A DNA stretch of 64,000 nt, from positions 62,001-126,000 of the forward strand of contig NZ_JAANHS010000002.1 in assembly GCF_011174775.1 (NCBI RefSeq). Direction: 5' to 3'. The notes beneath the pieces were generated by a model. It saw only the letters and a program-made list of their open reading frames with translations, made no database searches and was not told the DNA's origin. Origin of the DNA: Rhodobacter calidifons (lineage in GTDB: Bacteria; Pseudomonadota; Alphaproteobacteria; Rhodobacterales; Rhodobacteraceae). The position numbers were made by a program, and so were the translations under genes. Shown here piece by piece: positions 1 to 64,000 of this stretch (position 1 is its first letter; every line of letters begins with the position of its first letter).

Positions 1-1
1 G

Positions 2-883
2 CTGGACAGCCCGCATGTCTCGGCCGGGCGGGTGCCGACACAGATGGGCCTGCGGATATTCGTGGACAGCCTGCTGGAGGTGGGCCAGGTCGCGCCGGAG
101 GATCAGGAAAAGATCGACGCGACCCTGGGCATGAACGATCAGGACGTGACGACGCTGCTGGATGAGGTGGGCGCGGCGCTGTCGGTGATCACCCGGGGGG
201 CAAGCGTGGTGCTGGCGCCCAAGCGCGAGGCGGCGATCCGGCATATCGAGTTCGTCAGCCTGGCCGCCGACCGGGCGCTGGTGGTGCTGGTGTTCGCAGA
301 CGGGCAGGTGGAGAACCGGGTTTTCGTGCCGCCGCCGGGGCAGACGCCGTCCTCGATGCGGGAGGCGGCGAACTTCCTGAATGCGCTGGCCGAGGGGATG
401 ACGCTGTCCGAGCTTCGGGCACGGATTGCCGGCGAGATCGCGGCCAGACGGCAGGAGATTGATTCGCTCGCGCGCGATCTGGTCGAAAGCGGGCTGGCGC
501 TGTGGGAAAACGCGGGCGAGCCGTCCGAGCGGCTGATCGTGCGCGGCCGGTCCAATCTGATCGACAACGTGGCCGATCAGGCGGAAATCGAGCGCATCCG
601 CGTGCTGTTCGACGATCTGGAGCGCAAGCGGGATATCGCCGAATTCCTGAACCTGACCGAGGCGGGCGAAGGCGTGCGCATTTTTATCGGGTCCGAGAAC
701 AAGCTTTTCTCACTTTCCGGTTCAAGTCTGGTGGTTTCTCCCTATATGAACGCGGATCGGAAGATCATCGGCGCGGTGGGCGTCATCGGTCCGACCCGGC
801 TGAACTATGGCCGGATCGTCCCGATCGTCGATTACACCGCCCAGCTGGTGGGCCGCCTGGTCAGTGACCGCGGCAAGGGCTGA
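2..883 (+). CDS. hrcA: Heat-inducible transcription repressor HrcA (C-terminal part)
   Basis: The gene enters from the left edge, so only about 293 C-terminal residues are visible; HrcA is usually about 350. The first visible residues (SPHVSAGRVPTQMGLRIFVD) match the linker after the winged-helix domain of HrcA. The rest is the GAF-like dimerisation region, ending in PTRLNYGRIVPIVDYTAQLV, a conserved HrcA tail. HrcA represses chaperone genes by binding CIRCE operators, and GroEL modulates it. The next gene is grpE, 14 bp downstream, the usual hrcA-grpE heat-shock pair. The CIRCE element and the true start lie outside the window. Identification rests on these motifs and on the neighbour. Confidence 0.95.
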   Translation: MDSPHVSAGRVPTQMGLRIFVDSLLEVGQVAPEDQEKIDATLGMNDQDVTTLLDEVGAALSVITRGASVVLAPKREAAIRHIEFVSLAADRALVVLVFADGQVENRVFVPPPGQTPSSMREAANFLNALAEGMTLSELRARIAGEIAARRQEIDSLARDLVESGLALWENAGEPSERLIVRGRSNLIDNVADQAEIERIRVLFDDLERKRDIAEFLNLTEAGEGVRIFIGSENKLFSLSGSSLVVSPYMNADRKIIGAVGVIGPTRLNYGRIVPIVDYTAQLVGRLVSDRGKG

Positions 884-897
884 AAAGGACGTTGTGA

Positions 898-1428
898 ATG
901 TCGCAGGAAGAAATCTCTGCCGAGCAGGTGGAGCTGGAAGAGCTTGAAACCCCCGAAGTCGATGAGCTTGAGGCCCTGCGGGCCGAGCGCGACGAATTGC
1001 GCGACAAGTTCATGCGCGCGCTGGCGGATGCCGAGAACAGCCGCAAGCGCGCCGAGCGGGACCGGCGGGAGGCCGAGATGTATGGCGGCTCGCGCCTGGC
1101 GCGGGACCTGCTGCCGGTCTATGACAACCTGAAGCGCGCGCTTCAGGCCGTGCCCGAGGAGAACCGCGAGGCCAGCGCCGCCCTGATCGAGGGCGTGGAG
1201 CTGACGCTGCGCGAGCTGACCAATGTGATGACGAAGCACGGGGTGACGCCGATCTCTCCGGCGGTGGGGGACACGTTCGACCCGCAGTTGCATCAGGCGA
1301 TGTTCGAGGCGCCCTTGCCGGGGACGAAGGCCGGGCAGATCATCCAGGTGGCGACGGAAGGCTTTCTGCTGCACGACCGCCTGCTGCGCCCGGCGCAGGT
1401 CGGGGTGTCGTCGAACACGGCGGAGTGA
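898..1428 (+). CDS. grpE: Nucleotide exchange factor GrpE
   Basis: A 176-residue protein, normal for GrpE. It has an acidic N-terminus, a long charged helix (about residues 25-60: LRAERDELRDKFMRALADAE, then NSRKRAERDR) and a C-terminal beta domain with the family signature GDTFDPQLHQAM near residues 123-134. GrpE forms a dimer that releases ADP from DnaK and acts as a thermosensor. It follows hrcA by 14 bp, so the two are probably co-transcribed. The gene ends just before a perfect 19-bp inverted repeat that also takes in the stop codon of mutS coming from the other side. Confidence 0.97.
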   Translation: MSQEEISAEQVELEELETPEVDELEALRAERDELRDKFMRALADAENSRKRAERDRREAEMYGGSRLARDLLPVYDNLKRALQAVPEENREASAALIEGVELTLRELTNVMTKHGVTPISPAVGDTFDPQLHQAMFEAPLPGTKAGQIIQVATEGFLLHDRLLRPAQVGVSSNTAE

Positions 1429-1433
1429 ACCAC

Positions 1434-1480
1434 AGGGTGCGCTACAGCGCACCTTCGGACAGTGCGCTGTAGCGCACCCT
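1434..1480. terminator. Perfect 19-bp inverted repeat between grpE and mutS
   Basis: The left arm is 1434-1452 (AGGGTGCGCTACAGCGCAC), the right arm is 1462-1480, and the loop is 9 nt. The arms are exact reverse complements. The element sits in the 50-bp gap between convergent grpE and mutS and can fold on either transcript, so a bidirectional terminator or stabilising hairpin is likely. The mutS stop codon TAG (1479-1481 read on the minus strand) lies partly inside the right arm. Each arm also contains its own palindrome, GTGCGCTACAGCGCAC with one central mismatch, which is typical of repetitive extragenic palindromes. Confidence 0.8.
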
Positions 1481-4094
1481 ACACCAGGCTTTTGAGTTCG
1501 TAGATCAGTTTCAGGGCGTCCATCGGGGTGAGCTCGTCCGGGTGGATGTCCTTCAGCCGTTCCTCCACCGCCGAGACCTTCTGCTTCTGCGGCGGGGGAG
1601 GCGGGGGCGCGGCGCGGAACAGGGGGAGGTCGTCGATCAGCGTGGCCTGCTTGCCGCCTTCGCGCTCGCCCTTCTCCAGCGCCTCAAGTACGACCTTCGC
1701 CCGTTCGATGACCGACTGCGGCAGGCCCGCAAGGCGCGCGACCTGCACGCCATAGCTGCGGTCGGCCGCACCTTCGCGGACCTCGTGCAGGAAGATGACC
1801 TCGCCTTCCCATTCCTTCACCGTGACGGTGGCGTTCTTCACGCCCGGCAGCTTGCCCGCCAGCGCGGTCATCTCGTGGTAATGCGTGGCGAACAGCGCGC
1901 GGCAGCGGTTGACCTCGTGCAGGTGTTCCAGCGTGGCCCAGGCGATGGAGAGGCCGTCGTAGGTGGCGGTGCCTCGGCCGATCTCGTCAAGGATCACCAG
2001 CGCGCGGTCGTCTGCCTGGTTCAGGATCGCGGCGGTTTCGACCATTTCCACCATGAAGGTCGAGCGGCCACGGGCGAGGTCGTCGGACGCCCCGACGCGG
2101 CTGAAAAGCTGGGAGACGAGGCCGATGCGGGCTGAAGCGGCCGGGACGTGGGAGCCCGCCTGCGCGAGAAGAGCGATGAGGGCGTTTTGTCTTAGAAACG
2201 TGGACTTACCCGCCATGTTGGGGCCGGTCAGCAGCCAGATCGCCGGGGTGTCCTTGTCGGTGAGTTGGCAGTCGTTGGCGACGAAGGGTTGGCCGTCGCG
2301 GCGCAAGCTGCGTTCGACAACGGGGTGGCGGCCAGCGGTGATCTGGAAGGCGCGACTGTCGTCCACCTCGGGCCGGCACCAGCCTTCCTCGGCGGAGAGA
2401 TCGGCGAAGGCTGCGGCAAGGTCGATCTCGGCCAGCGCGCGGGCGGCCCGGGCGATGGGGGCGGAGGCGTCGAGGATCTCGGCCTTGAGGGCGGAATAGT
2501 GACGCTTTTCGATGTCCAGGGCGTGGTTGGCGGAGTTCAGGATCCTCGTTTCCAGGTCGGAGAGGGCGAGGGTGGTGAAGCGGACCTGTCCGGCCGTGGT
2601 CTGGCGGTGGATGAACAGCTCCGGCATCGCCCGCATGCGGTCTTCGTGGGTGGTCGTCGTCTCGATGAAATAGCCCAGCACGTTGTTGTGCTTGATCTTG
2701 AGGGACTGGATGCCGGTGGCCTCGATGTAGTCGGCCTGCATCCGGGCGATGACGCTGCGGCCTTCGTCGCGCAGCGCGCGGGTGTCGTCCAGTTCGGGGT
2801 CGAAGCCGGGCGCGATAAAGCCGCCGTCGCGGGTCAGCAGCGGGGGTTCGGCGACGAGGGCGCGGGTGAGGAGGTCCACCAGCGCGTCATGGCCGACGAG
2901 GGCCTGTGCGGCTTCGGCCAGGAGCGGCGGAGCGTCGGTCAGAAGGGTGGCGATGCGGCCCGCCTGTTCGAGACCCGCGCGGATGGCGGCCATGTCGCGT
3001 GGGCCGTCGCGGTCGAGCGCGAGGCGGGAGAGGGCGCGGTCGATGTCGGGGACGCGGCGGAGGGATTCCCGGAGTTGGTCGCGGAGGCTGGGGGATTCGA
3101 GGAGGAAGTCGAGCGCGGCCTGGCGGGCGTGGATGGTGCGCAGGTCGAGCGAGGGGGAGGAGAGGCGGCGTTCGAGGAGGCGGGCGCCGCCGGCGGTTAC
3201 GGTGCGGTCGATGGCGGCAAGGAGCGAGCCTTCGCGGCCGCCGGAGAGGGCCTGGGTCAGTTCGAGGTTGCGGCGGGTGGCAGTGTCGATCTGCATCGTG
3301 CCGCCGAGGGGTTCCTTCACCGGGGGTCGGAGGAGGGGCATCCGCCCGCGCTGGGTGAGGTGGAGGTAATCGACAAGGGCGCCCATGGCGGAGATTTCGG
3401 CCCGGTCGAAGGTGCCGAAGGCGTCAAGAGAGGCGACGTGGAAGAGGTCGCAGAGGCGACGCTCGGCGTTGGTGGAGTCGAAGCTGCCTCGGCTGAGGGG
3501 GGTCACGGCGAGGTTGTCGAGGAGGGGCGCGATCTCGCGTTCGCGGGCTTCGGAGAGGAGAAGCTCGCGCGGGGCGATGCGGGCGAGGTCGGGGGAGAGG
3601 CGGGTGAGGGAGGAGGGCATCACCCGGAATTCGCCGGTCGAGATGTCGGCCCAGGCCAGCGCCGCCTGGTCGCGGACCTCGGCATAGGCGGCAAGGAAGT
3701 TGTGGCGGCGGGCTTCGAGGAGGGAATCCTCGGTCAGCGTGCCGGGGGTGACGAGGCGGACGACGTCGCGTCTGACCACGGCCTTCGAGCCGCGCTTCTT
3801 CGCCTCGGCGGGGTCTTCCAGCTGTTCGGCGATGGCGACGCGGAAGCCCTTGCGGATCAGGGTCAGGAGGTAGCCTTCGGCGGAATGGACCGGGACGCCG
3901 CACATCGGGATCGGCTCGCCAAGGTGGAGGCCGCGCTTGGTGAGCGCGATGTCGAGGGCGGCGGCGGCGGCCACGGCGTCGTCGAAGAACATCTCGTAGA
4001 AGTCGCCCATCCGGTAGAAGAGGAGGGCGCCGGGGTTCTGGGCCTTGATCTCCAGATACTGCGCCATCATCGGCGTGACGGTGTCGTCGGTCAC
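1479..4094 (-). CDS. mutS: DNA mismatch repair protein MutS
   Basis: An 871-residue protein, close to the usual 850-880. The N-terminal mismatch-recognition motif F-Y-E is at residues 32-34 (GDFYEMFF). Connector, lever and clamp domains follow. The C-terminal ABC ATPase has a Walker A ([12 protein letters not shown]), a Walker B ([12 protein letters not shown]) and the downstream motif LFATHYHEM. The proline-rich stretch near residue 830 precedes the C-terminal dimer/tetramer helix ([17 protein letters not shown]). MutS finds mismatches and recruits MutL. The gene stands alone on the minus strand, and its stop codon is embedded in the inverted repeat it shares with grpE. Confidence 0.98.
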
Positions 4095-4208
4095 TGCGTG
4101 CCCCCTTGAGTGGGGGGAGAGTAACGGCTGGGGGGGCGTCGGGGAAGGGGGGTGCCCGGCTGCAATGGCCCGCCTCTGCCGGAGCGGAGTGCCCGGAGCA
4201 TCGGTCGG

Positions 4209-4245
4209 ATGCCTCCGGCGGGAGTATTTGGGCCGAAGGCAAATG
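4209..4245. repeat. Extragenic repeat-like element between mutS and hslU
   Basis: The sequence GCCTCCGGCGGGAGTATTT, then GGGCCGAAGGCAAATG, fills part of the 183-bp gap between the starts and ends of mutS and hslU. Its layout (GC-rich half, then GGGA.TATTT, then a purine-rich ATG-containing end) resembles the two repeats at 12216-12266 and 18006-18054, though base identity is partial. I treat it as a possible diverged member of the same intergenic family. The rest of the gap shows no gene. Confidence 0.4.
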
Positions 4246-4277
4246 CGCAGGTTGATCGGAGGCCGGACCGGCGGGAG

Positions 4278-5576
4278 TTACAGCACGTAGCGGGAGATGT
4301 CCGCCGAGCGGGCCAGCGCGCCGAGATTGGTTTCGACAAACCGGGCATCCACTGTCACGGACTGGCCAGAGCGGTCGGGCGCGTGAAAGCTGAGGTCCTC
4401 GAAGACGCGCTCCATCACCGTGTAGAGGCGGCGGGCGCCGATGTTTTCGACGCTGCGGTTCACCTCGGCGGCGATCCGGGCGAGGGCGGCGATGCCGTCG
4501 GGGGTGAAGGTGACGCTGACCCCCTCGGTCGCCATCAGGGCGGTGTACTGCCGGGTCAGCGCATTGTCGGTTTCGGTCAGGATGCGGACGAAATCCTCTT
4601 CCGTCAGGGGGGCGAGTTCGACGCGGATCGGCAGGCGGCCCTGAAGTTCGGGAAGGAGGTCCGAGGGCTTGGCGATGTGGAAGGCGCCGGAGGCGATGAA
4701 GAGGATGTGGTCGGTCTTCACGGGCCCGTGCTTGGTGCTGACGGTGGTGCCTTCGATCAGGGGCAGAAGGTCGCGCTGGACGCCTTCGCGGCTGACATCG
4801 GCGCCGCGCGCGTCGGAGCGGGCGCAGATCTTGTCGATCTCGTCGAGGAAGACGATACCGTTTTCCTGCACGGCTTCCAGCGCGGCAGCGCGGACGGCCT
4901 CATCATCCAGAAGCTTGTCGGCTTCCTGGCCGATCAGCACCTCGTAGCTTTGCGCCACGGTCATCCGCTTGCGGGTGGAGCGGCCGCCAAAGACCTTGAA
5001 CAGGTCTTGCAGGCCCTGCATCTGGCTTTCCATCCCCGGCATGCCGAAGCCGAGCGGCATGGCGGGCGCAGCATCGGCGACCTCGATCTCGATCATCGTG
5101 TCGTCCAGTTCGCCGCGCTTCAGCTTGCCGCGAAAGGTTTCGCGGGTCTGTTCGCGGGCCTCCTTGCCGGCGATGGCGTCGATCACCCGGTCCTCGGCCG
5201 CCTTCTGCGCCCGCGCCCTAACCTCGTCGCGCATCCGGGTGCGGGTGTCGTTGATCGCGACATCGACCAGATCGCGCACGATTGAATCGACATCGCGACC
5301 GACATAGCCGACCTCGGTGAACTTGGTGGCTTCGACCTTGAGGAAGGGGGCCCTGGCGAGTTTGGCGAGGCGGCGCGAAATCTCGGTCTTGCCGACGCCG
5401 GTCGGGCCGATCATCAGGATGTTCTTCGGATAGACCTCGTCGCGCAGGTCGTCGCCCAGACGCTTGCGGCGCCAGCGGTTGCGCAGCGCCACGGCGACGG
5501 CGCGCTTGGCGTCCTTCTGGCCGATGATGAAACGGTCGAGTTCCGAGACGATTTCGCGCGGGGTCAGGTCGGTCAT
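4278..5576 (-). CDS. hslU: ATP-dependent protease ATPase subunit HslU
   Basis: A 432-residue AAA+ unfoldase, normal length. It begins [20 protein letters not shown]. Walker A is GPTGVGKTE at residues 57-65; Walker B is [11 protein letters not shown]; the intervening I-domain (about residues 110-245) follows. The C-terminus ends DISRYVL, the tail that docks into HslV. HslU unfolds substrates for the HslV peptidase in the cytoplasm. The ATG overlaps the stop of the upstream DUF2157 gene (ATGA at 5573-5576), so translation is probably coupled. hslV is not adjacent: the DUF2157 gene and an opposite-strand BrnA-type gene lie between. Confidence 0.97.
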
Positions 5577-6628
5577 TCGGTGGATCCATAGGGCGGCAGG
5601 CGGGACTTGCCGGGGAAATCGGGGAGGATGCCCATCAGCCAGGCGCGCAGCTGGACCCACCAGGTGCCGATGGCGGTGATGAAGGCGCCGAGGACGAGGA
5701 GGATGTAGATCCAGCCCGTCCCGCCGGTTTCCCCCATGGCCCAGGAGATCACGACGGCGATATAGGCGATGGCTGCGGTCAGGAAGCTGCGGCGGTCGAT
5801 CACCAGGGCAAGGATGGTGATGAGCACCAGGGCGATGGCCAGAAGGCCGGTGCCGCCGCCGTTCAGCAGCGTGATCGCGACGGTATTGACCAGCGCGGGC
5901 GCGGCGAGGAGGTGGCACCAGAAGGCGGTGGCGGAATGGCGGCCCAGGCGGTGCGGGTCGCGGGTGTCGAACCACATGCCGACCAGGAAGGCGCCGATGC
6001 CGAACAGCAGGGTTGCCGTGGCGAAGGCGGGGCTTTCGGTCAGGTCGAACAGAAGCCCGAAGTTGCCGGTGGCGATCGGGGCCAGGTTCGACGCCGAGGC
6101 GGTCAGCGCATAGATCATGCCCAGGATCGCCGCCCCGGCGAGAAAGGCCGAGAAGGGCAGGCGGAACCGGCGATACCACAGCAGCAGGGCCAGTGCCGAA
6201 AGGCCGAAGCCCGCGATGCCGATCACCCGTTCGTCGAGGTTGGTGCGGGCCAGAAGGGCGAAGGCGAAGATGACGATGCCGATGCCATAGGCGCTGGCCA
6301 GCACCATCGAGGGCAGGGTCATCCGCCGTTTCAGGGTGAAGTAGCCCGCCCACCACCAGGCGATCGCGGCCGTTGCCAGCGGGACCAGCGTCATCAGGGC
6401 AAAGCCTCCGACAATGGTCAGAAGCATGGTCGCCCCGGTCAGCAGGATCACCAGGCCGATGGAGATGAAGATCTCGGAGAAGCCGCGGAAGAATTCGAAC
6501 GGTTCGTCCTCTTGCGGGAGGGCGGCGCGCTTGCCGGCGCGGTCGGCCGCCAGGGCCGAAAGCGAGGCGGCCTGGGCTTCGCTGAGAATCCCGGCGGCGA
6601 CGGCGGCACGGAGATCGTCTGGGGTCAT
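5573..6628 (-). CDS. DUF2157-type multi-pass membrane protein
   Basis: A 351-residue protein starting [20 protein letters not shown]. An N-terminal cytoplasmic helical region of about 60 residues, typical of the DUF2157 family, is followed by roughly ten hydrophobic helices (for example [18 protein letters not shown] and [17 protein letters not shown]). An upstream in-frame ATG exists at 6790 but would put the AT-rich promoter region into the protein, so the start at 6628 is preferred. Function is unknown. The 4-bp overlap with hslU means they share an mRNA, and the protein may be a membrane partner of stress proteolysis, which is inference from position only. Confidence 0.8.
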
Positions 6629-6704
6629 GCGGGGCCATCCTTGGCGGGAAATCGTCCACGCAGAGATAAGGGGTTTGTGGCGGCAAACCAAGTCAGGTAT
6701 TCTG

Positions 6705-6761
6705 GTATCTACCTGCGGTATATACGTTCGAAAAGTGTAGTTACACTTTGTGTATACGTTC
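6705..6761. promoter_or_regulatory. Operator-like palindrome flanked by direct repeats upstream of the BrnA-type gene
   Basis: The 203-bp gap between the divergent DUF2157 and BrnA-type genes is unusually AT-rich. It holds an 8-2-8 palindrome AAAGTGTA-GT-TACACTTT (6732-6749), flanked by two direct copies of TATACGTTC (6721-6729 and 6753-6761), one GTATATAC (6718-6725) and one GTATCTAC (6705-6712). The palindrome is about 80 bp before the BrnA-type start. Ribbon-helix-helix antitoxins usually repress their own promoter through such inverted repeats, so this is the obvious candidate operator. Binding is inferred, not shown. Confidence 0.6.
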
Positions 6762-6831
6762 AGACAGGGTTGCAAGGCCCTGCCAAACATAGAAGAATTA
6801 ACACGCCTGTGTCGTCCGAGGGAGTGCGTGA

Positions 6832-7122
6832 ATGGTGGAAGAGGGACCGAAGCGGCTGAGCATCGCCGAGAAGCGGGCGATGAATCTTCCCCTGGTGCTG
6901 CACGCCGAAAACCAGGTCGAGGACCGGCCGGACGAGGTTCTGGCGCAAGGCAGCTGGACCGAGACGGTCCTGCCCGAGCAGACGCGGAAGAAGCTGATCT
7001 CTCTGCGCGTCGATCCGGAGGTCCTGGAGTTCTTCAAGGCGCAGGGTCCGGGCTATCAGACGCGGATGAATGCCGTCCTCCAGGCCTACATGCAGGTCAA
7101 GAAGGAGATGGGCAGGGGCTGA
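6832..7122 (+). CDS. Orphan BrnA-family antitoxin-like DNA-binding protein
   Basis: A 96-residue protein. Its C-terminal half ([18 protein letters not shown], then [16 protein letters not shown]) matches the BrnA antitoxin ribbon-helix-helix domain, in which the strand contacts DNA and the GxGYQTRxNAVL segment forms the helices. The N-terminal half is charged and unlike the toxin-binding part of known BrnA. No BrnT toxin gene lies next to it on either strand, so it appears to be a solitary regulator. Its last 26 bp overlap the 3' end of convergent hslV. The start at 6832 follows the operator-like region. Family assignment is good; function is open. Confidence 0.8.
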
Positions 7123-7681
7123 CCCCGGCACCGATCCGCTCGACCGTCAGGTTGCCGTTGGTATAGACGCAGATGTCGGCGGCGATGGCCATGGCGCGGC
7201 GGGCGATCTCTTCGGCCGGCAGGTCCGTTGCCATCAGGCCCCGGGCGGCGGCGAGGGCGAAGTTGCCGCCGGAGCCGATGGCGGCGACGTCATGTTCGGG
7301 TTCCAGCACGTCGCCGGCGCCGGTGATGACGTAAAGTGCCGCGCCGTCGGTGACGATCAGCATGGCTTCGAGGTTGCGCAGATACTTGTCCATGCGCCAG
7401 TCCTTGGCGAGATCGACGCAGGCGCGGGCGAGCTGGCCGGGGGCGGCCTCCAGCTTCTTTTCCAGCCGTTCCAGCAGGGTGAAGGCATCGGCGGTGGACC
7501 CGGCGAAGCCCGCGACGACCTCGTGGCCGCCGGGGGACAGGCGGCGGACCTTGCGGGCGGTGCCCTTGATGACCGTCTGGCCCAGCGAGACCTGGCCGTC
7601 GCCGGCCACCACGACCTCGCCGCCGCGGCGGACCGCAAGGATGGTGGTGCCGTGCCAGCCGGGGAATGTGTCGTCCGCCAT
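7097..7681 (-). CDS. hslV: ATP-dependent protease peptidase subunit HslV
   Basis: A 194-residue protein starting [20 protein letters not shown]. The first Thr of the HGTT motif (residue 12) becomes the N-terminal catalytic threonine after propeptide removal. The conserved [16 protein letters not shown] and [11 protein letters not shown] segments are present. HslV forms the double-hexamer peptidase chamber of the HslUV protease. An in-frame ATG lies 16 codons upstream, but the chosen start gives the standard alphaproteobacterial N-terminus. The gene is in the same orientation as DUF2157-hslU but separated from them by the opposite-strand BrnA-type gene, which its 3' end overlaps. Confidence 0.97.
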
Positions 7682-7725
7682 GATGCCCTCCGTTTGGGAC
7701 CATATAGCCATCCCGGCGCGGCAAG

Positions 7726-7757
7726 GCAAAACGCCCGCGCCTTGCGGTGCGGGCGTT
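7726..7757 (-). terminator. Rho-independent terminator of rpsO
   Basis: Read on the minus strand, the stem AACGCCCGC / GCGGGCGTT (7749-7757 with 7730-7738) has a 10-nt loop and is followed by a short T-run (TTTT at 7728-7731). It lies about 20 bp after the rpsO stop codon, before hslV. Confidence 0.85.
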
Positions 7758-7777
7758 CGGTCCGACTGGTGCCGGGA

Positions 7778-8047
7778 TCAGCGGCGCAGGCCGAGGCGGG
7801 AAATCAGCGAGGCGTAGCGCGATTCGTCCGTTTTCTTCAGGTAGTCCAGCAGCTTGCGGCGCTGGGCGACCAGCATCAGAAGGCCACGACGCGAGTGGTT
7901 GTCGTTCTTGTGGCTCTTGAAATGCTCGGTCAGGGTGGCGATGCGCGAAGACAGGATCGCAACCTGGACTTCGGGCGAGCCCGTGTCGCCTTCCCTGGTC
8001 GCGTATTCCTTGATGAGCTTCGCCTTTTCTTCGACGGTGATCGACAT
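7778..8047 (-). CDS. rpsO: 30S ribosomal protein S15
   Basis: An 89-residue protein ([20 protein letters not shown] ... LISRLGLRR), exactly the family length. The motifs [13 protein letters not shown] and [19 protein letters not shown], which contact 16S rRNA, are intact. S15 is a primary binder of the central domain of 16S rRNA. A longer in-frame reading from 8119 is rejected because the chosen ATG gives the standard N-terminus. A terminator follows at once. In many bacteria pnp lies downstream of rpsO, but here hslV follows. Confidence 0.98.
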
Positions 8048-8354
8048 CGGGGTCTCCTTGGCTAGGGTGATGGCGCAAGCCGGGATGTCGTCCAGCAGGG
8101 CCCTTGGAGGGTCCGCCATCGGGCGGATGCGGGCGTATAGGCGGATTCGCCCCGCTTGGAAAGGGGATTTGCGGATCCCGGCCTTCCGGAGTGATTAACC
8201 AACGGCGCAGATTCCGGGGGCCGGGCCGCAGGAAGGGCTTTGGTCGGCGCCGGCCGAGTGGTAGTCTGACGGGGAGAATCCTTGTGTTAACATATGGTTA
8301 ACATCAGGATGCCAGGTCTTGTGTCCTGTTGCGCGGCGGCCGGAGGGTGAAGAG
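8048..8354. other. Intergenic region between divergent rpsO and the RTX gene
   Basis: This 307-bp stretch has no convincing gene. It must carry the rpsO promoter on the minus strand and the promoter of the RTX gene on the plus strand. The part next to the RTX gene (about 8270-8310) is AT-rich and holds the CtrA-like site described separately. A further single TTAAC lies at 8194-8198. A short hydrophilic open frame runs through part of it on the minus strand but has no homology I recognise. Confidence 0.6.
8286..8302. promoter_or_regulatory. CtrA-type binding site upstream of the RTX gene
   Basis: The sequence GTTAACATATGGTTAAC contains TTAA-N7-TTAA exactly (TTAA at 8287-8290 and 8298-8301), the full CtrA recognition motif of Alphaproteobacteria. 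Its centre is about 61 bp before the chosen TTG start of the RTX gene, a plausible activator or promoter position. In Rhodobacterales CtrA controls motility, gene transfer agent and some surface-protein genes. Binding here is inferred from the motif alone. Confidence 0.6.
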
Positions 8355-9404
8355 TTGCTTGCTGTATTCGGGTTGTTCGGGATCCTCATGGCCGGTCTTG
8401 CCGCGGATGCCCTTCTGTTCGGGCGTGACACCGGGGACGAATCCCCGGGCGGTCCGCAGGATGACCGCGCCGAGGGGGACGATGATCTCGACTGCGAAAG
8501 CGATCTTCTCGACCTTGTGATCATAGAACCGGGCGTTCCCACGTCGGATGACCTTCCCGACGCCGTGGATGCTCCGGTGTCGCTGGACGGCAGCGACGAT
8601 GCGGATGTCCTGTCCGGGGGGGGCGGGAATGACCACATCCGGGGACATGGTGGCTCTGATCTCATTGACGGCCGCGGTGGTGATGACTGGATCGACGCCG
8701 GGGACGGCAATGATGCGGTCTGGGCCGGCGACGGTGCCGATACGGTTTATGGCGGGGAGGGGAACGACAGCATCCTGGGTCAGGGGGGCGACGATCTTCT
8801 GTTCGGCGGGGCGGGGAACGACAGCCTCGCCGGGTGCGAGGGGGACGACACCCTGCTGGGCGGCGAAGGCCGTGACACGCTGATCGGCGGCGAAGGCGAC
8901 GACTGGCTGGATGGCGGGGACGATGACGACTGGCTTGTCGGCGGCGTCGGAAACGACACGCTGGTCGGTGGTCGGGGCAGCGATGTCCTGGACGGCGGCG
9001 CCGGTGACGACTGGATATCGGGCGTCGAAACCGGGCCGGGCGGTCAGCAGGTGGACTACATCAATGGCGGCGACGGAAACGATCGTCTGATCCTGGGCGC
9101 CGGCGACATCGCGACCGGGGGCCGTGGCGCGGATGAATTCGTGCTGGACGAATGGCTTTCGGAAAGCCTGGTCGCCCAGATCACCGATTACGATCCGGCC
9201 GAGGACAGCCTGGTCATCGTCTACGACCCCAGCGTGCATACCGACCCCGTGCTGACGATCGGCCCGAACGAGGGCGGGCCGGGTCAGGTGGTCTACCTTG
9301 ACGGTGCCAGGGTGGCCGTGGTCAGCGGGGCCCCGCTCAGCCTGTCGGACATCCGACTCATGGCGCGTCCTGAGGGCTACCAGGGCTGCGGCTTCTGGTC
9401 ATAG
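8355..9404 (+). CDS. RTX-type calcium-binding repeat protein
   Basis: A 349-residue acidic protein. The TTG at 8355 is chosen as start because GGAGGG ends 7 nt before it; another TTG at 8319 lacks this. After a hydrophobic N-terminal helix ([20 protein letters not shown]) comes an acidic linker, then about 15 tandem nonapeptides of the type GGxGxDxLx (for example [27 protein letters not shown]) over roughly residues 85-225, and one more, GGDGNDRLI, later. These form a Ca2+-binding beta-roll. No protease, lipase or other enzyme domain is visible. The C-terminal about 100 residues may carry the type I secretion signal. The 3' end overlaps the convergent DUF1643 gene by 28 bp. Confidence 0.88.
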
Positions 9405-9877
9405 GCCACATAAAGCGGATGGCGCGGCTGGCCCTGGCCGGTCAGTCCAAGATGGAACAACGCCGCCCCGGACTGTCGCAGAAGGGCGCCGACCCTGGCC
9501 CCACGATCCAGGTGCAGGCCATGGTTGCCCCAGGCGCAGAGGATCAGCTTTGCTCCGGGCAGGCTGTCCAGGATCGCCGCATCGTTGTCGGGACCGACGG
9601 GGTCGTCCTGCGCGCGCATTTCCCTGGGGTCGGTGGCGCGGAAGGCGAAGATGTTCGTCACCCGGAAGGATCCGAACCCAAGTGCAGCCGCGCGCCGCTG
9701 GCAGCGTTCGACCGTGGGATCATTCTGGACCTCGGTGGCGGTGGACGGGTTCAGCATGACAAACAGGGCGCGCGGCCCCGACCCCCAGGTCCGGGTCAGC
9801 AGGTAACGATACCGTTCGCAATCGGAATAGACCGCTTCCGAGCGGATGCCGTTTGCGGAATGGCTGCGCGAAATCAA
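9377..9877 (-). CDS. DUF1643 domain protein
   Basis: A 166-residue protein. It carries the DUF1643 core: [44 protein letters not shown] and a later WGNHG. These segments recur across bacteria and some phages, but the family has no assigned biochemical function. No partner gene is apparent. The neighbour on the 5' side is the DUF1269 gene, divergent across 238 bp in which I see no gene. The 3' end overlaps the RTX gene. Confidence 0.85.
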
Positions 9878-10115
9878 TGGTCAGGCCTCCGAAATCCCTT
9901 GCCGGTCCCCCGTGCCGGCCCTTGTCCTTCGCCCGAAGGAAAGTGGCAGCAGGGAATCCAAGGGGCGTGACCGCGTCAAGGCCGGAACCTCTGCACCCTT
10001 CCCGGTTCCGGCCGACCGGCCACCCCACCCGCCGGCAGGGCGCGGAATCCGCTTGTTGCGGGTCCGCGACGACGACTAGATAGGCCTGACGCGACCCAAA
10101 CCCGGAGACCGCGAC

Positions 10116-10640
10116 ATGTCCGATCTGATCATCTCTGTCTACCGCAGCCAGGCCGCGGCCTTCGCAGCCGGCGAGCAACTGGCCGCCTTTCAGCGCGCCG
10201 CAGGCACCGAGCCGGAGGACATCGTGGTCGTCACGCGCAGCGCCGAGGGTCGGATCTCGGTCAACCAGTCGATCGACATCGCCACCGGCGCACCGCTGGG
10301 CGGCGGAGGCTGGGGCATGCTGATCGGCACCATGTTTCTGGATGCGCGCAAGCCGCAACCCGGGTCCAAGGGGCTTGCGGCGCAGTTGCGCGCCGCCGGA
10401 CTGGACGAAGGCTTTCTGGCCGGAGCCGTGCAGTCCCTGGACAAGGGCGGAGCCGCCGTCGGGCTGCGGGTGCGGATGCTGGGCAGCAACCGGGTCATCG
10501 AGAAGCTGGAAAGCCTTGCGGGCGCGCCGCAGATCCTCAGGACCCGGCTGGATGCGGATACCGAAGAGGCGCTGACCGGCATGATCGGCCAGATCCCCGA
10601 GGCCGCGCTGGGCCGGACCGCGCGTCCCCGGGGGGGCTGA
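10116..10640 (+). CDS. DUF1269-like protein
   Basis: A 174-residue protein starting MSDLIISVYRSQAAAFAAGE. The pattern of an N-terminal alpha/beta unit (residues 1-55 ending ISVNQSIDIATG), a short glycine-rich hydrophobic segment (GAPLGGGGWGMLIGTMFL, 61-78) and a C-terminal alpha/beta unit (GLDEGFLAGAVQSLDKGGAA) fits DUF1269 'membrane protein' families. The hydrophobic part is much shorter than usual, so membrane insertion is doubtful. It lies 48 bp before mtgA in the same direction. Function is unknown. Confidence 0.7.
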   Translation: MSDLIISVYRSQAAAFAAGEQLAAFQRAAGTEPEDIVVVTRSAEGRISVNQSIDIATGAPLGGGGWGMLIGTMFLDARKPQPGSKGLAAQLRAAGLDEGFLAGAVQSLDKGGAAVGLRVRMLGSNRVIEKLESLAGAPQILRTRLDADTEEALTGMIGQIPEAALGRTARPRGG

Positions 10641-10688
10641 AGGACGTGCGGCTTGGCGGGACCAGCCTGCCTGCGGCCAGGTGAGGGA

Positions 10689-11456
10689 ATGAGCGAGAAA
10701 TCCGCCGAAAAGACTGCCGCCAAGCCGGCCAATCCGCCGCGGAAGCGCAAGGCCAAAGCCGTCGAGGCGCCGCCCCCGCGCCGGTCGGTGCTGCGGACAG
10801 GCCTGCGCTGGACCGCGCGGGCCCTGGGCGCCGTGGCGGCGGCCTATGCCGTGCTGATCGTGCTGTTCGCCTTCGTGCCGCCGCCGATCAACGCCTATCA
10901 GCTGGCCGAATCCTCGCGGCTGGGCGGGATCGAGAAGGAGTGGGTCAGCTGGGACGAGATCGCGCCGGTCATGGGGCGGTCGGTCGTGGCGGCGGAGGAT
11001 GCGAACTTCTGCAATCACTGGGGTTTCGACATGGCCGCCATCCGGCAGGCGATCGAGGCGGGCAGCAACCGCGGCGCCTCGACCATCAGCCAGCAGGTGA
11101 CGAAGAACGTGCTGCTCTGGCACGGCCGCAGCTGGCTGCGCAAGGCGATGGAGGCGGTGCTGACTCCGGTGGTCGAGCTGGTCTGGTCCAAGCAGCGTAT
11201 CCTGGAGGTCTATCTGAACGTGGCCGAGTTCGACGAGGGCGTCTTCGGCGTCCAGGCGGCGGCGCGGCACTACTTCGGCGTCGATGCCCGCGACCTGACG
11301 GCGTTGCAGGCCGCACGGCTGGCAGCGGTATTGCCGGATCCGAAGGGGCGCAGCGCGTCAAATCCCTCCACCTTCGTGCGCAGCCGGACCCGGGCGATCA
11401 TTTCGGGGGCCGAGACCATTGCGGCGGACGGCAGATCCGCCTGTTTCGAGGGATGA
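10689..11456 (+). CDS. mtgA: Monofunctional biosynthetic peptidoglycan transglycosylase
   Basis: A 255-residue protein, usual for MtgA. A basic cytoplasmic N-terminus (MSEKSAEKTAAKPANPPRKR) leads into one membrane helix (ALGAVAAAYAVLIVLFAFV). The GT51 domain follows, with VAAEDANFCNHWGFDMAAI carrying the catalytic Glu in the AAEDANF motif, GASTISQQVTKN, KQRILEVYLNVAEF and GVQAAARHYF. It polymerises lipid II into glycan strands at the inner membrane without a transpeptidase domain. The ATG at 10689 was chosen over one 12 codons upstream because it gives the normal N-terminus. Confidence 0.96.
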   Translation: MSEKSAEKTAAKPANPPRKRKAKAVEAPPPRRSVLRTGLRWTARALGAVAAAYAVLIVLFAFVPPPINAYQLAESSRLGGIEKEWVSWDEIAPVMGRSVVAAEDANFCNHWGFDMAAIRQAIEAGSNRGASTISQQVTKNVLLWHGRSWLRKAMEAVLTPVVELVWSKQRILEVYLNVAEFDEGVFGVQAAARHYFGVDARDLTALQAARLAAVLPDPKGRSASNPSTFVRSRTRAIISGAETIAADGRSACFEG

Positions 11457-11524
11457 CCCCGCGCAGGGATTGAATTCCGGCCCCCGGCGCGGCAATGAGG
11501 GGAAAGACCGGAGAGCTCCGCCCG

Positions 11525-12202
11525 ATGAACCGTCCCTCGAACCGCCTCTACCACGTTCCGCTGTCCCCGTTCTGCCGCAAGGTGCGCCTGACTTTGGCGG
11601 AAAAGAAGATCGAGGCCGAACTGGTGGAAGAGCGCTACTGGGACCCCTCGCCGGACTTCCTGCGCCGCAACCCGGCGGGCAAGGTGCCGATCCTGAAGAT
11701 GGGCACGCGCACGATGAGCGAAAGCCAGGCGATCTGCGAGTATCTGGAGGAGATCGCGCCTCAGGTGCCGCTGATGCCGAAGGATCCTGACGGCAGGTAT
11801 GAGGTGCGCCGGCTCTGCGCCTGGTTCGACGACAAGTTCCACCACGAGGTGACGTCGAAACTGTTGTACGAACGGGTGAACAAGAAGGTCACCGGCCAGG
11901 GCTATCCGGATTCGAAGAACGTCAAGCTGGGATCGACGCGGATCAAGTATCACCTGGACTACATGGCCTGGCTTCTGGACCAGCGGCGCTGGCTGGCGGG
12001 CGACGCGATGACGTTGGCGGATTTCACCGCGGCGGCGCATCTGAGCTGCCTTGACTATATCAGCGACGTGGACTGGAACCGGCACGCGGTGCTGAAGGAC
12101 TGGTATGCGAAGATCAAGTCGCGCCCCAGCTTCCGGCCACTGCTGGCGGACCAGATCTCGGGCTTTCCGCCGGCGCCGCACTATGCCGACCTGGATTTCT
12201 GA
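11525..12202 (+). CDS. fzlA: Glutathione-S-transferase-fold protein, probable FtsZ-binding FzlA
   Basis: A 225-residue protein starting MNRPSNRLYHVPLSPFCRKV. It has an N-terminal thioredoxin-like GST domain (NPAGKVPIL, ESQAICEYLEE) and an all-helical C-terminal domain ending FRPLLADQISGF-PPAPHYADLDF. That tail and the adjacent queG are as I remember for alphaproteobacterial FzlA, which binds and curves FtsZ filaments and is needed for constriction in Caulobacter. A generic GST is the alternative, but its catalytic role is doubtful here. The start at 11525 removes a 10-codon upstream extension. Confidence 0.72.
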   Translation: MNRPSNRLYHVPLSPFCRKVRLTLAEKKIEAELVEERYWDPSPDFLRRNPAGKVPILKMGTRTMSESQAICEYLEEIAPQVPLMPKDPDGRYEVRRLCAWFDDKFHHEVTSKLLYERVNKKVTGQGYPDSKNVKLGSTRIKYHLDYMAWLLDQRRWLAGDAMTLADFTAAAHLSCLDYISDVDWNRHAVLKDWYAKIKSRPSFRPLLADQISGFPPAPHYADLDF

Positions 12203-12215
12203 TCCCGGGCGCCGA

Positions 12216-12266
12216 CCGGGGGCCAGCCCCCGGACCCCCGGGATATTTGCGGACAGATGAAAGGGC
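12216..12266. repeat. Extragenic repeat, copy A, carrying the queG start codon
   Basis: A GC-rich hairpin half (CCGGGGGCCAGCCCCCGG) is followed by ACCCCCGGGATATTTGCGG and ACAGATGAAAGGGC. The same block, with few changes, occurs at 18006-18054. The ATG inside it (12257-12259) is the queG start, so the repeat provides the leader, the start codon and the second and third codons (AAA GGG). Confidence 0.75.
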
Positions 12267-13303
12267 TGACGAAAGAGCGGCTGGTGGCGCGGGCCCTGGA
12301 GGAGGGGTTCGTGAAGGTGGGGGTCTGCCGCCCGGATGCGGTGCCCGAGCAGGCGGGGCGGTTGCGGGCGTTTCTGGCCGAGGGGCGGCACGGGCAGATG
12401 GGCTGGATGGCCGAGCGCGAGGCCTGGCGGGGCAATCCGGCGGCGCTGTGGCCCGAGGCGCGGTCGGTCATCATGCTGGCGGAGGCCTATACGCCGGAGG
12501 CCGATCCGCTGGCCGGGCTGGGCGCGCGGGACCGGGGGGTGATCTCGGTCTATGCGCAGGGGAAGGACTACCACGATCTGGTCAAGCGGCGGCTGAAGCG
12601 GCTGGGGCGCTGGCTGATCGATCAGGCGGGGGGCGAGATCAAGGTCTTTGTCGATACGGCCCCGGTGATGGAGAAGCCGCTGGCGCAGGCGGCGGGGCTG
12701 GGCTGGCAGGGCAAGCATACCAATCTTCTAGGCCGCGATCTGGGCAACTGGATCTTCCTGGGCGCGATCTTCACCACGCTGGAGCTGGAGCCGGATGCGC
12801 CGGAGGTCAGCCATTGCGGCAGCTGCACCGCCTGTCTGGACATCTGCCCGACCGCCGCCTTTCCCGCGCCCTATCAGCTGGATGCGCGGCGCTGCATTTC
12901 CTACCTGACCATCGAGCACCGGGGGCCGGTGGACGAAAGCCTGCGCGGCCTGATGGGCAACCGCATCTATGGCTGCGACGACTGTCTGGCCGTCTGCCCC
13001 TGGAACAAGTTCGCCGTCGCGGCGCGCGATCTGGGATACCGACCGAAGGTCGGTCTGCCAGAGCTTTCGCTACTGGCCGGTCTGGACGATGCCGGGTTCC
13101 GCGCGATGTTCGCGGGCAGCCCGATCAAGCGCATCGGGCGCGACCGCCTGGTGCGGAACGTGCTGTATGCGATCGGCAACTCGCGTTTGCCTGATCTGGC
13201 GGCGGTGGCTGCCGAACGGCTGGACGACCCCGATCCCGCGGTGGCGGACGCCGCAGGCTGGGCCCTGCGGCGGCTGACCGGGGCAGAGGCCTCGCCGCCC
13301 TAG
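12257..13303 (+). CDS. queG: Epoxyqueuosine reductase QueG
   Basis: A 348-residue protein, normal for QueG. The N-terminal cobalamin-binding reductase domain (DUF1730) includes [28 protein letters not shown] with the catalytic Asp in the VDTAPV segment. Two 4Fe-4S cluster motifs follow, [12 protein letters not shown] and CDDCLAVCP, and then a HEAT-like C-terminus ([22 protein letters not shown]). It performs the last step of queuosine biosynthesis in the wobble base of tRNA. It follows the FzlA-like gene by 54 bp, a gap filled by a repeat that carries the start codon. Its TAG stop lies in a CTAG shared with the convergent FAH-family gene. Confidence 0.97.
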
Positions 13304-14154
13304 CTGCGCACCACGCGCTGGGTCTGCACGCCCAGACCGTCGATGCCAAGCCGCATGACCTCGCCGCCCTTCAGATAGACCGGAGGCTTCTGGCCCAGAC
13401 CGACACCGGGGGGCGTGCCGGTCGAGATCACGTCTCCGGGTTCCAGCGACATGAACTGCGACAGGTACGAGACGATATGGGCCACGCCAAAGATCATCGT
13501 GGCGGTCGATCCGTCCTGATAGCGGCGGCCGTCGACCTCCAGCCACATCTTCAGATTGCCGATGTCGCCGGCCTCGTCCTTCGTCACCAGCCAGGGGCCG
13601 GTCGGACCGAAGGTGTCGCAGCCCTTGCCCTTGTCCCAAGTCCCGCCACGTTCCAGCTGGTACTCGCGTTCCGAAATGTCGTTGACGACGCAGTAGCCGG
13701 CGACGTGATCCAGGGCGACGGCCTCGTCGATGTATTTGCCGCCGGTGCCGATGATGACGCCCAGTTCCACCTCCCAGTCGGTCTTGACCGAGCCCCGGGG
13801 GATCTCGACGTCGTCGTCGGGGCCGCACATGGCGGTGATCCACTTGTTGAACACCACGGGTTCGGTGGGGATGGCCGCGCCGGTTTCGGCGGCGTGGTCG
13901 GCGTAGTTCAGGCCGATGCAGATGAACTTGCGGGTGCCGCCGACGCAGGGGCCAAGCCGGATGTCCTTCTGCGGCGTGCCGGGGACGAGCGGCAGGCTGG
14001 CCGGGTCCAGAGCGGCCAGACGTTGCAGACCGGCGGGGGACAGCGCGTCCCCGGCGATATCGGCGACATGGGCCGAGAGGTCGCGGATGCGGCCGTCCGC
14101 GTCCAGGAGACCGGGTTTCTCGGCGCCCTTGGCCCCGTATCTGAGCAGCTTCAT
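13300..14154 (-). CDS. Fumarylacetoacetate hydrolase family protein
   Basis: A 284-residue protein starting [20 protein letters not shown]. The FAH-fold core is clear: [20 protein letters not shown], metal-ligand segments [42 protein letters not shown], and [20 protein letters not shown]. Size and motifs resemble 2-keto-type hydrolases in sugar-acid or ureidoglycolate pathways. The substrate cannot be read from sequence and no pathway partners are adjacent. The start at 14154 was chosen because the longer reading adds 30 low-complexity residues. The stop is shared with queG (CTAG, 13300-13303). Confidence 0.9.
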
Positions 14155-14312
14155 TGGATGTCCTTGTCCGGGTGCGAAGATGGCAGGTCGGCCGCAGGCT
14201 ACCGTCCCGGGCGGCGGAATGGCAAGATGACGCGGACGGGCCACGCGAAAGGGTTGGCGCAGCGGCGATTCGGGTGCAGACTGTCGCGGTTGCAGTTGCC
14301 TGGGAGGAAAGC

Positions 14313-14480
14313 ATGAGCCGTCATCTGGCAGACCATCGCGCCCGGAGCACCGGGGCCCGCGTCAAGCATTTCCTGCGCCTGTCCCGCACGCCACGGGAAA
14401 CCTGGCAGCGGGCACGGGGCGCCTCGGGTGCTTCGCGGCTGGTCCAGTTCCTGCGGATCGAAAGGGGCCGGACCGCCTGA
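14313..14480 (+). CDS. Possible small basic protein
   Basis: A 55-codon frame, MSRHLADHRARSTGARVKHF ... RIERGRTA, rich in Arg. Support is a strong Shine-Dalgarno (GGGAGGAAA at 14302-14310, just before the ATG) and its position alone in the gap between the FAH-family gene and ohrR. I recognise no family. It could be a genuine small basic protein or chance. It is convergent with ohrR, ending 21 bp before it. Confidence 0.4.
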   Translation: MSRHLADHRARSTGARVKHFLRLSRTPRETWQRARGASGASRLVQFLRIERGRTA

Positions 14481-14501
14481 CCTGTCGGCGACAGCCTGGC
14501 G

Positions 14502-14933
14502 TCAGGATCGGGCCGGTTTCAGCTTGTCGCGCAAGGCGGCAAGGATGTCGCGCAGATCGGCGATCTCGGACATCTGGAGTCCGGTCTTGGCGGCAAAGGC
14601 CTTCGGCACATCGGCCAGCTTCAGCGACAGGGCGCGTCCGGCTTCGGTCAGCGAAAGGCGGACCTGACGTTCGTCCCTGGTGTCGCGGCTGCGGGTTATC
14701 CAACCCGCAGCCTCCATCCGCTTGAGCAGTGGCGTGAGCGTGTTGGAGTCGAGCCGCAGTTCGGCGCCAAGCTGGCTGACGGTCATCCCGTCCCGCGTGC
14801 CCAGGGCCGAAATCGCAAGGTATTGCGGATAGGTCAGGCCAAGCGGCTGCAACAGCGGGGCATAGGCTGCGTGGACCGCATGGGCGGTCGAATGCAGCGC
14901 AAAGCAGAGCATGTCCGACGGAGCAATGGCCAT
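14502..14933 (-). CDS. ohrR: Organic-peroxide-sensing MarR-family repressor OhrR
   Basis: A 143-residue MarR-family protein. The N-terminal reactive cysteine is C10 in DMLCFALHSTAHAV, the OhrR signature. The winged helix follows (MTVSQLGAELRLDSNTLTPL, then RMEAAGWITRSRDTRDERQV). OhrR represses the peroxidase gene ohr until organic hydroperoxide oxidises the cysteine. It is divergent from ohr across 117 bp that contain a palindromic operator candidate. Confidence 0.93.
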   Translation of the reverse strand: MAIAPSDMLCFALHSTAHAVHAAYAPLLQPLGLTYPQYLAISALGTRDGMTVSQLGAELRLDSNTLTPLLKRMEAAGWITRSRDTRDERQVRLSLTEAGRALSLKLADVPKAFAAKTGLQMSEIADLRDILAALRDKLKPARS

Positions 14934-15012
14934 GCCGGATGATAGATCGCAGGCGATATAATTTCAAGCTCCTTGCGCCGCAGCGTTGACCGGTATGGTG
15001 GAGTGTCCTATA

Positions 15013-15026
15013 AATCGTAAACGATT
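15013..15026. promoter_or_regulatory. Candidate OhrR operator
   Basis: AATCGT-AA-ACGATT is a 6-2-6 perfect inverted repeat, 25 bp before the ohr start and inside the ohrR-ohr gap. Its position overlaps the expected ohr promoter, and the surrounding sequence is AT-rich (TATAAATCG, ATTAAATCG). A third AATCG half follows at 15028-15032. This is the expected location for OhrR repression of both genes; the binding itself is inferred. Confidence 0.6.
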
Positions 15027-15050
15027 AAATCGCACAAGATGGAGAACTGG

Positions 15051-15479
15051 ATGGCAGTCGATGTGAAATACTGGACCGAAGCAAAGGCGACGGGCGGCGG
15101 ACGGAACGGGGTTGCCTCGTTGGCGAACGGTCAGCTGACGGTGACGCACGCCAGCCCGAAGGAACTGGGCGGTTCGGGCCTGGGCCACAATCCGGAAGAG
15201 CTGCTCGCCCTGGGCTACAGCGCCTGCTATCTGGGCGCGATGCGCTTTGCGGCCAGCAGCGAGAAGCTGGGCACCGTGCCGGACACGGCGACGGTGACGG
15301 CACATGTCGGGATCGGCGGCCGGTCGGACGGTGGCTTCGGGCTGAAGGTGCGGCTGGTGGTCAGCATGCCGGGGGTCGACCGGGCGGTTGCCGAGAAGAT
15401 CGCCGAGCGTGGCCACTTCATCTGCCCCTACTCTCATGCGACCAGGGGAAACATCGAGGTTGAAACCGAGATTGCCTGA
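15051..15479 (+). CDS. ohr: Organic hydroperoxide resistance protein Ohr
   Basis: A 142-residue OsmC/Ohr-family peroxidase. The two catalytic cysteines are C59 (LALGYSACYLGAM) and C125 (GHFICPYSHATRGN), both intact, and the conserved catalytic Arg lies in the N-terminal part. It reduces organic hydroperoxides with lipoylated proteins as electron donor. The ATG at 15051 is preferred over that at 15039 because GGAG lies 7 nt before it. It is paired with divergent ohrR. Confidence 0.95.
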   Translation: MAVDVKYWTEAKATGGGRNGVASLANGQLTVTHASPKELGGSGLGHNPEELLALGYSACYLGAMRFAASSEKLGTVPDTATVTAHVGIGGRSDGGFGLKVRLVVSMPGVDRAVAEKIAERGHFICPYSHATRGNIEVETEIA

Positions 15480-15512
15480 AGCGGGCCAGTGCCGGGTGCC
15501 GGGCCTATCACC

Positions 15513-15776
15513 CTATGCGCTCGTCCCGCCCGCGCCGGTCTGAGGCTGGTCGGCAGGGGAAACAGCAGGCGCAACGGCCTCATCGGTCAGCGTAAACGCC
15601 ACCGCGAGACTGCCAATCAGCATTTCTCCGCCGTCTTCAACCATGCCAAGTGCCTGCTGTGCAACGGTTCCGAACAGGTCGGTCCCTGTCAGATGGGACA
15701 GGAGAGAGTGAAGGGCATCGACGCCCACGCCGAAGAAGCCCAGAGCCAGAACGATCATCAGATACCGCCAGTTCAT
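15513..15776 (-). CDS. Small two-helix membrane protein of unknown function
   Basis: An 87-residue protein starting MNWRYLMIVLALGFFGVGVD. One hydrophobic helix lies at the N-terminus, and a second, weaker one near residues 50-65 (GEMLIGSLAVAFTLT). The tail is Pro/Ala-rich and ends GAGGTSA. No family is recognised. It lies 24 bp downstream of ilvE... read on the minus strand it precedes nothing else, so it is probably the next gene after its own promoter or read-through upstream of ilvE's end. It is convergent with ohr. Confidence 0.55.
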   Translation of the reverse strand: MNWRYLMIVLALGFFGVGVDALHSLLSHLTGTDLFGTVAQQALGMVEDGGEMLIGSLAVAFTLTDEAVAPAVSPADQPQTGAGGTSA

Positions 15777-15800
15777 CCGCAGCGTCGGCGCGCCGGGCCC

Positions 15801-16667
15801 TCAGGACCGGACCAGCTTTTCGTATTCGGTCGCGACACGGCGGGTGAGTTCGCCCACCTCGAACATGTACTCGCCGATCTGACCCACAGGGGTCACCTCG
15901 GCGGCGGTGCCGGTGAGCCAGCACTGTTCGAAGGTCGCCAGTTCCTCGGGCAGGATGTGGCGTTCGTGCACCTTGATCTGCATGTCGCGCAGCATCTGGA
16001 TCACCGTCTGCCGCGTGATGCCGTTCAGGATGCAGTCGGGGTCCGGGGTGTGGACCTCTCCGTCCCGCACGAAGAAGATGTTGGCCCCGGTCGCCTCGGC
16101 CACATAGCCGCGATAGTCGTAGAACAGAGCGTCCGAGCAGCCCTTGGCCATCGCGGCGTGTTTCGACATGGTGCAGATCATGTAGAGGCCCGCGGCCTTG
16201 GCGGCGGTGGGGATGGTTTCGGGCGAGGGGCGCTTCCATTTAGCGATGTCGAGTTTCGCGCCCTTCATCTTGGCGTCGCCGTAGTAGGCGCCCCAGGACC
16301 AGCAGGCGATGGCAAGGCGGACAGGGTTGCCGAGGGACGCGACACCCATCTCTTCCCCCGCGCCGCGGAAGGCGACGGCGCGGACGTAGGCGTCGGTCAG
16401 GCCATTGGCCTTCAGCACCTCTTCCTTGGCGGCGTCGATCTGTTCGGCGGTGTAGGGGATCGGCATGTCCAGAAGCTCGCCTGAGCGCAGAAGGCGCAGC
16501 GAGTGTTCGTGGCCCTTGAAGATCTTGCCATTGTAGCAGCGTTCGCCTTCGAAGACGGAGGAGGCATAGTGCAGCGCGTGGGTCAGGATGTGGACATTCG
16601 CGGAGCGCCAGTCCACCAGCTTGCCATCCATCCAGATGAACCCGTCGCGATCGTCATAGCCTGCCAT
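15801..16667 (-). CDS. ilvE: Branched-chain amino acid aminotransferase
   Basis: A 288-residue class IV PLP aminotransferase. The motif HALHYASSVFEGERCYNG is near the N-terminus, the PLP lysine is K157 in TIPTAAKAAGLYM, and the cofactor and substrate segments YVAEATGANIFFVRDG and GITRQTVIQMLRD follow. It interconverts Leu, Ile and Val with their keto acids. The start MAGYDDRDGFIWMDG is preceded by a good Shine-Dalgarno (GGAGG). A longer reading extends over the divergent petP gene and is rejected. It is divergent from petP across 138 bp. Confidence 0.95.
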   Translation of the reverse strand: MAGYDDRDGFIWMDGKLVDWRSANVHILTHALHYASSVFEGERCYNGKIFKGHEHSLRLLRSGELLDMPIPYTAEQIDAAKEEVLKANGLTDAYVRAVAFRGAGEEMGVASLGNPVRLAIACWSWGAYYGDAKMKGAKLDIAKWKRPSPETIPTAAKAAGLYMICTMSKHAAMAKGCSDALFYDYRGYVAEATGANIFFVRDGEVHTPDPDCILNGITRQTVIQMLRDMQIKVHERHILPEELATFEQCWLTGTAAEVTPVGQIGEYMFEVGELTRRVATEYEKLVRS

Positions 16668-16740
16668 TTGACCCTCCAGCTTTGCGAAAGTTGCGCCAGA
16701 AAGGTCCGTATCGGACAGATTCTTGCGCCAAATCGGCTGA

Positions 16741-16786
16741 GGGTTACGGGTTCGTGCTTGGAAAGTCAACAAGGCTGACGTAAATT
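16741..16786. promoter_or_regulatory. Back-to-back promoter candidates for ilvE and petP
   Basis: On the plus strand TTGGAA (16758-16763) and TAAATT (16781-16786) are separated by 17 bp, and the petP ATG follows 19 bp later. On the minus strand TTGACT (complement of 16764-16769) and TAACCC (complement of 16741-16746) are also 17 bp apart and lead to ilvE. The two overlap, so they may interfere with each other. The -10 of ilvE is weak. Confidence 0.45.
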
Positions 16787-16805
16787 CCGGGAAAAGGAGA
16801 GCGCG

Positions 16806-17300
16806 ATGGCCGAGACACCGGGTGGCGAGAACCTGCTGTTCCTGACGGATGAACAGCTGCGGAAGGGCATCGAGGCGATGTTCTTCGCCTATCGCGGGTT
16901 CACGGCCGACCCGGACCGGATCCTGGAAGGCATGAACTATGGCCGGGCGCATCACCGGGCGATTCATTTCATCCATCGCTCGCCCGGGACCACGGTTTCG
17001 AACCTCCTGTCGATCCTGGGTGTTACAAAGCAGTCGTTGAATCGTGTGTTGCGCACCCTGATCGAGGATGGCCTTGTTCGCAGTGAAAAGGGCAAGGTGG
17101 ATGCGCGGGAGCGGCATCTGCATCTGACGGACAAGGGACTGATGCTGGAACGGGAATTGTCGGACGCGCAAAGGGCGCGGATGCGGGCGGCATATCGCGC
17201 GGCGGGGCCGCAGGCGGTTGCGGGCTTCCGGCAGGTGCTGGAGGCGATGATGGACCCGGAGATGCGGCGCCAGTACAACCGGCTGAAGGAGGGGGGCTGA
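16806..17300 (+). CDS. petP: MarR-family regulator PetP
   Basis: A 164-residue MarR-type protein. The winged helix includes TVSNLLSILGVTKQSLNRVL and RTLIEDGLVRSEKGKVDARE. In R. capsulatus petP lies directly before petR with overlapping ends, and the same arrangement is seen here: the last base of the petP TGA is the first base of the petR ATG (17300). The pair was linked genetically to cytochrome bc1 expression in R. capsulatus. No Cys switch like that of OhrR is present. Confidence 0.85.
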   Translation: MAETPGGENLLFLTDEQLRKGIEAMFFAYRGFTADPDRILEGMNYGRAHHRAIHFIHRSPGTTVSNLLSILGVTKQSLNRVLRTLIEDGLVRSEKGKVDARERHLHLTDKGLMLERELSDAQRARMRAAYRAAGPQAVAGFRQVLEAMMDPEMRRQYNRLKEGG

Positions 17301-17992
17301 TGGTTCCGGACGCTCATCTGCTGATCGTCGATGATGACGAGCGTATCCGGGGGCTGTTGCAGAAGTTCCTGATCCGCAACGGATTTCTGGTATCTGTCGC
17401 GCGGGATGCGGCGCAGGCGCGGAAGATCCTCGGCGGGCTGGAGTTCGACCTGATTGTCCTGGATGTGATGATGCCGGGCGAGGACGGGGTGACGCTGACG
17501 CGCGAGTTGCGCAAGCGGATGCAGACGCCGATCCTGCTGTTGACCGCCCGGGGCGAGACGGCGAACCGGATCGAGGGGCTGGAGGCGGGGGCGGACGACT
17601 ACCTTGTGAAACCCTTCGAGCCGAAGGAGTTGCTGTTGCGGATCAACGCGATCCTGCGGCGCGTCCCGGCGGCCAAGGCCGCCGAGCCCGTGCGGCAATT
17701 CCTGCACATGGGCGCGGTGCGCTATGATCTGGACCGGGGCGAGATGTGGCGCGGGGAGGTTCCGGTGCGGCTGACGGCGACCGAGGCGGCGCTGATGCGG
17801 ATCTTTGCCGCGCAGCCGGGGGTGCCGCTGAGCCGCGAGAAGCTGGTGGCCGACCAGGGCGAGGACGCGGCGCAGGAGCGTGCGGTGGACGTGCAGATCA
17901 CGCGCCTGCGGCGCAAGATCGAGGACGACCCGAAGGCCCCGCGCTATCTCCAGACTGTGCGCGGCGAGGGCTATATGTTGCAGCCGGATTGA
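17300..17992 (+). CDS. petR: OmpR-family response regulator PetR
   Basis: A 230-residue response regulator. The receiver has the acidic cluster DDDE (11-14), phospho-acceptor D55 (LIVLDVMMPGEDG) and K104 (DDYLVKPFEPKE). The C-terminal winged helix ends in the typical VDVQITRLRRKIEDDPKAPR and VRGEGYML. No histidine kinase gene is adjacent, so its partner is encoded elsewhere or it is phosphorylated another way. It is translationally coupled to petP. Role in bc1 complex expression is by analogy with R. capsulatus. Confidence 0.88.
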   Translation: MVPDAHLLIVDDDERIRGLLQKFLIRNGFLVSVARDAAQARKILGGLEFDLIVLDVMMPGEDGVTLTRELRKRMQTPILLLTARGETANRIEGLEAGADDYLVKPFEPKELLLRINAILRRVPAAKAAEPVRQFLHMGAVRYDLDRGEMWRGEVPVRLTATEAALMRIFAAQPGVPLSREKLVADQGEDAAQERAVDVQITRLRRKIEDDPKAPRYLQTVRGEGYMLQPD

Positions 17993-18005
17993 CCTGTGGC
18001 TGCCC

Positions 18006-18054
18006 CCGGGGCGCTGCCCCGGACCCCGGGATATTTTTGGACAGATGAAAGGGC
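18006..18054. repeat. Extragenic repeat, copy B, carrying the HDAC-family start codon
   Basis: Nearly the same block as 12216-12266: a 7-bp stem CCGGGGC-GCT-GCCCCGG (18006-18022), then ACCCCGGGATATTTTTGG and ACAGATGAAAGGGC. The ATG at 18045 is the start of the deacetylase-family gene, and the repeat again supplies its first three codons (ATG AAA GGG). Confidence 0.75.
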
Positions 18055-18968
18055 AGCGCGTGCTTGTCTTCAACTCTGATGCCTTTGCCGGCCATGCGAC
18101 CCCGCCAGGACATCCCGAACGGCTGGACCGGCTGGCGGCGGTGGAGCGGGGGCTGGTCGGACTGGCGGTCGAGCGGCGGGACTGTCCGCCGGGGGACGAG
18201 GCCGATGTCCTGCGCTGTCATCCGGGCGCCTATCTGGCGCGGGTAAAGGCCGCGGTCCCGCGCGAGGGCTGGGTGCAGCTGGACGGGGACACGTTCCTGT
18301 CGCCGGGGTCGTATCAGGCGGCGATGCGGGCGGTGGGCGGGATCTGTGCGGCTGTGGATGCGGTGCTGCGCGGGGAGGCGATGACGGCCTTCGTGGCCGG
18401 GCGCCCCCCCGGGCACCATGCCGAGCGCGAGACGGCGATGGGGTTCTGTCTGTTCGGAACCGTGGCCATCGGGGCGAAGCGGGCGCTGGATCATCACGGG
18501 CTGTCGCGTGTCGCCATCGTGGATTTCGACGTGCATCACGGCAACGGGACGCAGGATCTGTTGTGGGACGAGGGGCGGTGTCTGTTCGTCTCCAGCCACC
18601 AGATGCCCCTGTATCCCGGGACCGGGCGGCCCGAGGAGCGGGGGGCGCATGGGCAGGTGCTGAACGTGCCGCTGCGGGCGGGCTCGGGCGGCAAGGCGAT
18701 GCGCGAGGTCTATGAGGGTGCGGTTTTCCCGGCGCTGGAGCGGTGGAAACCCGAGTTGCTGCTCATATCCGCGGGCTTCGATGCCCATGCCGACGATCCG
18801 CTGGCCGGGCTGGAATGGCAGGCGGAGGACTATCGCTGGCTGACCGACCGGCTGTGCGATTTCGCGGGGGGGCGGGTGGTGTCCTCGCTGGAGGGGGGCT
18901 ATGATCTGGACGCGCTGGCGGCAAGCGTCGCGGCGCATGTGGGCGCGATGGAGGAGCGGGGCCGATGA
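18045..18968 (+). CDS. Histone-deacetylase-family (AcuC/acetylpolyamine amidohydrolase-like) enzyme
   Basis: A 307-residue protein with the arginase/deacetylase fold. The active-site segments are RPPGHHAERETAMGFCLF (two catalytic His), IVDFDVHHGNGTQDLL (Zn ligands Asp and His) and ISAGFDAHADDPLAGL (Zn ligand Asp). It removes acetyl groups from a lysine or polyamine; the natural substrate is unknown. The start at 18045 gives MKGQRVLVFNSDAFAGHATP, a normal beginning, with the start codon inside a repeat. Its end overlaps xseB by 4 bp. Confidence 0.92.
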   Translation: MKGQRVLVFNSDAFAGHATPPGHPERLDRLAAVERGLVGLAVERRDCPPGDEADVLRCHPGAYLARVKAAVPREGWVQLDGDTFLSPGSYQAAMRAVGGICAAVDAVLRGEAMTAFVAGRPPGHHAERETAMGFCLFGTVAIGAKRALDHHGLSRVAIVDFDVHHGNGTQDLLWDEGRCLFVSSHQMPLYPGTGRPEERGAHGQVLNVPLRAGSGGKAMREVYEGAVFPALERWKPELLLISAGFDAHADDPLAGLEWQAEDYRWLTDRLCDFAGGRVVSSLEGGYDLDALAASVAAHVGAMEERGR

Positions 18969-19216
18969 GCGACAAGGCCGTTGAAAAGGCCGTTGAGGCG
19001 ATGAGTTTCGAGGAGGCGATGGCCGCGCTGGAGCAGGTCGTGGGCGCCCTGGAGCGCGGCGAGGTGCCGCTGGAGCAGTCGATCGCGCTGTATGAACGCG
19101 GGGCAGCGCTGAAGGCGCATTGTGCGAAGAAGCTGGCCGAGGCCGAGGAGAAGGTGGAGCTGATCCGGGCGCAGGAAGGCCGGGCGGTGGGCACGACTCC
19201 GGCGGAGGGGATGTGA
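18965..19216 (+). CDS. xseB: Exodeoxyribonuclease VII small subunit
   Basis: An 83-residue, mostly helical protein with the XseB signature SFEEAMAALEQVVGALERGE and PLEQSIALYERGAALKAHC. It binds XseA to form exonuclease VII, which degrades single-stranded DNA. It overlaps the upstream deacetylase gene (ATGA at 18965-18968) and the downstream ispA (GTGA at 19213-19216), so three genes are tightly coupled. Linkage of xseB to ispA is common in bacteria. Confidence 0.95.
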   Translation: MSDKAVEKAVEAMSFEEAMAALEQVVGALERGEVPLEQSIALYERGAALKAHCAKKLAEAEEKVELIRAQEGRAVGTTPAEGM

Positions 19217-20082
19217 ATTTCTCGCAGAGGCTGGCGGCGGATGCCGGGCTGATTGAGGCTCGGTTGTTGTCTGCCTTGGAAGGGCGCGCGGACCAGCCGG
19301 TGACGCAGGCGATGCGTTATGCGGTCCGGGGCGGCAAGCGGCTGCGCGGGTTTCTGGTGCTGGAAGGCGCGCGGATGCTGGGGGTTCCCGAGGCCCGGGC
19401 GGTGAGTGCGGCGGCGGCCATCGAGGCCCTGCATGCCTATTCGCTGGTGCATGACGATCTGCCCTGCATGGACGACGACGACCTGCGGCGGGGACAGCCG
19501 ACCGTGCACAGGAAGTGGGACGAGGCGACGGCGGTGCTGGCGGGGGACGCGCTTCAGACGCTGGCCTTCGAGCTGTTGTGCGATCCGGCGCTGGGGTCGG
19601 CCGAGGTGCGGATGGCGTTGGTTGCGGGGCTGGCGAAGGCCTCGGGGATCGACGGGATGGTTCTGGGTCAGGCGCTGGACATCGCGGCGGAAACAGTGGG
19701 GCGCGCGCTGACGCTGGAGGAGATCACGGCATTGCAGGCAGGCAAGACCGGGGCGCTGATCGGCTTTGCGGCCGAGGCGGGGGCCGTGATTGCGGGGGCG
19801 GACCCTGACCCCCTGCGGCGATATGCGGCGGCGCTGGGGCTGGCCTTTCAGATCGCGGACGACCTTCTGGACGTGACCGGCGACGAGGTACAGGCCGGCA
19901 AGCGGCTCCACAAGGATGCAAGGGCAGGGAAAGCGACCTTCGTTTCGCTTCTGGGACTGGAGGGTGCACAGGCCCGGGCGGCCGCTCTGGTGGCCGAGGC
20001 CGAGGCGGCTCTGGCCTGCTACGGAGCGCGGGCGGACAATCTGCGCAGCGCCGCCCGATTCAGCATCGAGCGGCGTGCCTGA
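19213..20082 (+). CDS. ispA: Polyprenyl (farnesyl/geranyl) diphosphate synthase
   Basis: A 289-residue protein. The first Asp-rich motif is LVHDDLPCMDDDDLRRGQPT and the second is AFQIADDLLDVTGDE. RGGKRLRGFLVLEG is the diphosphate-binding segment. It condenses IPP with DMAPP and GPP to make farnesyl diphosphate for quinone and carotenoid tails. The GTG start overlaps the xseB stop. In related genomes dxs often follows directly; here an opposite-strand gene intervenes. Confidence 0.95.
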   Translation: MNFSQRLAADAGLIEARLLSALEGRADQPVTQAMRYAVRGGKRLRGFLVLEGARMLGVPEARAVSAAAAIEALHAYSLVHDDLPCMDDDDLRRGQPTVHRKWDEATAVLAGDALQTLAFELLCDPALGSAEVRMALVAGLAKASGIDGMVLGQALDIAAETVGRALTLEEITALQAGKTGALIGFAAEAGAVIAGADPDPLRRYAAALGLAFQIADDLLDVTGDEVQAGKRLHKDARAGKATFVSLLGLEGAQARAAALVAEAEAALACYGARADNLRSAARFSIERRA

Positions 20083-20112
20083 TCTTCGGATTCGCGACAG
20101 GGTTTGTCCGGG

Positions 20113-20892
20113 TCAGGTCGAGGAAAGCCTTCCCTCCAGAGAAGTTACCAGCTTGCCGATCAGGGCCGGGTCGAACTGGACCGGCGCCTTTGCCGCAGGA
20201 TCGGGGGCCAGCATCAGCACCTCGTCGAAGTCAAGAACAGCCTTTGTGGCAGAAGTCTTGATCGCAGGGTCGCGGCTGAAGACCAGGGTATCCAGCTTGC
20301 CGCGCGCTGCCATCAGCAGACCCCAGGCTTCCTGATAGTCGGCCACCGCGGTCGTGCCGGAAGGATCCAGTTTCCGCTGCGCTTCCTGTGCCGTGGCAAT
20401 CACGGCATGAAGGATTTCCTGCTCGGTCGGCTGCAAGACCTCGAGGGTGCGCTTGATGCCGGTCAGCGCGGCAACATAGGCCGCGTCGATCGTCTTCCGG
20501 TCGCCTGCATTCTCGAGGTCGATCAGAAGGGGTTCGAGGTCGGGCGCTCCGGCCTTGGCCAGTGCCTCGCTGATCTCGGGAAAGGTTTCCTGGCGCGGGT
20601 GGGAAAAATGCGACCCCTCGGCGCTGACCAGCTGGTCGTTGCTGAACAGCGAACCCAGCAGCAGATCGTGTTCGATAGCGATCAGCCCGGTGATGAGACG
20701 GACCCGGTCCGCATCCATCTGGACCAGCATCGGCGCGTGGCCGCCGGGTGCAGGGTAGGCTTTCAGGATTACAGGCCCGGCGGCAAGGTCCGCCGAAGCC
20801 ACAACCGGGAAGATGGCGACACAGAAGGCAAGCAGGCTGGCTGCCGCCCGGACATCAACATAACGACCGGAACACTCTTTCGCTTTCAACAT
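20113..20892 (-). CDS. Exported protein of unknown function
   Basis: A 259-residue protein. An N-terminal signal peptide is visible (hydrophobic AAASLLAFCVAIFPVVASA, likely cut after ASA near residue 34). The mature part is mostly helical, with segments such as GSHFSHPRQETFPEISEAL, PDLEPLLIDLENAGDRKTI and AVADYQEAWGLLMAARGK. The pattern faintly recalls helical periplasmic proteins such as the imelysin group, but no defining motif was found, so I assign no function. It sits opposite-strand between ispA and dxs, splitting a usual operon. Confidence 0.65.
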   Translation of the reverse strand: MLKAKECSGRYVDVRAAASLLAFCVAIFPVVASADLAAGPVILKAYPAPGGHAPMLVQMDADRVRLITGLIAIEHDLLLGSLFSNDQLVSAEGSHFSHPRQETFPEISEALAKAGAPDLEPLLIDLENAGDRKTIDAAYVAALTGIKRTLEVLQPTEQEILHAVIATAQEAQRKLDPSGTTAVADYQEAWGLLMAARGKLDTLVFSRDPAIKTSATKAVLDFDEVLMLAPDPAAKAPVQFDPALIGKLVTSLEGRLSST

Positions 20893-21175
20893 CTCGCTAT
20901 CGCTCCATGATCCGTGTTCGTGCGACAGGGTCGGCGACCGCTTGGGGATGTTGCCCGCAACCTGCGTACCGGACCCTCGGCTCGCCTGTGGGGCCTACCG
21001 GCGAATCTTGACGAGATTTCGGTTCCTGGATGAACAATTCAGGGCCAAAGCAGCGCGCGTAGCCTCATGTGCCCGCTGCCGGCCGTGCGGGCCGCCCGAT
21101 GCGTCACCTTGGTGATTGCCCGATGCCCGAAATCCGTCTAGGTCGGGGAAAATTGCAGTCGATCGAGGATCTGGC

Positions 21176-23089
21176 GTGGCAGACCGACCCAAGACTCCTT
21201 TGCTAGACCGGGTGACGCTGCCCTCGGACCTGAAGGCGATGAGCGACCGGGAGCTTCACCAGCTGGCCGCAGAGCTGCGGGCCGAGACGATTTCCGCCGT
21301 GTCGCAGACGGGCGGGCATCTGGGGGCCGGGTTGGGCGTGGTCGAACTGACGGTGGCGCTGCACGCCGTCTTCGACACGCCGCGCGACAAGCTGATCTGG
21401 GATGTCGGGCACCAGTGCTATCCGCACAAGATCCTGACCGGGCGGCGGGACCGGATCCGCACGCTGCGGCAGGAGGGGGGCCTCAGCGGGTTCACCAAGC
21501 GGTCGGAAAGCCCCTATGACCCGTTCGGAGCGGCGCATTCCTCGACCTCGATCAGCGCAGCGCTGGGGTTCGCCATGGCGGCCGATCTGGGTGGCGACCC
21601 CGGCGATGCGATTGCGGTGATCGGCGACGGGGCGATGAGTGCGGGCATGGCCTTCGAGGCGATGAACAACGCGGGCCATCTGAAGAAGCGGCTGTTCGTG
21701 ATCCTGAACGACAACGAGATGTCGATCGCTCCGCCCGTAGGCGCGCTGTCGGCCTATCTGAGCAGCATCTATGCCGCCGCACCCATGCAGGACCTGAAGC
21801 AGGTGGCGAAGGGGATCGTGGGCCTTCTGCCCTCGCCGCTGCAAGAGGGGGCGAAGCGGGCCAAGGAGATGCTGAAGGGCATGGCGGTGGGCGGGACGTT
21901 GTTCGAATCGCTGGGGTTCGAATATGTCGGGCCCATCGATGGGCATGATCTGGACCAGCTGCTGCCAGTGTTGCGGACGCTGAAGGCGCGGGCGACGGGG
22001 CCGGTCTTGCTGCATGTGCTGACGAAGAAGGGCAAGGGCTATGCCCCGGCCGAGGCGGCGCGGGATCGGGGACATGCGACGGGCAAGTTCGATGTGCTGA
22101 CCGGGGTGCAGGTCAAGGCGGCGTCGAACGCGCCGAGCTACACCAAGGTCTTCGCGCAGTCGCTGATCGCCGAGGCGGAGCGGGACGAGAAGATCGTCGC
22201 GGTCACGGCGGCGATGCCGGACGGGACGGGGCTGGACCTGTTCGCGGGGCGGTTCCCGAGGCGGTGCTTCGACGTGGGGATCGCCGAGCAGCACGCGGTG
22301 ACCTTCAGCGCGGGGCTGGCGGCGGGCGGGATGAAGCCGTTCTGTGCGATCTACTCGACCTTCCTGCAACGCGGGTACGATCAGGTCGTGCACGATGTAG
22401 CGATCCAGCGCCTGCCGGTGCGCTTTGCCATCGACCGGGCGGGGCTGGTGGGCGCAGACGGGGCGACCCATGCGGGGGCCTTCGACGTGGCCTTTCTGGC
22501 GAACCTGCCGGGCTTTGTGGTGATGGCCGCGGCTGACGAGGCCGAGCTGGTGCATATGGTGGCGACGGCGGCGGCGCATGACGACGGCCCGATTGCCTTC
22601 CGTTATCCGCGCGGTGAGGGTGTGGGGGTGGAGATGCCCGCGCGCGGGGTGCCGCTGGAGATCGGCAAGGGCCGGGTGGTCCGGGAAGGCTCGCGCGTGG
22701 CCCTCTTGTCCTTCGGGACCCGGCTGGCGGAAAGCCTGAAGGCGGCAGAGGCCCTGGGCCAGCGGGGCGTGTCGGTGACGGTGGCGGACGCGCGCTTTGC
22801 CAAGCCGCTGGACCGCGAGCTGATCCTGCACCTGGCGCGGGGTCATGAAGCGCTGCTGACGGTCGAGGAGGGCGCGATCGGGGGGTTCGGCAGCCATGTG
22901 GCGCAGCTTTTGGCCGAGAAAGGGATGTTCGACCGGGGGCTGAAGTTCCGCAGCCTGTTTCTGCCCGACATCTTCATCGACCAGGCCTCGCCCGAGGCGA
23001 TGTATCGGGTCGCGGGCCTGGATGCCGGGCATATCGAGGCCAAGGTGCTTGAGGCGCTGGGCGTCGCGGTGGTGGGGAAACGGGCGTAG
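21176..23089 (+). CDS. dxs: 1-deoxy-D-xylulose-5-phosphate synthase
   Basis: A 637-residue thiamine-diphosphate enzyme. The ThDP motif begins [20 protein letters not shown] and runs on to LNDNEMSI. Other motifs are [29 protein letters not shown], and the pyrimidine-domain segment [19 protein letters not shown]. It makes DXP from pyruvate and glyceraldehyde-3-phosphate, the first step of the MEP isoprenoid pathway that feeds ispA. The GTG at 21176 is chosen because GAGGAT precedes it and [13 protein letters not shown] is the usual N-terminus. An ATG 20 codons upstream is less likely. Confidence 0.96.
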
Positions 23090-23119
23090 CTGCGGATCGC
23101 CCCGCATCCCTGATCGGGA

Positions 23120-23854
23120 TCAGATCAGCGGCCGCTGCTCCTCGCGTTCCATCGGCAGGCCGGCGAGGGCGAACAGGCGCGCGGGGTCCGGCATGTTCAG
23201 CCGGCCGCGCCGCCAGACCAGAAGGCCCAGCGCGCGCAGTTGCGACACGGTGCGGCTGGTGTGAACCTTCGACAGGCCCAGCGCGTCGGCAAGTTCGTGC
23301 TGGCGGAAGGGCAGCGCAACGCCGTCCGGCGTGATCTCGCCCAGCGCCGACAGCCTTTGCCAGATCCGCGCCAGAGCCCAGGCGACACGTTCGGTCGCGT
23401 CGCGTTGGCCAAGGGTGGCGATGGTCTCGCCCAGAAAGTGCTCTTCGACGGCGGCGAGCCAGGTCAGGTCGTAGGCCCTGTCCGGCTTGTCGCGGAACAG
23501 GTCCCACAACCGGCTGCGCTGGAAGATGCAGACCCGCATCGGCGTGGTCGCCTGCACGCTGTGGCGCATCTCGCCCATGATCCCGGCCTGAAGGCCCAGG
23601 AAGTCGCCGGGGAAGACGAAGTTCACCACCTGGCGCCGGCCATCCTCCAGCTGGATGGAGCGGGTCGCGAAACCTTCAAGCACGGTGTAAAGCCGTTCCG
23701 ACCGTTCGCCCTGCGCCAGAAGCGTCTCGCCGGGCCGCACCACCGCCTCGCCGGTCTTGAAGGCCCGCATGAAGGCGATCTCTTCGGGTGTGAAGGGCAG
23801 GAACATCCGCCTTTTCTGAAGCGGACAGGCGGCGCAATCGGTCATCTGCATCAT
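23120..23854 (-). CDS. Crp/Fnr-family transcription regulator
   Basis: A 244-residue protein. The cyclic-nucleotide-type beta-roll spans about residues 30-120 (VRPGETLLAQGERSERLYTV, VNFVFPGDFLGLQAGIMGE). A C-terminal helix-turn-helix is PFRQHELADALGLSKVHTSR. The N-terminus has only two cysteines (TDCAACPLQKRRM), fewer than the four ligands of oxygen-sensing FNR, so an FNR-type Fe-S cluster is unlikely and the signal is unknown. It is divergent from the receiver-like gene at 23916, and convergent with dxs. Confidence 0.88.
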   Translation of the reverse strand: MMQMTDCAACPLQKRRMFLPFTPEEIAFMRAFKTGEAVVRPGETLLAQGERSERLYTVLEGFATRSIQLEDGRRQVVNFVFPGDFLGLQAGIMGEMRHSVQATTPMRVCIFQRSRLWDLFRDKPDRAYDLTWLAAVEEHFLGETIATLGQRDATERVAWALARIWQRLSALGEITPDGVALPFRQHELADALGLSKVHTSRTVSQLRALGLLVWRRGRLNMPDPARLFALAGLPMEREEQRPLI

Positions 23855-23915
23855 TTCGGCCCTCGAACTTAACGCAGGTTAATGCGGACGGCCCGGAGTC
23901 CGTTCCATATGAGGT

Positions 23916-24311
23916 GTGGAAAACGCAAACCGACTGACATGCCTGCTGCTGGAGCCCGTCGCGCTGGTCGCGGAGGATCTGATGGCGATTGTCCAGGACG
24001 TGATGCCGGACACGCGGATGCTGGTCGCCGGATCGGCGGAGCAGGCGATGACGCTGTTGCAGGACGCGCGGGTGGACATCGCCTTCCTGAACCTGTCGCC
24101 CCTTGAACTGGCGCGCAGCGATCTGGTGCGACAGCTGGAGCAGACAGGTGCGACCGTGATCCTGCTGGGTCACGAGGCCGACGCGCTGGCCACGCGCCAC
24201 CGGTTCCTGGAACTGCCCTTCGTCAGCTCGGCGATCGCCGCGGAACTGCGTGACGTCCTGGACCGGGTGCTGGGCCAGTCCTCGCGGCCGGGCGGCGGCA
24301 GAATGGCCTGA
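23916..24311 (+). CDS. Degenerate response-regulator receiver protein
   Basis: A 131-residue stand-alone receiver-like fold: CLLLEPVALVAEDLMAIVQD, SAEQAMTLLQDARVDIAFLN and GATVILLGHEAD follow the beta-alpha rhythm. The usual phospho-acceptor Asp position appears as Asn (N59 in IAFLNLSP), and the Lys-Pro motif reads LPF. Phosphorylation is therefore unlikely. The GTG at 23916 is the first possible start; an in-frame stop lies just before it, and the Shine-Dalgarno is poor (GAGG one base away). It may bind a partner rather than DNA, since no output domain exists. Confidence 0.65.
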   Translation: MENANRLTCLLLEPVALVAEDLMAIVQDVMPDTRMLVAGSAEQAMTLLQDARVDIAFLNLSPLELARSDLVRQLEQTGATVILLGHEADALATRHRFLELPFVSSAIAAELRDVLDRVLGQSSRPGGGRMA

Positions 24312-24317
24312 CGCGGA

Positions 24318-25289
24318 TCAGTCGCGGCGCAGGCCGTCCATCACCCGCACCAGCGCTTCGCTGATGCCGGGTTCGGACAGCGCATGTCCCGCCAGGGGAA
24401 CCATTCTGAGCTCGCAAGCCGCCCAGCCGCGCGCCAGCGTCCAGGCCGAGTGCGGCGGGCAGATCATGTCGTAGCGGCCCTGGACGATGGTGGCCGGGAT
24501 ATGTTCGATCCGCTTGCGTTCGCGCAGGATCCAACCGTCGGATTCCAGGAAGCCCGCGTTCTGGAAATAGTGATTCTCCAGCCGGGCAAAGGCGCGGGCA
24601 TAGTCCGAAGGGCTTTCGCCCAGGGCGCCTTCGTTCTGGATCGAGGCGAGCGCGTTTTCCCAGTTGGCCCATATCCGGCCAAAGCGGGTTTCCTCGACCA
24701 GGTTGCCGGAAAAGAGCCTGCGGTGATAGGCGGCGATGAGGTCGCCGCGCTCGGCCTCGGGGATGACATCGACAAAGCGCGACCAGAGATCGGGGAAGAA
24801 GGCCCCTGCCCCGCCGCCGTAGAACCAGGTCAGCTCGGCCCGGGTGGCCAGGAAGACACCCCGCAGGACCAGGTGCATCACCCGGTCGGGATGGGTGATC
24901 GCGTAGATCAGCGCCAGCGTCGCGCCCCAGCTGCCGCCAAAGCCGATGAAACGGTCGATGCCCAGGGCGGTGCGGATCGTCTCGACATCCTGCACGAGGT
25001 GCCAGGTGGTGTTGGCGGTTACGCTGGCATGGGGACGCGACCGGCCGCAACCGCGCTGGTCGAAGAGGACGATGCGGAAGGCGCGCGGGTCGAAATAGCG
25101 GCGCATGGCGGGGGAGCAGCCGCCGCCGGGGCCGCCGTGGAAGACGATGACGGGGATGCCCTCGGGGTTGCCGCACTGTTCCAGATAGACCCGATGGCCG
25201 TCGCCAACGTCGATCACGCGCTGATCGAAGGGGTCGATCGGCGGATAAAGGAATTCGACTGCGCGCTTTTGACCTGATCTCTGATCCAT
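24318..25289 (-). CDS. pip: Proline iminopeptidase
   Basis: A 323-residue alpha/beta hydrolase of peptidase family S33. The oxyanion motif is [12 protein letters not shown], the strand with [13 protein letters not shown] follows, and the nucleophile elbow is [15 protein letters not shown] (GGSWG). The catalytic Asp is in [16 protein letters not shown] and the His in LAGHALSE. It releases N-terminal proline from peptides in the cytoplasm. The start [17 protein letters not shown] follows a good GGTGAAG. It is divergent from ubiG across 68 bp. Confidence 0.94.
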
Positions 25290-25357
25290 CTTCACCCTAT
25301 ATAGCCACGGGAAAGCCCGAAGTCGAAGGGCAATCACGGGACAGTCGGGAGACGACG

Positions 25358-26101
25358 ATGACGGTTGACACTGTAGACCCGGCAGAGGTCGCCAAGTTCG
25401 AGGCCATGGCCGCCGAATGGTGGAACCCCGAAGGGAAGTTCAAGCCGCTGCACATGCTGAACCCCTGCCGGCTGGACTATATCACCAGCCAGATCGCCGC
25501 CGAGTTCGGGCGGGATCTGGCGGGGCCCGCGCCGTTCACGGGCCTGCGCATCCTGGACATCGGCTGCGGCGGCGGCCTTCTGTCGGAACCCATGGCCCGG
25601 CTGGGGGCCGAGGTGGTGGGGGCCGATGCGGCGGCGCGCAACATCCCGGTGGCGCGACTGCATGCCGAACAGTCCGGGCTGGCGATCGACTATCGCCACA
25701 CCACGGCCGAGGCGCTGGCAGCGGCGGGTGAACGGTTCGACGTGGTGCTGAACATGGAAGTGGTCGAGCATGTGGCCGACCCGCTGGCTTACCTCACCGC
25801 CTGCCAGGAGCTTCTGAAACCGGGCGGGCTGATGATCTGTTCCACCCTGAACCGCAACCCCAAGTCCTTTCTGATGGCGATCATCGGCGCGGAATGGGTC
25901 ATGCGCTGGCTGCCGAAGGGCACGCATGACTGGGCGAAGTTCATCACGCCGGACGAGCTGTACGCGCTGATCCAGAAGGCCGGACTGCGCCCGGTGGACC
26001 GCAAGGGGATGGTGTTCAACCCGGTCACCTGGCGCTGGAGCCTTTCGGACCGCGACCTGAGCTGCAACTACGTCACCGCCTCGGTCAAGCCCCAGGCGTG
26101 A
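25358..26101 (+). CDS. ubiG: Ubiquinone biosynthesis O-methyltransferase UbiG
   Basis: A 247-residue SAM-dependent methyltransferase. The N-terminal UbiG signature is [36 protein letters not shown]. The SAM loop is [19 protein letters not shown], and later segments are [13 protein letters not shown] and [14 protein letters not shown]. It performs both O-methylations in ubiquinone synthesis at the membrane face. The gene ends 34 bp inside the 3' end of the convergent AONS-like gene. Confidence 0.97.
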
Positions 26102-27255
26102 CCCCGGCTTCGGGCGGGAACCCGGTCGAAGGCGCGCGAGACATCGCGGATCAGGTCGGCCAGATTGTCGATGTCGGCCAGGCCGTGGCGGGCCGAAAGC
26201 TCGATCCGCCAGCGCGGAACGTGCAGCGGCACCTGCGGCGCCAGCAGCAGGCCGACCCGCGGTCCGGCGCTTTGCAGAAGCGCGGCCCGGGGCAGCGCGG
26301 TCAGGAATGGCAACAGCACCGGCACGAAGGGCGCGGCGGAGCCCGGGACACGCAGCCCGTCCGCCATCAGGTGATTCCGCAGCCGCAACGCCAGACCTTG
26401 CAGCTTGCGGCGACGGCGGCGTCCCTCTGGCCCGAAAACCATCTCGGCCGCCGCCAGCGCCGCCGCGGCGCGGTCCGTGGGCAGGAAGGCCGAGACCGGC
26501 CTCTGGCGGCGCAGGCGCTCTTCCGGATCGGGGTCGCGCCAGGCGGCAAAGCCTCCGGTCGTGCCGAAGGCGGGCGCAAGGTCGCCAAGGACCAGGTCGG
26601 CGCGGCCGAGGCAGGACTGGATCTCCATCACGCCGCCGCCGTCGGGACCCATCAGGCCGAAATCCTGCGACAGGTCAACGACCAGCACGGCGCCATGCTG
26701 GCGGGCCAGCTGGCCCAGAGCTGAAAGGTCCGTCAACCGTGCCCCATGCGCCGAAACCGCCGGTGCGACGATCAGCACGCGGCCCATGGTCGGCTGCCGG
26801 CAAAGGCGGCGCAACCGCCGCTCTGCCCCGTCCAAGGAAGCCGCAGGAAAGCGCTGCGGGCGGGCGCCGGTGGCACGAACCGTCTCGAACAGGGCGGAAT
26901 CGACACCGGAATCGACCAGAGCCTCATCCCCCGGACCCATGACCCCGGCCAGCGCGATGCGGCTGGCATCCGCGGCCGAGGCGAAGGTCGCCGCGCCGGC
27001 CAGCGAGAGCGCGTCGGCAATCCGGGTTGCAAGTGCCTGTGCAGGATCCCCGCAAGGCTCGGCCAGCGCGCAACCTGGGCCTGACCGCAGGCGCAGGGCC
27101 AGCGGATCGCGCGTGGCAAAGTCGAGCCGGGGTTCCTGTTGGAACCTGGATATTTCGCTGCGGTCCCGCAGAAGGCCGCCGTCCAGGAGCCGGAGCAGGC
27201 TTTCGGCCTCGGCAGTGCCGGCGGGGAACGGGGTGGCCGAAGCGGGTCTGGGCAT
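26068..27255 (-). CDS. AONS/serine-palmitoyltransferase-like protein lacking the PLP lysine
   Basis: A 395-residue fold type I protein of the alpha-oxoamine synthase family. The segment [20 protein letters not shown] aligns with the family's DEAH-containing strand, and [19 protein letters not shown] aligns with the usual GTLSKAFG site. The Schiff-base lysine is replaced by P228 (codon at 26572-26574), and the stacking His after D194 is also gone. It therefore cannot act as an ordinary PLP enzyme. Catalytically dead members exist as partner subunits (LCB1 of serine palmitoyltransferase), but no active partner is adjacent. The start [10 protein letters not shown] follows AGAGGTGA. It is divergent from a SARP-like regulator. 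Confidence 0.75.
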
Positions 27256-27574
27256 GGCGTCACCTCTTTCGGGTTCCGGAAACGGACTTGGGCGGCGGTC
27301 GCGGCGCCGCTTCGTTGTCCAGCCTCCGATCAAGGGGGAGAAATGCGCGTTAATTCCCCGTGAAACGCCCGGAATCCGTGAACTGGCGGGTCGAATGGCG
27401 CCAAAAACCGGAGAATCGGCGCCGGACACCGCCGGAACCACCCCGGTTTTCACGCGATTTCACGATTTTCTCGCGGGCACCAAGCGCCGGTCGCGGCAAT
27501 TGACGAAGATTTCACGCAGACCCCTCGAAGGTCGTTGCGAACCACGAAACGCGATGACAAGCGGGGCAAAGGCG
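27256..27574. promoter_or_regulatory. Intergenic region with TTTCACG direct repeats between the AONS-like and SARP-like genes
   Basis: This 319-bp gap separates two divergent genes. It holds three direct copies of TTTCACG at 27448-27454, 27458-27464 and 27510-27516, the first two 10 bp apart and the third about six helical turns from the first. SARP-type regulators bind direct heptamer repeats spaced by about one turn, so this is a candidate operator for the adjacent SARP-like protein. I see no further gene in the gap. Confidence 0.45.
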
Positions 27575-28375
27575 ATGTTCATTCGGCTGATAGGGTTGTT
27601 CCAGGTGCAGGATGCAGACGGGCGGGATCACACGCCGCGCGGGGCAAAGGCCCGCGCACTCCTGGCGCTGCTCTGCCGGACACCGGGCCATTGCCGCCCC
27701 CGGCGCTGGCTGGAAAGCCGGCTCTGGTCGGACCGCGGGCAGGAGCAGGCTTCGGGAAGCCTGCGCCAGGCCTTGACCGAGTTGCGCAAGAGCCTTGGCC
27801 CGCTGGCCGTCCACCTGCACAGCGACCGGGACAGCGTGGCGCTGACCGAGGTCACGACAGACATCGATCGCGACCCGGTGGCGGCCCGGATGGCGCTGGC
27901 CGGCGGGCGCGAGTTCCTGGAAGGCAACGACGTGATCGACGCGGCCTTCTGCGCCTGGCTGACCGAGGAGCGGCAGCGTCTGGCCCGGCAGCTGGGCGGC
28001 GCGACCCTGGCTGAGCAGGTTCCGGGGCGCAGCCAGCCCTTCACCCTGCGCATCGGCGCGCTGCCCGAAGGCATCGGCGCCGACATGGCGCGCGACCTGG
28101 CTCAGGCGGTCGCGCGGCTGGCGGCCGAGCATCTTCTGCGCGATGGCGTCGCGGCCTTCGGATCGCCCGCGGCCCTGTTGCCGGACGGGCTGGATCTGGA
28201 GATCGAAGGCGCCTGGAGCCAGGACCGCGCCCATCTGAAGGTGCGGCTGGTTGCCCAGTCGGACCGCAAGACGATCTGGAGCCAGCGGCTGATCGCGACC
28301 CGTCCTTCCGCCGAAGAAGGGCAAGGCGCCGCATCGGCGCTGATCTTCGAGACCACCGACGCGCCGATCATGTAG
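27575..28375 (+). CDS. Short SARP-like transcription regulator
   Basis: A 266-residue protein. Residues 1-75 form an OmpR-type winged helix as in SARP activators (FIRLIGLFQVQDADGRDHTP, LLALLCRTPGHCRPRRWLES, SGSLRQALTELRKSLG). The usual bacterial transcriptional activation domain that follows is shortened, and the C-terminal half (FTLRIGALPEGIGADMARDL, DLEIEGAWSQDRAHLKVRLV) resembles the beta-rich tail seen in some alphaproteobacterial SARP-like proteins. The start at 27575 (MFIRLIGLF) was chosen; ATG 27554 is possible. It probably controls the divergent AONS-like gene and itself. Confidence 0.7.
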   Translation: MFIRLIGLFQVQDADGRDHTPRGAKARALLALLCRTPGHCRPRRWLESRLWSDRGQEQASGSLRQALTELRKSLGPLAVHLHSDRDSVALTEVTTDIDRDPVAARMALAGGREFLEGNDVIDAAFCAWLTEERQRLARQLGGATLAEQVPGRSQPFTLRIGALPEGIGADMARDLAQAVARLAAEHLLRDGVAAFGSPAALLPDGLDLEIEGAWSQDRAHLKVRLVAQSDRKTIWSQRLIATRPSAEEGQGAASALIFETTDAPIM

Positions 28376-28437
28376 GCTTGTCCTATGCCGGCCGGACCGG
28401 CTAGCAGGAGGACGGTTCCGGGCCGGAAGGGGGTGCC

Positions 28438-29154
28438 ATGTCGATCACACGCTATTTCCGCGACTTTCCGGCCCGCAGCGGCGACAGGATGCTTCTGAAG
28501 ATGGAGCATTATCTGGAAATCTACGACGAGATCTTGGCCGGCTGGCAGGGGCGTGATGTGTCGTTCCTCGAGATCGGCATCTACAAGGGCGGCTCGTTGC
28601 CGATGTGGCAGGGGTTCCTCGGACCGGCTTCGCGCCTGGTGTTCCTGGACATCGACCCGGCCTGCCGCGACCTGGCGCTGCCGGGCACCCTGGTCGAGAT
28701 CGGCGACCAGGCGGACCCGGCCTTTCTGGACCGGGTAGGCCGGGACCATGGCCCCTTCGACCTGATCGTGGACGATGGCGGCCACAAGATGCATCAGCAG
28801 ATCACAAGTTTCCGCCATCTCTGGCCCCGGCTGCGCGACCGGGGGCTGTATATCGTCGAGGACGTGCACACCAGCTACTGGCCGGGCTTCGGCGGCGGGT
28901 TCCGTGAACCGGCCAGCTTCATCGAATTCGCGAAGGATCTGATCGACCGGATGCATTCCTGGTACACCGAGGACGACGCGGGCTTTCCGCTGCATCCCCT
29001 GGCACGCGAGATCGGCGGCATCCGCTTTCATGACAGTCTGGTGGTCATCGAAAAGCGGCTGAAAGAGCCTCCGGTCTCGATTGCGGCAAGGAACGGTCAG
29101 GTCACGCGGTCGCGCAGGATCCTGGAGGTCCGGGGGCGGCGGTCGATCTTCTGA
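28438..29154 (+). CDS. Class I SAM-dependent methyltransferase-like protein
   Basis: A 238-residue protein. The cofactor region is [20 protein letters not shown], then [20 protein letters not shown], and the catalytic segment is [20 protein letters not shown]. This layout matches the macrocin/CmcI-type O-methyltransferase-like group. The acceptor substrate is unknown and no biosynthetic cluster surrounds it. It lies 58 bp before pheS in the same direction. Confidence 0.82.
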
Positions 29155-29212
29155 ACCTTGCAATGCAGGGCCTTCGCCTTTAGCAGAGGGGCGGTTTCCG
29201 AGGAGAGGCGCG

Positions 29213-30295
29213 ATGGACGGGATCGACACGCTGAAGGCCAGATATCTGGCGGCGGTGGCCGGTGCGGCGGATGAGGCCGGGCTGGAAGAGGTCCGCGTCG
29301 CGGCGCTGGGCAAGAAGGGCGAGATCTCGGCCCTGATGGCGGGTCTGGGCAAGATGGACCCCGAGGCGCGCAAGGCCGCCGGGGCCAGTCTGAACGCGTT
29401 GAAGGACGAGATCGACGCCGCCCTGCGCGCCCGGAAGGTGGCTCTGGCCGATGCGGCGCTGGACGAGCGGCTGAAGACCGAATGGCTGGACGTGACCCTG
29501 CCGGGGCGGCCCAGGCCGCGGGGGACGGTGCATCCGGTCAGCCAGGTGATGGAAGAGCTGACGGCGATCTTTCCCGACATGGGCTTTTCCGTGGCCGAGG
29601 GGCCGCAGGTCGAAAGCGACTGGTACAACTTCGACGCGCTGAACATCCCGCCCGAACACCCCGCGCGGCAGGAACATGACACGTTCTTCATGCACCGCGC
29701 CCCGGGCGACAACCGCCCGCCGCATGTGCTGCGCACGCATACGTCGCCGGTGCAGATCAGGGCGATGATGGAACGCGGGGCGCCGATCCGGGTGATCGCT
29801 CCGGGCCGGGTCTATCGGATGGACATGGACCAGACCCATACGCCGATGTTCCACCAGGTCGAGGGGCTGGCCATCGACCGCGACATCAGCATGGCGAACC
29901 TGAAATGGTGCCTGGAGGAGTTCTGCCGCGCCTTCTTCGAGGTGGACAAGGTGGAACTGCGCTTCCGCGCCTCGCATTTTCCGTTCACGGAACCCTCGGC
30001 CGAGGTGGACATCCGCTATTCCAACACCGGCGGCCAGCTGAAGATCGGCGAGGGCGACAAGTGGATGGAGATCCTCGGCTCTGGCATGGTGCATCCCAAG
30101 GTGCTGCAAGCGGCCGGGGTTGATCCGACCCAGTGGCAGGGCTTTGCCTTCGGCATGGGGATCGACCGGATCGCGATGCTGAAATACGGCATCCCGGACC
30201 TGCGGGCCTTCTTCGAGGCCGATCTGCGCTGGCTGCGGCATTACGGGTTCAGCGCGCTGGATGTGCCGGACCTGGCGGGGGGGCTGTCGGCCTGA
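29213..30295 (+). CDS. pheS: Phenylalanine-tRNA ligase alpha subunit
   Basis: A 360-residue class II synthetase subunit. The N-terminal coiled coil (about residues 1-85) binds tRNA-Phe. Motif 2 is [25 protein letters not shown] and motif 3 is [32 protein letters not shown] is also typical. Together with PheT it charges tRNA-Phe. pheT is not the next gene; a small gene starts one base after the pheS stop. The start is preceded by GGAGAGG. Confidence 0.97.
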
Positions 30296-30751
30296 ATGGA
30301 CGACCCGGATCTTTCCGCCCGCCAGCACCTCGCCGCCAATGACCCGGCCTTTCCGGCGCGGCGGGAGGAAGCCTGGGGCCGGATCGTGGCGACGCTCGAC
30401 GGGGTGCTGGCGCCTGCGGGCTATGCGCTGACCAAATCGACCTGGAGCCGGGTGACGGCGGCGGGCAAGTCGGCGGTGCACCTTCAACGGGACCGCTATG
30501 GCTGGGACGTGCGGATCGTGCTGCGGTTCGTGACCCCGGACGGCGAGGTGCCGGACCATCCCGACTGGCCGGGTGGCGAGGACGTGACATTGGCCGATTT
30601 CTTCGAGCAGGCAGTGGGCGATCCGGGGACGCTGGCCTTCATCGACGTGCTGGAGCGGCCGGAGTGTCTGGACGTGGCCGTGGTGACACTGCGCGATCAG
30701 GTCTTGCCCTGGTTCGAGGCGCTGCATCGGGACCACCCGCCCCGGACCTGA
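30296..30751 (+). CDS. Conserved-looking small protein downstream of pheS
   Basis: A 151-residue protein starting MDDPDLSARQHLAANDPAFP. Its ATG immediately follows the pheS TGA, so translation is surely coupled. The middle (GYALTKSTWSRVTAAGKSAV, RDRYGWDVRIVLRFVT) looks like an alpha/beta domain with conserved aromatic residues. I recognise no family. The last codons (PPRT and stop) come from the inverted repeat at 30739. Confidence 0.65.
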   Translation: MDDPDLSARQHLAANDPAFPARREEAWGRIVATLDGVLAPAGYALTKSTWSRVTAAGKSAVHLQRDRYGWDVRIVLRFVTPDGEVPDHPDWPGGEDVTLADFFEQAVGDPGTLAFIDVLERPECLDVAVVTLRDQVLPWFEALHRDHPPRT

Positions 30752-30797
30752 TCCGGGGCACCCTGCAACGCGAGAGGCCCCGGATCAGGTCCGGGGC
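30739..30797. terminator. Perfect 21-bp inverted repeat between convergent genes
   Basis: Left arm 30739-30759 (GCCCCGGACCTGATCCGGGG plus C) and right arm 30777-30797 are exact reverse complements, with a 17-nt loop. Both convergent genes end inside the arms: each arm encodes Pro-Arg-Thr-stop, so both proteins end PPRT. The element should act as a bidirectional terminator. Its arms are themselves near-palindromic, as in repetitive palindromes known from alphaproteobacterial genomes. Confidence 0.85.
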
Positions 30798-31957
30798 GGG
30801 GTTTCCTGCAAACGACGTGCCGCGGCCTGTCCCGCCCAGCGGCCTGTGGCCCAGCAGGCGGTCAGGAGGTAGCCGCCCGTCGGGGCCTCCCAGTCCAGCA
30901 TTTCCCCGGCGGCGAAGGTGTTCGGCAAGGCTTCCAGTTCCAGATCGGGGGTGAGGGCGTCCCAGTCGATGCCGCCGGCCACGCTGATTGCCTCGTCCAG
31001 GGGGCGGGGGCCTTGCAGGGGGATGGGCAGGTGCTTGATGTGCGCGAACGGGTCGCTTCGGGCGAACTCCATCACCAGGGCGATCTGGGTTCGGTCGAGG
31101 CCGAGTTTGCGCAGTCGATTCGCGGTGCTTTCGCCGGGCCGCATCTTCGCCAGCCTTCGAGCAATGTCATCCTGCGTCAGGTCAGGCAAGAGGTCGAGGT
31201 GAAGTGTAGCTGCATCGCGCAGATACTTGTATATACTGTATATACCGCCGCCTTCGATCCCTCTGGAGGAGATGACGAACTCGCCAAGCGCCCGCTGCGG
31301 CCCGGCAATCAGGGCTATGCCTTTGACGGGGCGTCCGAAAAACGGTGCCATGTGGTGCGACCAGTCGACGTGGAACCCCATGTTGGCGGGCTGCCAGGGG
31401 GTGATCCGGACGCCCTTTGCCTCCAGCCAGGGGACCCAGGCGCCGTCAGAGCCGAGCCGTTGCCAGCTGGCACCGCCGAGGGCGAGGACGGTCACTTTCG
31501 GCATCAGGGTCCGGGGGCCATCGGGCGCGTCAAAGCGGAAGGCGCTGCCGTCAAAGCCGGTCCATCGCCAGCGGGTGCGGATTTCGACGCCCTGGGTTGC
31601 GAGACGCTGGAGCCAGGCACGGAGGAGGGGCGAGGCCTTCATTGCCACGGGAAAGACCCGGCCGGAGGAGCCTGTATATACGTCCTGCCCCAGAGCACGG
31701 CACCAGTCCTGCACCTGTTCGGGGCCGAAATCAGCCAGGATCGGGCGCAGGTGGGGGCAGTCGTAGCGGGTGACGAAGGTTTCCCACGGCTCGTCCCTGG
31801 TCACGTTCAGGCCGGATTTCCCGGCCATCAGGAACTTGCGGGCGACCGTGGGTTTGGCCTCACAGACAAGCACTTGCGCGCCGGTCTTCGCAAGCTCTTC
31901 GGCCGCCATCAGGCCAGCGGGGCCTGCGCCGATGACCAGTGCGTCAGGTTGCGCCAT
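30785..31957 (-). CDS. FAD-dependent oxidoreductase, BaiN/HI0933-type flavoprotein
   Basis: A 390-residue flavoprotein. The dinucleotide motif VIGAGPAGLMAAEELAKTG opens the protein, KFLMAGKSGLNVT is the family signature, and the C-terminal FAD segment is FAAGEMLDWEAPTGGYLLTA. The group (TIGR03862-like) has no firm substrate. The gene carries three copies of GTATATAC, two of them 9 bp apart (31229-31236, 31238-31245). Its start overlaps the MscS gene end by 14 bp. The C-terminal PPRT comes from the shared inverted repeat. Confidence 0.9.
   Translation of the reverse strand: MAQPDALVIGAGPAGLMAAEELAKTGAQVLVCEAKPTVARKFLMAGKSGLNVTRDEPWETFVTRYDCPHLRPILADFGPEQVQDWCRALGQDVYTGSSGRVFPVAMKASPLLRAWLQRLATQGVEIRTRWRWTGFDGSAFRFDAPDGPRTLMPKVTVLALGGASWQRLGSDGAWVPWLEAKGVRITPWQPANMGFHVDWSHHMAPFFGRPVKGIALIAGPQRALGEFVISSRGIEGGGIYSIYKYLRDAATLHLDLLPDLTQDDIARRLAKMRPGESTANRLRKLGLDRTQIALVMEFARSDPFAHIKHLPIPLQGPRPLDEAISVAGGIDWDALTPDLELEALPNTFAAGEMLDWEAPTGGYLLTACWATGRWAGQAAARRLQETPPRT
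31229..31245. repeat. Tandem GTATATAC copies inside the flavoprotein gene
   Basis: GTATATAC occurs at 31229-31236 and again at 31238-31245, one base apart. On the coding strand they read as part of G-I-Y-S-I-Y-K-Y. This is the closest pair of the octamer in the window; the wider pattern is given under findings. Confidence 0.7.
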
Positions 31958-33233
31958 TGCGCAGTTCGACGATGCGGTGGGGGTAGGGCATCTGGATCCC
32001 GGCCTCTTTCAGCGCGTTCCAGATCGCGAAGAGGACCGCAGAGCCATACTTGTTCTTGCCGTCGTCGATGCCGGAAACCCAGTATTCAACGGCGAAGTTG
32101 ACGCTGGACTCTCCAAAGCCGCGTAACTCGCAATCCGGGCCCTCCGGGGACTGAAGAACAAAGGGAAGCTTCGATACAGCGCGTTCGATCAAATCGGGCA
32201 CGATGTTGATATCGGTTTCGTAAGTAACTGAGAATTCAGCCTCATACCGATTGGCGCTGCCCTGGTCGGAGTAGTTGACCACCCGCGAGGTAATGAAATG
32301 TTCGTTCGGGACGACGATCCATTTGCCGTCGAAGGTTTCCAGCACACAGGCACGGGCGGTCATCTTGACGATGGTCCCCTTCTCGCCGCCGTCGAGTTCG
32401 ACGTAATCGCCGACGGTGGTCTGGCCTTCGAGCAAGAGGATGATGCCGGAAACGAAGTTGGCGGCGATCTGTTGCAGGCCAAGGCCGATCCCGACGCCCA
32501 ACGCGCCGCCGATGACGGCGACAGCGGTCAGGTCGATGCCCATGATCGACATCAGCAGCAGGAAGGCCGCGCCGAAGATGGCGATCTCGGAGGCCTTGAT
32601 CGCCAGTTCCCGCGTGGCGGGGCGAAGGTCCGGCTGTGCCTTGATGTAGCCCGCAGACTGGCGGTTGGACCATGAACCGAGCCAGAACAGGAGCGCCCCG
32701 GCGATCACGCCCCGGATCAGGCCAAGCGCGGTGAAACGGATCTCGCCAAGGTTGACCTGGGCGGCATCGAGGTAAGCGGTGACGTCATCCAGGACGCCCA
32801 GCGCGTTCAGCGCCATGACGGGGAGGAGGATGTAGCGGCCCATCAGCTTCAAAAGGCCGGGGGGCAGGATGCGGCGGACAAGCTCCAGCGCGGCGAGGAA
32901 AAGGAAGATGCGCTTGCCGAAGGCGATGACTTCGCCGCTGCCGAAGGCGGCGCGGGTGAGCCCTTCGCCCACGGCGGTTAGCGCGTAGGCGAGGAGGGGA
33001 AGGAGCAACGGCAGGAATTGCAGCGCAAAGCGGCGGAGGCGGACGACGATGTGGGTGGCTTCGGCCTTTGGCGTGAGGGCCTTCTCGATGACGGGCATCA
33101 GCCGGCGGGTGAGGAGGGTGGCCAGCATATACGCCACGATCAACAGGCCGAATTGCATCAGGGCCGCTGGCGAGGAGAGCCAGCGCAAAGCGATATCGAC
33201 AGCCTGTTGCAGCCAGTCCTCGACCCTGTCCAC
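31944..33233 (-). CDS. MscS-family mechanosensitive ion channel
   Basis: A 429-residue protein. Several N-terminal hydrophobic helices precede the pore helix and MscS beta domain: AVAVIGGALGVGIGLGLQQI-AANFVSGIILLLEG is the pore-lining TM3, followed by TVGDYVELDGGEKGTIVKMT and WIVVPNEHFITSRVVNYS. It should open under membrane tension to release osmolytes. The start is GTG, supported by GGAGGT 9 nt before it. It lies 3 bp downstream of speB and overlaps the flavoprotein gene by 14 bp, so speB, mscS-like and flavoprotein share an mRNA. Confidence 0.93.
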   Translation of the reverse strand: MDRVEDWLQQAVDIALRWLSSPAALMQFGLLIVAYMLATLLTRRLMPVIEKALTPKAEATHIVVRLRRFALQFLPLLLPLLAYALTAVGEGLTRAAFGSGEVIAFGKRIFLFLAALELVRRILPPGLLKLMGRYILLPVMALNALGVLDDVTAYLDAAQVNLGEIRFTALGLIRGVIAGALLFWLGSWSNRQSAGYIKAQPDLRPATRELAIKASEIAIFGAAFLLLMSIMGIDLTAVAVIGGALGVGIGLGLQQIAANFVSGIILLLEGQTTVGDYVELDGGEKGTIVKMTARACVLETFDGKWIVVPNEHFITSRVVNYSDQGSANRYEAEFSVTYETDINIVPDLIERAVSKLPFVLQSPEGPDCELRGFGESSVNFAVEYWVSGIDDGKNKYGSAVLFAIWNALKEAGIQMPYPHRIVELRNGAT

Positions 33234-33236
33234 GAT

Positions 33237-34181
33237 TTACCTCCGGTTATGGGCGATGCGCCCGATGGTGTTCAGCAGGATCTGCGCCGCAAGGATCGCG
33301 GTGGTGCCGGAGTGGTCGTAATCCGGGGCGACTTCCACGAGGTCGATGCCGATGACGTTGCCCTGCTTCGTCAGGCCGTCGATCAGCTCCAGCACCTCAT
33401 AGTAGAGGAACCCGCCGTGCGAAGGGGTGCCGGTTCCGGGGGCGATGGAGGGGTCGAAGCCGTCGATGTCGATGGTCAGGTAGTAGTCGATTCCCTTCGG
33501 AATACGGGCGAGCGTCGCCTCTACCCCCAGCTTGCGCACCTGGCGGACCGACAGGATGTCGTCGCCCATCGCGCGGGCGGCGACGTAGCCGTCCTTGGCG
33601 GTGGAAGAGACGTTGCGGATGCCCAGTGCGGTGATGCCCTTGACGTGATCCTGTTCGGCGGCGCGGCGCATCGGGTTGCCGTGGCCATGGCGGACTCCGT
33701 GGCGCACGTCGACGAAATCGAGGTGGGCGTCGATCTGGACGATGTGCAGGGGGCGGCCTTCGAAGGCGCGGATGCAGGGGATGTTGATGGAATGGTCGCC
33801 GCCCAGCACCACCGGGACCGCCCCGGCGGCGAGGATGGCGCGGACGCCTTTCTCGATGTTGGCGTGGCTGGTTTCGGTGTCGGTGTGGACGATGTCGGCA
33901 TCGCCGATGTCAAGGATGCGGACGCCTTCCAGGTAGGTCACGTCGTCTTCGTGGTCATAGGCCCCGGCATGGCCGAAGGAGAAGAGCGTGGAGGCCTCGC
34001 GGATGCCGCGGGGGCCGAAGCGGGCTCCGGCGCGGAACTGGGTGCCGAAGTCGAAGGGCGCACCGAGCACGGCGAAGTCGGCGTCGATCCTGGACCAGTC
34101 CGGTTCATAGGGGTTCTTGCCGAAGGTCGAGATGCCGACGAAGGGCAGGTCAAGGCGGCCCGTGTCGTAGGCGTTGGTCAT
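33237..34181 (-). CDS. speB: Agmatinase-type ureohydrolase
   Basis: A 314-residue ureohydrolase. The Mn2+ ligands are in VVLGGDHSINIPCI, HIVQIDAHLDFVDV and YYLTIDIDGFDPSIAPGTGT. The start MTNAYDTGRLDLPFVGISTF is typical. It hydrolyses agmatine to putrescine and urea; guanidinobutyrase or related activity cannot be excluded from sequence. The start overlaps the upstream enoyl-CoA hydratase gene by 4 bp (34178-34181). A longer reading across that gene is rejected. Confidence 0.88.
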   Translation of the reverse strand: MTNAYDTGRLDLPFVGISTFGKNPYEPDWSRIDADFAVLGAPFDFGTQFRAGARFGPRGIREASTLFSFGHAGAYDHEDDVTYLEGVRILDIGDADIVHTDTETSHANIEKGVRAILAAGAVPVVLGGDHSINIPCIRAFEGRPLHIVQIDAHLDFVDVRHGVRHGHGNPMRRAAEQDHVKGITALGIRNVSSTAKDGYVAARAMGDDILSVRQVRKLGVEATLARIPKGIDYYLTIDIDGFDPSIAPGTGTPSHGGFLYYEVLELIDGLTKQGNVIGIDLVEVAPDYDHSGTTAILAAQILLNTIGRIAHNRR

Positions 34182-34795
34182 GGCGCGTCCCCGTTGGTCA
34201 TGCGTTTCAGGGCGGCAACATGCCCCGGATCGGCGGCAAGTGCCTGTTCGGCCAGCGACATTGCGGTGTCGATAAGGGTATCTGGCGGGCAGATGCGATC
34301 GATGAGACCCCAGGAAAGGGCGGTCTCGGCGTCGATCTTCTGGCCTGCAAGCAGGATCATCTTCGCCCGGGATGGCCCGATCAGGGCGGCAAGCCGGCCG
34401 GGGTCCGAAGGCTGCGGCCGATAGCCAAGCCGCATGACCGGATAGAAGAAGCTGGCCGAAGGCACCGCGATGCGGAGGTCGCAGGCCAGTGCGATCCCCA
34501 TGGCACCCCCGGCAAGCGTGCCGTTCAGGGCAGCGATGGAGAGGCCGGGGAAGGCGGCGATGGCGCTCGATGCGGCCTCCCATGCCGGCGAGAGGCCGAG
34601 GCCCGCCTTCATCCCGTCAAGGTCGGCCCCGGCAGAAAAGACCTTGCCTTCGCCGGTCAGGATCAGGACCTTCGCGGTGCTTTCCCGCACGGCGGCGGCG
34701 ATGCCGTCCAGCATCGGCTGGGTCAGGGCATTGGCCTTTTCCGGGCGGGCAAGCGTGATCGTGCAGCAATCGCCCCGTTGATCGACCCCGATCAT
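34178..34795 (-). CDS. Short enoyl-CoA hydratase/isomerase-family protein
   Basis: A 205-residue crotonase-fold protein starting MIGVDQRGDCCTITLARPEK. The oxyanion segments VFSAGADLDGM and LNGTLAGGAMGIALACDLRI are present. It is about 50 residues shorter than most family members, with a reduced C-terminal trimerisation part. The usual second catalytic Glu position is not obvious. ATG at 34813 is an alternative start adding six residues. It is the first gene of the coupled series with speB. Confidence 0.8.
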   Translation of the reverse strand: MIGVDQRGDCCTITLARPEKANALTQPMLDGIAAAVRESTAKVLILTGEGKVFSAGADLDGMKAGLGLSPAWEAASSAIAAFPGLSIAALNGTLAGGAMGIALACDLRIAVPSASFFYPVMRLGYRPQPSDPGRLAALIGPSRAKMILLAGQKIDAETALSWGLIDRICPPDTLIDTAMSLAEQALAADPGHVAALKRMTNGDAP

Positions 34796-34901
34796 GCGTC
34801 CCCCGTCCGACATTCTGACCTGCGCCCGTGGAATCCCTTGACGCACATCCCACGAGATAGAAAGGTTGCGGCCGCGAATTCAACCCGAAAGGCATAGGCC
34901 C

Positions 34902-36416
34902 ATGACCCCCTCTCTTACCTGTTCCTCAGCGATCGGTCTTGTTTTGCTTGCAACCTCGGCCAGCGCCGATGTCACGCCGCAAGAGGTCTGGGCCAGCTGG
35001 CAGGCCATGCTGACCTCGGCCGGGCAAGAGCTGACCATCGGCAACACCGCGGACAACGGCAGTTCGGTCGAGGTGACGGACCTGGCCGTGGCCTACAAGG
35101 ACGAGATGGGGGGCAGCGCGGCGGTTTCGTTCGACAAGTTGACATTTGTCGGTAACGGCGACGGGACAGTGACGGTGACGATGCCGGAAAGCTATCCCCT
35201 CGAGATGTCCTTCCCGGCAGAGGGCGATGGCCCCGGCGCGATGAAGCTGACGGTCAGGCAGCCGGGGATGAAGATCGTGGCCGGCGGCAGCGCGACCGAA
35301 ACGCGCTATGAATTTGCCGGCCCGAAGGTGACGGTTGAACTGGACGAGATCAAGGACCAGACCGGTGCGGTTCTGGACACCAAGGCCGATCTGACCATGG
35401 CCGATCTGACCGCCCGCTATCTGGTGGCGCAGGACGGCGACAAGACCACGCTGGATTCTGACTTCGCCGCCGGTTCGATGCTTCTGAACCTGTCGGGCGT
35501 GGACAGTTCGGGCGAAAATGGCGGTCGCGGCACGATCATGCTTTCCCTGTCCGGGTTGACCGGGGCGACCAAGGGCACCTTCCTGGGTGCCGACGTGATG
35601 GCCAACATGGCGGTTGCGCTGAATTCCGGCTTCACGATGGACTCGTCGTTCAACTTCGGCGCCCTGTCGATGAACCTTGACATCGAGGAGGCGGCAGGTC
35701 CGTCCCGGGTGGTGGCGAATGCGACGGGCGGCGGCTTCGTGCTGGCGATGGACAAGGCGCGGATGACCTACGGCACCTCGCTGAACGGCGGCAAGTTCAC
35801 CTTCTCGGGCGCCGAAATCCCCTTCCCGCAGGTCGAGCTGGCCTTTGCCGAAAGCGGGTTCAACCTGCTGATGCCGGTTTCGAAGTCGGACAGCCCGCAG
35901 GATTTCGCCTTCCTGACCAAGCTTGTCGATTTCACCGTCTCCGAGGACATCTGGGCGATGGTCGATCCCGGCGCCAGCCTGTCGCGCGAGCCGGCGACGA
36001 TCATCGTTGACCTGAAGGGCACCGGCAAGTGGAAGGCCGACATCATGGACCCGGCCGTCCAGATGGACGGCGCCGAACCTCCGGGAGAGCTGGACAGTCT
36101 GGATGTCACCCAGATCCTGGCCAGGGCTGCCGGGGCCGAGGTTTCGGCAACCGGCGGGCTGGTCTTCGACAACAGCGACATGATGACCTTCGGCGGGATG
36201 CCGCGGCCGGATGGCAAGATCAGCATCGGGATCAAGGGCGCGAACAAGCTGGTCGAGAATCTGATCGCGCTGGGCATCCTGAGCCAGGAGGACGCGATGG
36301 GCTTCCGCATGGGGATGGCAATGTTCACGCGGCCCGGCGCCGGTCCGGACGAACTGACCTCGGAGATCGAGTTCAAGGAGGGCGGGCTTTTCGCGAACGG
36401 GCAGCGCCTGCAATAG
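34902..36416 (+). CDS. Exported DUF2125-like protein
   Basis: A 504-residue protein starting MTPSLTCSSAIGLVLLATSA with a signal peptide likely cut at SASA-D (about residue 23). The mature protein is rich in beta-structure and acidic, with repeated patterns of the type VTVTMPESYPLEMSF and DSSFNFGALSMNLDIEEAAG. The beginning DVTPQEVWASWQAML recalls DUF2125 proteins of Rhodobacterales. A periplasmic location is expected. Function is unknown. Confidence 0.7.
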   Translation: MTPSLTCSSAIGLVLLATSASADVTPQEVWASWQAMLTSAGQELTIGNTADNGSSVEVTDLAVAYKDEMGGSAAVSFDKLTFVGNGDGTVTVTMPESYPLEMSFPAEGDGPGAMKLTVRQPGMKIVAGGSATETRYEFAGPKVTVELDEIKDQTGAVLDTKADLTMADLTARYLVAQDGDKTTLDSDFAAGSMLLNLSGVDSSGENGGRGTIMLSLSGLTGATKGTFLGADVMANMAVALNSGFTMDSSFNFGALSMNLDIEEAAGPSRVVANATGGGFVLAMDKARMTYGTSLNGGKFTFSGAEIPFPQVELAFAESGFNLLMPVSKSDSPQDFAFLTKLVDFTVSEDIWAMVDPGASLSREPATIIVDLKGTGKWKADIMDPAVQMDGAEPPGELDSLDVTQILARAAGAEVSATGGLVFDNSDMMTFGGMPRPDGKISIGIKGANKLVENLIALGILSQEDAMGFRMGMAMFTRPGAGPDELTSEIEFKEGGLFANGQRLQ

Positions 36417-36480
36417 CGGCGACCTTGCACAGGGACGTCGGCAGGGCTACCTGATCCCGACACAGCGCGGGACCAAAGTG

Positions 36481-37824
36481 ATGAACCAAAGCCTTGCCGA
36501 CCTGAGCCACGCCCTGCTGGAGGCCGCCCGCAAGGCGGGCGCCGACAGTGCCGATGCCCTGGCGGTCTCGGGGACTGCGGTCTCGATCGAGATCCGCAAG
36601 GGCGCGCTGGAGACGGCCGAACGGTCGGAAGGCGTCGAGATCGGGCTGCGGGTGTTGCTGGGCCGGCGGCAGGCCTGCGTCTCGGCTTCGGATACATCGC
36701 AGGCGACCATCCAGGCCCTGGCCGAGCGGGCCGTGTCCATGGCCCGCGAGGCGCCGGAGGATGCGACGGTCGGGCTGGCCGAGCCGTCGCAGCTTGCCTC
36801 GGGCTGGGATCTCGGGATGCTGGACCTGGCCGATCCGGCCGGCGAGCCGGCGGCGGCGACGCTGGAGACCCTGGCCCGGACGGCAGAGGCGGCGGCGCTG
36901 GAGGCCCATGGGATCACCCAGGTCGAGGCCGCGGCGTCCCACAGCCGGCGGGCGCTGCACATGGCGGCGACGAACGGGTTCTCCGGGGGCTATGGGCGGA
37001 CATCGACCTCGCTGTCGGCCGTGGCCTTCACCGGATCGGGGACCGGGATGCAGCGCGACCATGCCGGCGAGGGGCGTATATACGCCGCAGACCTGCCCTC
37101 GGCCGAGGAGATCGGTCGGCTGGCGGCAGAGCGGGCGCTGGCGCGGGTCGGCTCGGTGAAGCCCAGGACGGGAACCTTTCCCGTGGTCTATGACGAAAGG
37201 GTGGCGGCCTCGCTGGTGTCGCATCTGTTGTCGGCGATCAACGGCACCGCGATCGCGCGGGGCTCCAGCTGGGCGCGGGAACTTCTGGGCAAGCAAGTCC
37301 TGCCGACGGGCCTGTCGCTGATCGAAGACCCGCATCGGCCGCGTATCGGCGCGTCGCGGCCCTTCGACGGCGAGGGGCTGCCGACCCGGCGGCGTGAGAT
37401 CGTCGCCGACGGCGTGCTGACCGGCTGGGTGCTGGACCTGGCGACCGGGCGCAGGCTGGGCATGGCCTCTACCGGGAATGCGTCACGCGGGGTTTCGGCA
37501 CCGCCCTCGCCATCGACGACGAACATCGACCTGACGCAAGGGGTTGCCAGCCGGGAGGATCTGCTGAAGCAGATGGGAACCGGGCTTCTGGTGACCTCGA
37601 TGATCGGCGCGACGATCAACCCGACCACCGGGGACTATTCGCGCGGGGCTGCCGGGTTCTGGGTCGAGAACGGCGAACTGGCCTATCCGGTCCACGAATG
37701 CACCATCGCGGGAAACCTGCGCGACATGCTGTTGCGGATCGTTCCCGCCAACGACGCGCGGGCGCATCTGTCCACGCGGGTGCCGTCCTGCCTGATCGAC
37801 GGGATGACCCTTGCCGGCGCGTGA
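36481..37824 (+). CDS. pmbA: TldD/PmbA-family metalloprotease subunit
   Basis: A 447-residue protein of the PmbA (TldE) type: IEIRKGALETAERSEGVEIG, ASHSRRALHMAATNGFSGGY, LLSAINGTAIARGSSWAREL and GLLVTSMIGATINPTTGDYS. It lacks the HExxxH zinc motif of TldD, as expected for the partner subunit. The TldD-PmbA complex cleaves unstructured peptides and matures microcin-type products. The gene carries a GTATATAC at 37076-37083. Its 3' end overlaps the next gene by 14 bp. Confidence 0.93.
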   Translation: MNQSLADLSHALLEAARKAGADSADALAVSGTAVSIEIRKGALETAERSEGVEIGLRVLLGRRQACVSASDTSQATIQALAERAVSMAREAPEDATVGLAEPSQLASGWDLGMLDLADPAGEPAAATLETLARTAEAAALEAHGITQVEAAASHSRRALHMAATNGFSGGYGRTSTSLSAVAFTGSGTGMQRDHAGEGRIYAADLPSAEEIGRLAAERALARVGSVKPRTGTFPVVYDERVAASLVSHLLSAINGTAIARGSSWARELLGKQVLPTGLSLIEDPHRPRIGASRPFDGEGLPTRRREIVADGVLTGWVLDLATGRRLGMASTGNASRGVSAPPSPSTTNIDLTQGVASREDLLKQMGTGLLVTSMIGATINPTTGDYSRGAAGFWVENGELAYPVHECTIAGNLRDMLLRIVPANDARAHLSTRVPSCLIDGMTLAGA

Positions 37825-38587
37825 CCTGGCCCTTCTGACCGAGGCCGCGCGCGAGGCGGGGCGGATCGCGCTGCGCTATTGGCGGAAAGACCCGAAGGTC
37901 TGGGACAAGGGCGGCGAGCATGGGCCGGTGACCGAGGCCGACCTGGCCGTCAACGACATGCTGAAGGCGCGGCTGCTGGAGGCGCGGCCAGGCTACGGCT
38001 GGTTGTCCGAAGAGACGCCGGACAGCCCCGACCGGCTGACTGCCGAAGCGGTGTTCATCCTGGACCCGATTGACGGCACCCGCGCCTTCATCGCCGGCGA
38101 GGAAACCTGGGCGCACTCGCTGGCAGTCGCGCGAGAGGGCAGGATCACGGCGGGCGTCGTGTATCTGCCGGCGCTTGACCGTATATACACGGCTTCCGAG
38201 ACCTCTCCGGCGATGCGGGATGGCGAGCTGATTGCCGTCAGCGGGCGTGACCGGCTGGAGGGCGCCAACATCCTGACGACAAAGGCGAACATGGCGCCCG
38301 AGAAATGGCCCGGCGGGGTGCCGGAGATCACGCGCAGTTTCCGCGCCTCCCTGGCCTACCGGATGTGCCTGGCGGCCGAGGGACGGTTCGACGGGATGCT
38401 GACCCTGCGCGATGCCTGGGAGTGGGACATCGCCGCGGGGGCGCTGATCGCCGAAAGGGCGGGGGCGGTGGTGACCGACATGACCGGGGCGCCGTTGCGG
38501 TTCAACGCGGCAGGTGCGCGGGCGCAGGGGGTTCTGGCCCTGCCGCCGGGACCCCATGCCGAGGCCTTGGCGCGGCTGCAGGGTTAG
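37811..38587 (+). CDS. Inositol monophosphatase / CysQ-family phosphatase
   Basis: A 258-residue protein. The metal-binding motifs are VTEADLAVNDML, LSEETPD, the core FILDPIDGTRAFIAGEETWA, and WEWDIAAGALIAERAGAVV. These place it in the Li+-sensitive phosphatase family; the small size and context fit 3'(2'),5'-bisphosphate nucleotidase (CysQ) but inositol or histidinol phosphatase is possible. The start is TTG at 37811, inside pmbA, with GGGATGA upstream. It contains GTATATAC at 38181-38188. Confidence 0.85.
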   Translation: MPARDLALLTEAAREAGRIALRYWRKDPKVWDKGGEHGPVTEADLAVNDMLKARLLEARPGYGWLSEETPDSPDRLTAEAVFILDPIDGTRAFIAGEETWAHSLAVAREGRITAGVVYLPALDRIYTASETSPAMRDGELIAVSGRDRLEGANILTTKANMAPEKWPGGVPEITRSFRASLAYRMCLAAEGRFDGMLTLRDAWEWDIAAGALIAERAGAVVTDMTGAPLRFNAAGARAQGVLALPPGPHAEALARLQG

Positions 38588-38730
38588 GGTCTATACAGCC
38601 CGCCCGATCTGGGATAGGTGCCCCCGACGGTCGAGATTCCGCGACGGTGGGCGAGGGGGCCCGCATCAGGGGGACAGGGGCCGTTTGGCTTTGACGGGCG
38701 AATAGCTGCGCCCCCTTTGGAAAAGACACC

Positions 38731-41100
38731 ATGACGATCGAAAATCTGGCCGCGCCTCTGGCGCAGGCCCTGGCCGACAAGGGCTTTCAGACCCTGACCT
38801 CCGTGCAAGAGGCCGTGCTGGCCGAAGGCGTCGCGGGCCGTGATGCGCTGGTTTCGGCGCAGACGGGCTCGGGCAAGACGGTGGCCTTCGGGCTGGCGAT
38901 CGCGCCGGAGATCCTGAACGGGCAGGACGTTCTGCTTTACGCGGACAAGCCCATCGCCCTGGCCATCGCGCCGACGCGAGAGCTGGCCTTGCAGGTCGCG
39001 CGCGAGCTGGAATGGCTTTACGCCGGGGCGCAGGCCCGGCTTGCCACCTGCGTTGGCGGGATGGATTACCGCAGCGAACGCCGCGCGCTTGAACGCGGGG
39101 CGCATATCGTCGTCGGCACTCCGGGCCGGTTGCGGGACCATATCGAGCGCGGCTCGCTGGACCTGTCGGCTATTCGCGCCGTGGTGCTGGACGAGGCGGA
39201 CGAGATGCTGGACCTGGGCTTCGCCGAGGATCTGGAGTTCATTCTCGCCGCCGCCCCGCCGGAACGGCGCACGCTGATGTTCTCGGCCACCGTGCCGAAA
39301 GAGATCGAGAAGCTGGCGGGGACATTCCAGAAGGACGCGTTGCGCATCGTCGCCCAGGGCGAGGCGAAGCAGCATGTCGATATCGAATACAAGGCCTATT
39401 CGGTGGCGGTGCGCGACCGGGAACATGCGATCTTCAACGTGCTGCGCTATTACGATGCGCGCACCGCCATCGTCTTCTGCAAGACGCGGGTCAATGTGAA
39501 CCACCTGCTCGCACGCATGGGGAACCGGGGGTTCCAGGTCGTGGCGCTGTCGGGCGAGCTGTCGCAGCAGGAACGGACCCATGCGCTTCAGACGCTGCGG
39601 GACGGGCGGGCGCGGGTGTGCATTGCAACGGATGTCGCCGCGCGGGGCATCGACCTGCCGGGGCTGGAACTGGTGATCCACGCCGATCTGCCGTCGAATT
39701 CGGAAACCCTGCTGCACCGTTCGGGCCGGACAGGGCGCGCGGGCAAGAAGGGGGTTTCGGCGCTGATCGTGACGCCGGCGGACTACAAGAAGGCGCAGCG
39801 GCTGCTGGCGGGCGCGAAGGTCGTGGCCGAATGGAGCGGCGCGCCCGGGGCCGATGATGTGCAGGCCAGGGATGACCTGCGGATCCTGGAGCATCCGGCG
39901 CTGACGGCCCCCCCCGGCGAAGAGGCCGGGATCGCAGCCGAGCTTCTGGAGCGGTTCGGGCCCGAGGCGCTGGCCGCAGCCTTCGTGCGGCTGTGGCGTG
40001 AAGGCCGGTCGGCGCCCGAGGTGCTGTCGACCGACAACCCGATGCCCGCCCCGGCCACCCCACGCGAACGGGGAGAGTTCGGTCCTTCGGTCTGGTTCCG
40101 GATCAACGTCGGGAGGGCGGGCCGCGCCGAGGCGCGCTGGCTTTTGCCGAAGATCTGCGATGCCGGCAGCATCGGCAAGGAGTCCATCGGTGCGATCCGG
40201 GTGCGCGAGGAGGAAACCTTCGTCCAGATCGCCGAAGGGGTGGCGGACAGGTTCCGCGGCCAGATCGAACTGGACAAGGGTCTGTTGATGGAGCGGCTGG
40301 AGGGCGAACCGGATTTCGACCGTCCGCGCCCCGAAAAGCCCCGGTTCGAGCGTCCGGCACGGCCGGAACGGGCCGACCGTCCGGTGCGGGCCGGGAAGCC
40401 GGCCTACACGCCGAAGCCGCCGCGCGTGGTCGAGGAGGAGGGCGAGGCCGATTCCCCGCGTGCGACTGCGCCGCAGCCGACGGCGAAGCATGCCGCGCGG
40501 CCAAGGGTGACCCCGACCGAGGCCCGACCAGAGCGTCCCGCGCGCAAGCCGCAGGATGAACGCGCGCCCCGTCCCGAGGGCGACGAAGACCGCCCGCGCA
40601 AGCCGCGCTGGTCGCCGGATCAGAAGGCGGCTCCGCGTTCGGCGGGCTACAAGAGCCACGGCGAATCGGCAGATCGCCCGGCGCGGGCGGCAGGCTACAA
40701 GAGCCACGCGGCGGAAGGTGGCTACCGGGCCAGGCCCGAAGGCTGGAAACCGCGCGAGCAAGCCGAAGATGCCGAACGCCCGGCGCGCAAACCCTATGCG
40801 GGCAAGTCCGAGGGCTACAAGCCTCGGGAGGCCGGCGAGCGTCCGAAGAAGCCCTATGCCGCGAAAGGCGAGGGCTTCCGGCCCAGGGAAGACGGGGACC
40901 GCCCGAAGAAGACCTACGCCCAGAAGGGTGACGAGGCGCGGCCTTACGCAAGGCGCGAGGGCACCGGGAAACCGGCGGGCAAGTCCTTCGGGACCAAGAA
41001 GCCGTTCGACCGGGCGGGTTCCGACCGCCCGGCCAGGCCCAGGCCCGATGCGCGGGACACGTCCCGGCGGTTCGTGCCACCGAAAGGGCCGAAACGCTGA
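38731..41100 (+). CDS. DEAD-box RNA helicase with DbpA-type RNA-binding domain and long basic tail
   Basis: A 789-residue helicase. Core motifs are SAQTGSGKTVAFGLA (Walker A), APTRELALQVA, VVLDEADEMLDLGF (DEAD), FSATVPKEIEK, and LLHRSGRTGRAGKKG. After residue about 450 comes a DbpA-type RNA-binding fold (FGPSVWFRINVGRAGRAEAR). The last about 260 residues are disordered, rich in Arg, Lys and Pro, with repeated units like KPYAGKSEGYKPRE and KPYAAKGEGFRPRE. It probably remodels ribosome precursors or mRNA structure, especially in the cold. A 143-bp leader with no gene precedes it; a terminator follows. Confidence 0.93.
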   Translation: MTIENLAAPLAQALADKGFQTLTSVQEAVLAEGVAGRDALVSAQTGSGKTVAFGLAIAPEILNGQDVLLYADKPIALAIAPTRELALQVARELEWLYAGAQARLATCVGGMDYRSERRALERGAHIVVGTPGRLRDHIERGSLDLSAIRAVVLDEADEMLDLGFAEDLEFILAAAPPERRTLMFSATVPKEIEKLAGTFQKDALRIVAQGEAKQHVDIEYKAYSVAVRDREHAIFNVLRYYDARTAIVFCKTRVNVNHLLARMGNRGFQVVALSGELSQQERTHALQTLRDGRARVCIATDVAARGIDLPGLELVIHADLPSNSETLLHRSGRTGRAGKKGVSALIVTPADYKKAQRLLAGAKVVAEWSGAPGADDVQARDDLRILEHPALTAPPGEEAGIAAELLERFGPEALAAAFVRLWREGRSAPEVLSTDNPMPAPATPRERGEFGPSVWFRINVGRAGRAEARWLLPKICDAGSIGKESIGAIRVREEETFVQIAEGVADRFRGQIELDKGLLMERLEGEPDFDRPRPEKPRFERPARPERADRPVRAGKPAYTPKPPRVVEEEGEADSPRATAPQPTAKHAARPRVTPTEARPERPARKPQDERAPRPEGDEDRPRKPRWSPDQKAAPRSAGYKSHGESADRPARAAGYKSHAAEGGYRARPEGWKPREQAEDAERPARKPYAGKSEGYKPREAGERPKKPYAAKGEGFRPREDGDRPKKTYAQKGDEARPYARREGTGKPAGKSFGTKKPFDRAGSDRPARPRPDARDTSRRFVPPKGPKR

Positions 41101-41118
41101 GCCCCGTCGCAAACAGCA

Positions 41119-41149
41119 AGGCCGCCGGATCCATGCGGACCGGCGGCCT
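41119..41149 (+). terminator. Terminator hairpin after the DEAD-box gene
   Basis: A 10-bp stem AGGCCGCCGG / CCGGCGGCCT with an 11-nt loop starts 19 bp after the helicase stop codon. No T-run follows on the plus strand (CTGCCTT), so it may be weak or Rho-assisted. The tRNA gene on the opposite strand ends 15 bp further on. Confidence 0.65.
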
Positions 41150-41163
41150 CTGCCTTGGAAGAA

Positions 41164-41239
41164 TGGTGCCGGTGAAGGGACTCGAACCCCCGACCCCATC
41201 ATTACGAATGACGTGCTCTACCAGCTGAGCTACACCGGC
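41164..41239 (-). tRNA. tRNA-Thr (anticodon CGT)
   Basis: The minus-strand sequence begins GCCGGTGTAGCTCAGCTGG and ends CACCGGCACCA. The 7-bp acceptor stem pairs GCCGGTG with CACCGGC, and CCA is encoded (41164-41166). The anticodon arm is CGTCA-TTCGTAA-TGATG, giving anticodon CGT, which reads ACG (Thr). The D arm (GCTC..GAGC) and T arm (GGGGG-TTCGAGT-CCCTT, with two G-T pairs) are normal. The 199 bp up to hemY hold no convincing gene. Confidence 0.97.
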
Positions 41240-41438
41240 ATTCTTCCGTGCGCGGGCTATTAGCATCGCCCATCCGCGGTGTGTAGCCCCAATTTGCGCA
41301 AAGCGCGAGGCTTCTTGGCGGCGCGCGTCCTTCTCGTCCGGCGGATCCGGGACCGGCGTGCGAGTGTCGGCAGCGCGGAAATCAGCCCGCCGGACGGAAC
41401 CGGCGGCGCTGTCCATCCTGCGGCAGCCGGATCATGCC

Positions 41439-42893
41439 CTAGTTCGCGCGACGTGCGATCTCGTCGGGAGGAAGCGGATCCGGCAGTGACAGATCGGCTT
41501 CGGGCGCGGGCTCGGGGCGGCTCTCGATCAGCGGCAGCAGTTCGGCCAGGGCGGGCGAGGCGGCCGCATTCGCCGGCGGGGTCGTCCAGGACAGGGTATC
41601 GAAGCTGCCGCAATTGTCGCAGACCGGGGTCCAGCCGTCATGGATGGCATGACACTTGTCGCACACCCATTGCGGACCGCGCGGTGCGGCGATGGCCTTG
41701 GCTACAAGATCGCGCACGATTGTATCGTCAGCGCCTTCTCCGCGCGCGATGGCGGCAAGAATCGCCAGGGAACGTTGCGTCGGCGCCCGGGTCGCGACAT
41801 CTTCCAGCGCCCGACGCGCCGCGGGGAAATCCTCGGCGGCGATCAGAAGTTCGGCAAGCAGCATGCGCGTCTCGTCATGGTCCGGGCGCAGGGCGGTCAG
41901 GGTGCGGAACCGCTTGAGCCGCTCTTGCGGGGTCTCGTCCGGCACGATCTCGGCAAAGGCCGCCGCGAGGTCGGGGTGGGGCAGGACCTCCCATGCCTTC
42001 TTGAGCACGCGTGTCGCATTCTTGCGGTCGCCCTTGGCAATGTAGCCGCGCGCCGCCATCGCCGCGGCGGGGATCAGGTCCGGCGACAGCCTGTTCGCCT
42101 CGATGGCCGCTTCGCGCGCCTCGATGCTGGCAGCGTCGTCGAACACGGTCCGGGCCTGCTGCAAGGCCAGCACGGCGTCGCGGCGGCGATAGACGTCCTT
42201 GGGCAGGCCACCGGACTTCAGCTTGGCCCCCAGGGTGGACCGCGCCCCCGCCCAGTCGCCGGCATCGGCCTGGAGCTGCAACAGGATGTCCTGCGTCTCC
42301 GCATGTTTCGGCCGAAGCTGGAAGGCCTTTTCCGCCAGCTTCAGCGCCACTTCGCGATCCCCTTCGGCCAGCTTCTGCTGCAACAGGCCGCGCAGGCCGA
42401 CAAAGCGGGTCGTCTCGTCGGACAGCAGCGTCTTGTAGGCCTCGGTCGCGCGCTTGCGGTCGCCGGCGGCCTCGGCGGCCTGAGCAACGATCAGCGTGGT
42501 CAGTTCCGGTTTGCCGAGCAGACGCTCGGCATTCTGCGCCCGCGACAGCGCCAGGCGGGGCTCGCCCGAGGCCAGCGCCATCATCGCCTCGGACAGGGCG
42601 CGATAGCCCTTCCGCTCGCGGTTCCGGTCGAAATAGCGCGAAAGGGCCGTCTCGTCGCCGTTCAGGAAGCGGAATGTCGCGCCCAGAAGCCCGAGCGCCT
42701 TCAAAAGCAGCCAGACCGCCAGGATGACCAGAAGAGCCAGGACGACGGCCTGCACCGGGCCGATGGTGAATTCCCAGCCCGCCACGATCAGGCGCAGCGT
42801 CTCGCCGCTTTCCGAAAGCAGCCCGGCGGCCAGGGCCAATCCGGCAACGAGGACAACGAAGAGAACGACCTTTGTCAGCGACCAGAGCATCAT
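41439..42893 (-). CDS. hemY: HemY-type tetratricopeptide membrane protein
   Basis: A 484-residue protein. Two N-terminal membrane helices (KVVLFVVLVAGLALAAGLL and AVVLALLVILAVWLLLKALG) lead to TPR-like helical repeats over residues about 100-370. A zinc-ribbon near the C-terminus (CDKCHAIHDGWTPVCDNCGS) is typical of alphaproteobacterial members. The name comes from linkage to heme genes; a structural or assembly role in tetrapyrrole synthesis is suspected, without a defined reaction. The start overlaps mic60 by 4 bp. Confidence 0.9.
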   Translation of the reverse strand: MMLWSLTKVVLFVVLVAGLALAAGLLSESGETLRLIVAGWEFTIGPVQAVVLALLVILAVWLLLKALGLLGATFRFLNGDETALSRYFDRNRERKGYRALSEAMMALASGEPRLALSRAQNAERLLGKPELTTLIVAQAAEAAGDRKRATEAYKTLLSDETTRFVGLRGLLQQKLAEGDREVALKLAEKAFQLRPKHAETQDILLQLQADAGDWAGARSTLGAKLKSGGLPKDVYRRRDAVLALQQARTVFDDAASIEAREAAIEANRLSPDLIPAAAMAARGYIAKGDRKNATRVLKKAWEVLPHPDLAAAFAEIVPDETPQERLKRFRTLTALRPDHDETRMLLAELLIAAEDFPAARRALEDVATRAPTQRSLAILAAIARGEGADDTIVRDLVAKAIAAPRGPQWVCDKCHAIHDGWTPVCDNCGSFDTLSWTTPPANAAASPALAELLPLIESRPEPAPEADLSLPDPLPPDEIARRAN

Positions 42894-44059
42894 TCCCCCC
42901 GGGCCGAACGCAGGGCGGTAGCGGCCTCGACCTGCGCATTTGCCGCCGTGATCCAGGCCGCGAAGGGCGCCTGCACTGCCGGGTCGAGCGTCGCCAGTTC
43001 GGCAAGGGCATCGGCGACCCTGCCTTCGGTCAGCGCGAATTCGGCCCGGGACAGGACCGCATCGGGCGCCGCGCCTTCCAGCGGTGTCAGGGGCCGCGCC
43101 GCGGTCTGTGCCGCGAGGAAGCCCAGCAGGCGATCGAACCAGCTGTCCCCGGCGCTGGTCTGGCGCGCGATCCGCAGCGCCTCGCGGGCGGCTTCCGGGA
43201 AGTCGGCCTGAAGGCGGGCCAGCGTCGGCACGCCGCTGTCGGCCAAGGGGCCAAGCGCCGCAGTCAGCGCCGGATCGGCCAGCGCCTCAAGCTCGGCGGC
43301 AAAGGGGCCTCCGGTGGCGACGGCTGCCGTCAGGGCGTCCAGCGCCTTGGCGCGGCGCGCGCTTTCCGCGGCACTTTCGGCTTCGGCAGCACGCGCCTTC
43401 GCCTCGGCCTCGGCCGCGTCCAGCCGGGCCAGCGCCGCGTCCAGTTGCTGCCGGATCTCGGGCGAGGCGTCGGTCGCGGGCAGGTTGGAAAGCCGCTGTT
43501 CCAGATCGGCCAGCCGGGCTGCCAGCGCAGCATCGCCCGTGGCGCCATCGGCCGGGGCGGTCTCGAGCGCGGCCAGCCGCTGCGCGAGGTCGTCAAGCCT
43601 CGACAGGTCCGGTGCGGCAGGTTCGGGAGCCGTTTCCAGTGCCGCGACGCGTGATGCGATGGCCGCAGCCTCGGCCTTGGCCGCGTCCAGGGCCGCCACC
43701 AGCCGCGCCTCGGTTTCGTCCAGCCGGGTGGAGAGCGCGGCAAGTTCGGCCGGATCCGTGGATCCGCCGAGGCCAAGCAGATCGAAATGCGACAGCGCAA
43801 AGCCGCCGATGGCGGCAAGCGCCCCGCCGAGAAGTGGAGCAAGAACCCCGGACCGCTGCGGCTGCGGCGCGGGTTTTGGCGGGTCAGGCGGCTGCGGGAC
43901 GGCGGGTTCCGGTGCCGGGTCCACCGACGGGGAATCGGCGATGGCTGGCTCGGCCACGAAAGGCTCGGGGGTGTCGGAGGGGGGCGCGGCGGGATCCTGC
44001 GGGACGGGCGCGGGCGCTTCGACGGGGGCCTCGGGCGGGGTTTCCTTGCGTCTGGTCAT
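42890..44059 (-). CDS. Mitofilin-like inner-membrane protein (alphaproteobacterial Mic60)
   Basis: A 389-residue protein. A Pro/Ala/Glu-rich cytoplasmic N-terminus of about 70 residues precedes one membrane helix (VLAPLLGGALAAIGGFALS). A long coiled coil follows (about residues 100-250, heptads such as LAALSTRLDETEARLVAALD), then the C-terminal mitofilin domain (TPLEGAAPDAVLSRAEFALT, DALAELATLDPAVQAPFAAW). Homologues shape intracytoplasmic membranes in phototrophic relatives and cristae in mitochondria. It lies between hemD and hemY, as in other Alphaproteobacteria. Confidence 0.88.
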   Translation of the reverse strand: MTRRKETPPEAPVEAPAPVPQDPAAPPSDTPEPFVAEPAIADSPSVDPAPEPAVPQPPDPPKPAPQPQRSGVLAPLLGGALAAIGGFALSHFDLLGLGGSTDPAELAALSTRLDETEARLVAALDAAKAEAAAIASRVAALETAPEPAAPDLSRLDDLAQRLAALETAPADGATGDAALAARLADLEQRLSNLPATDASPEIRQQLDAALARLDAAEAEAKARAAEAESAAESARRAKALDALTAAVATGGPFAAELEALADPALTAALGPLADSGVPTLARLQADFPEAAREALRIARQTSAGDSWFDRLLGFLAAQTAARPLTPLEGAAPDAVLSRAEFALTEGRVADALAELATLDPAVQAPFAAWITAANAQVEAATALRSARGE

Positions 44060-44123
44060 GCGTGGGCCCCCTGCAACCCTTCTACGTCGCTGGTCCCAAC
44101 CTACACACTGCCGGCCCCCCGGT

Positions 44124-44894
44124 TCAAGGCAGAGGGGGTGCGGCAAGCAAGCTTTCGACCGCATCCAGCATGGCTTCGGCATCGGGACGTGCGGCGATGG
44201 TCAGGGCAGCGTGCGGGATGTCACGCGAAGCCGCCGCAACGGCGGGGCTGATCGCTGCGATCCTGAGGTCGGACCGCAGCTGTGAAGGCATGGCCGCGTG
44301 GAACAGGCGCGCGCTTCTGGGCGAGAACAGCGGCAGGATCACGGGGCCGCCCTGCTGAAGCACACGCGCCGATTCATCCGAAAGTGGTAGCGCCTTCTGT
44401 AGATACACTTGTAAAGATATCGTCATGATACCTTCTGAATTCAATATCTTATCGACGTCTCCTGATGTATCTACGCCGTGTATGTATAGAATCCTGCCCT
44501 TGGGTGGGTCCGCCAGGATCGCCTTCACCAGGGCTTCGGCATCACCGTCGGCGGACCTTGGCCGGAACCCTGCCGCCGCTGCGGCGGCAGCGGTCGAGCG
44601 TCCGACGCACCAGGCCAGCTTAGGCAGGGGAACCCCCAGCCGCACCGCGCCCTCCACGCCGTGGGCCGAGGTGAAGACGACCGCGGCAAAAGGGCCATCG
44701 GGAAGGGCAGGAGACAGGAACTCCGGCGCCATCAAGGGTGCGACCAGGGGGCGAATCCTGTCACCAAGGCGGGAAAGCAGCCGCGCGGCAAAGGCCTCGG
44801 CCTGGGCGCGGGGCCGCGTGAGAAGCACCGGCAGGGTCGGATCGGCCGGGGACGGATCGGCCGGGGACGGATCGGATTGTCTCGCCATGCCCAT
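44124..44894 (-). CDS. hemD: Uroporphyrinogen-III synthase
   Basis: A 256-residue HemD-family protein: LLTRPRAQAEAFAARL, AAVVFTSAHGVEGAVRLGV, WCVGRSTAAAAAAAGFRP, RILYIHGVDTSGD and the C-terminal AAISPAVAAASRDI. It closes hydroxymethylbilane to uroporphyrinogen III for heme, siroheme and cobalamin. The start at 44894 follows AGG with 7-nt spacing; 44888 is possible. Two oddities: the N-terminus has a 15-bp tandem repeat giving SPADP twice, and codons at 44399-44474 are strikingly AT-rich. Confidence 0.9.
   Translation of the reverse strand: MGMARQSDPSPADPSPADPTLPVLLTRPRAQAEAFAARLLSRLGDRIRPLVAPLMAPEFLSPALPDGPFAAVVFTSAHGVEGAVRLGVPLPKLAWCVGRSTAAAAAAAGFRPRSADGDAEALVKAILADPPKGRILYIHGVDTSGDVDKILNSEGIMTISLQVYLQKALPLSDESARVLQQGGPVILPLFSPRSARLFHAAMPSQLRSDLRIAAISPAVAAASRDIPHAALTIAARPDAEAMLDAVESLLAAPPLP
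44839..44875. repeat. 15-bp tandem repeat in the hemD 5' end
   Basis: The unit GGATCGGCCGGGGAC is repeated 2.5 times without change. It is in frame and encodes a repeated Ser-Pro-Ala-Asp-Pro near the HemD N-terminus, before the folded domain. Copy number could vary between strains. Confidence 0.75.
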
Positions 44895-44933
44895 GGTGTT
44901 ACCTGCCGATGACCTTTGGTGCAACGGCAGGCC

Positions 44934-46025
44934 ATGGACCGGACGCTGACCCTTCTCGGGATCGAGACCAGCTGCGACGATACTGCGGCGGCGGTCGTGC
45001 GCGCCCCCGCAGGCGGCAGGCCAGAGATCCTGTCCTCGGAAGTCCTGGGTCAGACTGCCCTGCACGAGGCCTATGGCGGCGTGGTCCCCGAGATTGCCGC
45101 GCGCGCCCATGCGGAGCGGCTGGATGGCGTCGTCGCGGCGGCCCTGGCACAGGCCGGGGTCGGGCTTGAGGGGATCGACGCGGTTGCCGTGACGGCGGGT
45201 CCTGGGCTGATCGGCGGGGTGCTGTCCGGCGTCATGCTGGCACGCGGGCTGACTGCCGCGCGCGGATTGCCGCTGGTGGCGGTGAACCATCTGGCGGGAC
45301 ATGCACTGACGCCCCGGCTGACTGACGGGATCAGTTTTCCCTACCTGATGCTGCTGGTCTCGGGCGGGCATTGCCAGTTCCTTCTGGTGAAGGGCGCCGA
45401 CAGCTTTCAGCGGCTGGGCGGGACGATCGACGACGCCCCCGGCGAAGCCTTCGACAAGACCGCCAAGCTTCTGGGCCTGCCGCAACCGGGCGGGCCGTCG
45501 GTCGAGGCCGAGGCCGCATCCGGCGATCCCGACCGTTTCCGCTTTCCCCGGCCGCTTCTGGACCGAGAGGGCTGTGACATGTCCTTTTCCGGGCTGAAGA
45601 CGGCGCTGCTGCGGGCGCGCGACGCGCTGGTGGCCGAAAAGGGCGGCATCACGGTGCAGGACCGCCGCGACCTTTGCGCCGGATTTCAGCTTGCGGTGAC
45701 CGAGGTCCTGGCAACCAAGACAGCGCGGGCCCTTGCAGCGGTCGCAGATCAGCGCCCGACGGCGCTTGCCGTCGCCGGGGGCGTCGCGGCGAACCGGGCG
45801 ATTCGGGCCAGGTTGGAAACGGTCTGCGCCCGCTTCGGTCTGCCCTTCGTCGCGCCACCCTTGCGGCTGTGCACCGACAATGCGGCGATGATCGCCTGGG
45901 CCGGGATCGAGCGGTTGCGCCTGGGTCTGGCCACACCCGCCGATTTCCCTGCCCGGCCACGCTGGCCGCTGGATCAGGCGGCGCCTGCGCTGCTCGGATC
46001 GGGCCGGAAGGGGGCCAAGGCATGA
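44934..46025 (+). CDS. tsaD: tRNA N6-threonylcarbamoyladenosine transferase TsaD
   Basis: A 363-residue ASKHA-fold protein, normal length. Motifs are [42 protein letters not shown] (metal His residues), [15 protein letters not shown] and [15 protein letters not shown]. With TsaB/E it attaches threonylcarbamoyl to A37 of ANN-decoding tRNAs, including the nearby tRNA-Thr. The ATG at 44934 is 39 bp from the divergent hemD start. The 3' end overlaps gpsA by 4 bp. Confidence 0.97.
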
Positions 46026-46978
46026 TCGGCATCCTGGGGGCGGGCGCATTCGGGACGGCTCTTGCCGTTGCGCTGGGCCGGTCGGGCCGGGCGGTCCGGC
46101 TTTGGGCGCGAGACGCGGATCAGGTCAGGGCGATGCAGGCGACACGGCGCAACGCGGTGGCGCTGCCGGATGTGGATCTGCCGGAGACGGTCTCGGTTCA
46201 CGCCGAGATCGCCGAAGTTGTGCCTGCCGAGGCGCTGCTGCTCTGCGTCCCGATGCAGGCCCTGGCTGCGCTTCTGGACGGACATACCGGGATCGACGGG
46301 TCCTGTCCGCTGGTGGCCTGCTGCAAGGGGGTGGACCTGACCAGCCTCCGCGGCCCGGTGGCCCTGATCCGGGATCGCCGGCCAGAGGCGGTGGCGGCCA
46401 TCCTGACCGGGCCAGGCTTTGCGGCCGACATCGCCCGGGGCCTGCCGACGGCCCTGACCCTGGCCGCGACCGAGCGGGGCGCGGCGTTGCAGGATCTGCT
46501 CTCGACCCAGACCCTGCGTCTGTATCGGACCGACGACATCATCGGGGCCGAACTGGGCGGGGCGCTGAAGAATGTCGTCGCCATCGCGGCCGGGGTGGTG
46601 ATCGGCGCGGGCCTGGGCGAAAGTGCCCGGGCCGCGTTGCTGACCCGCGGCTATGCCGAAATGCTGCGGCTGGCCATGGCGCTGGGCGCGCGGCCCGAGA
46701 CGCTGGCGGGCCTGTCCGGCCTGGGAGACCTGGTCCTGACCTGCACCTCGGCGCAATCGCGCAACTTCCGCTATGGCGCCGCCCTCGGCCAGGGAACCGT
46801 GTTCGACCCGTCCGTCACGGTCGAAGGCATTGCCACCGCCCGTGCCGTCCTGCGGCTGGCCGCCGGTCTGGGCATCGACATGCCGGTCACGGCGATGGTG
46901 GACGCCCTTGCCTCGGGTCGGATCGCGCTGAATGATGCCATCGCCCGGCTGATGAGCCGACCGCTGAAACAGGAATGA
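46022..46978 (+). CDS. gpsA: Glycerol-3-phosphate dehydrogenase [NAD(P)+]
   Basis: A 318-residue protein. The nucleotide motif is [20 protein letters not shown], later segments are [20 protein letters not shown], the catalytic Lys is in [16 protein letters not shown], and [20 protein letters not shown] is the conserved C-terminal signature. It reduces dihydroxyacetone phosphate to sn-glycerol-3-phosphate for phospholipids. ATGA overlaps join it to tsaD (46022-46025) and the YciI gene (46975-46978). Confidence 0.97.
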
Positions 46979-47253
46979 CCATGCGCTATGCCGTGATCTG
47001 TATCGACAAGCCTAATGCCCTTCAGACCCGCACCGAGAACCGGCAGGCGCATCTGGACTATATACAGGCGACCGGCGTGGTCGAGCAGGCCGGCCCCTTC
47101 ATCGACGCGGCGGGACAGATGTGCGGCAGCCTGGTGATCCTGTCGGTCGGCTCGAAGGCCGAAGCCGACTCCTGGGCCGCCGGCGACCCCTATGCGAAGG
47201 CCGGGCTGTTCCAGTCGGTGATGGTGCAGGAATGGAAGCGGGTGATCGGATGA
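46975..47253 (+). CDS. YciI-family protein
   Basis: A 92-residue ferredoxin-like-fold protein: YAVICIDKPNALQTRTENRQ-AHLDYIQATG, LVILSVGSKAEADSWAAGDP, YAKAGLFQSVMVQEW. The His and Asp residues that form the putative YciI active site (AHLDY, GDPY) are present. No reaction is established for this family. It is coupled by 4-bp overlaps to gpsA and to the EVE gene. Confidence 0.9.
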   Translation: MTMRYAVICIDKPNALQTRTENRQAHLDYIQATGVVEQAGPFIDAAGQMCGSLVILSVGSKAEADSWAAGDPYAKAGLFQSVMVQEWKRVIG

Positions 47254-47693
47254 ACTACTGGCTGTTCAAGTCCGAACCCGATGTCTGGGGCTGGGACCAC
47301 CAGGTCGCGAGGGGCGAGGCCGGCGAGGAATGGCACGGCGTGCGCAACTATCAGGCCCGCAACAACATGCGGGCGATGAAGCTGGGGGACCGCGGTTTCT
47401 TCTACCATTCCAACATCGGGAAAGAGATCGTCGGTATCGTCGAAGTCTGCCGGGAAAGCGCGCCGGACAGCACGACGGATGATCCGCGCTGGGACTGCGT
47501 CTGGATCAGGGCGGTGAAACCCTTGACCCGGCCGATCAGTCTTGACGAATGCAAGGTCACGCCCGGCCTTGAGAACATGGTGCTGGTCAACAACACGCGC
47601 CTGTCGGTGCAGCCGGTCCGCCCCGAGGAATGGCAGATCATCTGCCGGCTTGGCGGCGTGGAACCCTGGGGTGCGGCAGGACCGGACGGATAG
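47250..47693 (+). CDS. EVE-domain protein
   Basis: A 147-residue PUA-like EVE-domain protein starting MNYWLFKSEPDVWGWDHQVA. The motif WHGVRNYQARNNMRAMKLGD and FYHSNIGKEIVGIVEV, then WIRAVKPL and VLVNNTRLSVQPV, are the standard core. EVE domains recognise modified bases in DNA or RNA. It closes the coupled series tsaD-gpsA-yciI-EVE, where linkage with a tRNA-modification gene suggests modified-tRNA recognition, as inference. Confidence 0.92.
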   Translation: MNYWLFKSEPDVWGWDHQVARGEAGEEWHGVRNYQARNNMRAMKLGDRGFFYHSNIGKEIVGIVEVCRESAPDSTTDDPRWDCVWIRAVKPLTRPISLDECKVTPGLENMVLVNNTRLSVQPVRPEEWQIICRLGGVEPWGAAGPDG

Positions 47694-47894
47694 GATATCG
47701 GATTACCCGCAGGCGGAACTCTGCTAGACTGCATGCCGGCCGACCTTGGTCAGAGGTTTCATCTGGTGCAGGAACCCGGGGATCCCGGCTGATCAAGGTC
47801 CTGTCGGGTCGATGGCTGTCAGCGTTCCCGTGTCCGGACGATTTCCTTGCTCTGCCGGGCCGGTGCTGTATTCGTTGCTTGATCGGGTGACCAG

Positions 47895-48596
47895 ATGAAG
47901 ATCAGCGAAGACCTGCACGAGCGCAAGCGCGGGACCGGCGCCCGTTTCGTCTATGAGACCTTGCGCGAGGAGATCCTTGATCTGGTCCTGCTTCCGGGCG
48001 AGCCCGTGGACGAGATCGGTCTGGCCGAGAGGCTGTCCATGTCCCGCACGCCGGTGCGCGAGGCGCTGGTGCGGCTGGCGGCCGACGGTCTGGTCACGCT
48101 GTTGCCCAATCGCTCGACCATCGTGGCGCAGATCGATTTCCCGAACCTGCACCATTATTTCGACGCGCTGACCCTGATGTATCGCATGACCACCCGGCTT
48201 GCGGCCGAGTTTCATGACCAGGCCGAACTTGCCACCATCCGGGACCGTCAGCTGGACTACTCGCGCGCCGTGTTGTCCGGGGATACCGCCGGAATGATCC
48301 ATCGCAACCGCGACTTTCACATCGCCATCGCCGAAGCGGGACGCAATCCCTATTACCTGCAACTCTTCGCGCGGCTTCTGGACGAGGGGCGGCGCATCCT
48401 GGGGCTGTATTACTACCCCACGTTCGAGCCGCGGCTGCCGCATCCGTATATACAAGAGCACGAAGCCATCATCGCCGCCATCGCGGAACGGGATATCGAG
48501 ACCTGCGACCGGCTGGCCAGGGAACATGCAGACGGGATCGTGCAGCAGATCCAGACCATGATCGCGCGCGATCACCGGCGGGACGTCGCGTTGTGA
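47895..48596 (+). CDS. GntR/FCD-family transcription regulator
   Basis: A 233-residue regulator. The winged helix is FVYETLREEILDLVLLPGEP and GLAERLSMSRTPVREALVRL. The FCD ligand domain has the conserved metal-site residues in HRNRDFHIAIAEAGRN and EHEAIIAAIAERD. It precedes the hydroxyproline-type genes by 82 bp in the same direction, with a TTGTCGACAA site in the gap, so it most likely represses them and itself. It contains GTATATAC at 48446-48453. About 200 bp upstream hold no gene. Confidence 0.9.
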   Translation: MKISEDLHERKRGTGARFVYETLREEILDLVLLPGEPVDEIGLAERLSMSRTPVREALVRLAADGLVTLLPNRSTIVAQIDFPNLHHYFDALTLMYRMTTRLAAEFHDQAELATIRDRQLDYSRAVLSGDTAGMIHRNRDFHIAIAEAGRNPYYLQLFARLLDEGRRILGLYYYPTFEPRLPHPYIQEHEAIIAAIAERDIETCDRLAREHADGIVQQIQTMIARDHRRDVAL

Positions 48597-48601
48597 GATT
48601 C

Positions 48602-48611
48602 TTGTCGACAA
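48602..48611. promoter_or_regulatory. Candidate GntR-family operator
   Basis: TTGTCGACAA is a perfect palindrome of the TTGT-N2-ACAA type often bound by FCD-group GntR regulators. It begins 6 bp after the GntR stop codon and 68 bp before the next start. The following AAACAAAATACAACAG is AT-rich and adds further ACAA-like half sites. Confidence 0.5.
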
Positions 48612-48678
48612 ACAAAATACAACAGATATCGTTCGGCAGGTGACGACGGGATTCGCACTTGGCTACGAGGAGCGGCGC

Positions 48679-49638
48679 ATGAATTCGGACATCTTCTCGG
48701 GCACGATCCCGGCCCTGATGACGCCTTGCAAGGCAGACCGCACGCCCGACTTCGATGTCCTCGTTGCCAAGGCGAAAGAGCTGATCGGTCTGGGCATGTC
48801 GGCGGTGGTCTACTGCGGCTCGATGGGCGACTGGCCGCTTCTGACGACCGAGCAGCGGATGGAAGGTGTCGAACGTCTGGTGAGGGCGGGGATCAGGGTG
48901 GTCGTCGGGACAGGTGCTGTAAATACGGCCACTTCCGCGGCCATTGCGGCCCATGCCCGGAAAGTCGGGGCGCATGGCCTGATGGTGATTCCGCGCCTGC
49001 TGTCGCGGGGCACGGTCGTCGCGGCGCAACGGTTGCACTTCAAGACCGTGCTTTCGGCTGCGCCCGACCTTCCCGCCGTGATCTACAACAGCCCCTATTA
49101 TGGCTATTCCACCAAGGCCGACCTGTTCTTCCAGCTCCGGGCCGAGCATCCGAACCTGGTCGGCTTCAAGGAATTCGGCGGCTATGCCGACCTGTCCTAT
49201 GCGGCCAATGCGATCACCGGGGCGTCGCCGGACCTCAGGCTGATGATCGGTGTCGATACAGCCGTCTACCACGGCTACGTCAACTGCAACGCCGATGGTG
49301 CGATCACCGGGATCGGCAACGTGCTCCCGCGCGAGGTGCTGCATCTGGTCGCGCTGTGCAAGGCCGCCCGGAAAGGGGATGCCGTGGCGCGGCGGCTGGC
49401 CTGGGAGCTGGACCAGGCGATGCAGGTTCTGTCGGAAGTCGATGCCGGGCCGGACCTGGTGCTGTTCTTCAAGCACATGATGGTCCTGCGCGGCGAGACC
49501 GCGTATCTACACCACTTCAACGAAGGCGACGAGCTGACGGCCAGCCAGAAGGGCTTCATCGAGGCGCAACTGAAGATGTTCGACGCCTGGTATGCCGATT
49601 GGGCCAGGCAGCCGGAGGCGCGCAAATACGCCGCCTGA
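48679..49638 (+). CDS. Dihydrodipicolinate-synthase-family enzyme, probable pyrroline-4-hydroxy-2-carboxylate deaminase
   Basis: A 319-residue class I aldolase-fold enzyme. The start MNSDIFSGTIPALMTPCKAD follows GAGGAG. YNSPYYGYS carries the conserved Tyr, and the Schiff-base lysine is K164 in NLVGFKEFGGYA. In hydroxyproline degradation a member of this family removes ammonia from pyrroline-4-hydroxy-2-carboxylate to give alpha-ketoglutarate semialdehyde. The assignment comes mainly from the two genes that follow. Dihydrodipicolinate synthesis is unlikely given this context. Confidence 0.8.
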   Translation: MNSDIFSGTIPALMTPCKADRTPDFDVLVAKAKELIGLGMSAVVYCGSMGDWPLLTTEQRMEGVERLVRAGIRVVVGTGAVNTATSAAIAAHARKVGAHGLMVIPRLLSRGTVVAAQRLHFKTVLSAAPDLPAVIYNSPYYGYSTKADLFFQLRAEHPNLVGFKEFGGYADLSYAANAITGASPDLRLMIGVDTAVYHGYVNCNADGAITGIGNVLPREVLHLVALCKAARKGDAVARRLAWELDQAMQVLSEVDAGPDLVLFFKHMMVLRGETAYLHHFNEGDELTASQKGFIEAQLKMFDAWYADWARQPEARKYAA

Positions 49639-49639
49639 C

Positions 49640-50872
49640 ATGACCGAAGTCATCGTCATCGGGGCCGGGGTGATCGGCCTCTCCGCCGCGCTGATGGCAC
49701 AGGCGCGGGGGCTTTCGGTCACTGTGGTTGACCGCGAAGGCCCCGCTGCGGGCGCCTCGGCCGGGAACGCGGGGGCCTTTGCCTTCACGGACATCCTGCC
49801 TCTGGCTTCACCCGGACTCCTGCGCAAGGCCCCGAAATGGTTGCTGGATCCGCTTGGCCCGCTGACCATCCCGCCGGCCTATGCCGTGCAGATCACGCCA
49901 TGGCTCTACCGATTCTGGCGCGCTTGCTCCCCCCGCGCCGTCGCCGCCTCCACCGCCGCGCAGACCGCGCTGATGGACCTGTCCCGGGCGGAGCTGGAAC
50001 CGTTTCTGGCGGCAACCGGCACCCTGGGAATGCTGAGAAAGGACGGAAACCTTCAGGTCTATGAGACCGAAGCCGAATTCCGCGCCTCTCTTCCCGGCTG
50101 GGAGGCGCGAACCGCCCACGGAATCGATTTCCGCCACATGGGGCCGGAGGAGATGGCCGCGCTGCAACCCGGTCTCTCCTCCCGGTTCATCCGTGGCACC
50201 TTCACTCCCGGCTGGTGGTCCATCGCCGACCCCTTGCTGTATGTACAGGCCCTCGCCGACCGCTTCCGCGCTGCGGGCGGCCGTATCGACACCGCCGAAG
50301 TCACCGGCCTCAGCCCTCGGGACGGCCGCGTGTATATACGAACGAAGGTCGGGACGCTGACGGCCGACAGGGTCGTCCTGGCCGCCGGGGCCTTTTCGCA
50401 CCGCATTGCCGCCACCTTGGGCGAGCGCATCCCGCTGGAGACCGAACGCGGCTACAACACCACGCTGCCCCTCGACGCGCTGGACCTGCGCTGCCAGATC
50501 ACCTTCGGCGGCCATGGTTTTGTCATCTCGCGCCTTTCGACGGGCATCCGGGTCGGCGGGGCGGTGGAACTGGGTGGATTGTCGCTGCCGCCGAACTATA
50601 GGCGGTCCGAGGCCATGCTGCGGAAGGCAAAGGCTTTTCTTCCTGCGCTGAACACCGAAGGCGGAAGGCCGTGGATGGGCTTCCGCCCCTCGCTGCCGGA
50701 CAGCCTGCCGGCCATCGGCCGGTCCAAGGCTTCGCCGCACATTGTCCATGCCTTCGGTCACGGCCACCTGGGCCTGACCCAAAGCGCCGGGACCGCGCGG
50801 CTGGCGGCGGACCTGTTGACCGATGCGGCGCCCGCGATCAACCTGACCCCGTTCTCGCCGCAACGCTTCTAG
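49640..50872 (+). CDS. FAD-dependent D-amino-acid oxidoreductase, probable D-hydroxyproline dehydrogenase
   Basis: A 410-residue DadA/DAO-type flavoprotein. The FAD motif is VIVIGAGVIGLSAALMAQAR, followed by REGPAAGASAGNAGAF. C-terminal segments PWMGFRPSLPDSLPAIGRS and HIVHAFGHGHLGLTQSAGTA are typical of DadA. It would oxidise cis-4-hydroxy-D-proline to the pyrroline. Its ATG lies one base after the stop of the preceding gene, so they are coupled. GTATATAC occurs at 50332-50339. Confidence 0.82.
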   Translation: MTEVIVIGAGVIGLSAALMAQARGLSVTVVDREGPAAGASAGNAGAFAFTDILPLASPGLLRKAPKWLLDPLGPLTIPPAYAVQITPWLYRFWRACSPRAVAASTAAQTALMDLSRAELEPFLAATGTLGMLRKDGNLQVYETEAEFRASLPGWEARTAHGIDFRHMGPEEMAALQPGLSSRFIRGTFTPGWWSIADPLLYVQALADRFRAAGGRIDTAEVTGLSPRDGRVYIRTKVGTLTADRVVLAAGAFSHRIAATLGERIPLETERGYNTTLPLDALDLRCQITFGGHGFVISRLSTGIRVGGAVELGGLSLPPNYRRSEAMLRKAKAFLPALNTEGGRPWMGFRPSLPDSLPAIGRSKASPHIVHAFGHGHLGLTQSAGTARLAADLLTDAAPAINLTPFSPQRF

Positions 50873-50902
50873 ATGCGGGCCTACGCCCGCGGAGGTTCTG
50901 AC

Positions 50903-51904
50903 ATGGCCGTATATACGTTCTCCTGCCTCGACGGGCATACCTGCGGCAATCCGGTGCGGCTGGTTTCCGGTGGTGGGCCCCGGTTGGCAGGTGCGACGAT
51001 GCTGGAGCGCCGGGCGCATTTTCTGAGGGATTACGACTGGATACGGACCGGACTGATGTTCGAGCCGCGGGGGCATGACATGATGTCGGGGTCGATCCTC
51101 TATCCGCCGACGCGGCCCGATTGCGACGTTGGGGTGCTGTTCATCGAGACCTCCGGCTGTCTGCCGATGTGCGGGCACGGGTTGATCGGGACGGTGACGA
51201 TGGGCATCGAGAACGGGTTGATTACGCCGCGCGAACCGGGGCAGTTGGCGGTGGATGCTCCGGCGGGGAAGGTGGAGGTTGCGTATATACAGGACGGGCG
51301 GTTCGTCGAGGAAGTGCGACTGACCAATGTGCCGGGATTCCTTTATTCTGAGGGGCTTACGGCGGAGGTTGAGGGTCTGGGCGAGGTCGTGGTAGACGTG
51401 GCCTATGGCGGGAACTTCTACGCGATTGTCGAGCCGCAGAAGTGCTTCCGCGATCTGGCCGACCATACGGCGGGGGAGCTGCTGGGGTGGTCGCCGAAGC
51501 TGCGGGCGGCGCTGAATGCGAAGTATGAGTTCGTGCATCCCGAGCATCCGGCGATCCGGGGGCTGAGCCATATCCTGTGGACGGGCAAGCCCACGGTGCC
51601 GGGGGCGCATGCCCGTAACGCCGTGTTCTATGGGGAAAAAGCGATTGATCGCAGCCCCTGCGGGACGGGAACCTCGGCCCGGATGGCGCAACTGGCGGCG
51701 AAGGGGAAGTTGCGCGTGGGGGACGAGTTCCACCATGAGAGCATCATCGGGTCGATCTTCAAGGGGCGGGTCGAGGCGGCGGTGACGGTGGCGGGACGGG
51801 AAGCGATCGTGCCCTCCATCGCCGGGTGGGCGCGGCAGACGGGGATCAACACGATCTTCATCGACGACCGCGATCCGTTTGCGCACGGATTCGTGGTGAA
51901 ATAG
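50903..51904 (+). CDS. 4-hydroxyproline epimerase (proline racemase family)
   Basis: A 333-residue protein. The two catalytic cysteines are C90 (TSGCLPMCGHGLIGTV) and C253 (DRSPCGTGTSARMA). The Cys-Cys pair separates it from trans-3-hydroxyproline dehydratases, which have Thr at the second position. It interconverts trans-4-hydroxy-L-proline and cis-4-hydroxy-D-proline. The start follows GGAGG; an upstream ATG at 50873 is less likely. GTATATAC occurs at 50909-50916 and 51293-51300. Confidence 0.92.
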   Translation: MAVYTFSCLDGHTCGNPVRLVSGGGPRLAGATMLERRAHFLRDYDWIRTGLMFEPRGHDMMSGSILYPPTRPDCDVGVLFIETSGCLPMCGHGLIGTVTMGIENGLITPREPGQLAVDAPAGKVEVAYIQDGRFVEEVRLTNVPGFLYSEGLTAEVEGLGEVVVDVAYGGNFYAIVEPQKCFRDLADHTAGELLGWSPKLRAALNAKYEFVHPEHPAIRGLSHILWTGKPTVPGAHARNAVFYGEKAIDRSPCGTGTSARMAQLAAKGKLRVGDEFHHESIIGSIFKGRVEAAVTVAGREAIVPSIAGWARQTGINTIFIDDRDPFAHGFVVK

Positions 51905-51957
51905 CGGCCGTTCCGGCGTTCGCAGCGTTAGATCAAGGGGTTGGCTGTAGATACGGC

Positions 51958-51999
51958 GTCTGGCATCTGTCTGGCAGGCGTCTGGCTTCCGTCCAGACG
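51958..51999. repeat. Three 11-bp-phased GTCTGGC repeats and a hairpin
   Basis: GTCTGGC begins at 51958, 51969 and 51980, exactly 11 bp apart. The third copy also forms the left arm of a hairpin CGTCTGG-CTTCCGT-CCAGACG (51979-51999). The hairpin lies about 75 bp after the epimerase stop codon and could help end transcription, though no T-run follows. The phased copies look like protein-binding sites on one helix face. Confidence 0.55.
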
Positions 52000-52068
52000 C
52001 GCGGATGGCCTCTGTCGCGTTAACCACCTGTCGCGAATCGGGTTCGGGCGAATGCCCCCCACCCCCAT

Positions 52069-52092
52069 CCCCTCCCCACGGAGGGGGAGGGG
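52069..52092 (-). terminator. C-rich/G-rich hairpin downstream of uvrC
   Basis: CCCCTCCCC pairs with GGGGAGGGG across a short loop (CACGG and neighbours). It lies about 110 bp after the uvrC stop on the minus strand and may serve as its terminator or as an mRNA end-stabiliser. Runs of this kind are frequent between alphaproteobacterial genes. Confidence 0.5.
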
Positions 52093-52201
52093 CGGCGCCT
52101 GGCAAGTCGGTCGGCCGCTGCGGGTGGGGTCGCGCCCGGCAGACGCGTCGAAGGCCGCCGGCGCGATACTGGCGGCAGGGAAAGGGCGAAGGGGCGGTCC
52201 C

Positions 52202-54058
52202 CTAACCCTTTGCCGAGAAGTAATCCGCGATGGTCCTGGCCATGGCCTGCGAAATCCCGTCCACGGCTTGCAGGTCTTCCACCCCCGCCCGCGCCACGGC
52301 TTTGGCGGACCCGAAGTGTTGCAGGAGGGCGCGTTTGCGGGCGGCTCCGATGCCGGGGATGTCGTCGAGGGGGGTCAGGCTGACCGCCTTCGCCCGCTTG
52401 GCGCGGTGGGCGCCGATGGCCCAGCGGTGCGCCTCGTCCCGCAGGCGCTGGATGAAGTAGAGGACGGGGTCGTTCCGTTGCAGGGCGAAGGGGCGTTCGC
52501 CGGGGCGGTGGAACTCTTCCTTCCCGGCGTCGCGGTCGATGCCCTTGGCGACGCCGACCACGGGGATGTCCTCGACGCCAAGCTCGGCCATGATCTCGGC
52601 CACGGCTGACACCTGCCCCGCGCCGCCGTCGATCAGCAGGAGGTCGGGCCACATCTCGGTCTTGCGGTCGGGGTCTTCCTTCAACAGACGCTCGAAGCGG
52701 CGGGTCAGGACTTCCTTCATCATGCCGAAATCGTCCGAGTTCGCCCCGGCCTCGGACCTGATGTTGAACTTGCGGTACTGCGATTTCAGAAAGCCCTCGG
52801 GCCCCGCGACGATCATGCCGCCCACGGCATTGGTGCCCTGAATGTGGGAGTTGTCGTAAACCTCGATCCGGCGCGGCGGGGCGTCGAGGTCGAAGGCCTC
52901 GGCGAGACCCTGGAGGAGCTTGTTCTGGGTGGTGGACTCGGCCATCCGGCGGGCGAGGCTTTCGCGGGCGTTCCTGACCGCATTTTCCACCAGTTCCGCC
53001 TTTTCGCCGCGCTGGGGGACGGCGAGTTCCACCTTGCGCCCGGCGCGGGCGGTCAGAGCCTCGGCCACGAGGTCGGGGTTGTCGAGCGTGTGGGAGAGGA
53101 GGATCAGGCGCGGCGGGTCCTTGTCGTCGTAGAACTGGGTGAGGAAGGCCTCCATGATCTCGGGCGCCTCGGCCCCGGCCCCGGTTTTCGGGTAGAAGTC
53201 GCGGTTGCCCCAGGACTGGTTGGCGCGGATGAAGAAGACCTGCACGCAGGCCTGGCCGTGTTCGAGGTGAAGGGCCACGACATCGGCTTCCGAGACGCCC
53301 TGCGGGTTGATGACCTGGCTTTGCTGCACCTGGGTCAGCGCCTTGATCCGGTCGCGCAGGGCGGCGGCGCGTTCGAATTCCATCGCCTCCGACGCAGCGG
53401 CCATGTCGCGGGCGAGATCGGCCTGCACGCTGGTCGTCTTGCCTTCGAGGAAGCGCTTGGCGTCCTCGACCAGCCCCGCATAGCCCTCGGCGCTGATCTT
53501 GCCGACGCAGGGCGCGCTGCACCGCTTGATCTGGTATTGCAGACAGGGGCGGGTGCGGGATTCGAACATGGAATCCGAGCAGTTGCGGAGGAGGAACACC
53601 TTCTGCAACTGGTTCAGGGTCCGGTTGACGGCGCCCGCGCTGGCGAAGGGGCCGAAGTAGGCGCCCTTCTCCGACTTCTTGCCGCGGTGCTTCTTGATCT
53701 GCGGAAAGGGATGTTCGGAGGAGATCAGGATGTTCGGGAAGGACTTGTCGTCGCGCAGCAGCACGTTGTAGCGCGGCTTCAGCTGCTTGATGAGGTTCTG
53801 TTCCAGAAGCAGCGCTTCGAGTTCCGTCCGCGTGGTCAGGAACATCATCGAGGCGGTTTCCTGGATCATACGGGCGATCCGCGCCGAATGGCCCGTGGGC
53901 CGGGCGTAGTTCGCCACCCGCGCCTTCAGATTGCGCGCCTTGCCGACATAGAGCACCTCGGAGGCGGCGTTCAGCATCCGGTAGACGCCGGGCGAGCCGT
54001 CGAGAGTGCGGAGGTAATCCTGGATCACCTCATGTCCGCTGCGCGGTTTGTCGTCCAT
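52202..54058 (-). CDS. uvrC: Excinuclease ABC subunit C
   Basis: A 618-residue protein, usual length. The N-terminal GIY-YIG nuclease is [20 protein letters not shown]. The UvrB-binding UVR motif is [20 protein letters not shown]. The RNase H-like C-terminal nuclease has [20 protein letters not shown] and [14 protein letters not shown], and a helix-hairpin-helix pair ends the protein ([20 protein letters not shown]). A cysteine cluster sits near residue 180 ([17 protein letters not shown]). It makes both incisions in nucleotide excision repair. Confidence 0.98.
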
Positions 54059-54358
54059 GGTTTACAGTCTGTCGATTCTCGGGTTCGGGCTGCCACCAAC
54101 CGAAGGGCGAGGCAAGAGCAAAGCTGTCCACGGAATCTGGGGATAACTCTGCGGAGAAGTTTTCGCGAATGTCAATTTTCCGTTGTTTTCGGCCCGGTTC
54201 GTGAGGTTGCCTAATTTTTAGGCACAATTGCAAGTCATTGATATCAAAAGAAAGAAATTTGTCCTCTTGGCAAATCCCTGAAATCCCAAGCGAATTATGA
54301 CGAAGCTGTGACAGGGACGTGAGAAGTGGACAACTTGCCGTCGGGGTAGCCGGCGAGG
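54059..54358. other. AT-rich intergenic region upstream of uvrC
   Basis: This 300-bp gap holds no gene I can support. From 54201 to 54300 it is only 37% G+C. It contains a hairpin TGCCTAA-TTT-TTAGGCA (54208-54224), a palindrome TTGATATCAA (54238-54247), and one sequence differing by one base from a DnaA box (TTATCCCCA on the minus strand, 54139-54147). It must include the uvrC promoter. An unannotated small RNA is possible. Confidence 0.6.
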
Positions 54359-55132
54359 CTATTCCACGCCCAGCACGTCAGGGGTCTGCCAGCCCAGATG
54401 CTGGCCGCCATCGACTGCGATGAACTGGCCGGTCACGGCGGGGCTGTCGAGGAAGAATCCCAGCGCGGCCGTGATGTCGGAGGGGTTCGCGCCGCGGCGC
54501 AGGATGGTGGCGGCGCGCTGGCGGGTGAAGTGTTCGGCCGACTGGCGCGCGCCCTGAAGCGTGGGGCCGGGGCCGATTGCGTTGACGCGGATATGGGGCG
54601 CAAGGCCCTGGGCGGCGGTGCGGGTCAGCGCCCAGAGGCCCATCTTGGCGATGGTGTAGGTGCTGAACTCGGGCGTCGGTTTCAGGATGCGCTGGTCGAT
54701 CATGTTGACGATCAGGCCCCGGGCGAGGGGTTCCGCGTTTTCGTCGGTGGTGGCCTGGGGGCACTGGCGGGCGAAGCCCTGCGTCAGGACATAGGGCGCG
54801 CGGAGATTCGATTCGATGTGCCGGTCCCAGCTTTCGCGGGTCGCGGTGTCGATGCGGTCGTATTCGAAGATCGAGGCGTTGTTGACCAGAACGGTCAGCG
54901 GCCCGAGGGCCGCCGTGACGGCAGGGATCAGCGCCTGTGTCTCGGCTTCGACAAGCAGGTCGGCCCGGAAGGTCTGCGCCTTGCGGCCCGTGGCGCGGAT
55001 TTCCTCGGCGACTGCCTCAGCTTCCTCTGCCGAGGCCGAATAGTGGACCGCCACGTCATGGCCGCGCCCCGCGAGGTAAAGTGCCATCGCGCGGCCCAGC
55101 CGCTTGCCCGCCCCCGTCACCAGTGCCGTCAT
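54359..55132 (-). CDS. SDR-family oxidoreductase, pteridine-reductase-like
   Basis: A 257-residue Rossmann-fold dehydrogenase. The cofactor motif is ALVTGAGKRLGRAMALYLAG, the strand LVNNASIF follows, and the catalytic Tyr-Lys pair is in STYTIAKMGLWALT. The usual catalytic Ser is replaced by the MIDQR stretch, as in FolM/pteridine-reductase-like members. The Arg in GKRLG suggests NADPH. The start at 55132 overlaps the upstream zinc-ribbon gene by 4 bp. Substrate is inferred only. Confidence 0.85.
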   Translation of the reverse strand: MTALVTGAGKRLGRAMALYLAGRGHDVAVHYSASAEEAEAVAEEIRATGRKAQTFRADLLVEAETQALIPAVTAALGPLTVLVNNASIFEYDRIDTATRESWDRHIESNLRAPYVLTQGFARQCPQATTDENAEPLARGLIVNMIDQRILKPTPEFSTYTIAKMGLWALTRTAAQGLAPHIRVNAIGPGPTLQGARQSAEHFTRQRAATILRRGANPSDITAALGFFLDSPAVTGQFIAVDGGQHLGWQTPDVLGVE

Positions 55133-55314
55133 TTCCGCTTGTCCCCGCAGTCGCATGTCGTCGTGCCGATGAGGTAGCGCCCGCATTTGCGGCAGCGAGC
55201 GGCTTTCTGGCGTTTCTGCATCACGCGGGGCAGGGCGCCGGGGAACAGGGCACGGCCGATCAGGGCGATCAGGACCATGGCCAGCAGGAAGACGAGGATG
55301 ATCTTGAACAGCAT
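55129..55314 (-). CDS. Small membrane protein with C-terminal zinc ribbon
   Basis: A 61-residue protein: one or two N-terminal hydrophobic helices (IILVFLLAMVLIALIGRALF) and a basic C-terminus with four cysteines (CRKCGRYLIGTTTCDCG) that could bind zinc. It is tightly packed between the S49 peptidase gene (adjacent, no gap) and the SDR gene (4-bp overlap), which makes it a real gene. Function is unknown. Confidence 0.75.
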   Translation of the reverse strand: MLFKIILVFLLAMVLIALIGRALFPGALPRVMQKRQKAARCRKCGRYLIGTTTCDCGDKRK

Positions 55315-56106
55315 CTAGAGGCCGTAGCGCGCCCAGAGCGCCCTGTCCTCGATCGCGCCGAGCGTTTCGTCCACCAGCGACAGGCCGAGACGCTGGAACA
55401 GGCTGCGCTTGCGGCCGAAGGGGACCGGCTTGACCTTGTCGCCATACAGCTCCTTCAGTTTGGGCACCATGTGGGCGATGCCATCGGCAAGGCCAAGGTC
55501 CACCGACTGCTGCCCGACCCAGATGTCGGCGTTGAAGAGGTCCGCCGTCTGATCCAGCCGCGCCCCGCGCGAGCGTTTCACATGATCGATGAAAGCCTGA
55601 TGGATCGGGGTTTGCAGGGCCTTGAGCCGTTCCACATCCTCGGGTTTCTGCGGCAGGAAGGGGTCGGCGAAGCTTTTGGACTTGCCCGCCGTGACCACGC
55701 GCCGCTCGACCCCCTGGCGGGCCATCAGTTCGGGAAAGCCGAAGCTGGCGAAGATCACGCCGATCGAGCCGACGATGCTGCTGTGATCCACCCAGATGTC
55801 ATCTGCCGCGCAGGCCAGCCAGTAGCCGCCCGAGGCCGCGACATCCTCGACAAAAGCGTGGACGGGGATCTTCTTCTCATCCGCCAGCCTGCGGATGCGG
55901 GCGGCGATCAGGCTGGACTGCACCGCCGATCCTCCGGGCGAGTTGACCTGAAGCGCCACGGCGGCGGGTTTCAGCTTGAAGGCCTTGTCGATCAGGGGCG
56001 CCAGCGCCTCGTCGTTGAGGGACCGGGTGCCGGTGCCGATGGTGCCGCCAAGGCGGATCACCGGGACGATGGCGGGTTTCGGCAGGAAGGGGATGAAGCG
56101 GCGCAT
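55315..56106 (-). CDS. S49-family (SppA/SohB-like) peptidase
   Basis: A 263-residue protein. The catalytic Ser lies in VEDVAASGGYWLACAADDIW, with the general-base Lys expected in the conserved helix following. The earlier motif VALQVNSPGGSAVQSSLIAA and SSIVGSIGVIFAS are family signatures. It has no clear N-terminal signal, unlike SppA. It probably degrades membrane-derived peptides. It is the first gene of the series peptidase, zinc-ribbon protein, SDR, and is divergent from the LysR gene across 60 bp. Confidence 0.9.
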   Translation of the reverse strand: MRRFIPFLPKPAIVPVIRLGGTIGTGTRSLNDEALAPLIDKAFKLKPAAVALQVNSPGGSAVQSSLIAARIRRLADEKKIPVHAFVEDVAASGGYWLACAADDIWVDHSSIVGSIGVIFASFGFPELMARQGVERRVVTAGKSKSFADPFLPQKPEDVERLKALQTPIHQAFIDHVKRSRGARLDQTADLFNADIWVGQQSVDLGLADGIAHMVPKLKELYGDKVKPVPFGRKRSLFQRLGLSLVDETLGAIEDRALWARYGL

Positions 56107-56166
56107 GGGCCACAGGTAAGCCGTGCAGGGCTTGCGGGCAAGGGCGGCGCGCGGCAGGGTTCGGGA

Positions 56167-57048
56167 ATGATCGACAAGCTGGAAATGTTCATCGCGCTGG
56201 CAAAGGAACGGCACTTCGGCCGCGCGGCGGAGGTCTGCGGGGTGACGCAGCCCTCGCTGTCCAGCGCGATCCGGCAGCTGGAGGATCAACTGGGCGTGCA
56301 GCTGGTGTTCCGGGGCAGCCGCTTCCAGGGCCTGACGCCGGAAGGCCAGCGGGTGCTGGACCGGGCGCTGGGCATCGTGGGTGACGTGCGGGCGTTGAAG
56401 GACGAGATGCGGGTGGTGCGGTCGGGCCTGTCGGGCAACCTGCGGATCGGGGTGATCCCGACGGCCCTGCCGATGGTGGCCGATCTGACGGGGCCTTTCA
56501 CGCAGAAGCACCCGAATGTGCGGGTGTCCATCCTGTCGCGGACGAGCATCGAGATCCTGACGGGCATCGAGGCCTTGGACCTGGAGGCGGGCATCACCTA
56601 TCTGGACAACGAGCCGCTGGGCCGGGTGTCTCAGGTGCCGCTTTACACCGAGTTCTACCGGCTGCTGATCGCCCCCGGATCGGACATGGCCTCGCGGCGG
56701 CAGGTGAGTTGGGCGGATCTCTCGGCTGTTCCCCTGTGCCTTCTGACCTCTGACATGCAGAACCGGCGGATCGTGAACCAGCATCTGGGCGAGGCGGGGG
56801 TGGTGGCCCAGCCGATGATCGAGTCGAACTCCACCATGGCGCTGGTCGCCCATGTGCTGACCGGGCGCTGGGCGAGCGTGGTGCCGAAGAAGCTGGCCGA
56901 CATGTTCGTGGCGGATGGGCGGCTGGTGTCGATCCCCATCGTCGAGCCGGAGGCCGAGCATACCGTGGGCCTGATCGCGGCGCGGCGGGACCCGCAGACT
57001 CCGGTCTTGCAGGCGCTGGTGGACGAGGCGGCGCGGCTATTTCGATAG
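56167..57048 (+). CDS. LysR-family regulator, probably of the fds operon
   Basis: A 293-residue LysR-type protein. The helix-turn-helix is FGRAAEVCGVTQPSLSSAIR, followed by QLEDQLGVQLVFRGSRF. The C-terminal ligand domain begins near residue 90 (GNLRIGVIPTALPMVADLTG). It precedes fdsG by 89 bp in the same direction. An ATAG-N7-CTAT site overlaps its last codons, which fits LysR-type control of the fds operon, as in Cupriavidus FdsR. Ligand is unknown. Confidence 0.85.
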   Translation: MIDKLEMFIALAKERHFGRAAEVCGVTQPSLSSAIRQLEDQLGVQLVFRGSRFQGLTPEGQRVLDRALGIVGDVRALKDEMRVVRSGLSGNLRIGVIPTALPMVADLTGPFTQKHPNVRVSILSRTSIEILTGIEALDLEAGITYLDNEPLGRVSQVPLYTEFYRLLIAPGSDMASRRQVSWADLSAVPLCLLTSDMQNRRIVNQHLGEAGVVAQPMIESNSTMALVAHVLTGRWASVVPKKLADMFVADGRLVSIPIVEPEAEHTVGLIAARRDPQTPVLQALVDEAARLFR

Positions 57049-57061
57049 TTTCCGTCTATCG
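57043..57061. promoter_or_regulatory. LysR-type operator upstream of fdsG
   Basis: CGATAG-TTTCCGT-CTATCG is a 6-7-6 inverted repeat containing ATAG-N7-CTAT, the tetranucleotide pair bound by many LysR-type regulators. It includes the stop codon of the LysR gene (57046-57048) and lies about 77 bp before fdsG. The following GGTATATCTAC may be a diverged second half. Confidence 0.6.
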
Positions 57062-57137
57062 TTTGACGGTATATCTACATTGAAAATCGTATCAAGCCGG
57101 GCGTATACCTTGGGATGCCAGCCAGAGGTCTGCCCGC

Positions 57138-57596
57138 ATGCTCGATTCCCAAGACCATTCCGACCGGATCGCCGAGATCCTTGAGGCCCATCAGGGGCTG
57201 GAGGGGCCGCTGCTGCCGATCCTCCATGCGGTGCAGGAGGCGTTCGGCTACATCCCCGAGGCTGCGGTGCCGCAGATCGCCAAGGCGCTGATGCTGTCGA
57301 AGGCGGAAGTGCATGGGGTGGTCAGTTTCTACCACGATTTCCGGTCGAAACCTGCGGGACGGCATGTGCTGAAGCTGTGCCGGGCCGAGGCCTGCCAGAC
57401 CATGGGCGCGGATGCCGTGGCGGACCGGATCAAGCGGGCGTTGGGGATCGGCTGGCACGAGACGACGTCGGACGGCCGCGTAACGCTGGAGCCGGTGTTC
57501 TGCCTGGGCCTCTGCGCCTGCGGGCCGGCGGCGATGGTGGATGGGCGGCTGGTGGGCCGGGTGGATGAAAGCGTCTGCGCGGAGGTGGCGAAATGA
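57138..57596 (+). CDS. fdsG: NAD-dependent formate dehydrogenase gamma subunit FdsG
   Basis: A 152-residue NuoE-like protein. The thioredoxin-like 2Fe-2S cluster is held by LCRAEACQTMG and CLGLCACGPAAMV (four cysteines). The N-terminal helical part is HQGLEGPLLPILHAVQEAFG. It passes electrons between FdsA and the FMN of FdsB. Its last 4 bp overlap fdsB. Confidence 0.97.
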   Translation: MLDSQDHSDRIAEILEAHQGLEGPLLPILHAVQEAFGYIPEAAVPQIAKALMLSKAEVHGVVSFYHDFRSKPAGRHVLKLCRAEACQTMGADAVADRIKRALGIGWHETTSDGRVTLEPVFCLGLCACGPAAMVDGRLVGRVDESVCAEVAK

Positions 57597-59098
57597 AGGT
57601 CTTCGTTCCTCTGGATTCGGCGGCGGTTGCGCTGGGGGCTGACCGGATCGCCGAGGCGATTGTGGCCCAGGGCGCGGCGCGCGGGGTGACGGTGCAGGTG
57701 GTCCGCAATGGCTCGCGCGGGATGGTCTGGCTGGAGCCGCTGGTCGAGGTGGAGGTGGATGGTGTCCGCCACGGCTTCGGCCCGATGACTCTGGCCGATG
57801 TGCCGGGGCTGTTCAGCGATCTGGCGTCGCACCCGAAGGCCATCGGCCCGGTCGAGGCGCATCCCTGGATGAAGGGCCAGACGCGGTTGACCTTTGCCCG
57901 GGTGGGCGTGATCGACCCGCTGTCGCTGGACGACTACCGCGCGCATGGCGGGCTGGTGGGGCTGGACCGCGCCCGGGGGATGACCAGGGCCGAGATTGTC
58001 GCCGAGGTGACGGAGTCCGGCTTGCGCGGTCGCGGTGGGGCCGGGTTCCCGACCGGGATCAAGTGGAAGACCGTCTCGGAAGCTGCGGGCGACCAGAAAT
58101 ACATCGTCTGCAACGCGGATGAGGGCGACAGCGCCACCTTCGCCGACCGGATGCTGATGGAGGGCGATCCTTTCTGCCTGATAGAGGGCATGGCGATTGC
58201 GGGCCTCGCCTGCGGGGCTACCAAGGGCTATGTGTATATACGTTCTGAATATCCGGTGGCGATCCGGGTGATGGAGGCGGCCGTTCGGATCGCGCGCGAG
58301 GCCGGGGTGCTGGGCGCGGCCTTCGACATGGAAATCCGCGTCGGTGCAGGGGCCTATGTCTGCGGCGAGGAGACCAGCCTCCTGAACAGCCTTGAGGGCA
58401 AGCGCGGGGTGGTCCGCGCCAAGCCGCCGCTGCCGGCGCTACAGGGGTTCCTGGGGCGGCCTACCGTGGTGAACAACGTGATTTCCTTGGCGTCTGTGCC
58501 GGTGATCCTGGCGAAGGGCGCGGCCTTCTACAAGGACTTCGGGCTGGGCCGGTCGCGCGGGACGATCCCGTTGCAGATTGCCGGGAACGTGAAATACGGC
58601 GGGTTGTATGAGGTGGCCTTCGGGCTGACCCTGGGCGAGATCGTCAACGGGATCGGCGGCGGCACGGCCAGTGGCCGGCCGGTGAAGGCGGTACAGGTGG
58701 GCGGGCCCCTGGGCGCCTGGTTCCCGCCCGCGCTGTTCGACACGCCCTTCGGGTATGAGGAGTTCGGCGCGAAGGACGGGCTGATCGGCCATGCCGGCCT
58801 GACCGTCGCCGACGACACGGTTGACATGTTGCAGATGGCGCGCTTTGCGATGGAGTTCTGCGCGATCGAGTCCTGCGGGAAATGCACGCCCTGCCGGATC
58901 GGCTCGACCCGGGGGGTGGAGACCATTGACCGGCTGGCCCGGGGCGATGCCAGCGCGCTGCCGATCCTGACCGACCTGTGCAACACGATGAAATTCGGCT
59001 CGCTCTGCGCGCTTGGGGGCTTCACGCCCTATCCGGTGCTGAGCGCGCTGACGCATTTCCCCGATGACTTCGCCCGGCAGCGGGAGGCCGCAGAATGA
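57593..59098 (+). CDS. fdsB: NAD-dependent formate dehydrogenase beta subunit FdsB
   Basis: A 501-residue NuoF-like protein. An N-terminal thioredoxin-like domain precedes the FMN/NADH domain (GLRGRGGAGFPTGIKWKTVS, CNADEGDSATFADR, GAGAYVCGEETSLLNSLEG). The 4Fe-4S cluster is ESCGKCTPCRIGSTRG plus a later Cys. It reduces NAD+ with electrons from formate. It contains GTATATAC at 58234-58241 (coding VYIR). It is coupled to fdsG and followed by tandem palindromes before fdsA. Confidence 0.97.
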   Translation: MKVFVPLDSAAVALGADRIAEAIVAQGAARGVTVQVVRNGSRGMVWLEPLVEVEVDGVRHGFGPMTLADVPGLFSDLASHPKAIGPVEAHPWMKGQTRLTFARVGVIDPLSLDDYRAHGGLVGLDRARGMTRAEIVAEVTESGLRGRGGAGFPTGIKWKTVSEAAGDQKYIVCNADEGDSATFADRMLMEGDPFCLIEGMAIAGLACGATKGYVYIRSEYPVAIRVMEAAVRIAREAGVLGAAFDMEIRVGAGAYVCGEETSLLNSLEGKRGVVRAKPPLPALQGFLGRPTVVNNVISLASVPVILAKGAAFYKDFGLGRSRGTIPLQIAGNVKYGGLYEVAFGLTLGEIVNGIGGGTASGRPVKAVQVGGPLGAWFPPALFDTPFGYEEFGAKDGLIGHAGLTVADDTVDMLQMARFAMEFCAIESCGKCTPCRIGSTRGVETIDRLARGDASALPILTDLCNTMKFGSLCALGGFTPYPVLSALTHFPDDFARQREAAE

Positions 59099-59103
59099 GG
59101 CTG

Positions 59104-59149
59104 CAAAATTCTTCGAAGAATTTTGCCAAGATTTTTCGAAAAATCTTGG
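59104..59149. repeat. Two tandem perfect palindromes between fdsB and fdsA
   Basis: The first is 22 bp (59104-59125, half-site CAAAATTCTTC) and the second 24 bp (59126-59149, half-site CCAAGATTTTTC). Both centre on TTCGAA and abut with no spacer. Each can form a loopless or tetraloop hairpin in the mRNA. They lie between two genes of one operon, so they more likely stabilise or attenuate the message than end it. Their AT content contrasts with the operon. Confidence 0.85.
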
Positions 59150-59183
59150 CCCGCGCGGGTGGACAGGTTCCGAGGAGGACCGC

Positions 59184-62060
59184 ATGAAGGACTTCATCAT
59201 CCCCGACCGCGATTTCGGCACTCCGGCTGCCAGGTCGAAGACCATGGTCACGCTGACCATCGACGGCTTTGAAGTGACGGTGCCGGAAGGCACCAGCATC
59301 ATGCGCGCGGCGGCGGAGATCGGGATTTCGGTTCCGAAACTGTGCGCGACGGACAGTCTGGAGGCCTTCGGGTCCTGCCGTCTCTGCCTGGTGGAGATCG
59401 AGGGGCGGGCAGGAACGCCGGCCTCCTGCACCACGCCGGTGGCGCCGGGGCTGAAGGTTCACACCCAGACCGGCAAGCTGAAGCAGCTGCGGCGCGGGGT
59501 GATGGAGCTGTATATCTCGGACCACCCGCTGGACTGCCTGACGTGCAGCGCAAACGGCGATTGCGAGTTGCAGGACATGGCGGGGGCGGTGGGCCTGCGC
59601 GATGTGCGGTATGAGGCTGTAGATACGCATTTCAAGCCGCGCAACACCAGCGGCGAGGCGAACCCGCTGTATATACCGCGCGACGATTCCAACCCCTATT
59701 TCAGCTATGATCCGCAGAAATGCATCGTATGCAGCCGCTGCGTGCGGGCCTGCGAGGAAGTGCAGGGGACCTTTGCGCTGACCATCGAGGGGCGGGGCTT
59801 CGACAGCCGGGTGTCCTTCGGCGCGAAGTCGGACAATGCGCTGGCCAGCGATTGCGTGTCTTGCGGCGCCTGCGTGCAGGCCTGCCCGACGGCGACCTTG
59901 CAGGAGAAGTCGGTGATCGAGATCGGGACGCCGGACCGGTCGATCATCACCACCTGCGCCTATTGCGGGGTGGGCTGTTCGTTCAAGGCCGAGATGCGCG
60001 GCGACGAGCTGGTGCGCATGACGCCCTACAAGCACGGCAAGGCCAACCGGGGGCACAGCTGCGTCAAGGGCCGGTTTGCCTATGGCTATGCCACGCACAA
60101 GGACCGCATCCTGAAGCCGATGATCCGCGAGACCATCGAGGAGCCCTGGCGAGAAGTGTCCTGGGCCGAGGCGATGGAGTTCGCCGCCGCCAGGATGAAG
60201 GGCATCCAGGCGAAATACGGGCGCAATTCGGTGGGGGTCATCACCTCCAGCCGCTGCACCAACGAGGAAGCCTATCTGGTCCAGAAACTCGCCCGGGCGG
60301 TGTTCCGCAACAACAACACCGACACCTGCGCGCGGGTCTGCCATTCGCCCACCGGCTATGGGCTGGGGCAGACTTTCGGCACCAGCGCGGGCACGCAGGA
60401 CTTTGATTCGGTCGAGGAAGCCGATGTCATCATGGTCATCGGTGCGAACCCCCATGCCGGGCATCCGGTCTTCGCCAGCCGGATGAAGAGGCGGCTGCGC
60501 CAGGGGGCGAAGCTGATCGTCGTCGATCCCCGGCGCACGGAAACGGTGGAAGGCCCGCATTACAAGGCGGCGCATCATCTGGCGCTGACGCCGGGGACGA
60601 ACGTCGCCGTGGTCTCGGCCATGGCGCATGTGATCGTGACCGAGAAGCTCTACAATGAAGAGTTCATCCGCAGCCGCTGCGACTGGGACGAGTTCCTGGA
60701 CTATGCCGAGTTCATCAGCGACCCGCGTCACAGCCCCGAGGCGGTGGAGCTGGTCACCGGCGTCCCGGCCGAGGAGCTGCGCGCGGCGGCGCGGCTCTAT
60801 GCCACCGGCGGCAATGCGGCGATCTACTACGGGCTTGGGGTGACAGAGCACAGCCAGGGCTCCACCACCGTGATCGGGATCGCCAACCTCGCCATGCTGA
60901 CCGGCAATATCGGGCGGCGCGGCGTGGGGGTGAACCCTCTGCGGGGGCAGAACAACGTGCAGGGGTCCTGTGACATGGGGTCCTTCCCGCATGAACTGCC
61001 GGGCTACCGCCATGTGAAGAACCCGGAAGTCCGCGCGATCTATGAGGCGGCCTGGGGTGTCAAGCTGGACCCGGAACCCGGCCTGCGCATCCCGAACATG
61101 CTGGACGCCGCCGTGGAAGGCACGTTCAAGGGGCTCTATTGCCAGGGTGAGGACATCCTGCAATCCGACCCCGACACGAAGCACGTTGCGGCGGGTCTGG
61201 CGGCGATGGAATGCGTGATCGTCCACGACCTGTTCCTGAACGAGACGGCGAATTACGCGCATGTGTTCTTCCCCGGCTCCACCTTCCTGGAAAAGGACGG
61301 GACCTTCACCAATGCCGAACGCCGGATCAACATGGTCCGCAAGGTGATGGCTCCGAAGCAGGGCTATGCCGACTGGGAAGTGACCCAGATGTTTGCGAAC
61401 GCGATGGGGGCGAACTGGGGTTACACGCATCCCAGCCAGATCATGGAAGAAATCGCCATGACCACGCCGTCCTTCGCGGGCGTGACCTACGAGAAGCTGG
61501 AGACGCTGGGCAGCGTCCAGTGGCCCTGCAACGAAAAGGCGCCCGAGGGCACTCCGCTGATGCACATCGACGGCTTCGTGCGCGGCAAGGGCAAGTTCAT
61601 CCGCACCGAATATGTGGCGACGGACGAAAAGACCGGGCCGCGCTTCCCGCTGCTGCTGACAACGGGGCGTATCCTGTCGCAGTACAACGTGGGCGCGCAG
61701 ACGCGGCGGACGGCGAATGTGGTCTGGCATGATGAGGATGTGCTGGAGATCCACCCGCACGATGCGGAAAACCGCGGCATCCGCGAGGGCGACTATGTGC
61801 GGCTGGCCAGCCGGTCGGGGGAGACGACCTTGCGGGCGACGCTGACCGACAAGGTGCCTCCCGGCGTGGTCTATACGACCTTCCACTTCCCCGGAACGCA
61901 GGCGAACGTCATCACCACCGACTTCAGCGACTGGGCGACCAACTGCCCGGAATACAAGGTGACGGCGGTGCAGGTCTCGCCGTCCAACGGTCCGTCCGAG
62001 TGGCAGAAGGAATACGAGGCCCAGGCCGCCCGGTCGCGCCGGATTCTGGCGGCGGAATGA
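59184..62060 (+). CDS. fdsA: NAD-dependent formate dehydrogenase alpha subunit FdsA (Mo, Fe-S)
   Basis: A 958-residue protein. Cluster ligands in order: 2Fe-2S (C54, C65, C68, C82), a His-ligated 4Fe-4S (H114, C118, C121, C127), two ferredoxin-type 4Fe-4S (C180/183/186/190 and C224/227/230/234), and the catalytic-domain 4Fe-4S (C258, C261, C265, C293). The molybdenum ligand is C386 in ARVCHSPTGYG, with the adjacent His, so it uses Cys and not Sec. It oxidises formate to CO2 with a bis-MGD cofactor. The start follows GAGGAGGA. It carries GTAGATAC (59619) and GTATATAC (59669). Confidence 0.98.
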   Translation: MKDFIIPDRDFGTPAARSKTMVTLTIDGFEVTVPEGTSIMRAAAEIGISVPKLCATDSLEAFGSCRLCLVEIEGRAGTPASCTTPVAPGLKVHTQTGKLKQLRRGVMELYISDHPLDCLTCSANGDCELQDMAGAVGLRDVRYEAVDTHFKPRNTSGEANPLYIPRDDSNPYFSYDPQKCIVCSRCVRACEEVQGTFALTIEGRGFDSRVSFGAKSDNALASDCVSCGACVQACPTATLQEKSVIEIGTPDRSIITTCAYCGVGCSFKAEMRGDELVRMTPYKHGKANRGHSCVKGRFAYGYATHKDRILKPMIRETIEEPWREVSWAEAMEFAAARMKGIQAKYGRNSVGVITSSRCTNEEAYLVQKLARAVFRNNNTDTCARVCHSPTGYGLGQTFGTSAGTQDFDSVEEADVIMVIGANPHAGHPVFASRMKRRLRQGAKLIVVDPRRTETVEGPHYKAAHHLALTPGTNVAVVSAMAHVIVTEKLYNEEFIRSRCDWDEFLDYAEFISDPRHSPEAVELVTGVPAEELRAAARLYATGGNAAIYYGLGVTEHSQGSTTVIGIANLAMLTGNIGRRGVGVNPLRGQNNVQGSCDMGSFPHELPGYRHVKNPEVRAIYEAAWGVKLDPEPGLRIPNMLDAAVEGTFKGLYCQGEDILQSDPDTKHVAAGLAAMECVIVHDLFLNETANYAHVFFPGSTFLEKDGTFTNAERRINMVRKVMAPKQGYADWEVTQMFANAMGANWGYTHPSQIMEEIAMTTPSFAGVTYEKLETLGSVQWPCNEKAPEGTPLMHIDGFVRGKGKFIRTEYVATDEKTGPRFPLLLTTGRILSQYNVGAQTRRTANVVWHDEDVLEIHPHDAENRGIREGDYVRLASRSGETTLRATLTDKVPPGVVYTTFHFPGTQANVITTDFSDWATNCPEYKVTAVQVSPSNGPSEWQKEYEAQAARSRRILAAE

Positions 62061-62857
62061 AGGGCGCGCGGGCCACGCCCCGGCTGGTGTTCGGGACTTC
62101 GGTTGCGGCCGGAGAACGGGTGCTGCCCGAGGAAGTGGCCGTGGCGCTGTCATTCAACGGGACGACGCAGGCGGTGATGATGGCAACGCCCGCGGATCTG
62201 GAGGATTTCGGTGTGGGCTTCGCCCTGACCGAGGGGATTGCCCGGCCCGAGGAGATCCTGTCGGTCGAGGTGGTCGAGGTCGCGCGGGGCTGGGACGTGC
62301 AGGTCTGGCTGCGCCCCGAGGCCGAGGCCCGGCTGGCGGCGCGGCGGCGGGTGATGGCAGGGCCGGTGGGCTGCGGGCTGTGCGGGATCGACTCGATCGA
62401 CCAGGCGCTGCGCGAGGTGCCGGTGGTGCCGCCCTCGCCATTCCGGATGACGCCTTCGCAGGTGCTGGCGGCGGTCGCGGCGCTGCCGGGGCAGCAGCGG
62501 CTGCACGACGCGACGCGGGCGGTGCATGGCGCGGCGTTCTGGAACGGGCGGATCGCCCTGGCCCGTGAGGACGTGGGGCGGCACAACGCGCTGGACAAGC
62601 TGGTCGGCGGGATGCTGCGGGAGGGGATCGCTCTGCCGGGTGCGGTGGTGCTGACCAGCCGCGTCTCGACCGACATGGTGCAGAAGGTGGCCATGCTGGG
62701 CGCGCCGATGGTGATTGCGGTTTCAGCCCCGACGGTGGCGGCGGTGGATCTGGCCGAGGCTGCGGGGATCACCCTTGTGGCTGTGGCGAGGGGGGAGCGT
62801 TTCGAGGTCTTCTCGCATACGGATCGGATTGTGACGGAGGAAGCCCGTGTCGGTTGA
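62057..62857 (+). CDS. fdsC: Formate dehydrogenase accessory protein FdsC (FdhD family)
   Basis: A 266-residue FdhD-family protein. The CxxC motif is GPVGCGLCGIDS (C106, C109). Other signatures are DFGVGFALTEGIA, VHGAAFWNGRIALAREDVGR-HNALDKLVGG and VLTSRVSTDMVQKVAMLG. It handles sulfuration and delivery of the Mo cofactor to FdsA. ATGA overlap with fdsA and an 11-bp overlap with fdsD show a single operon. Confidence 0.96.
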   Translation: MKGARATPRLVFGTSVAAGERVLPEEVAVALSFNGTTQAVMMATPADLEDFGVGFALTEGIARPEEILSVEVVEVARGWDVQVWLRPEAEARLAARRRVMAGPVGCGLCGIDSIDQALREVPVVPPSPFRMTPSQVLAAVAALPGQQRLHDATRAVHGAAFWNGRIALAREDVGRHNALDKLVGGMLREGIALPGAVVLTSRVSTDMVQKVAMLGAPMVIAVSAPTVAAVDLAEAAGITLVAVARGERFEVFSHTDRIVTEEARVG

Positions 62858-63074
62858 AAAGATCACCCGGATGGCGAATGATATCGCGAAGTTCATGGAA
62901 TCGAAGCCGCATGACGAGGGCGCGGCGCTGCTGGCGGCCCATATCAACGATTTCTGGGATCCCCGGATGCGGCGGCAGCTGTTCGAGATCCTGGATGCCG
63001 GCGGGGCGGGGCTGCGGCCGCTGGTGATCGACGCGGCCGGCGCGATCCGGCGGCCGGTGCCCGCAGCGGCCTGA
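62847..63074 (+). CDS. fdsD: Formate dehydrogenase delta subunit FdsD
   Basis: A 75-residue protein, MSVEKITRMANDIAKFMESK, then AAHINDFWDPRMRRQLFEIL, typical FdsD. It is a small, cysteine-free subunit needed for an active complex. The GTG start lies within fdsC and has GGAGGAA before it. Tandem hairpins close the operon. Confidence 0.95.
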   Translation: MSVEKITRMANDIAKFMESKPHDEGAALLAAHINDFWDPRMRRQLFEILDAGGAGLRPLVIDAAGAIRRPVPAAA

Positions 63075-63085
63075 TCCCGGGGGCG

Positions 63086-63133
63086 CCGGAATTCTGAAGA
63101 AGAATTCCGGTCCGGAAATCGTTCGATTTCCGG
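63086..63133. terminator. Tandem hairpins between fdsD and rfbA
   Basis: The first hairpin is CCGGAATTCT-GAAGA-AGAATTCCGG (63086-63110). The second is CCGGAAATCG-TT-CGATTTCCGG (63112-63133). They fill the gap between the convergent fdsD and rfbA and should end transcripts from both sides. The tandem layout repeats that of the fdsB-fdsA palindromes. Confidence 0.8.
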
Positions 63134-63142
63134 TGGCGGGCG

Positions 63143-64000
63143 TCAGTCGCGCAGAACGCCGGCGAGATGCGCACCGTAGCTCGACTTGCCGAAGACCTGC
63201 GCCTGGCGTTCCAGTCCGGCGCGGTCGATCCAGCCCTGACGGAAGGCGATCTCGTCCGGCGAGCCGACCTGCATCCCCTGCCGGTCCTGAAGCGTGCGGA
63301 CGAAGTTCCCGGCATCCAGCAGGCTGCCCGGCGTGCCGGTATCGAGCCAGGCGAAGCCGCGGCCCATGCGTTCGACCCGGAGGCTGCCCTCGGCGCGGTA
63401 GTGTTCCAGGACATCGACGATTTCCAGCTCGCCGCGCGGCGAGGGCCTGATCGTCGCGGCAATGTCCGGCGCGCGGCCGTCGAGGAAGTAGAGGCCGGTG
63501 ATCGCGAAGCTCGAGGGGGGGACCTTCGGTTTCTCGACGATCCGGGTGACGCGGCCGTCGGCGTCGAAGGCCGCGACGCCATAGCGTTCGGGGTCGGAGA
63601 CATGGTAGCCGAACACGGTGCCCCCCGAAGCCTGCCCGCTGGCGCGATGCAGGATTTCGGGCAGGCCGTGGCCGAAGAAGATGTTGTCCCCAAGGCACAT
63701 GGCGGAAGGCGCGCCCGCCAGGAAATCGCGCGTCAGAAGGTAGGCCTGCGCCAGGCCCTCGGGCCGTTCCTGGACAACCCAGGTGAAGCTGACGCCCCAT
63801 TGGCGGCCGTCGCCCAGCAGGCGCTGGAACTGGGGCTGATCCTCGGGGGTGGTGATGATCGCGATCTCGCGGATGCCCGCAAGCATCAGGACCGAGATCG
63901 GGTAATAGATCATCGGCTTGTCGTAGATCGGCAGAAGCTGTTTCGACACGCCCAGCGTGATCGGCCAGAGGCGCGAGCCGGTGCCTCCGGCGAGGAGGAT
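63143..64000 (-). CDS. rfbA: Glucose-1-phosphate thymidylyltransferase (N-terminus beyond the window)
   Basis: About 285 residues are visible and the gene runs off the right edge. The visible part begins ILLAGGTGSRLWPITLGVSK, the nucleotide-binding signature, then QLLPIYDKPMIYYPISVLML, MCLGDNIFFGHGLPEIL, GFAWLDTGTPGSLLDAGNFV and IAFRQGWID. It makes dTDP-glucose, the first step to dTDP-rhamnose for surface polysaccharide. Other rhamnose genes would be expected outside the window. It is convergent with the fds operon. Confidence 0.96.
   Translation of the reverse strand: MLLAGGTGSRLWPITLGVSKQLLPIYDKPMIYYPISVLMLAGIREIAIITTPEDQPQFQRLLGDGRQWGVSFTWVVQERPEGLAQAYLLTRDFLAGAPSAMCLGDNIFFGHGLPEILHRASGQASGGTVFGYHVSDPERYGVAAFDADGRVTRIVEKPKVPPSSFAITGLYFLDGRAPDIAATIRPSPRGELEIVDVLEHYRAEGSLRVERMGRGFAWLDTGTPGSLLDAGNFVRTLQDRQGMQVGSPDEIAFRQGWIDRAGLERQAQVFGKSSYGAHLAGVLRD

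Follow-up and report, generated by a model that had tools for sequence, protein, structure and literature searches.

Among the proteins that mark domains of bacterial chromosomes, MatP, ZapT and RacA each mark one chromosome end, and the sites of Noc are distributed over broad chromosome domains. MatP is a small ribbon-helix-helix protein with dispersed palindromic matS sites. RacA and Noc belong to families unrelated to BrnA, and we know of no terminus cluster for either protein. As described in PMC7174722, MatP has a terminus role and an enterobacterial range, and RacA of Bacillus binds the oriC-proximal part of the chromosome. For Caulobacter, PMC7858052 describes ZapT as an alphaproteobacterial terminus-binding protein of the MerR family with many dispersed sites, which prefers the terminus and its flanks; the origin is used there as a negative control. 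CdbA of Myxococcus, according to PMC7156744, is a ribbon-helix-helix protein needed for nucleoid organization, with mostly intragenic peaks and no classical regulator role.

In this study, we analyzed the palindrome GTATATAC in a 64-kb stretch of DNA (the window) from a 3.62-Mb Tabrizicola-like genome (Rhodobacteraceae). A preliminary description of the window had listed 12 exact copies of GTATATAC and six of GTAGATAC/GTATCTAC. Recounting returned the same 12 copies and 11 of the 12 starts, with the copy placed at 51293 lying instead at 51283, and all six variant copies were at the positions claimed (Table 1). The over-representation proposed there is real, since 12 copies are observed against 0.01–0.14 expected: independent bases give 0.14 copies per 64 kb, and Markov models of order 1–5, for which a GTATATAC-free 259 kb of this genome served as the training set, give 0.01–0.04. 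The word was absent from 100 dinucleotide shuffles of the window, and none of 63 other eight-base palindromes of the same composition has more than one copy in it. Synonymous-codon shuffling of 52 predicted genes (300 shuffles) produced a mean of 0.30 copies and a maximum of 2, so that the 12 observed lie far above both the Markov and the codon-shuffle expectation. Of the 12 copies in this comparison, the one at 6718 is truly intergenic and was counted as coding because the ORF assigned there was over-extended. As had been claimed, the copies are mostly intragenic (11 of 12 window sites within predicted coding sequences) and represent all three codon phases, with genes predicted by our own scoring.

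Table 1. Sites and candidate binder gene in the window (positions counted from its first nucleotide).
Feature	Position	Strand	Context	Exact in gene-bearing relatives
GTATCTAC	6705		operator array upstream of BrnA-like gene	
GTATATAC	6718..6725		intergenic, putative operator	
Putative operator array	6705..6757		GTATCTAC 6705, GTATATAC 6718, GTAGTTAC 6737, GTGTATAC 6750; spacing 13 bp within each pair	
Orphan BrnA-family ribbon-helix-helix gene	6832..7122	+	96 aa, candidate GTATATAC binder; Pfam BrnA_antitoxin E 6e-18	
GTATATAC	31229..31236		TIGR03862 flavoprotein gene	4/6
GTATATAC	31238..31245		TIGR03862 flavoprotein gene, 9 bp past 31229 copy	3/6
GTATATAC	31674..31681		TIGR03862 flavoprotein gene	5/6
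GTATATAC	37076..37083		PmbA/TldD peptidase gene	5/6
GTATATAC	38181..38188		inositol monophosphatase-family gene	4/6
GTAGATAC	44399..44406	+	AT-rich patch of hemD	0/3
GTAGATAC	44467..44474	-	same AT-rich hemD patch as 44399 copy	2/3
GTATATAC	48446..48453		GntR/FCD regulator gene	4/5 aligned
GTAGATAC	49503..49510	-	DHDPS-family gene	0/3
GTATATAC	50332..50339		D-amino-acid dehydrogenase-like gene	3/5 aligned
GTATATAC	50909..50916		proline racemase-family gene, 36 bp past predicted start	5/5 aligned
GTATATAC	51283..51290		proline racemase-family gene	4/5 aligned
GTAGATAC	51947..51954	+	directly past proline racemase-family gene	2/2
GTATATAC	58234..58241		NuoF-like gene, formate dehydrogenase cluster	1/3 aligned (G211)
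GTAGATAC	59619..59626	+	formate dehydrogenase alpha gene	1/2
GTATATAC	59669..59676		formate dehydrogenase alpha gene	2/3 aligned (G007, G211)

Mapping relative to origin and terminus, a check put forward in the preliminary description, revealed two domains, an origin domain that contains the window and a terminus domain. The whole genome has 23 copies of GTATATAC, all on 3 of 59 contigs, which rules out a genome-wide motif. Fourteen lie in 103 kb around parS/parAB, from -38 to +65 kb relative to parS. The other nine span ~246 kb that include dif (-14.5 to +231 kb relative to it), and the rest of the 3.62 Mb has none. The origin contig, C22, carries parS, parA, parB, mnmG, rho and a skew change, and contig C57 shows a skew change from + to - and, between ndk and rpe, a dif-like site. 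This dif-like site was the one match to a loose score over part of our genome and was later confirmed by genome comparison, being present between ndk and rpe in all four genomes with the homologous stretch compared; a genome-wide search for the dif pattern with 3 mismatches failed. GC skew was noisy and uninformative on contig C55, and the C57–C55 join underlying the terminus stretch was taken from genome G211. On a 4.19-Mb contig of G006, the marker genes of C55 and C57 lie opposite parA. A distance coincidence in G004 had raised the placement of C55 against the origin contig; this was ruled out, as the G004 stretch is unmatched in our own DNA compared and G211 joins C55 to C57.

The preliminary description held that an excess limited to the window would speak against the motif. 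The excess is indeed regional, but a second domain exists outside the window; that argument thus applies only by half, because limitation to two domains is what is expected of a domain mark. The modification site that was also considered there is unsupported, since nothing would be expected to restrict a methylation motif to two chromosome domains. Concentration at both replication ends, with sites 1–3 kb from the dif place in G007 and G004, could also be read as replication control, in which the sites would not serve to fold or anchor DNA but would tune fork termination or, through titration or blocking, initiation. We consider this quite unlikely, as the sites are palindromic and reach up to 65 kb from the origin and 231 kb from the terminus, and the stretch with the skew change and parS (C22:18.7–60.4 kb) contains none.

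A gene located within the origin cluster (C22:68832, some 12 kb from parS) encodes a protein with a BrnA antitoxin domain (PF14384, 65 bits against a cut-off of 26) and is followed downstream by hslV. At this locus no brnT is recognizable beside the gene, the upstream frame being on the other strand and without a Pfam family; several other BrnA homologues have a BrnT-like frame upstream, as read by eye. The N-terminal segment of ordinary BrnA probably contacts the toxin. A TDW segment occurs in five of six aligned ordinary BrnA proteins (the sixth has TDR, and the full TDWxRL is found in three) and is missing in 9/9 aligned orthologues of the orphan protein, all of which share a 10-residue segment. 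The strand of the ribbon-helix-helix fold faces DNA. In the alignment, ordinary BrnA and the orphan protein hardly differ in the strand expected to do so, and because of this the sequence fails to single out the orphan protein as the sole possible binder. A Pfam scan at E 0.1 returned only BrnA and a weak DUF3022, with no match to the MatP family or to MerR. The AlphaFold monomer was weak (pLDDT 69) and gave no structural match in Foldseek at E 0.001, and a PDB profile search yielded nothing credible. The promoter array is conserved, with GTATATAC in the promoter of 16/16 orthologues examined. The protein looks like a former antitoxin and is a likely GTATATAC binder, and it may regulate its own gene through this array.

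Compared with the described systems, this one resembles MatP/matS in that a small ribbon-helix-helix protein is paired with scattered palindromes limited to a domain of the chromosome, but the Pfam family and the site are different and the BrnA-like protein is much shorter. Clustering around dif of the MatP type is seen for 9 of the 23 copies; the exclusion from the origin is not, with 14 of 23 around parS, and these 14 provide the many short oriC-proximal sites of origin-anchoring systems with a RacA-like function. ZapT differs in family (MerR rather than BrnA), and GTATATAC sites are found at both ends. CdbA binds broadly, with 569 peaks over the chromosome, at a direct repeat (PMC7156744), whereas GTATATAC is an 8-bp palindrome in two domains. 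Nor is this ParB/parS: the motif differs from TGTTTCACGTGAAACA, the family differs from ParB, and a separate parA-parB-parS system is present in the genome. The orphan protein shares with BrnT/BrnA the BrnA domain and the near-identical strand expected to face DNA, but departs from it in having no recognizable BrnT beside its gene, no TDW segment, and dispersed chromosomal sites.

The preliminary description had suggested seeking a DNA-binding protein in genomes with the excess, and the orphan BrnA-family protein does co-occur with the sites. An orthologue is present in 15/32 genus genomes. We compared 31 of the genus genomes in two test regions, picked because our own genome has sites there: both regions contain sites in each of the 15 gene-bearing genomes (100 sites in 532 kb), against 2 of the 16 gene-less genomes with any site (3 sites in 556 kb), while six control palindromes are about equally frequent in the two groups. 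Whole-genome counts of GTATATAC are 18–27 in the eight gene-bearing genomes counted and 0–4 in the five gene-less ones counted. In G006, the gene and operator are cleanly absent, about 9 bp replacing about 502 bp, and the origin and terminus stretches examined hold no GTATATAC. G305, from a second genus, has an orthologue at 58% identity with the same operator pair and seven sites, of which three are within 10 kb of the gene, one is the exact counterpart of C22:18649, two are 23–24 kb from the dif place and one is unmapped. Exceptions to the pattern are G009 (12 sites, gene undetected in a genome 59% complete), G325 and G320 (two sites and one site, both without the gene) and G234 (seven sites against 0 controls, on six contigs, without an orthologue). 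Just two changes of the gene are required on a tree built from three genes in 25 genomes, and the independent pairs are concordant in 2/2 cases (sign test p 0.5); independent gene/site changes in the genus number about two. The gene may be ancestral with later losses or may have been gained several times; the trmFO tree and the 3-gene-set tree disagree.

With so few independent events, and co-occurrence examined for the BrnA-like gene only, another protein could bind GTATATAC and the BrnA-like gene be a mere target travelling with it, as the sites of G009 and G234 might suggest. However, the gene is itself part of the origin cluster, every orthologue examined carries a promoter site array, and the gene was not found in genomes where the sites are nearly absent; we regard a different binder as very unlikely.

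Selection maintains the 8-mer GTATATAC around both the replication start and the replication end. Of 83 between-species site comparisons, 63 show an exact copy, where other AT-rich 8-mers would predict about 26, and the conserved sites are mostly inside unrelated genes. In trmFO, GTATATAC goes with amino acids different from those in gene-less genomes, which share similar non-motif codons even when nested among gene-bearing genomes on the trmFO tree. The remaining explanation, that the word has no DNA function and reflects chance, base composition, protein-level constraint or a modification/restriction motif, found no support and is extremely improbable given the Markov, palindrome and synonymous-shuffle controls, the two-domain confinement, the amino acids tied to the trmFO word and the near absence of sites where the gene was not found.

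Site positions turn over between species; in the subset of relatives' sites examined, seven are unmatched in our own DNA compared. A transcription regulator that represses its own gene and others, with the intragenic sites as roadblocks or regulated internal promoters, would explain the array in the protein's own promoter, an array in the intergenic DNA preceding a SLAC1-like gene (C57:121612), and the site at C22:18649, which is near the divergent starts of LuxR-type and ABC-transporter genes and exact in four relatives, one from another genus. It is an unlikely account: the coding window sites, one of which is 36 bp from a predicted gene start, fall in genes of unrelated function, the sites cluster by distance from oriC and dif and not by function, and despite the turnover those that can be mapped remain in the same regions.

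Because GTATATAC is selected at origin and terminus and accompanies a small antitoxin-like DNA-binding protein, it probably belongs to an undescribed system that marks and organizes the chromosome. The DNA-binding or chromosome-organizing motif envisaged in the preliminary description fits very well with the origin/terminus confinement, the exact conservation inside unrelated genes and the co-occurrence with one DNA-binding protein. We favor, with a probability of roughly 0.6, that GTATATAC is the site of a BrnA-derived ribbon-helix-helix protein that would control itself and mark the origin and terminus domains. This protein would descend from a BrnT/BrnA antitoxin, although no toxin gene is recognizable beside its own. 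It may control its own promoter through the array of GTATATAC sites, would bind some twenty scattered sites whose placement reflects selection (14 around oriC/parS and 9 in the dif stretch), and would most likely gather or anchor the origin and terminus regions, a job like that of MatP, ZapT or RacA. Since a few sites are in promoters, transcription could be part of its role. More tentatively, and rather doubtfully, the antitoxin turned organizer might use one word to mark origin and terminus and physically couple both domains, mutually or to shared cell structures. If true, such coupling would make this the first known single site family for both chromosome ends; we know of no other that defines them.

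We found nothing in the literature on a GTATATAC-type origin/terminus system: judged by titles and the beginnings of abstracts, none of eight publications found to contain the string concerns a bacterial chromosome, and by title none of six found for BrnA with the origin of replication is relevant. A mark of both ends, derived from a toxin-antitoxin system and restricted to part of the species of a single genus, would be a natural experiment. Direct comparison of species that have it with species that do not could address the role of domain marks, the fate of the sites where the protein is missing and, as in trmFO, the way intragenic sites persist alongside amino-acid changes. An orphan antitoxin also gains a testable role.

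A family-wide motif was ruled out: among 295 Rhodobacteraceae genomes, only G000 and G211 have at least 10 copies and more than the reversed control. G079 has as many copies as reversed controls (26:26), and a few genomes show small excesses over the control, such as G234 (7:0) and G235 (9:5). Among single-base variants, GTAGATAC alone is clearly enriched at the origin, with six copies there and 0 at the terminus and in the other DNA compared; GTCTATAC has five copies at the origin, two at the terminus and four in that other DNA.

An exact count agreed with the twelve copies of the eight-base palindrome GTATATAC, and the six of its relative GTAGATAC/GTATCTAC, that the preliminary description had reported for the window; all but one of the twelve listed starts were right, the one given as 51293 really being 51283. 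Per 64 kb, independent bases predict 0.14 copies of GTATATAC, and Markov models of order 1–5, with 259 kb of this genome as training sequence, predict 0.01–0.04. When eight-base palindromes of the same composition (n = 64) were counted in the window, GTATATAC gave 12 copies and every other at most one. Synonymous-codon shuffling of the 52 predicted genes (300 shuffles) yielded a mean of 0.30 copies and a maximum of 2, versus 12 observed, one of which is really intergenic. As also described previously, copies fall in all three codon phases.

The excess is regional, not genome-wide. Across the 3.62-Mb genome (59 contigs), 23 copies are found versus an expectation of 0.6–2.4: 14 on contig C22, which carries the window, 5 on C57, 4 on C55 and none on the remaining 56 contigs in the whole-genome count. 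GTAGATAC occurs at nine places genome-wide, six of them inside the window. The best match of PmbA, 87% identical, is from a Tabrizicola sp., and PmbA matches place the organism near Tabrizicola in the Rhodobacteraceae.

Coordinates of the features on the source contigs and on the reference map
Feature	Location	Remark
Window	C22:62001-126000	
BrnA-family gene	window 6832-7122	96 residues
hemD patch	window 44395-44500	AT-rich, ~100 bp
Range of C22 copies of GTATATAC	C22, 18.6-121.7 kb	contig of 470 kb
parS, exact	C22:56960	
parS, one mismatch	C22:55058	
Skew turn, - to +	C22, near 40-42 kb	
Dispersed origin site	C22:18649 (L085:18649)	near divergent starts of LuxR-type regulator and ABC-transporter gene
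Skew turn, + to -	C57, near 128-148 kb	skew noisy elsewhere on C57
Terminus site pair	C57:121612 (L092:13613)	GTATATAC-GTGC-GTATATAT, intergenic, upstream of SLAC1-like channel gene
parA	G006, 2.22 Mb	
C57/C55 markers	G006: rpe 0.04, glk 0.08, trmFO 0.24, gcvT-like 0.32, hutI 0.33, uvrA 4.12 Mb	

One group of sites (exact copies of GTATATAC) lies at the origin, where parA, parB, mnmG and rho surround the parS copies and GC skew changes sign on the same contig. Computationally, the sites are clustered: the 14 on C22 span -38 to +65 kb of parS, and a given 103-kb stretch would hold at least 14 of 23 by chance with probability 1e-16, or 1e-14 allowing for the choice of stretch. The site at C22:18649 is exact in three compared genomes (G007, G010 and G211) and in G305, from another genus, at a surrounding identity of 64–71%, and is perhaps the oldest dispersed site. 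The hemD patch, in a genome of 67% GC, holds an inverted pair of GTAGATAC lying 68 bp apart, and one copy is exact in two of three relatives.

The remaining sites were mapped using the 4.19-Mb contig, assumed circular, of G006, a same-genus genome in five contigs. Relative to parA, the G006 positions of the C57 and C55 markers fall opposite the origin. A dif-like site occurs on C57 between ndk and rpe and is present in all four genomes whose homologous stretch was compared (the source genome G000, G004, G006 and G007); a single G211 contig unites C57 and C55 by their right ends. Calculated from site coordinates with the C57–C55 join borrowed from G211, the approximate distances of the nine terminus sites from dif are -14.5, -10.7, +56, +58, +59, +131, +143, +143 and +231 kb.

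The protein most likely to read GTATATAC, as a dimer expected from its fold, is a BrnA-family protein with an antitoxin-type ribbon-helix-helix domain (Pfam BrnA antitoxin, E 6e-18). The frame scanned upstream matched no Pfam family and the next gene is hslV; therefore neither neighbour could be recognised as a toxin gene. Ordinary BrnA differs little in the strand that should contact DNA, which reads KKLISLRVD here. The TDW segment, present in five of six ordinary BrnA aligned, is missing from this protein, and ten residues are common to all nine orthologues aligned. Its promoter carries the array GTATCTAC-N5-GTATATAC plus GTAGTTAC-N5-GTGTATAC. In relatives' promoters the letters drift and the array is kept, often near GTATATAC-N13-ATATATAC-N5-GTATATAT, and GTATATAC is found in the promoters of all 16 orthologues (15 within the genus, plus that of G305). 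The pair at C57:121612 is a second array, resembling this operator. In G006, gene and operator are cleanly gone, with about 9 bp replacing about 502.

Gene and sites co-occur. The orthologue is present in 15 of 32 genus genomes, 31 of which were compared in stretches around trmFO (terminus, 6.5–20 kb) and a TIGR03862 flavoprotein (origin, 3–31 kb), regions picked because the source genome has sites in them; G009 (59% complete) had no match and was left out of these counts, and the flavoprotein stretch was lacking for G001 and G329. Every one of the 15 gene-bearing genomes carries sites in the terminus and origin stretches alike (100 over 532 kb), versus none in 14 of 16 gene-less genomes (556 kb in total; G325 has two, G320 one). 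Six control palindromes were about equal in the two sets. The association (Fisher 5e-7) ignores the relatedness of the genomes. Whole-genome counts, unaffected by the choice of regions, agree with the regional ones, with 18–27 sites in eight gene-bearing genomes and 0–4 in five gene-less ones. G009 has 12 sites genome-wide and no gene detected. Gene presence needs two changes on a three-gene tree of 25 genomes, both independent pairs in the expected direction but too few for a significance test, and three on a trmFO tree of 30 genomes; the correlation is therefore strong in extent, yet rests on few events. Independent support for the gene–site link comes from the promoter array and from conservation of site positions.

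Among 295 family genomes, nearly all of different genera, a close orthologue (E <1e-40) occurs only in G000 and G211, where sites outnumber a reversed control word 23:2 and 21:0. The next best homologue, 58% identical, is in G305 (7:2); of its seven sites, three are no more than 10 kb from the gene, one corresponds exactly to C22:18649, two lie 23–24 kb away from the position of dif, and the seventh is unmapped. Another genome, G234 (78% complete), departs from the pattern, with sites at 7:0 over six contigs and no orthologue at E 1e-12.

Alignment also shows selection on the word itself. Against six gene-bearing relatives (G004, G007, G008, G010, G211 and the stretch L005), 63 of 83 comparisons were exact where 26 were predicted from how often other AT-rich 8-mers were exact in those alignments, two counts having been adjusted by one for alignment gaps; the weakest relative, G008, had 9 of 16 exact (p 0.03). 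In three relatives taken as gene-less (L006, L007 and G006), 0 of 11 comparisons were exact. In trmFO, 12 of 13 gene-bearing genomes match both sites exactly, a set that leaves out G318 and G323; the exception, G317, has GTATCTAC at the second, a site missing from the partial sequence of G318. Neither is exact in the 16 gene-less genomes, which mostly have GTCTATGC and GCATATCC or similar. Translated from the site letters, TrmFO has Thr and Tyr at these positions in the 13 gene-bearing genomes; gene-less genomes have Ala in 15 of 16 (Thr in G003) and His in 15 of 16 (Asn in G002). Other site positions turn over between species, and mappable ones remain within the same regions; seven of the relatives' sites read have no counterpart in the compared part of the source genome. 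Three origin-site positions of T. aquatica (L007) carry the near-words GTATATGC, GTAGATTC and GTATAGAC, a picture reminiscent of sites decaying once the protein had been lost, provided that the species is gene-less.

Computation shows the clustering, the selection, the co-occurrence and the promoter arrays, whereas we infer binding, autoregulation and function of the BrnA-family protein. Most likely, it represses its own gene via the promoter array and assembles into nucleoprotein clusters over both the origin and the terminus domain. Such clusters could anchor or condense these domains, as in MatP-, ZapT- or RacA-like work, and the protein may possibly bridge the two chromosome ends. To our knowledge, none of ZapT, MatP, RacA and CdbA marks both ends with one word. 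ZapT is a MerR protein preferring the terminus and flanks (PMC7858052), MatP is described as enterobacterial and organising the terminus, RacA as binding the oriC-proximal part (both PMC7174722), and the ribbon-helix-helix nucleoid protein CdbA has 569 peaks across the Myxococcus chromosome (PMC7156744).

Distant orphan BrnA-like genes in three other genera (G262, G152 and G137; L156, L158 and L159) adjoin hslU-like sequence, as judged by eye, and have GTAGATAC, TGTATATACA or TGTATATATAC upstream. These genomes have no genome-wide excess of GTATATAC (2, 2 and 7 copies versus 5, 3 and 8 for controls), and their arrangement is a possible ancestral state. The comparison suggests that GTATATAC started out as an operator for autoregulation and subsequently spread to serve as domain marks.
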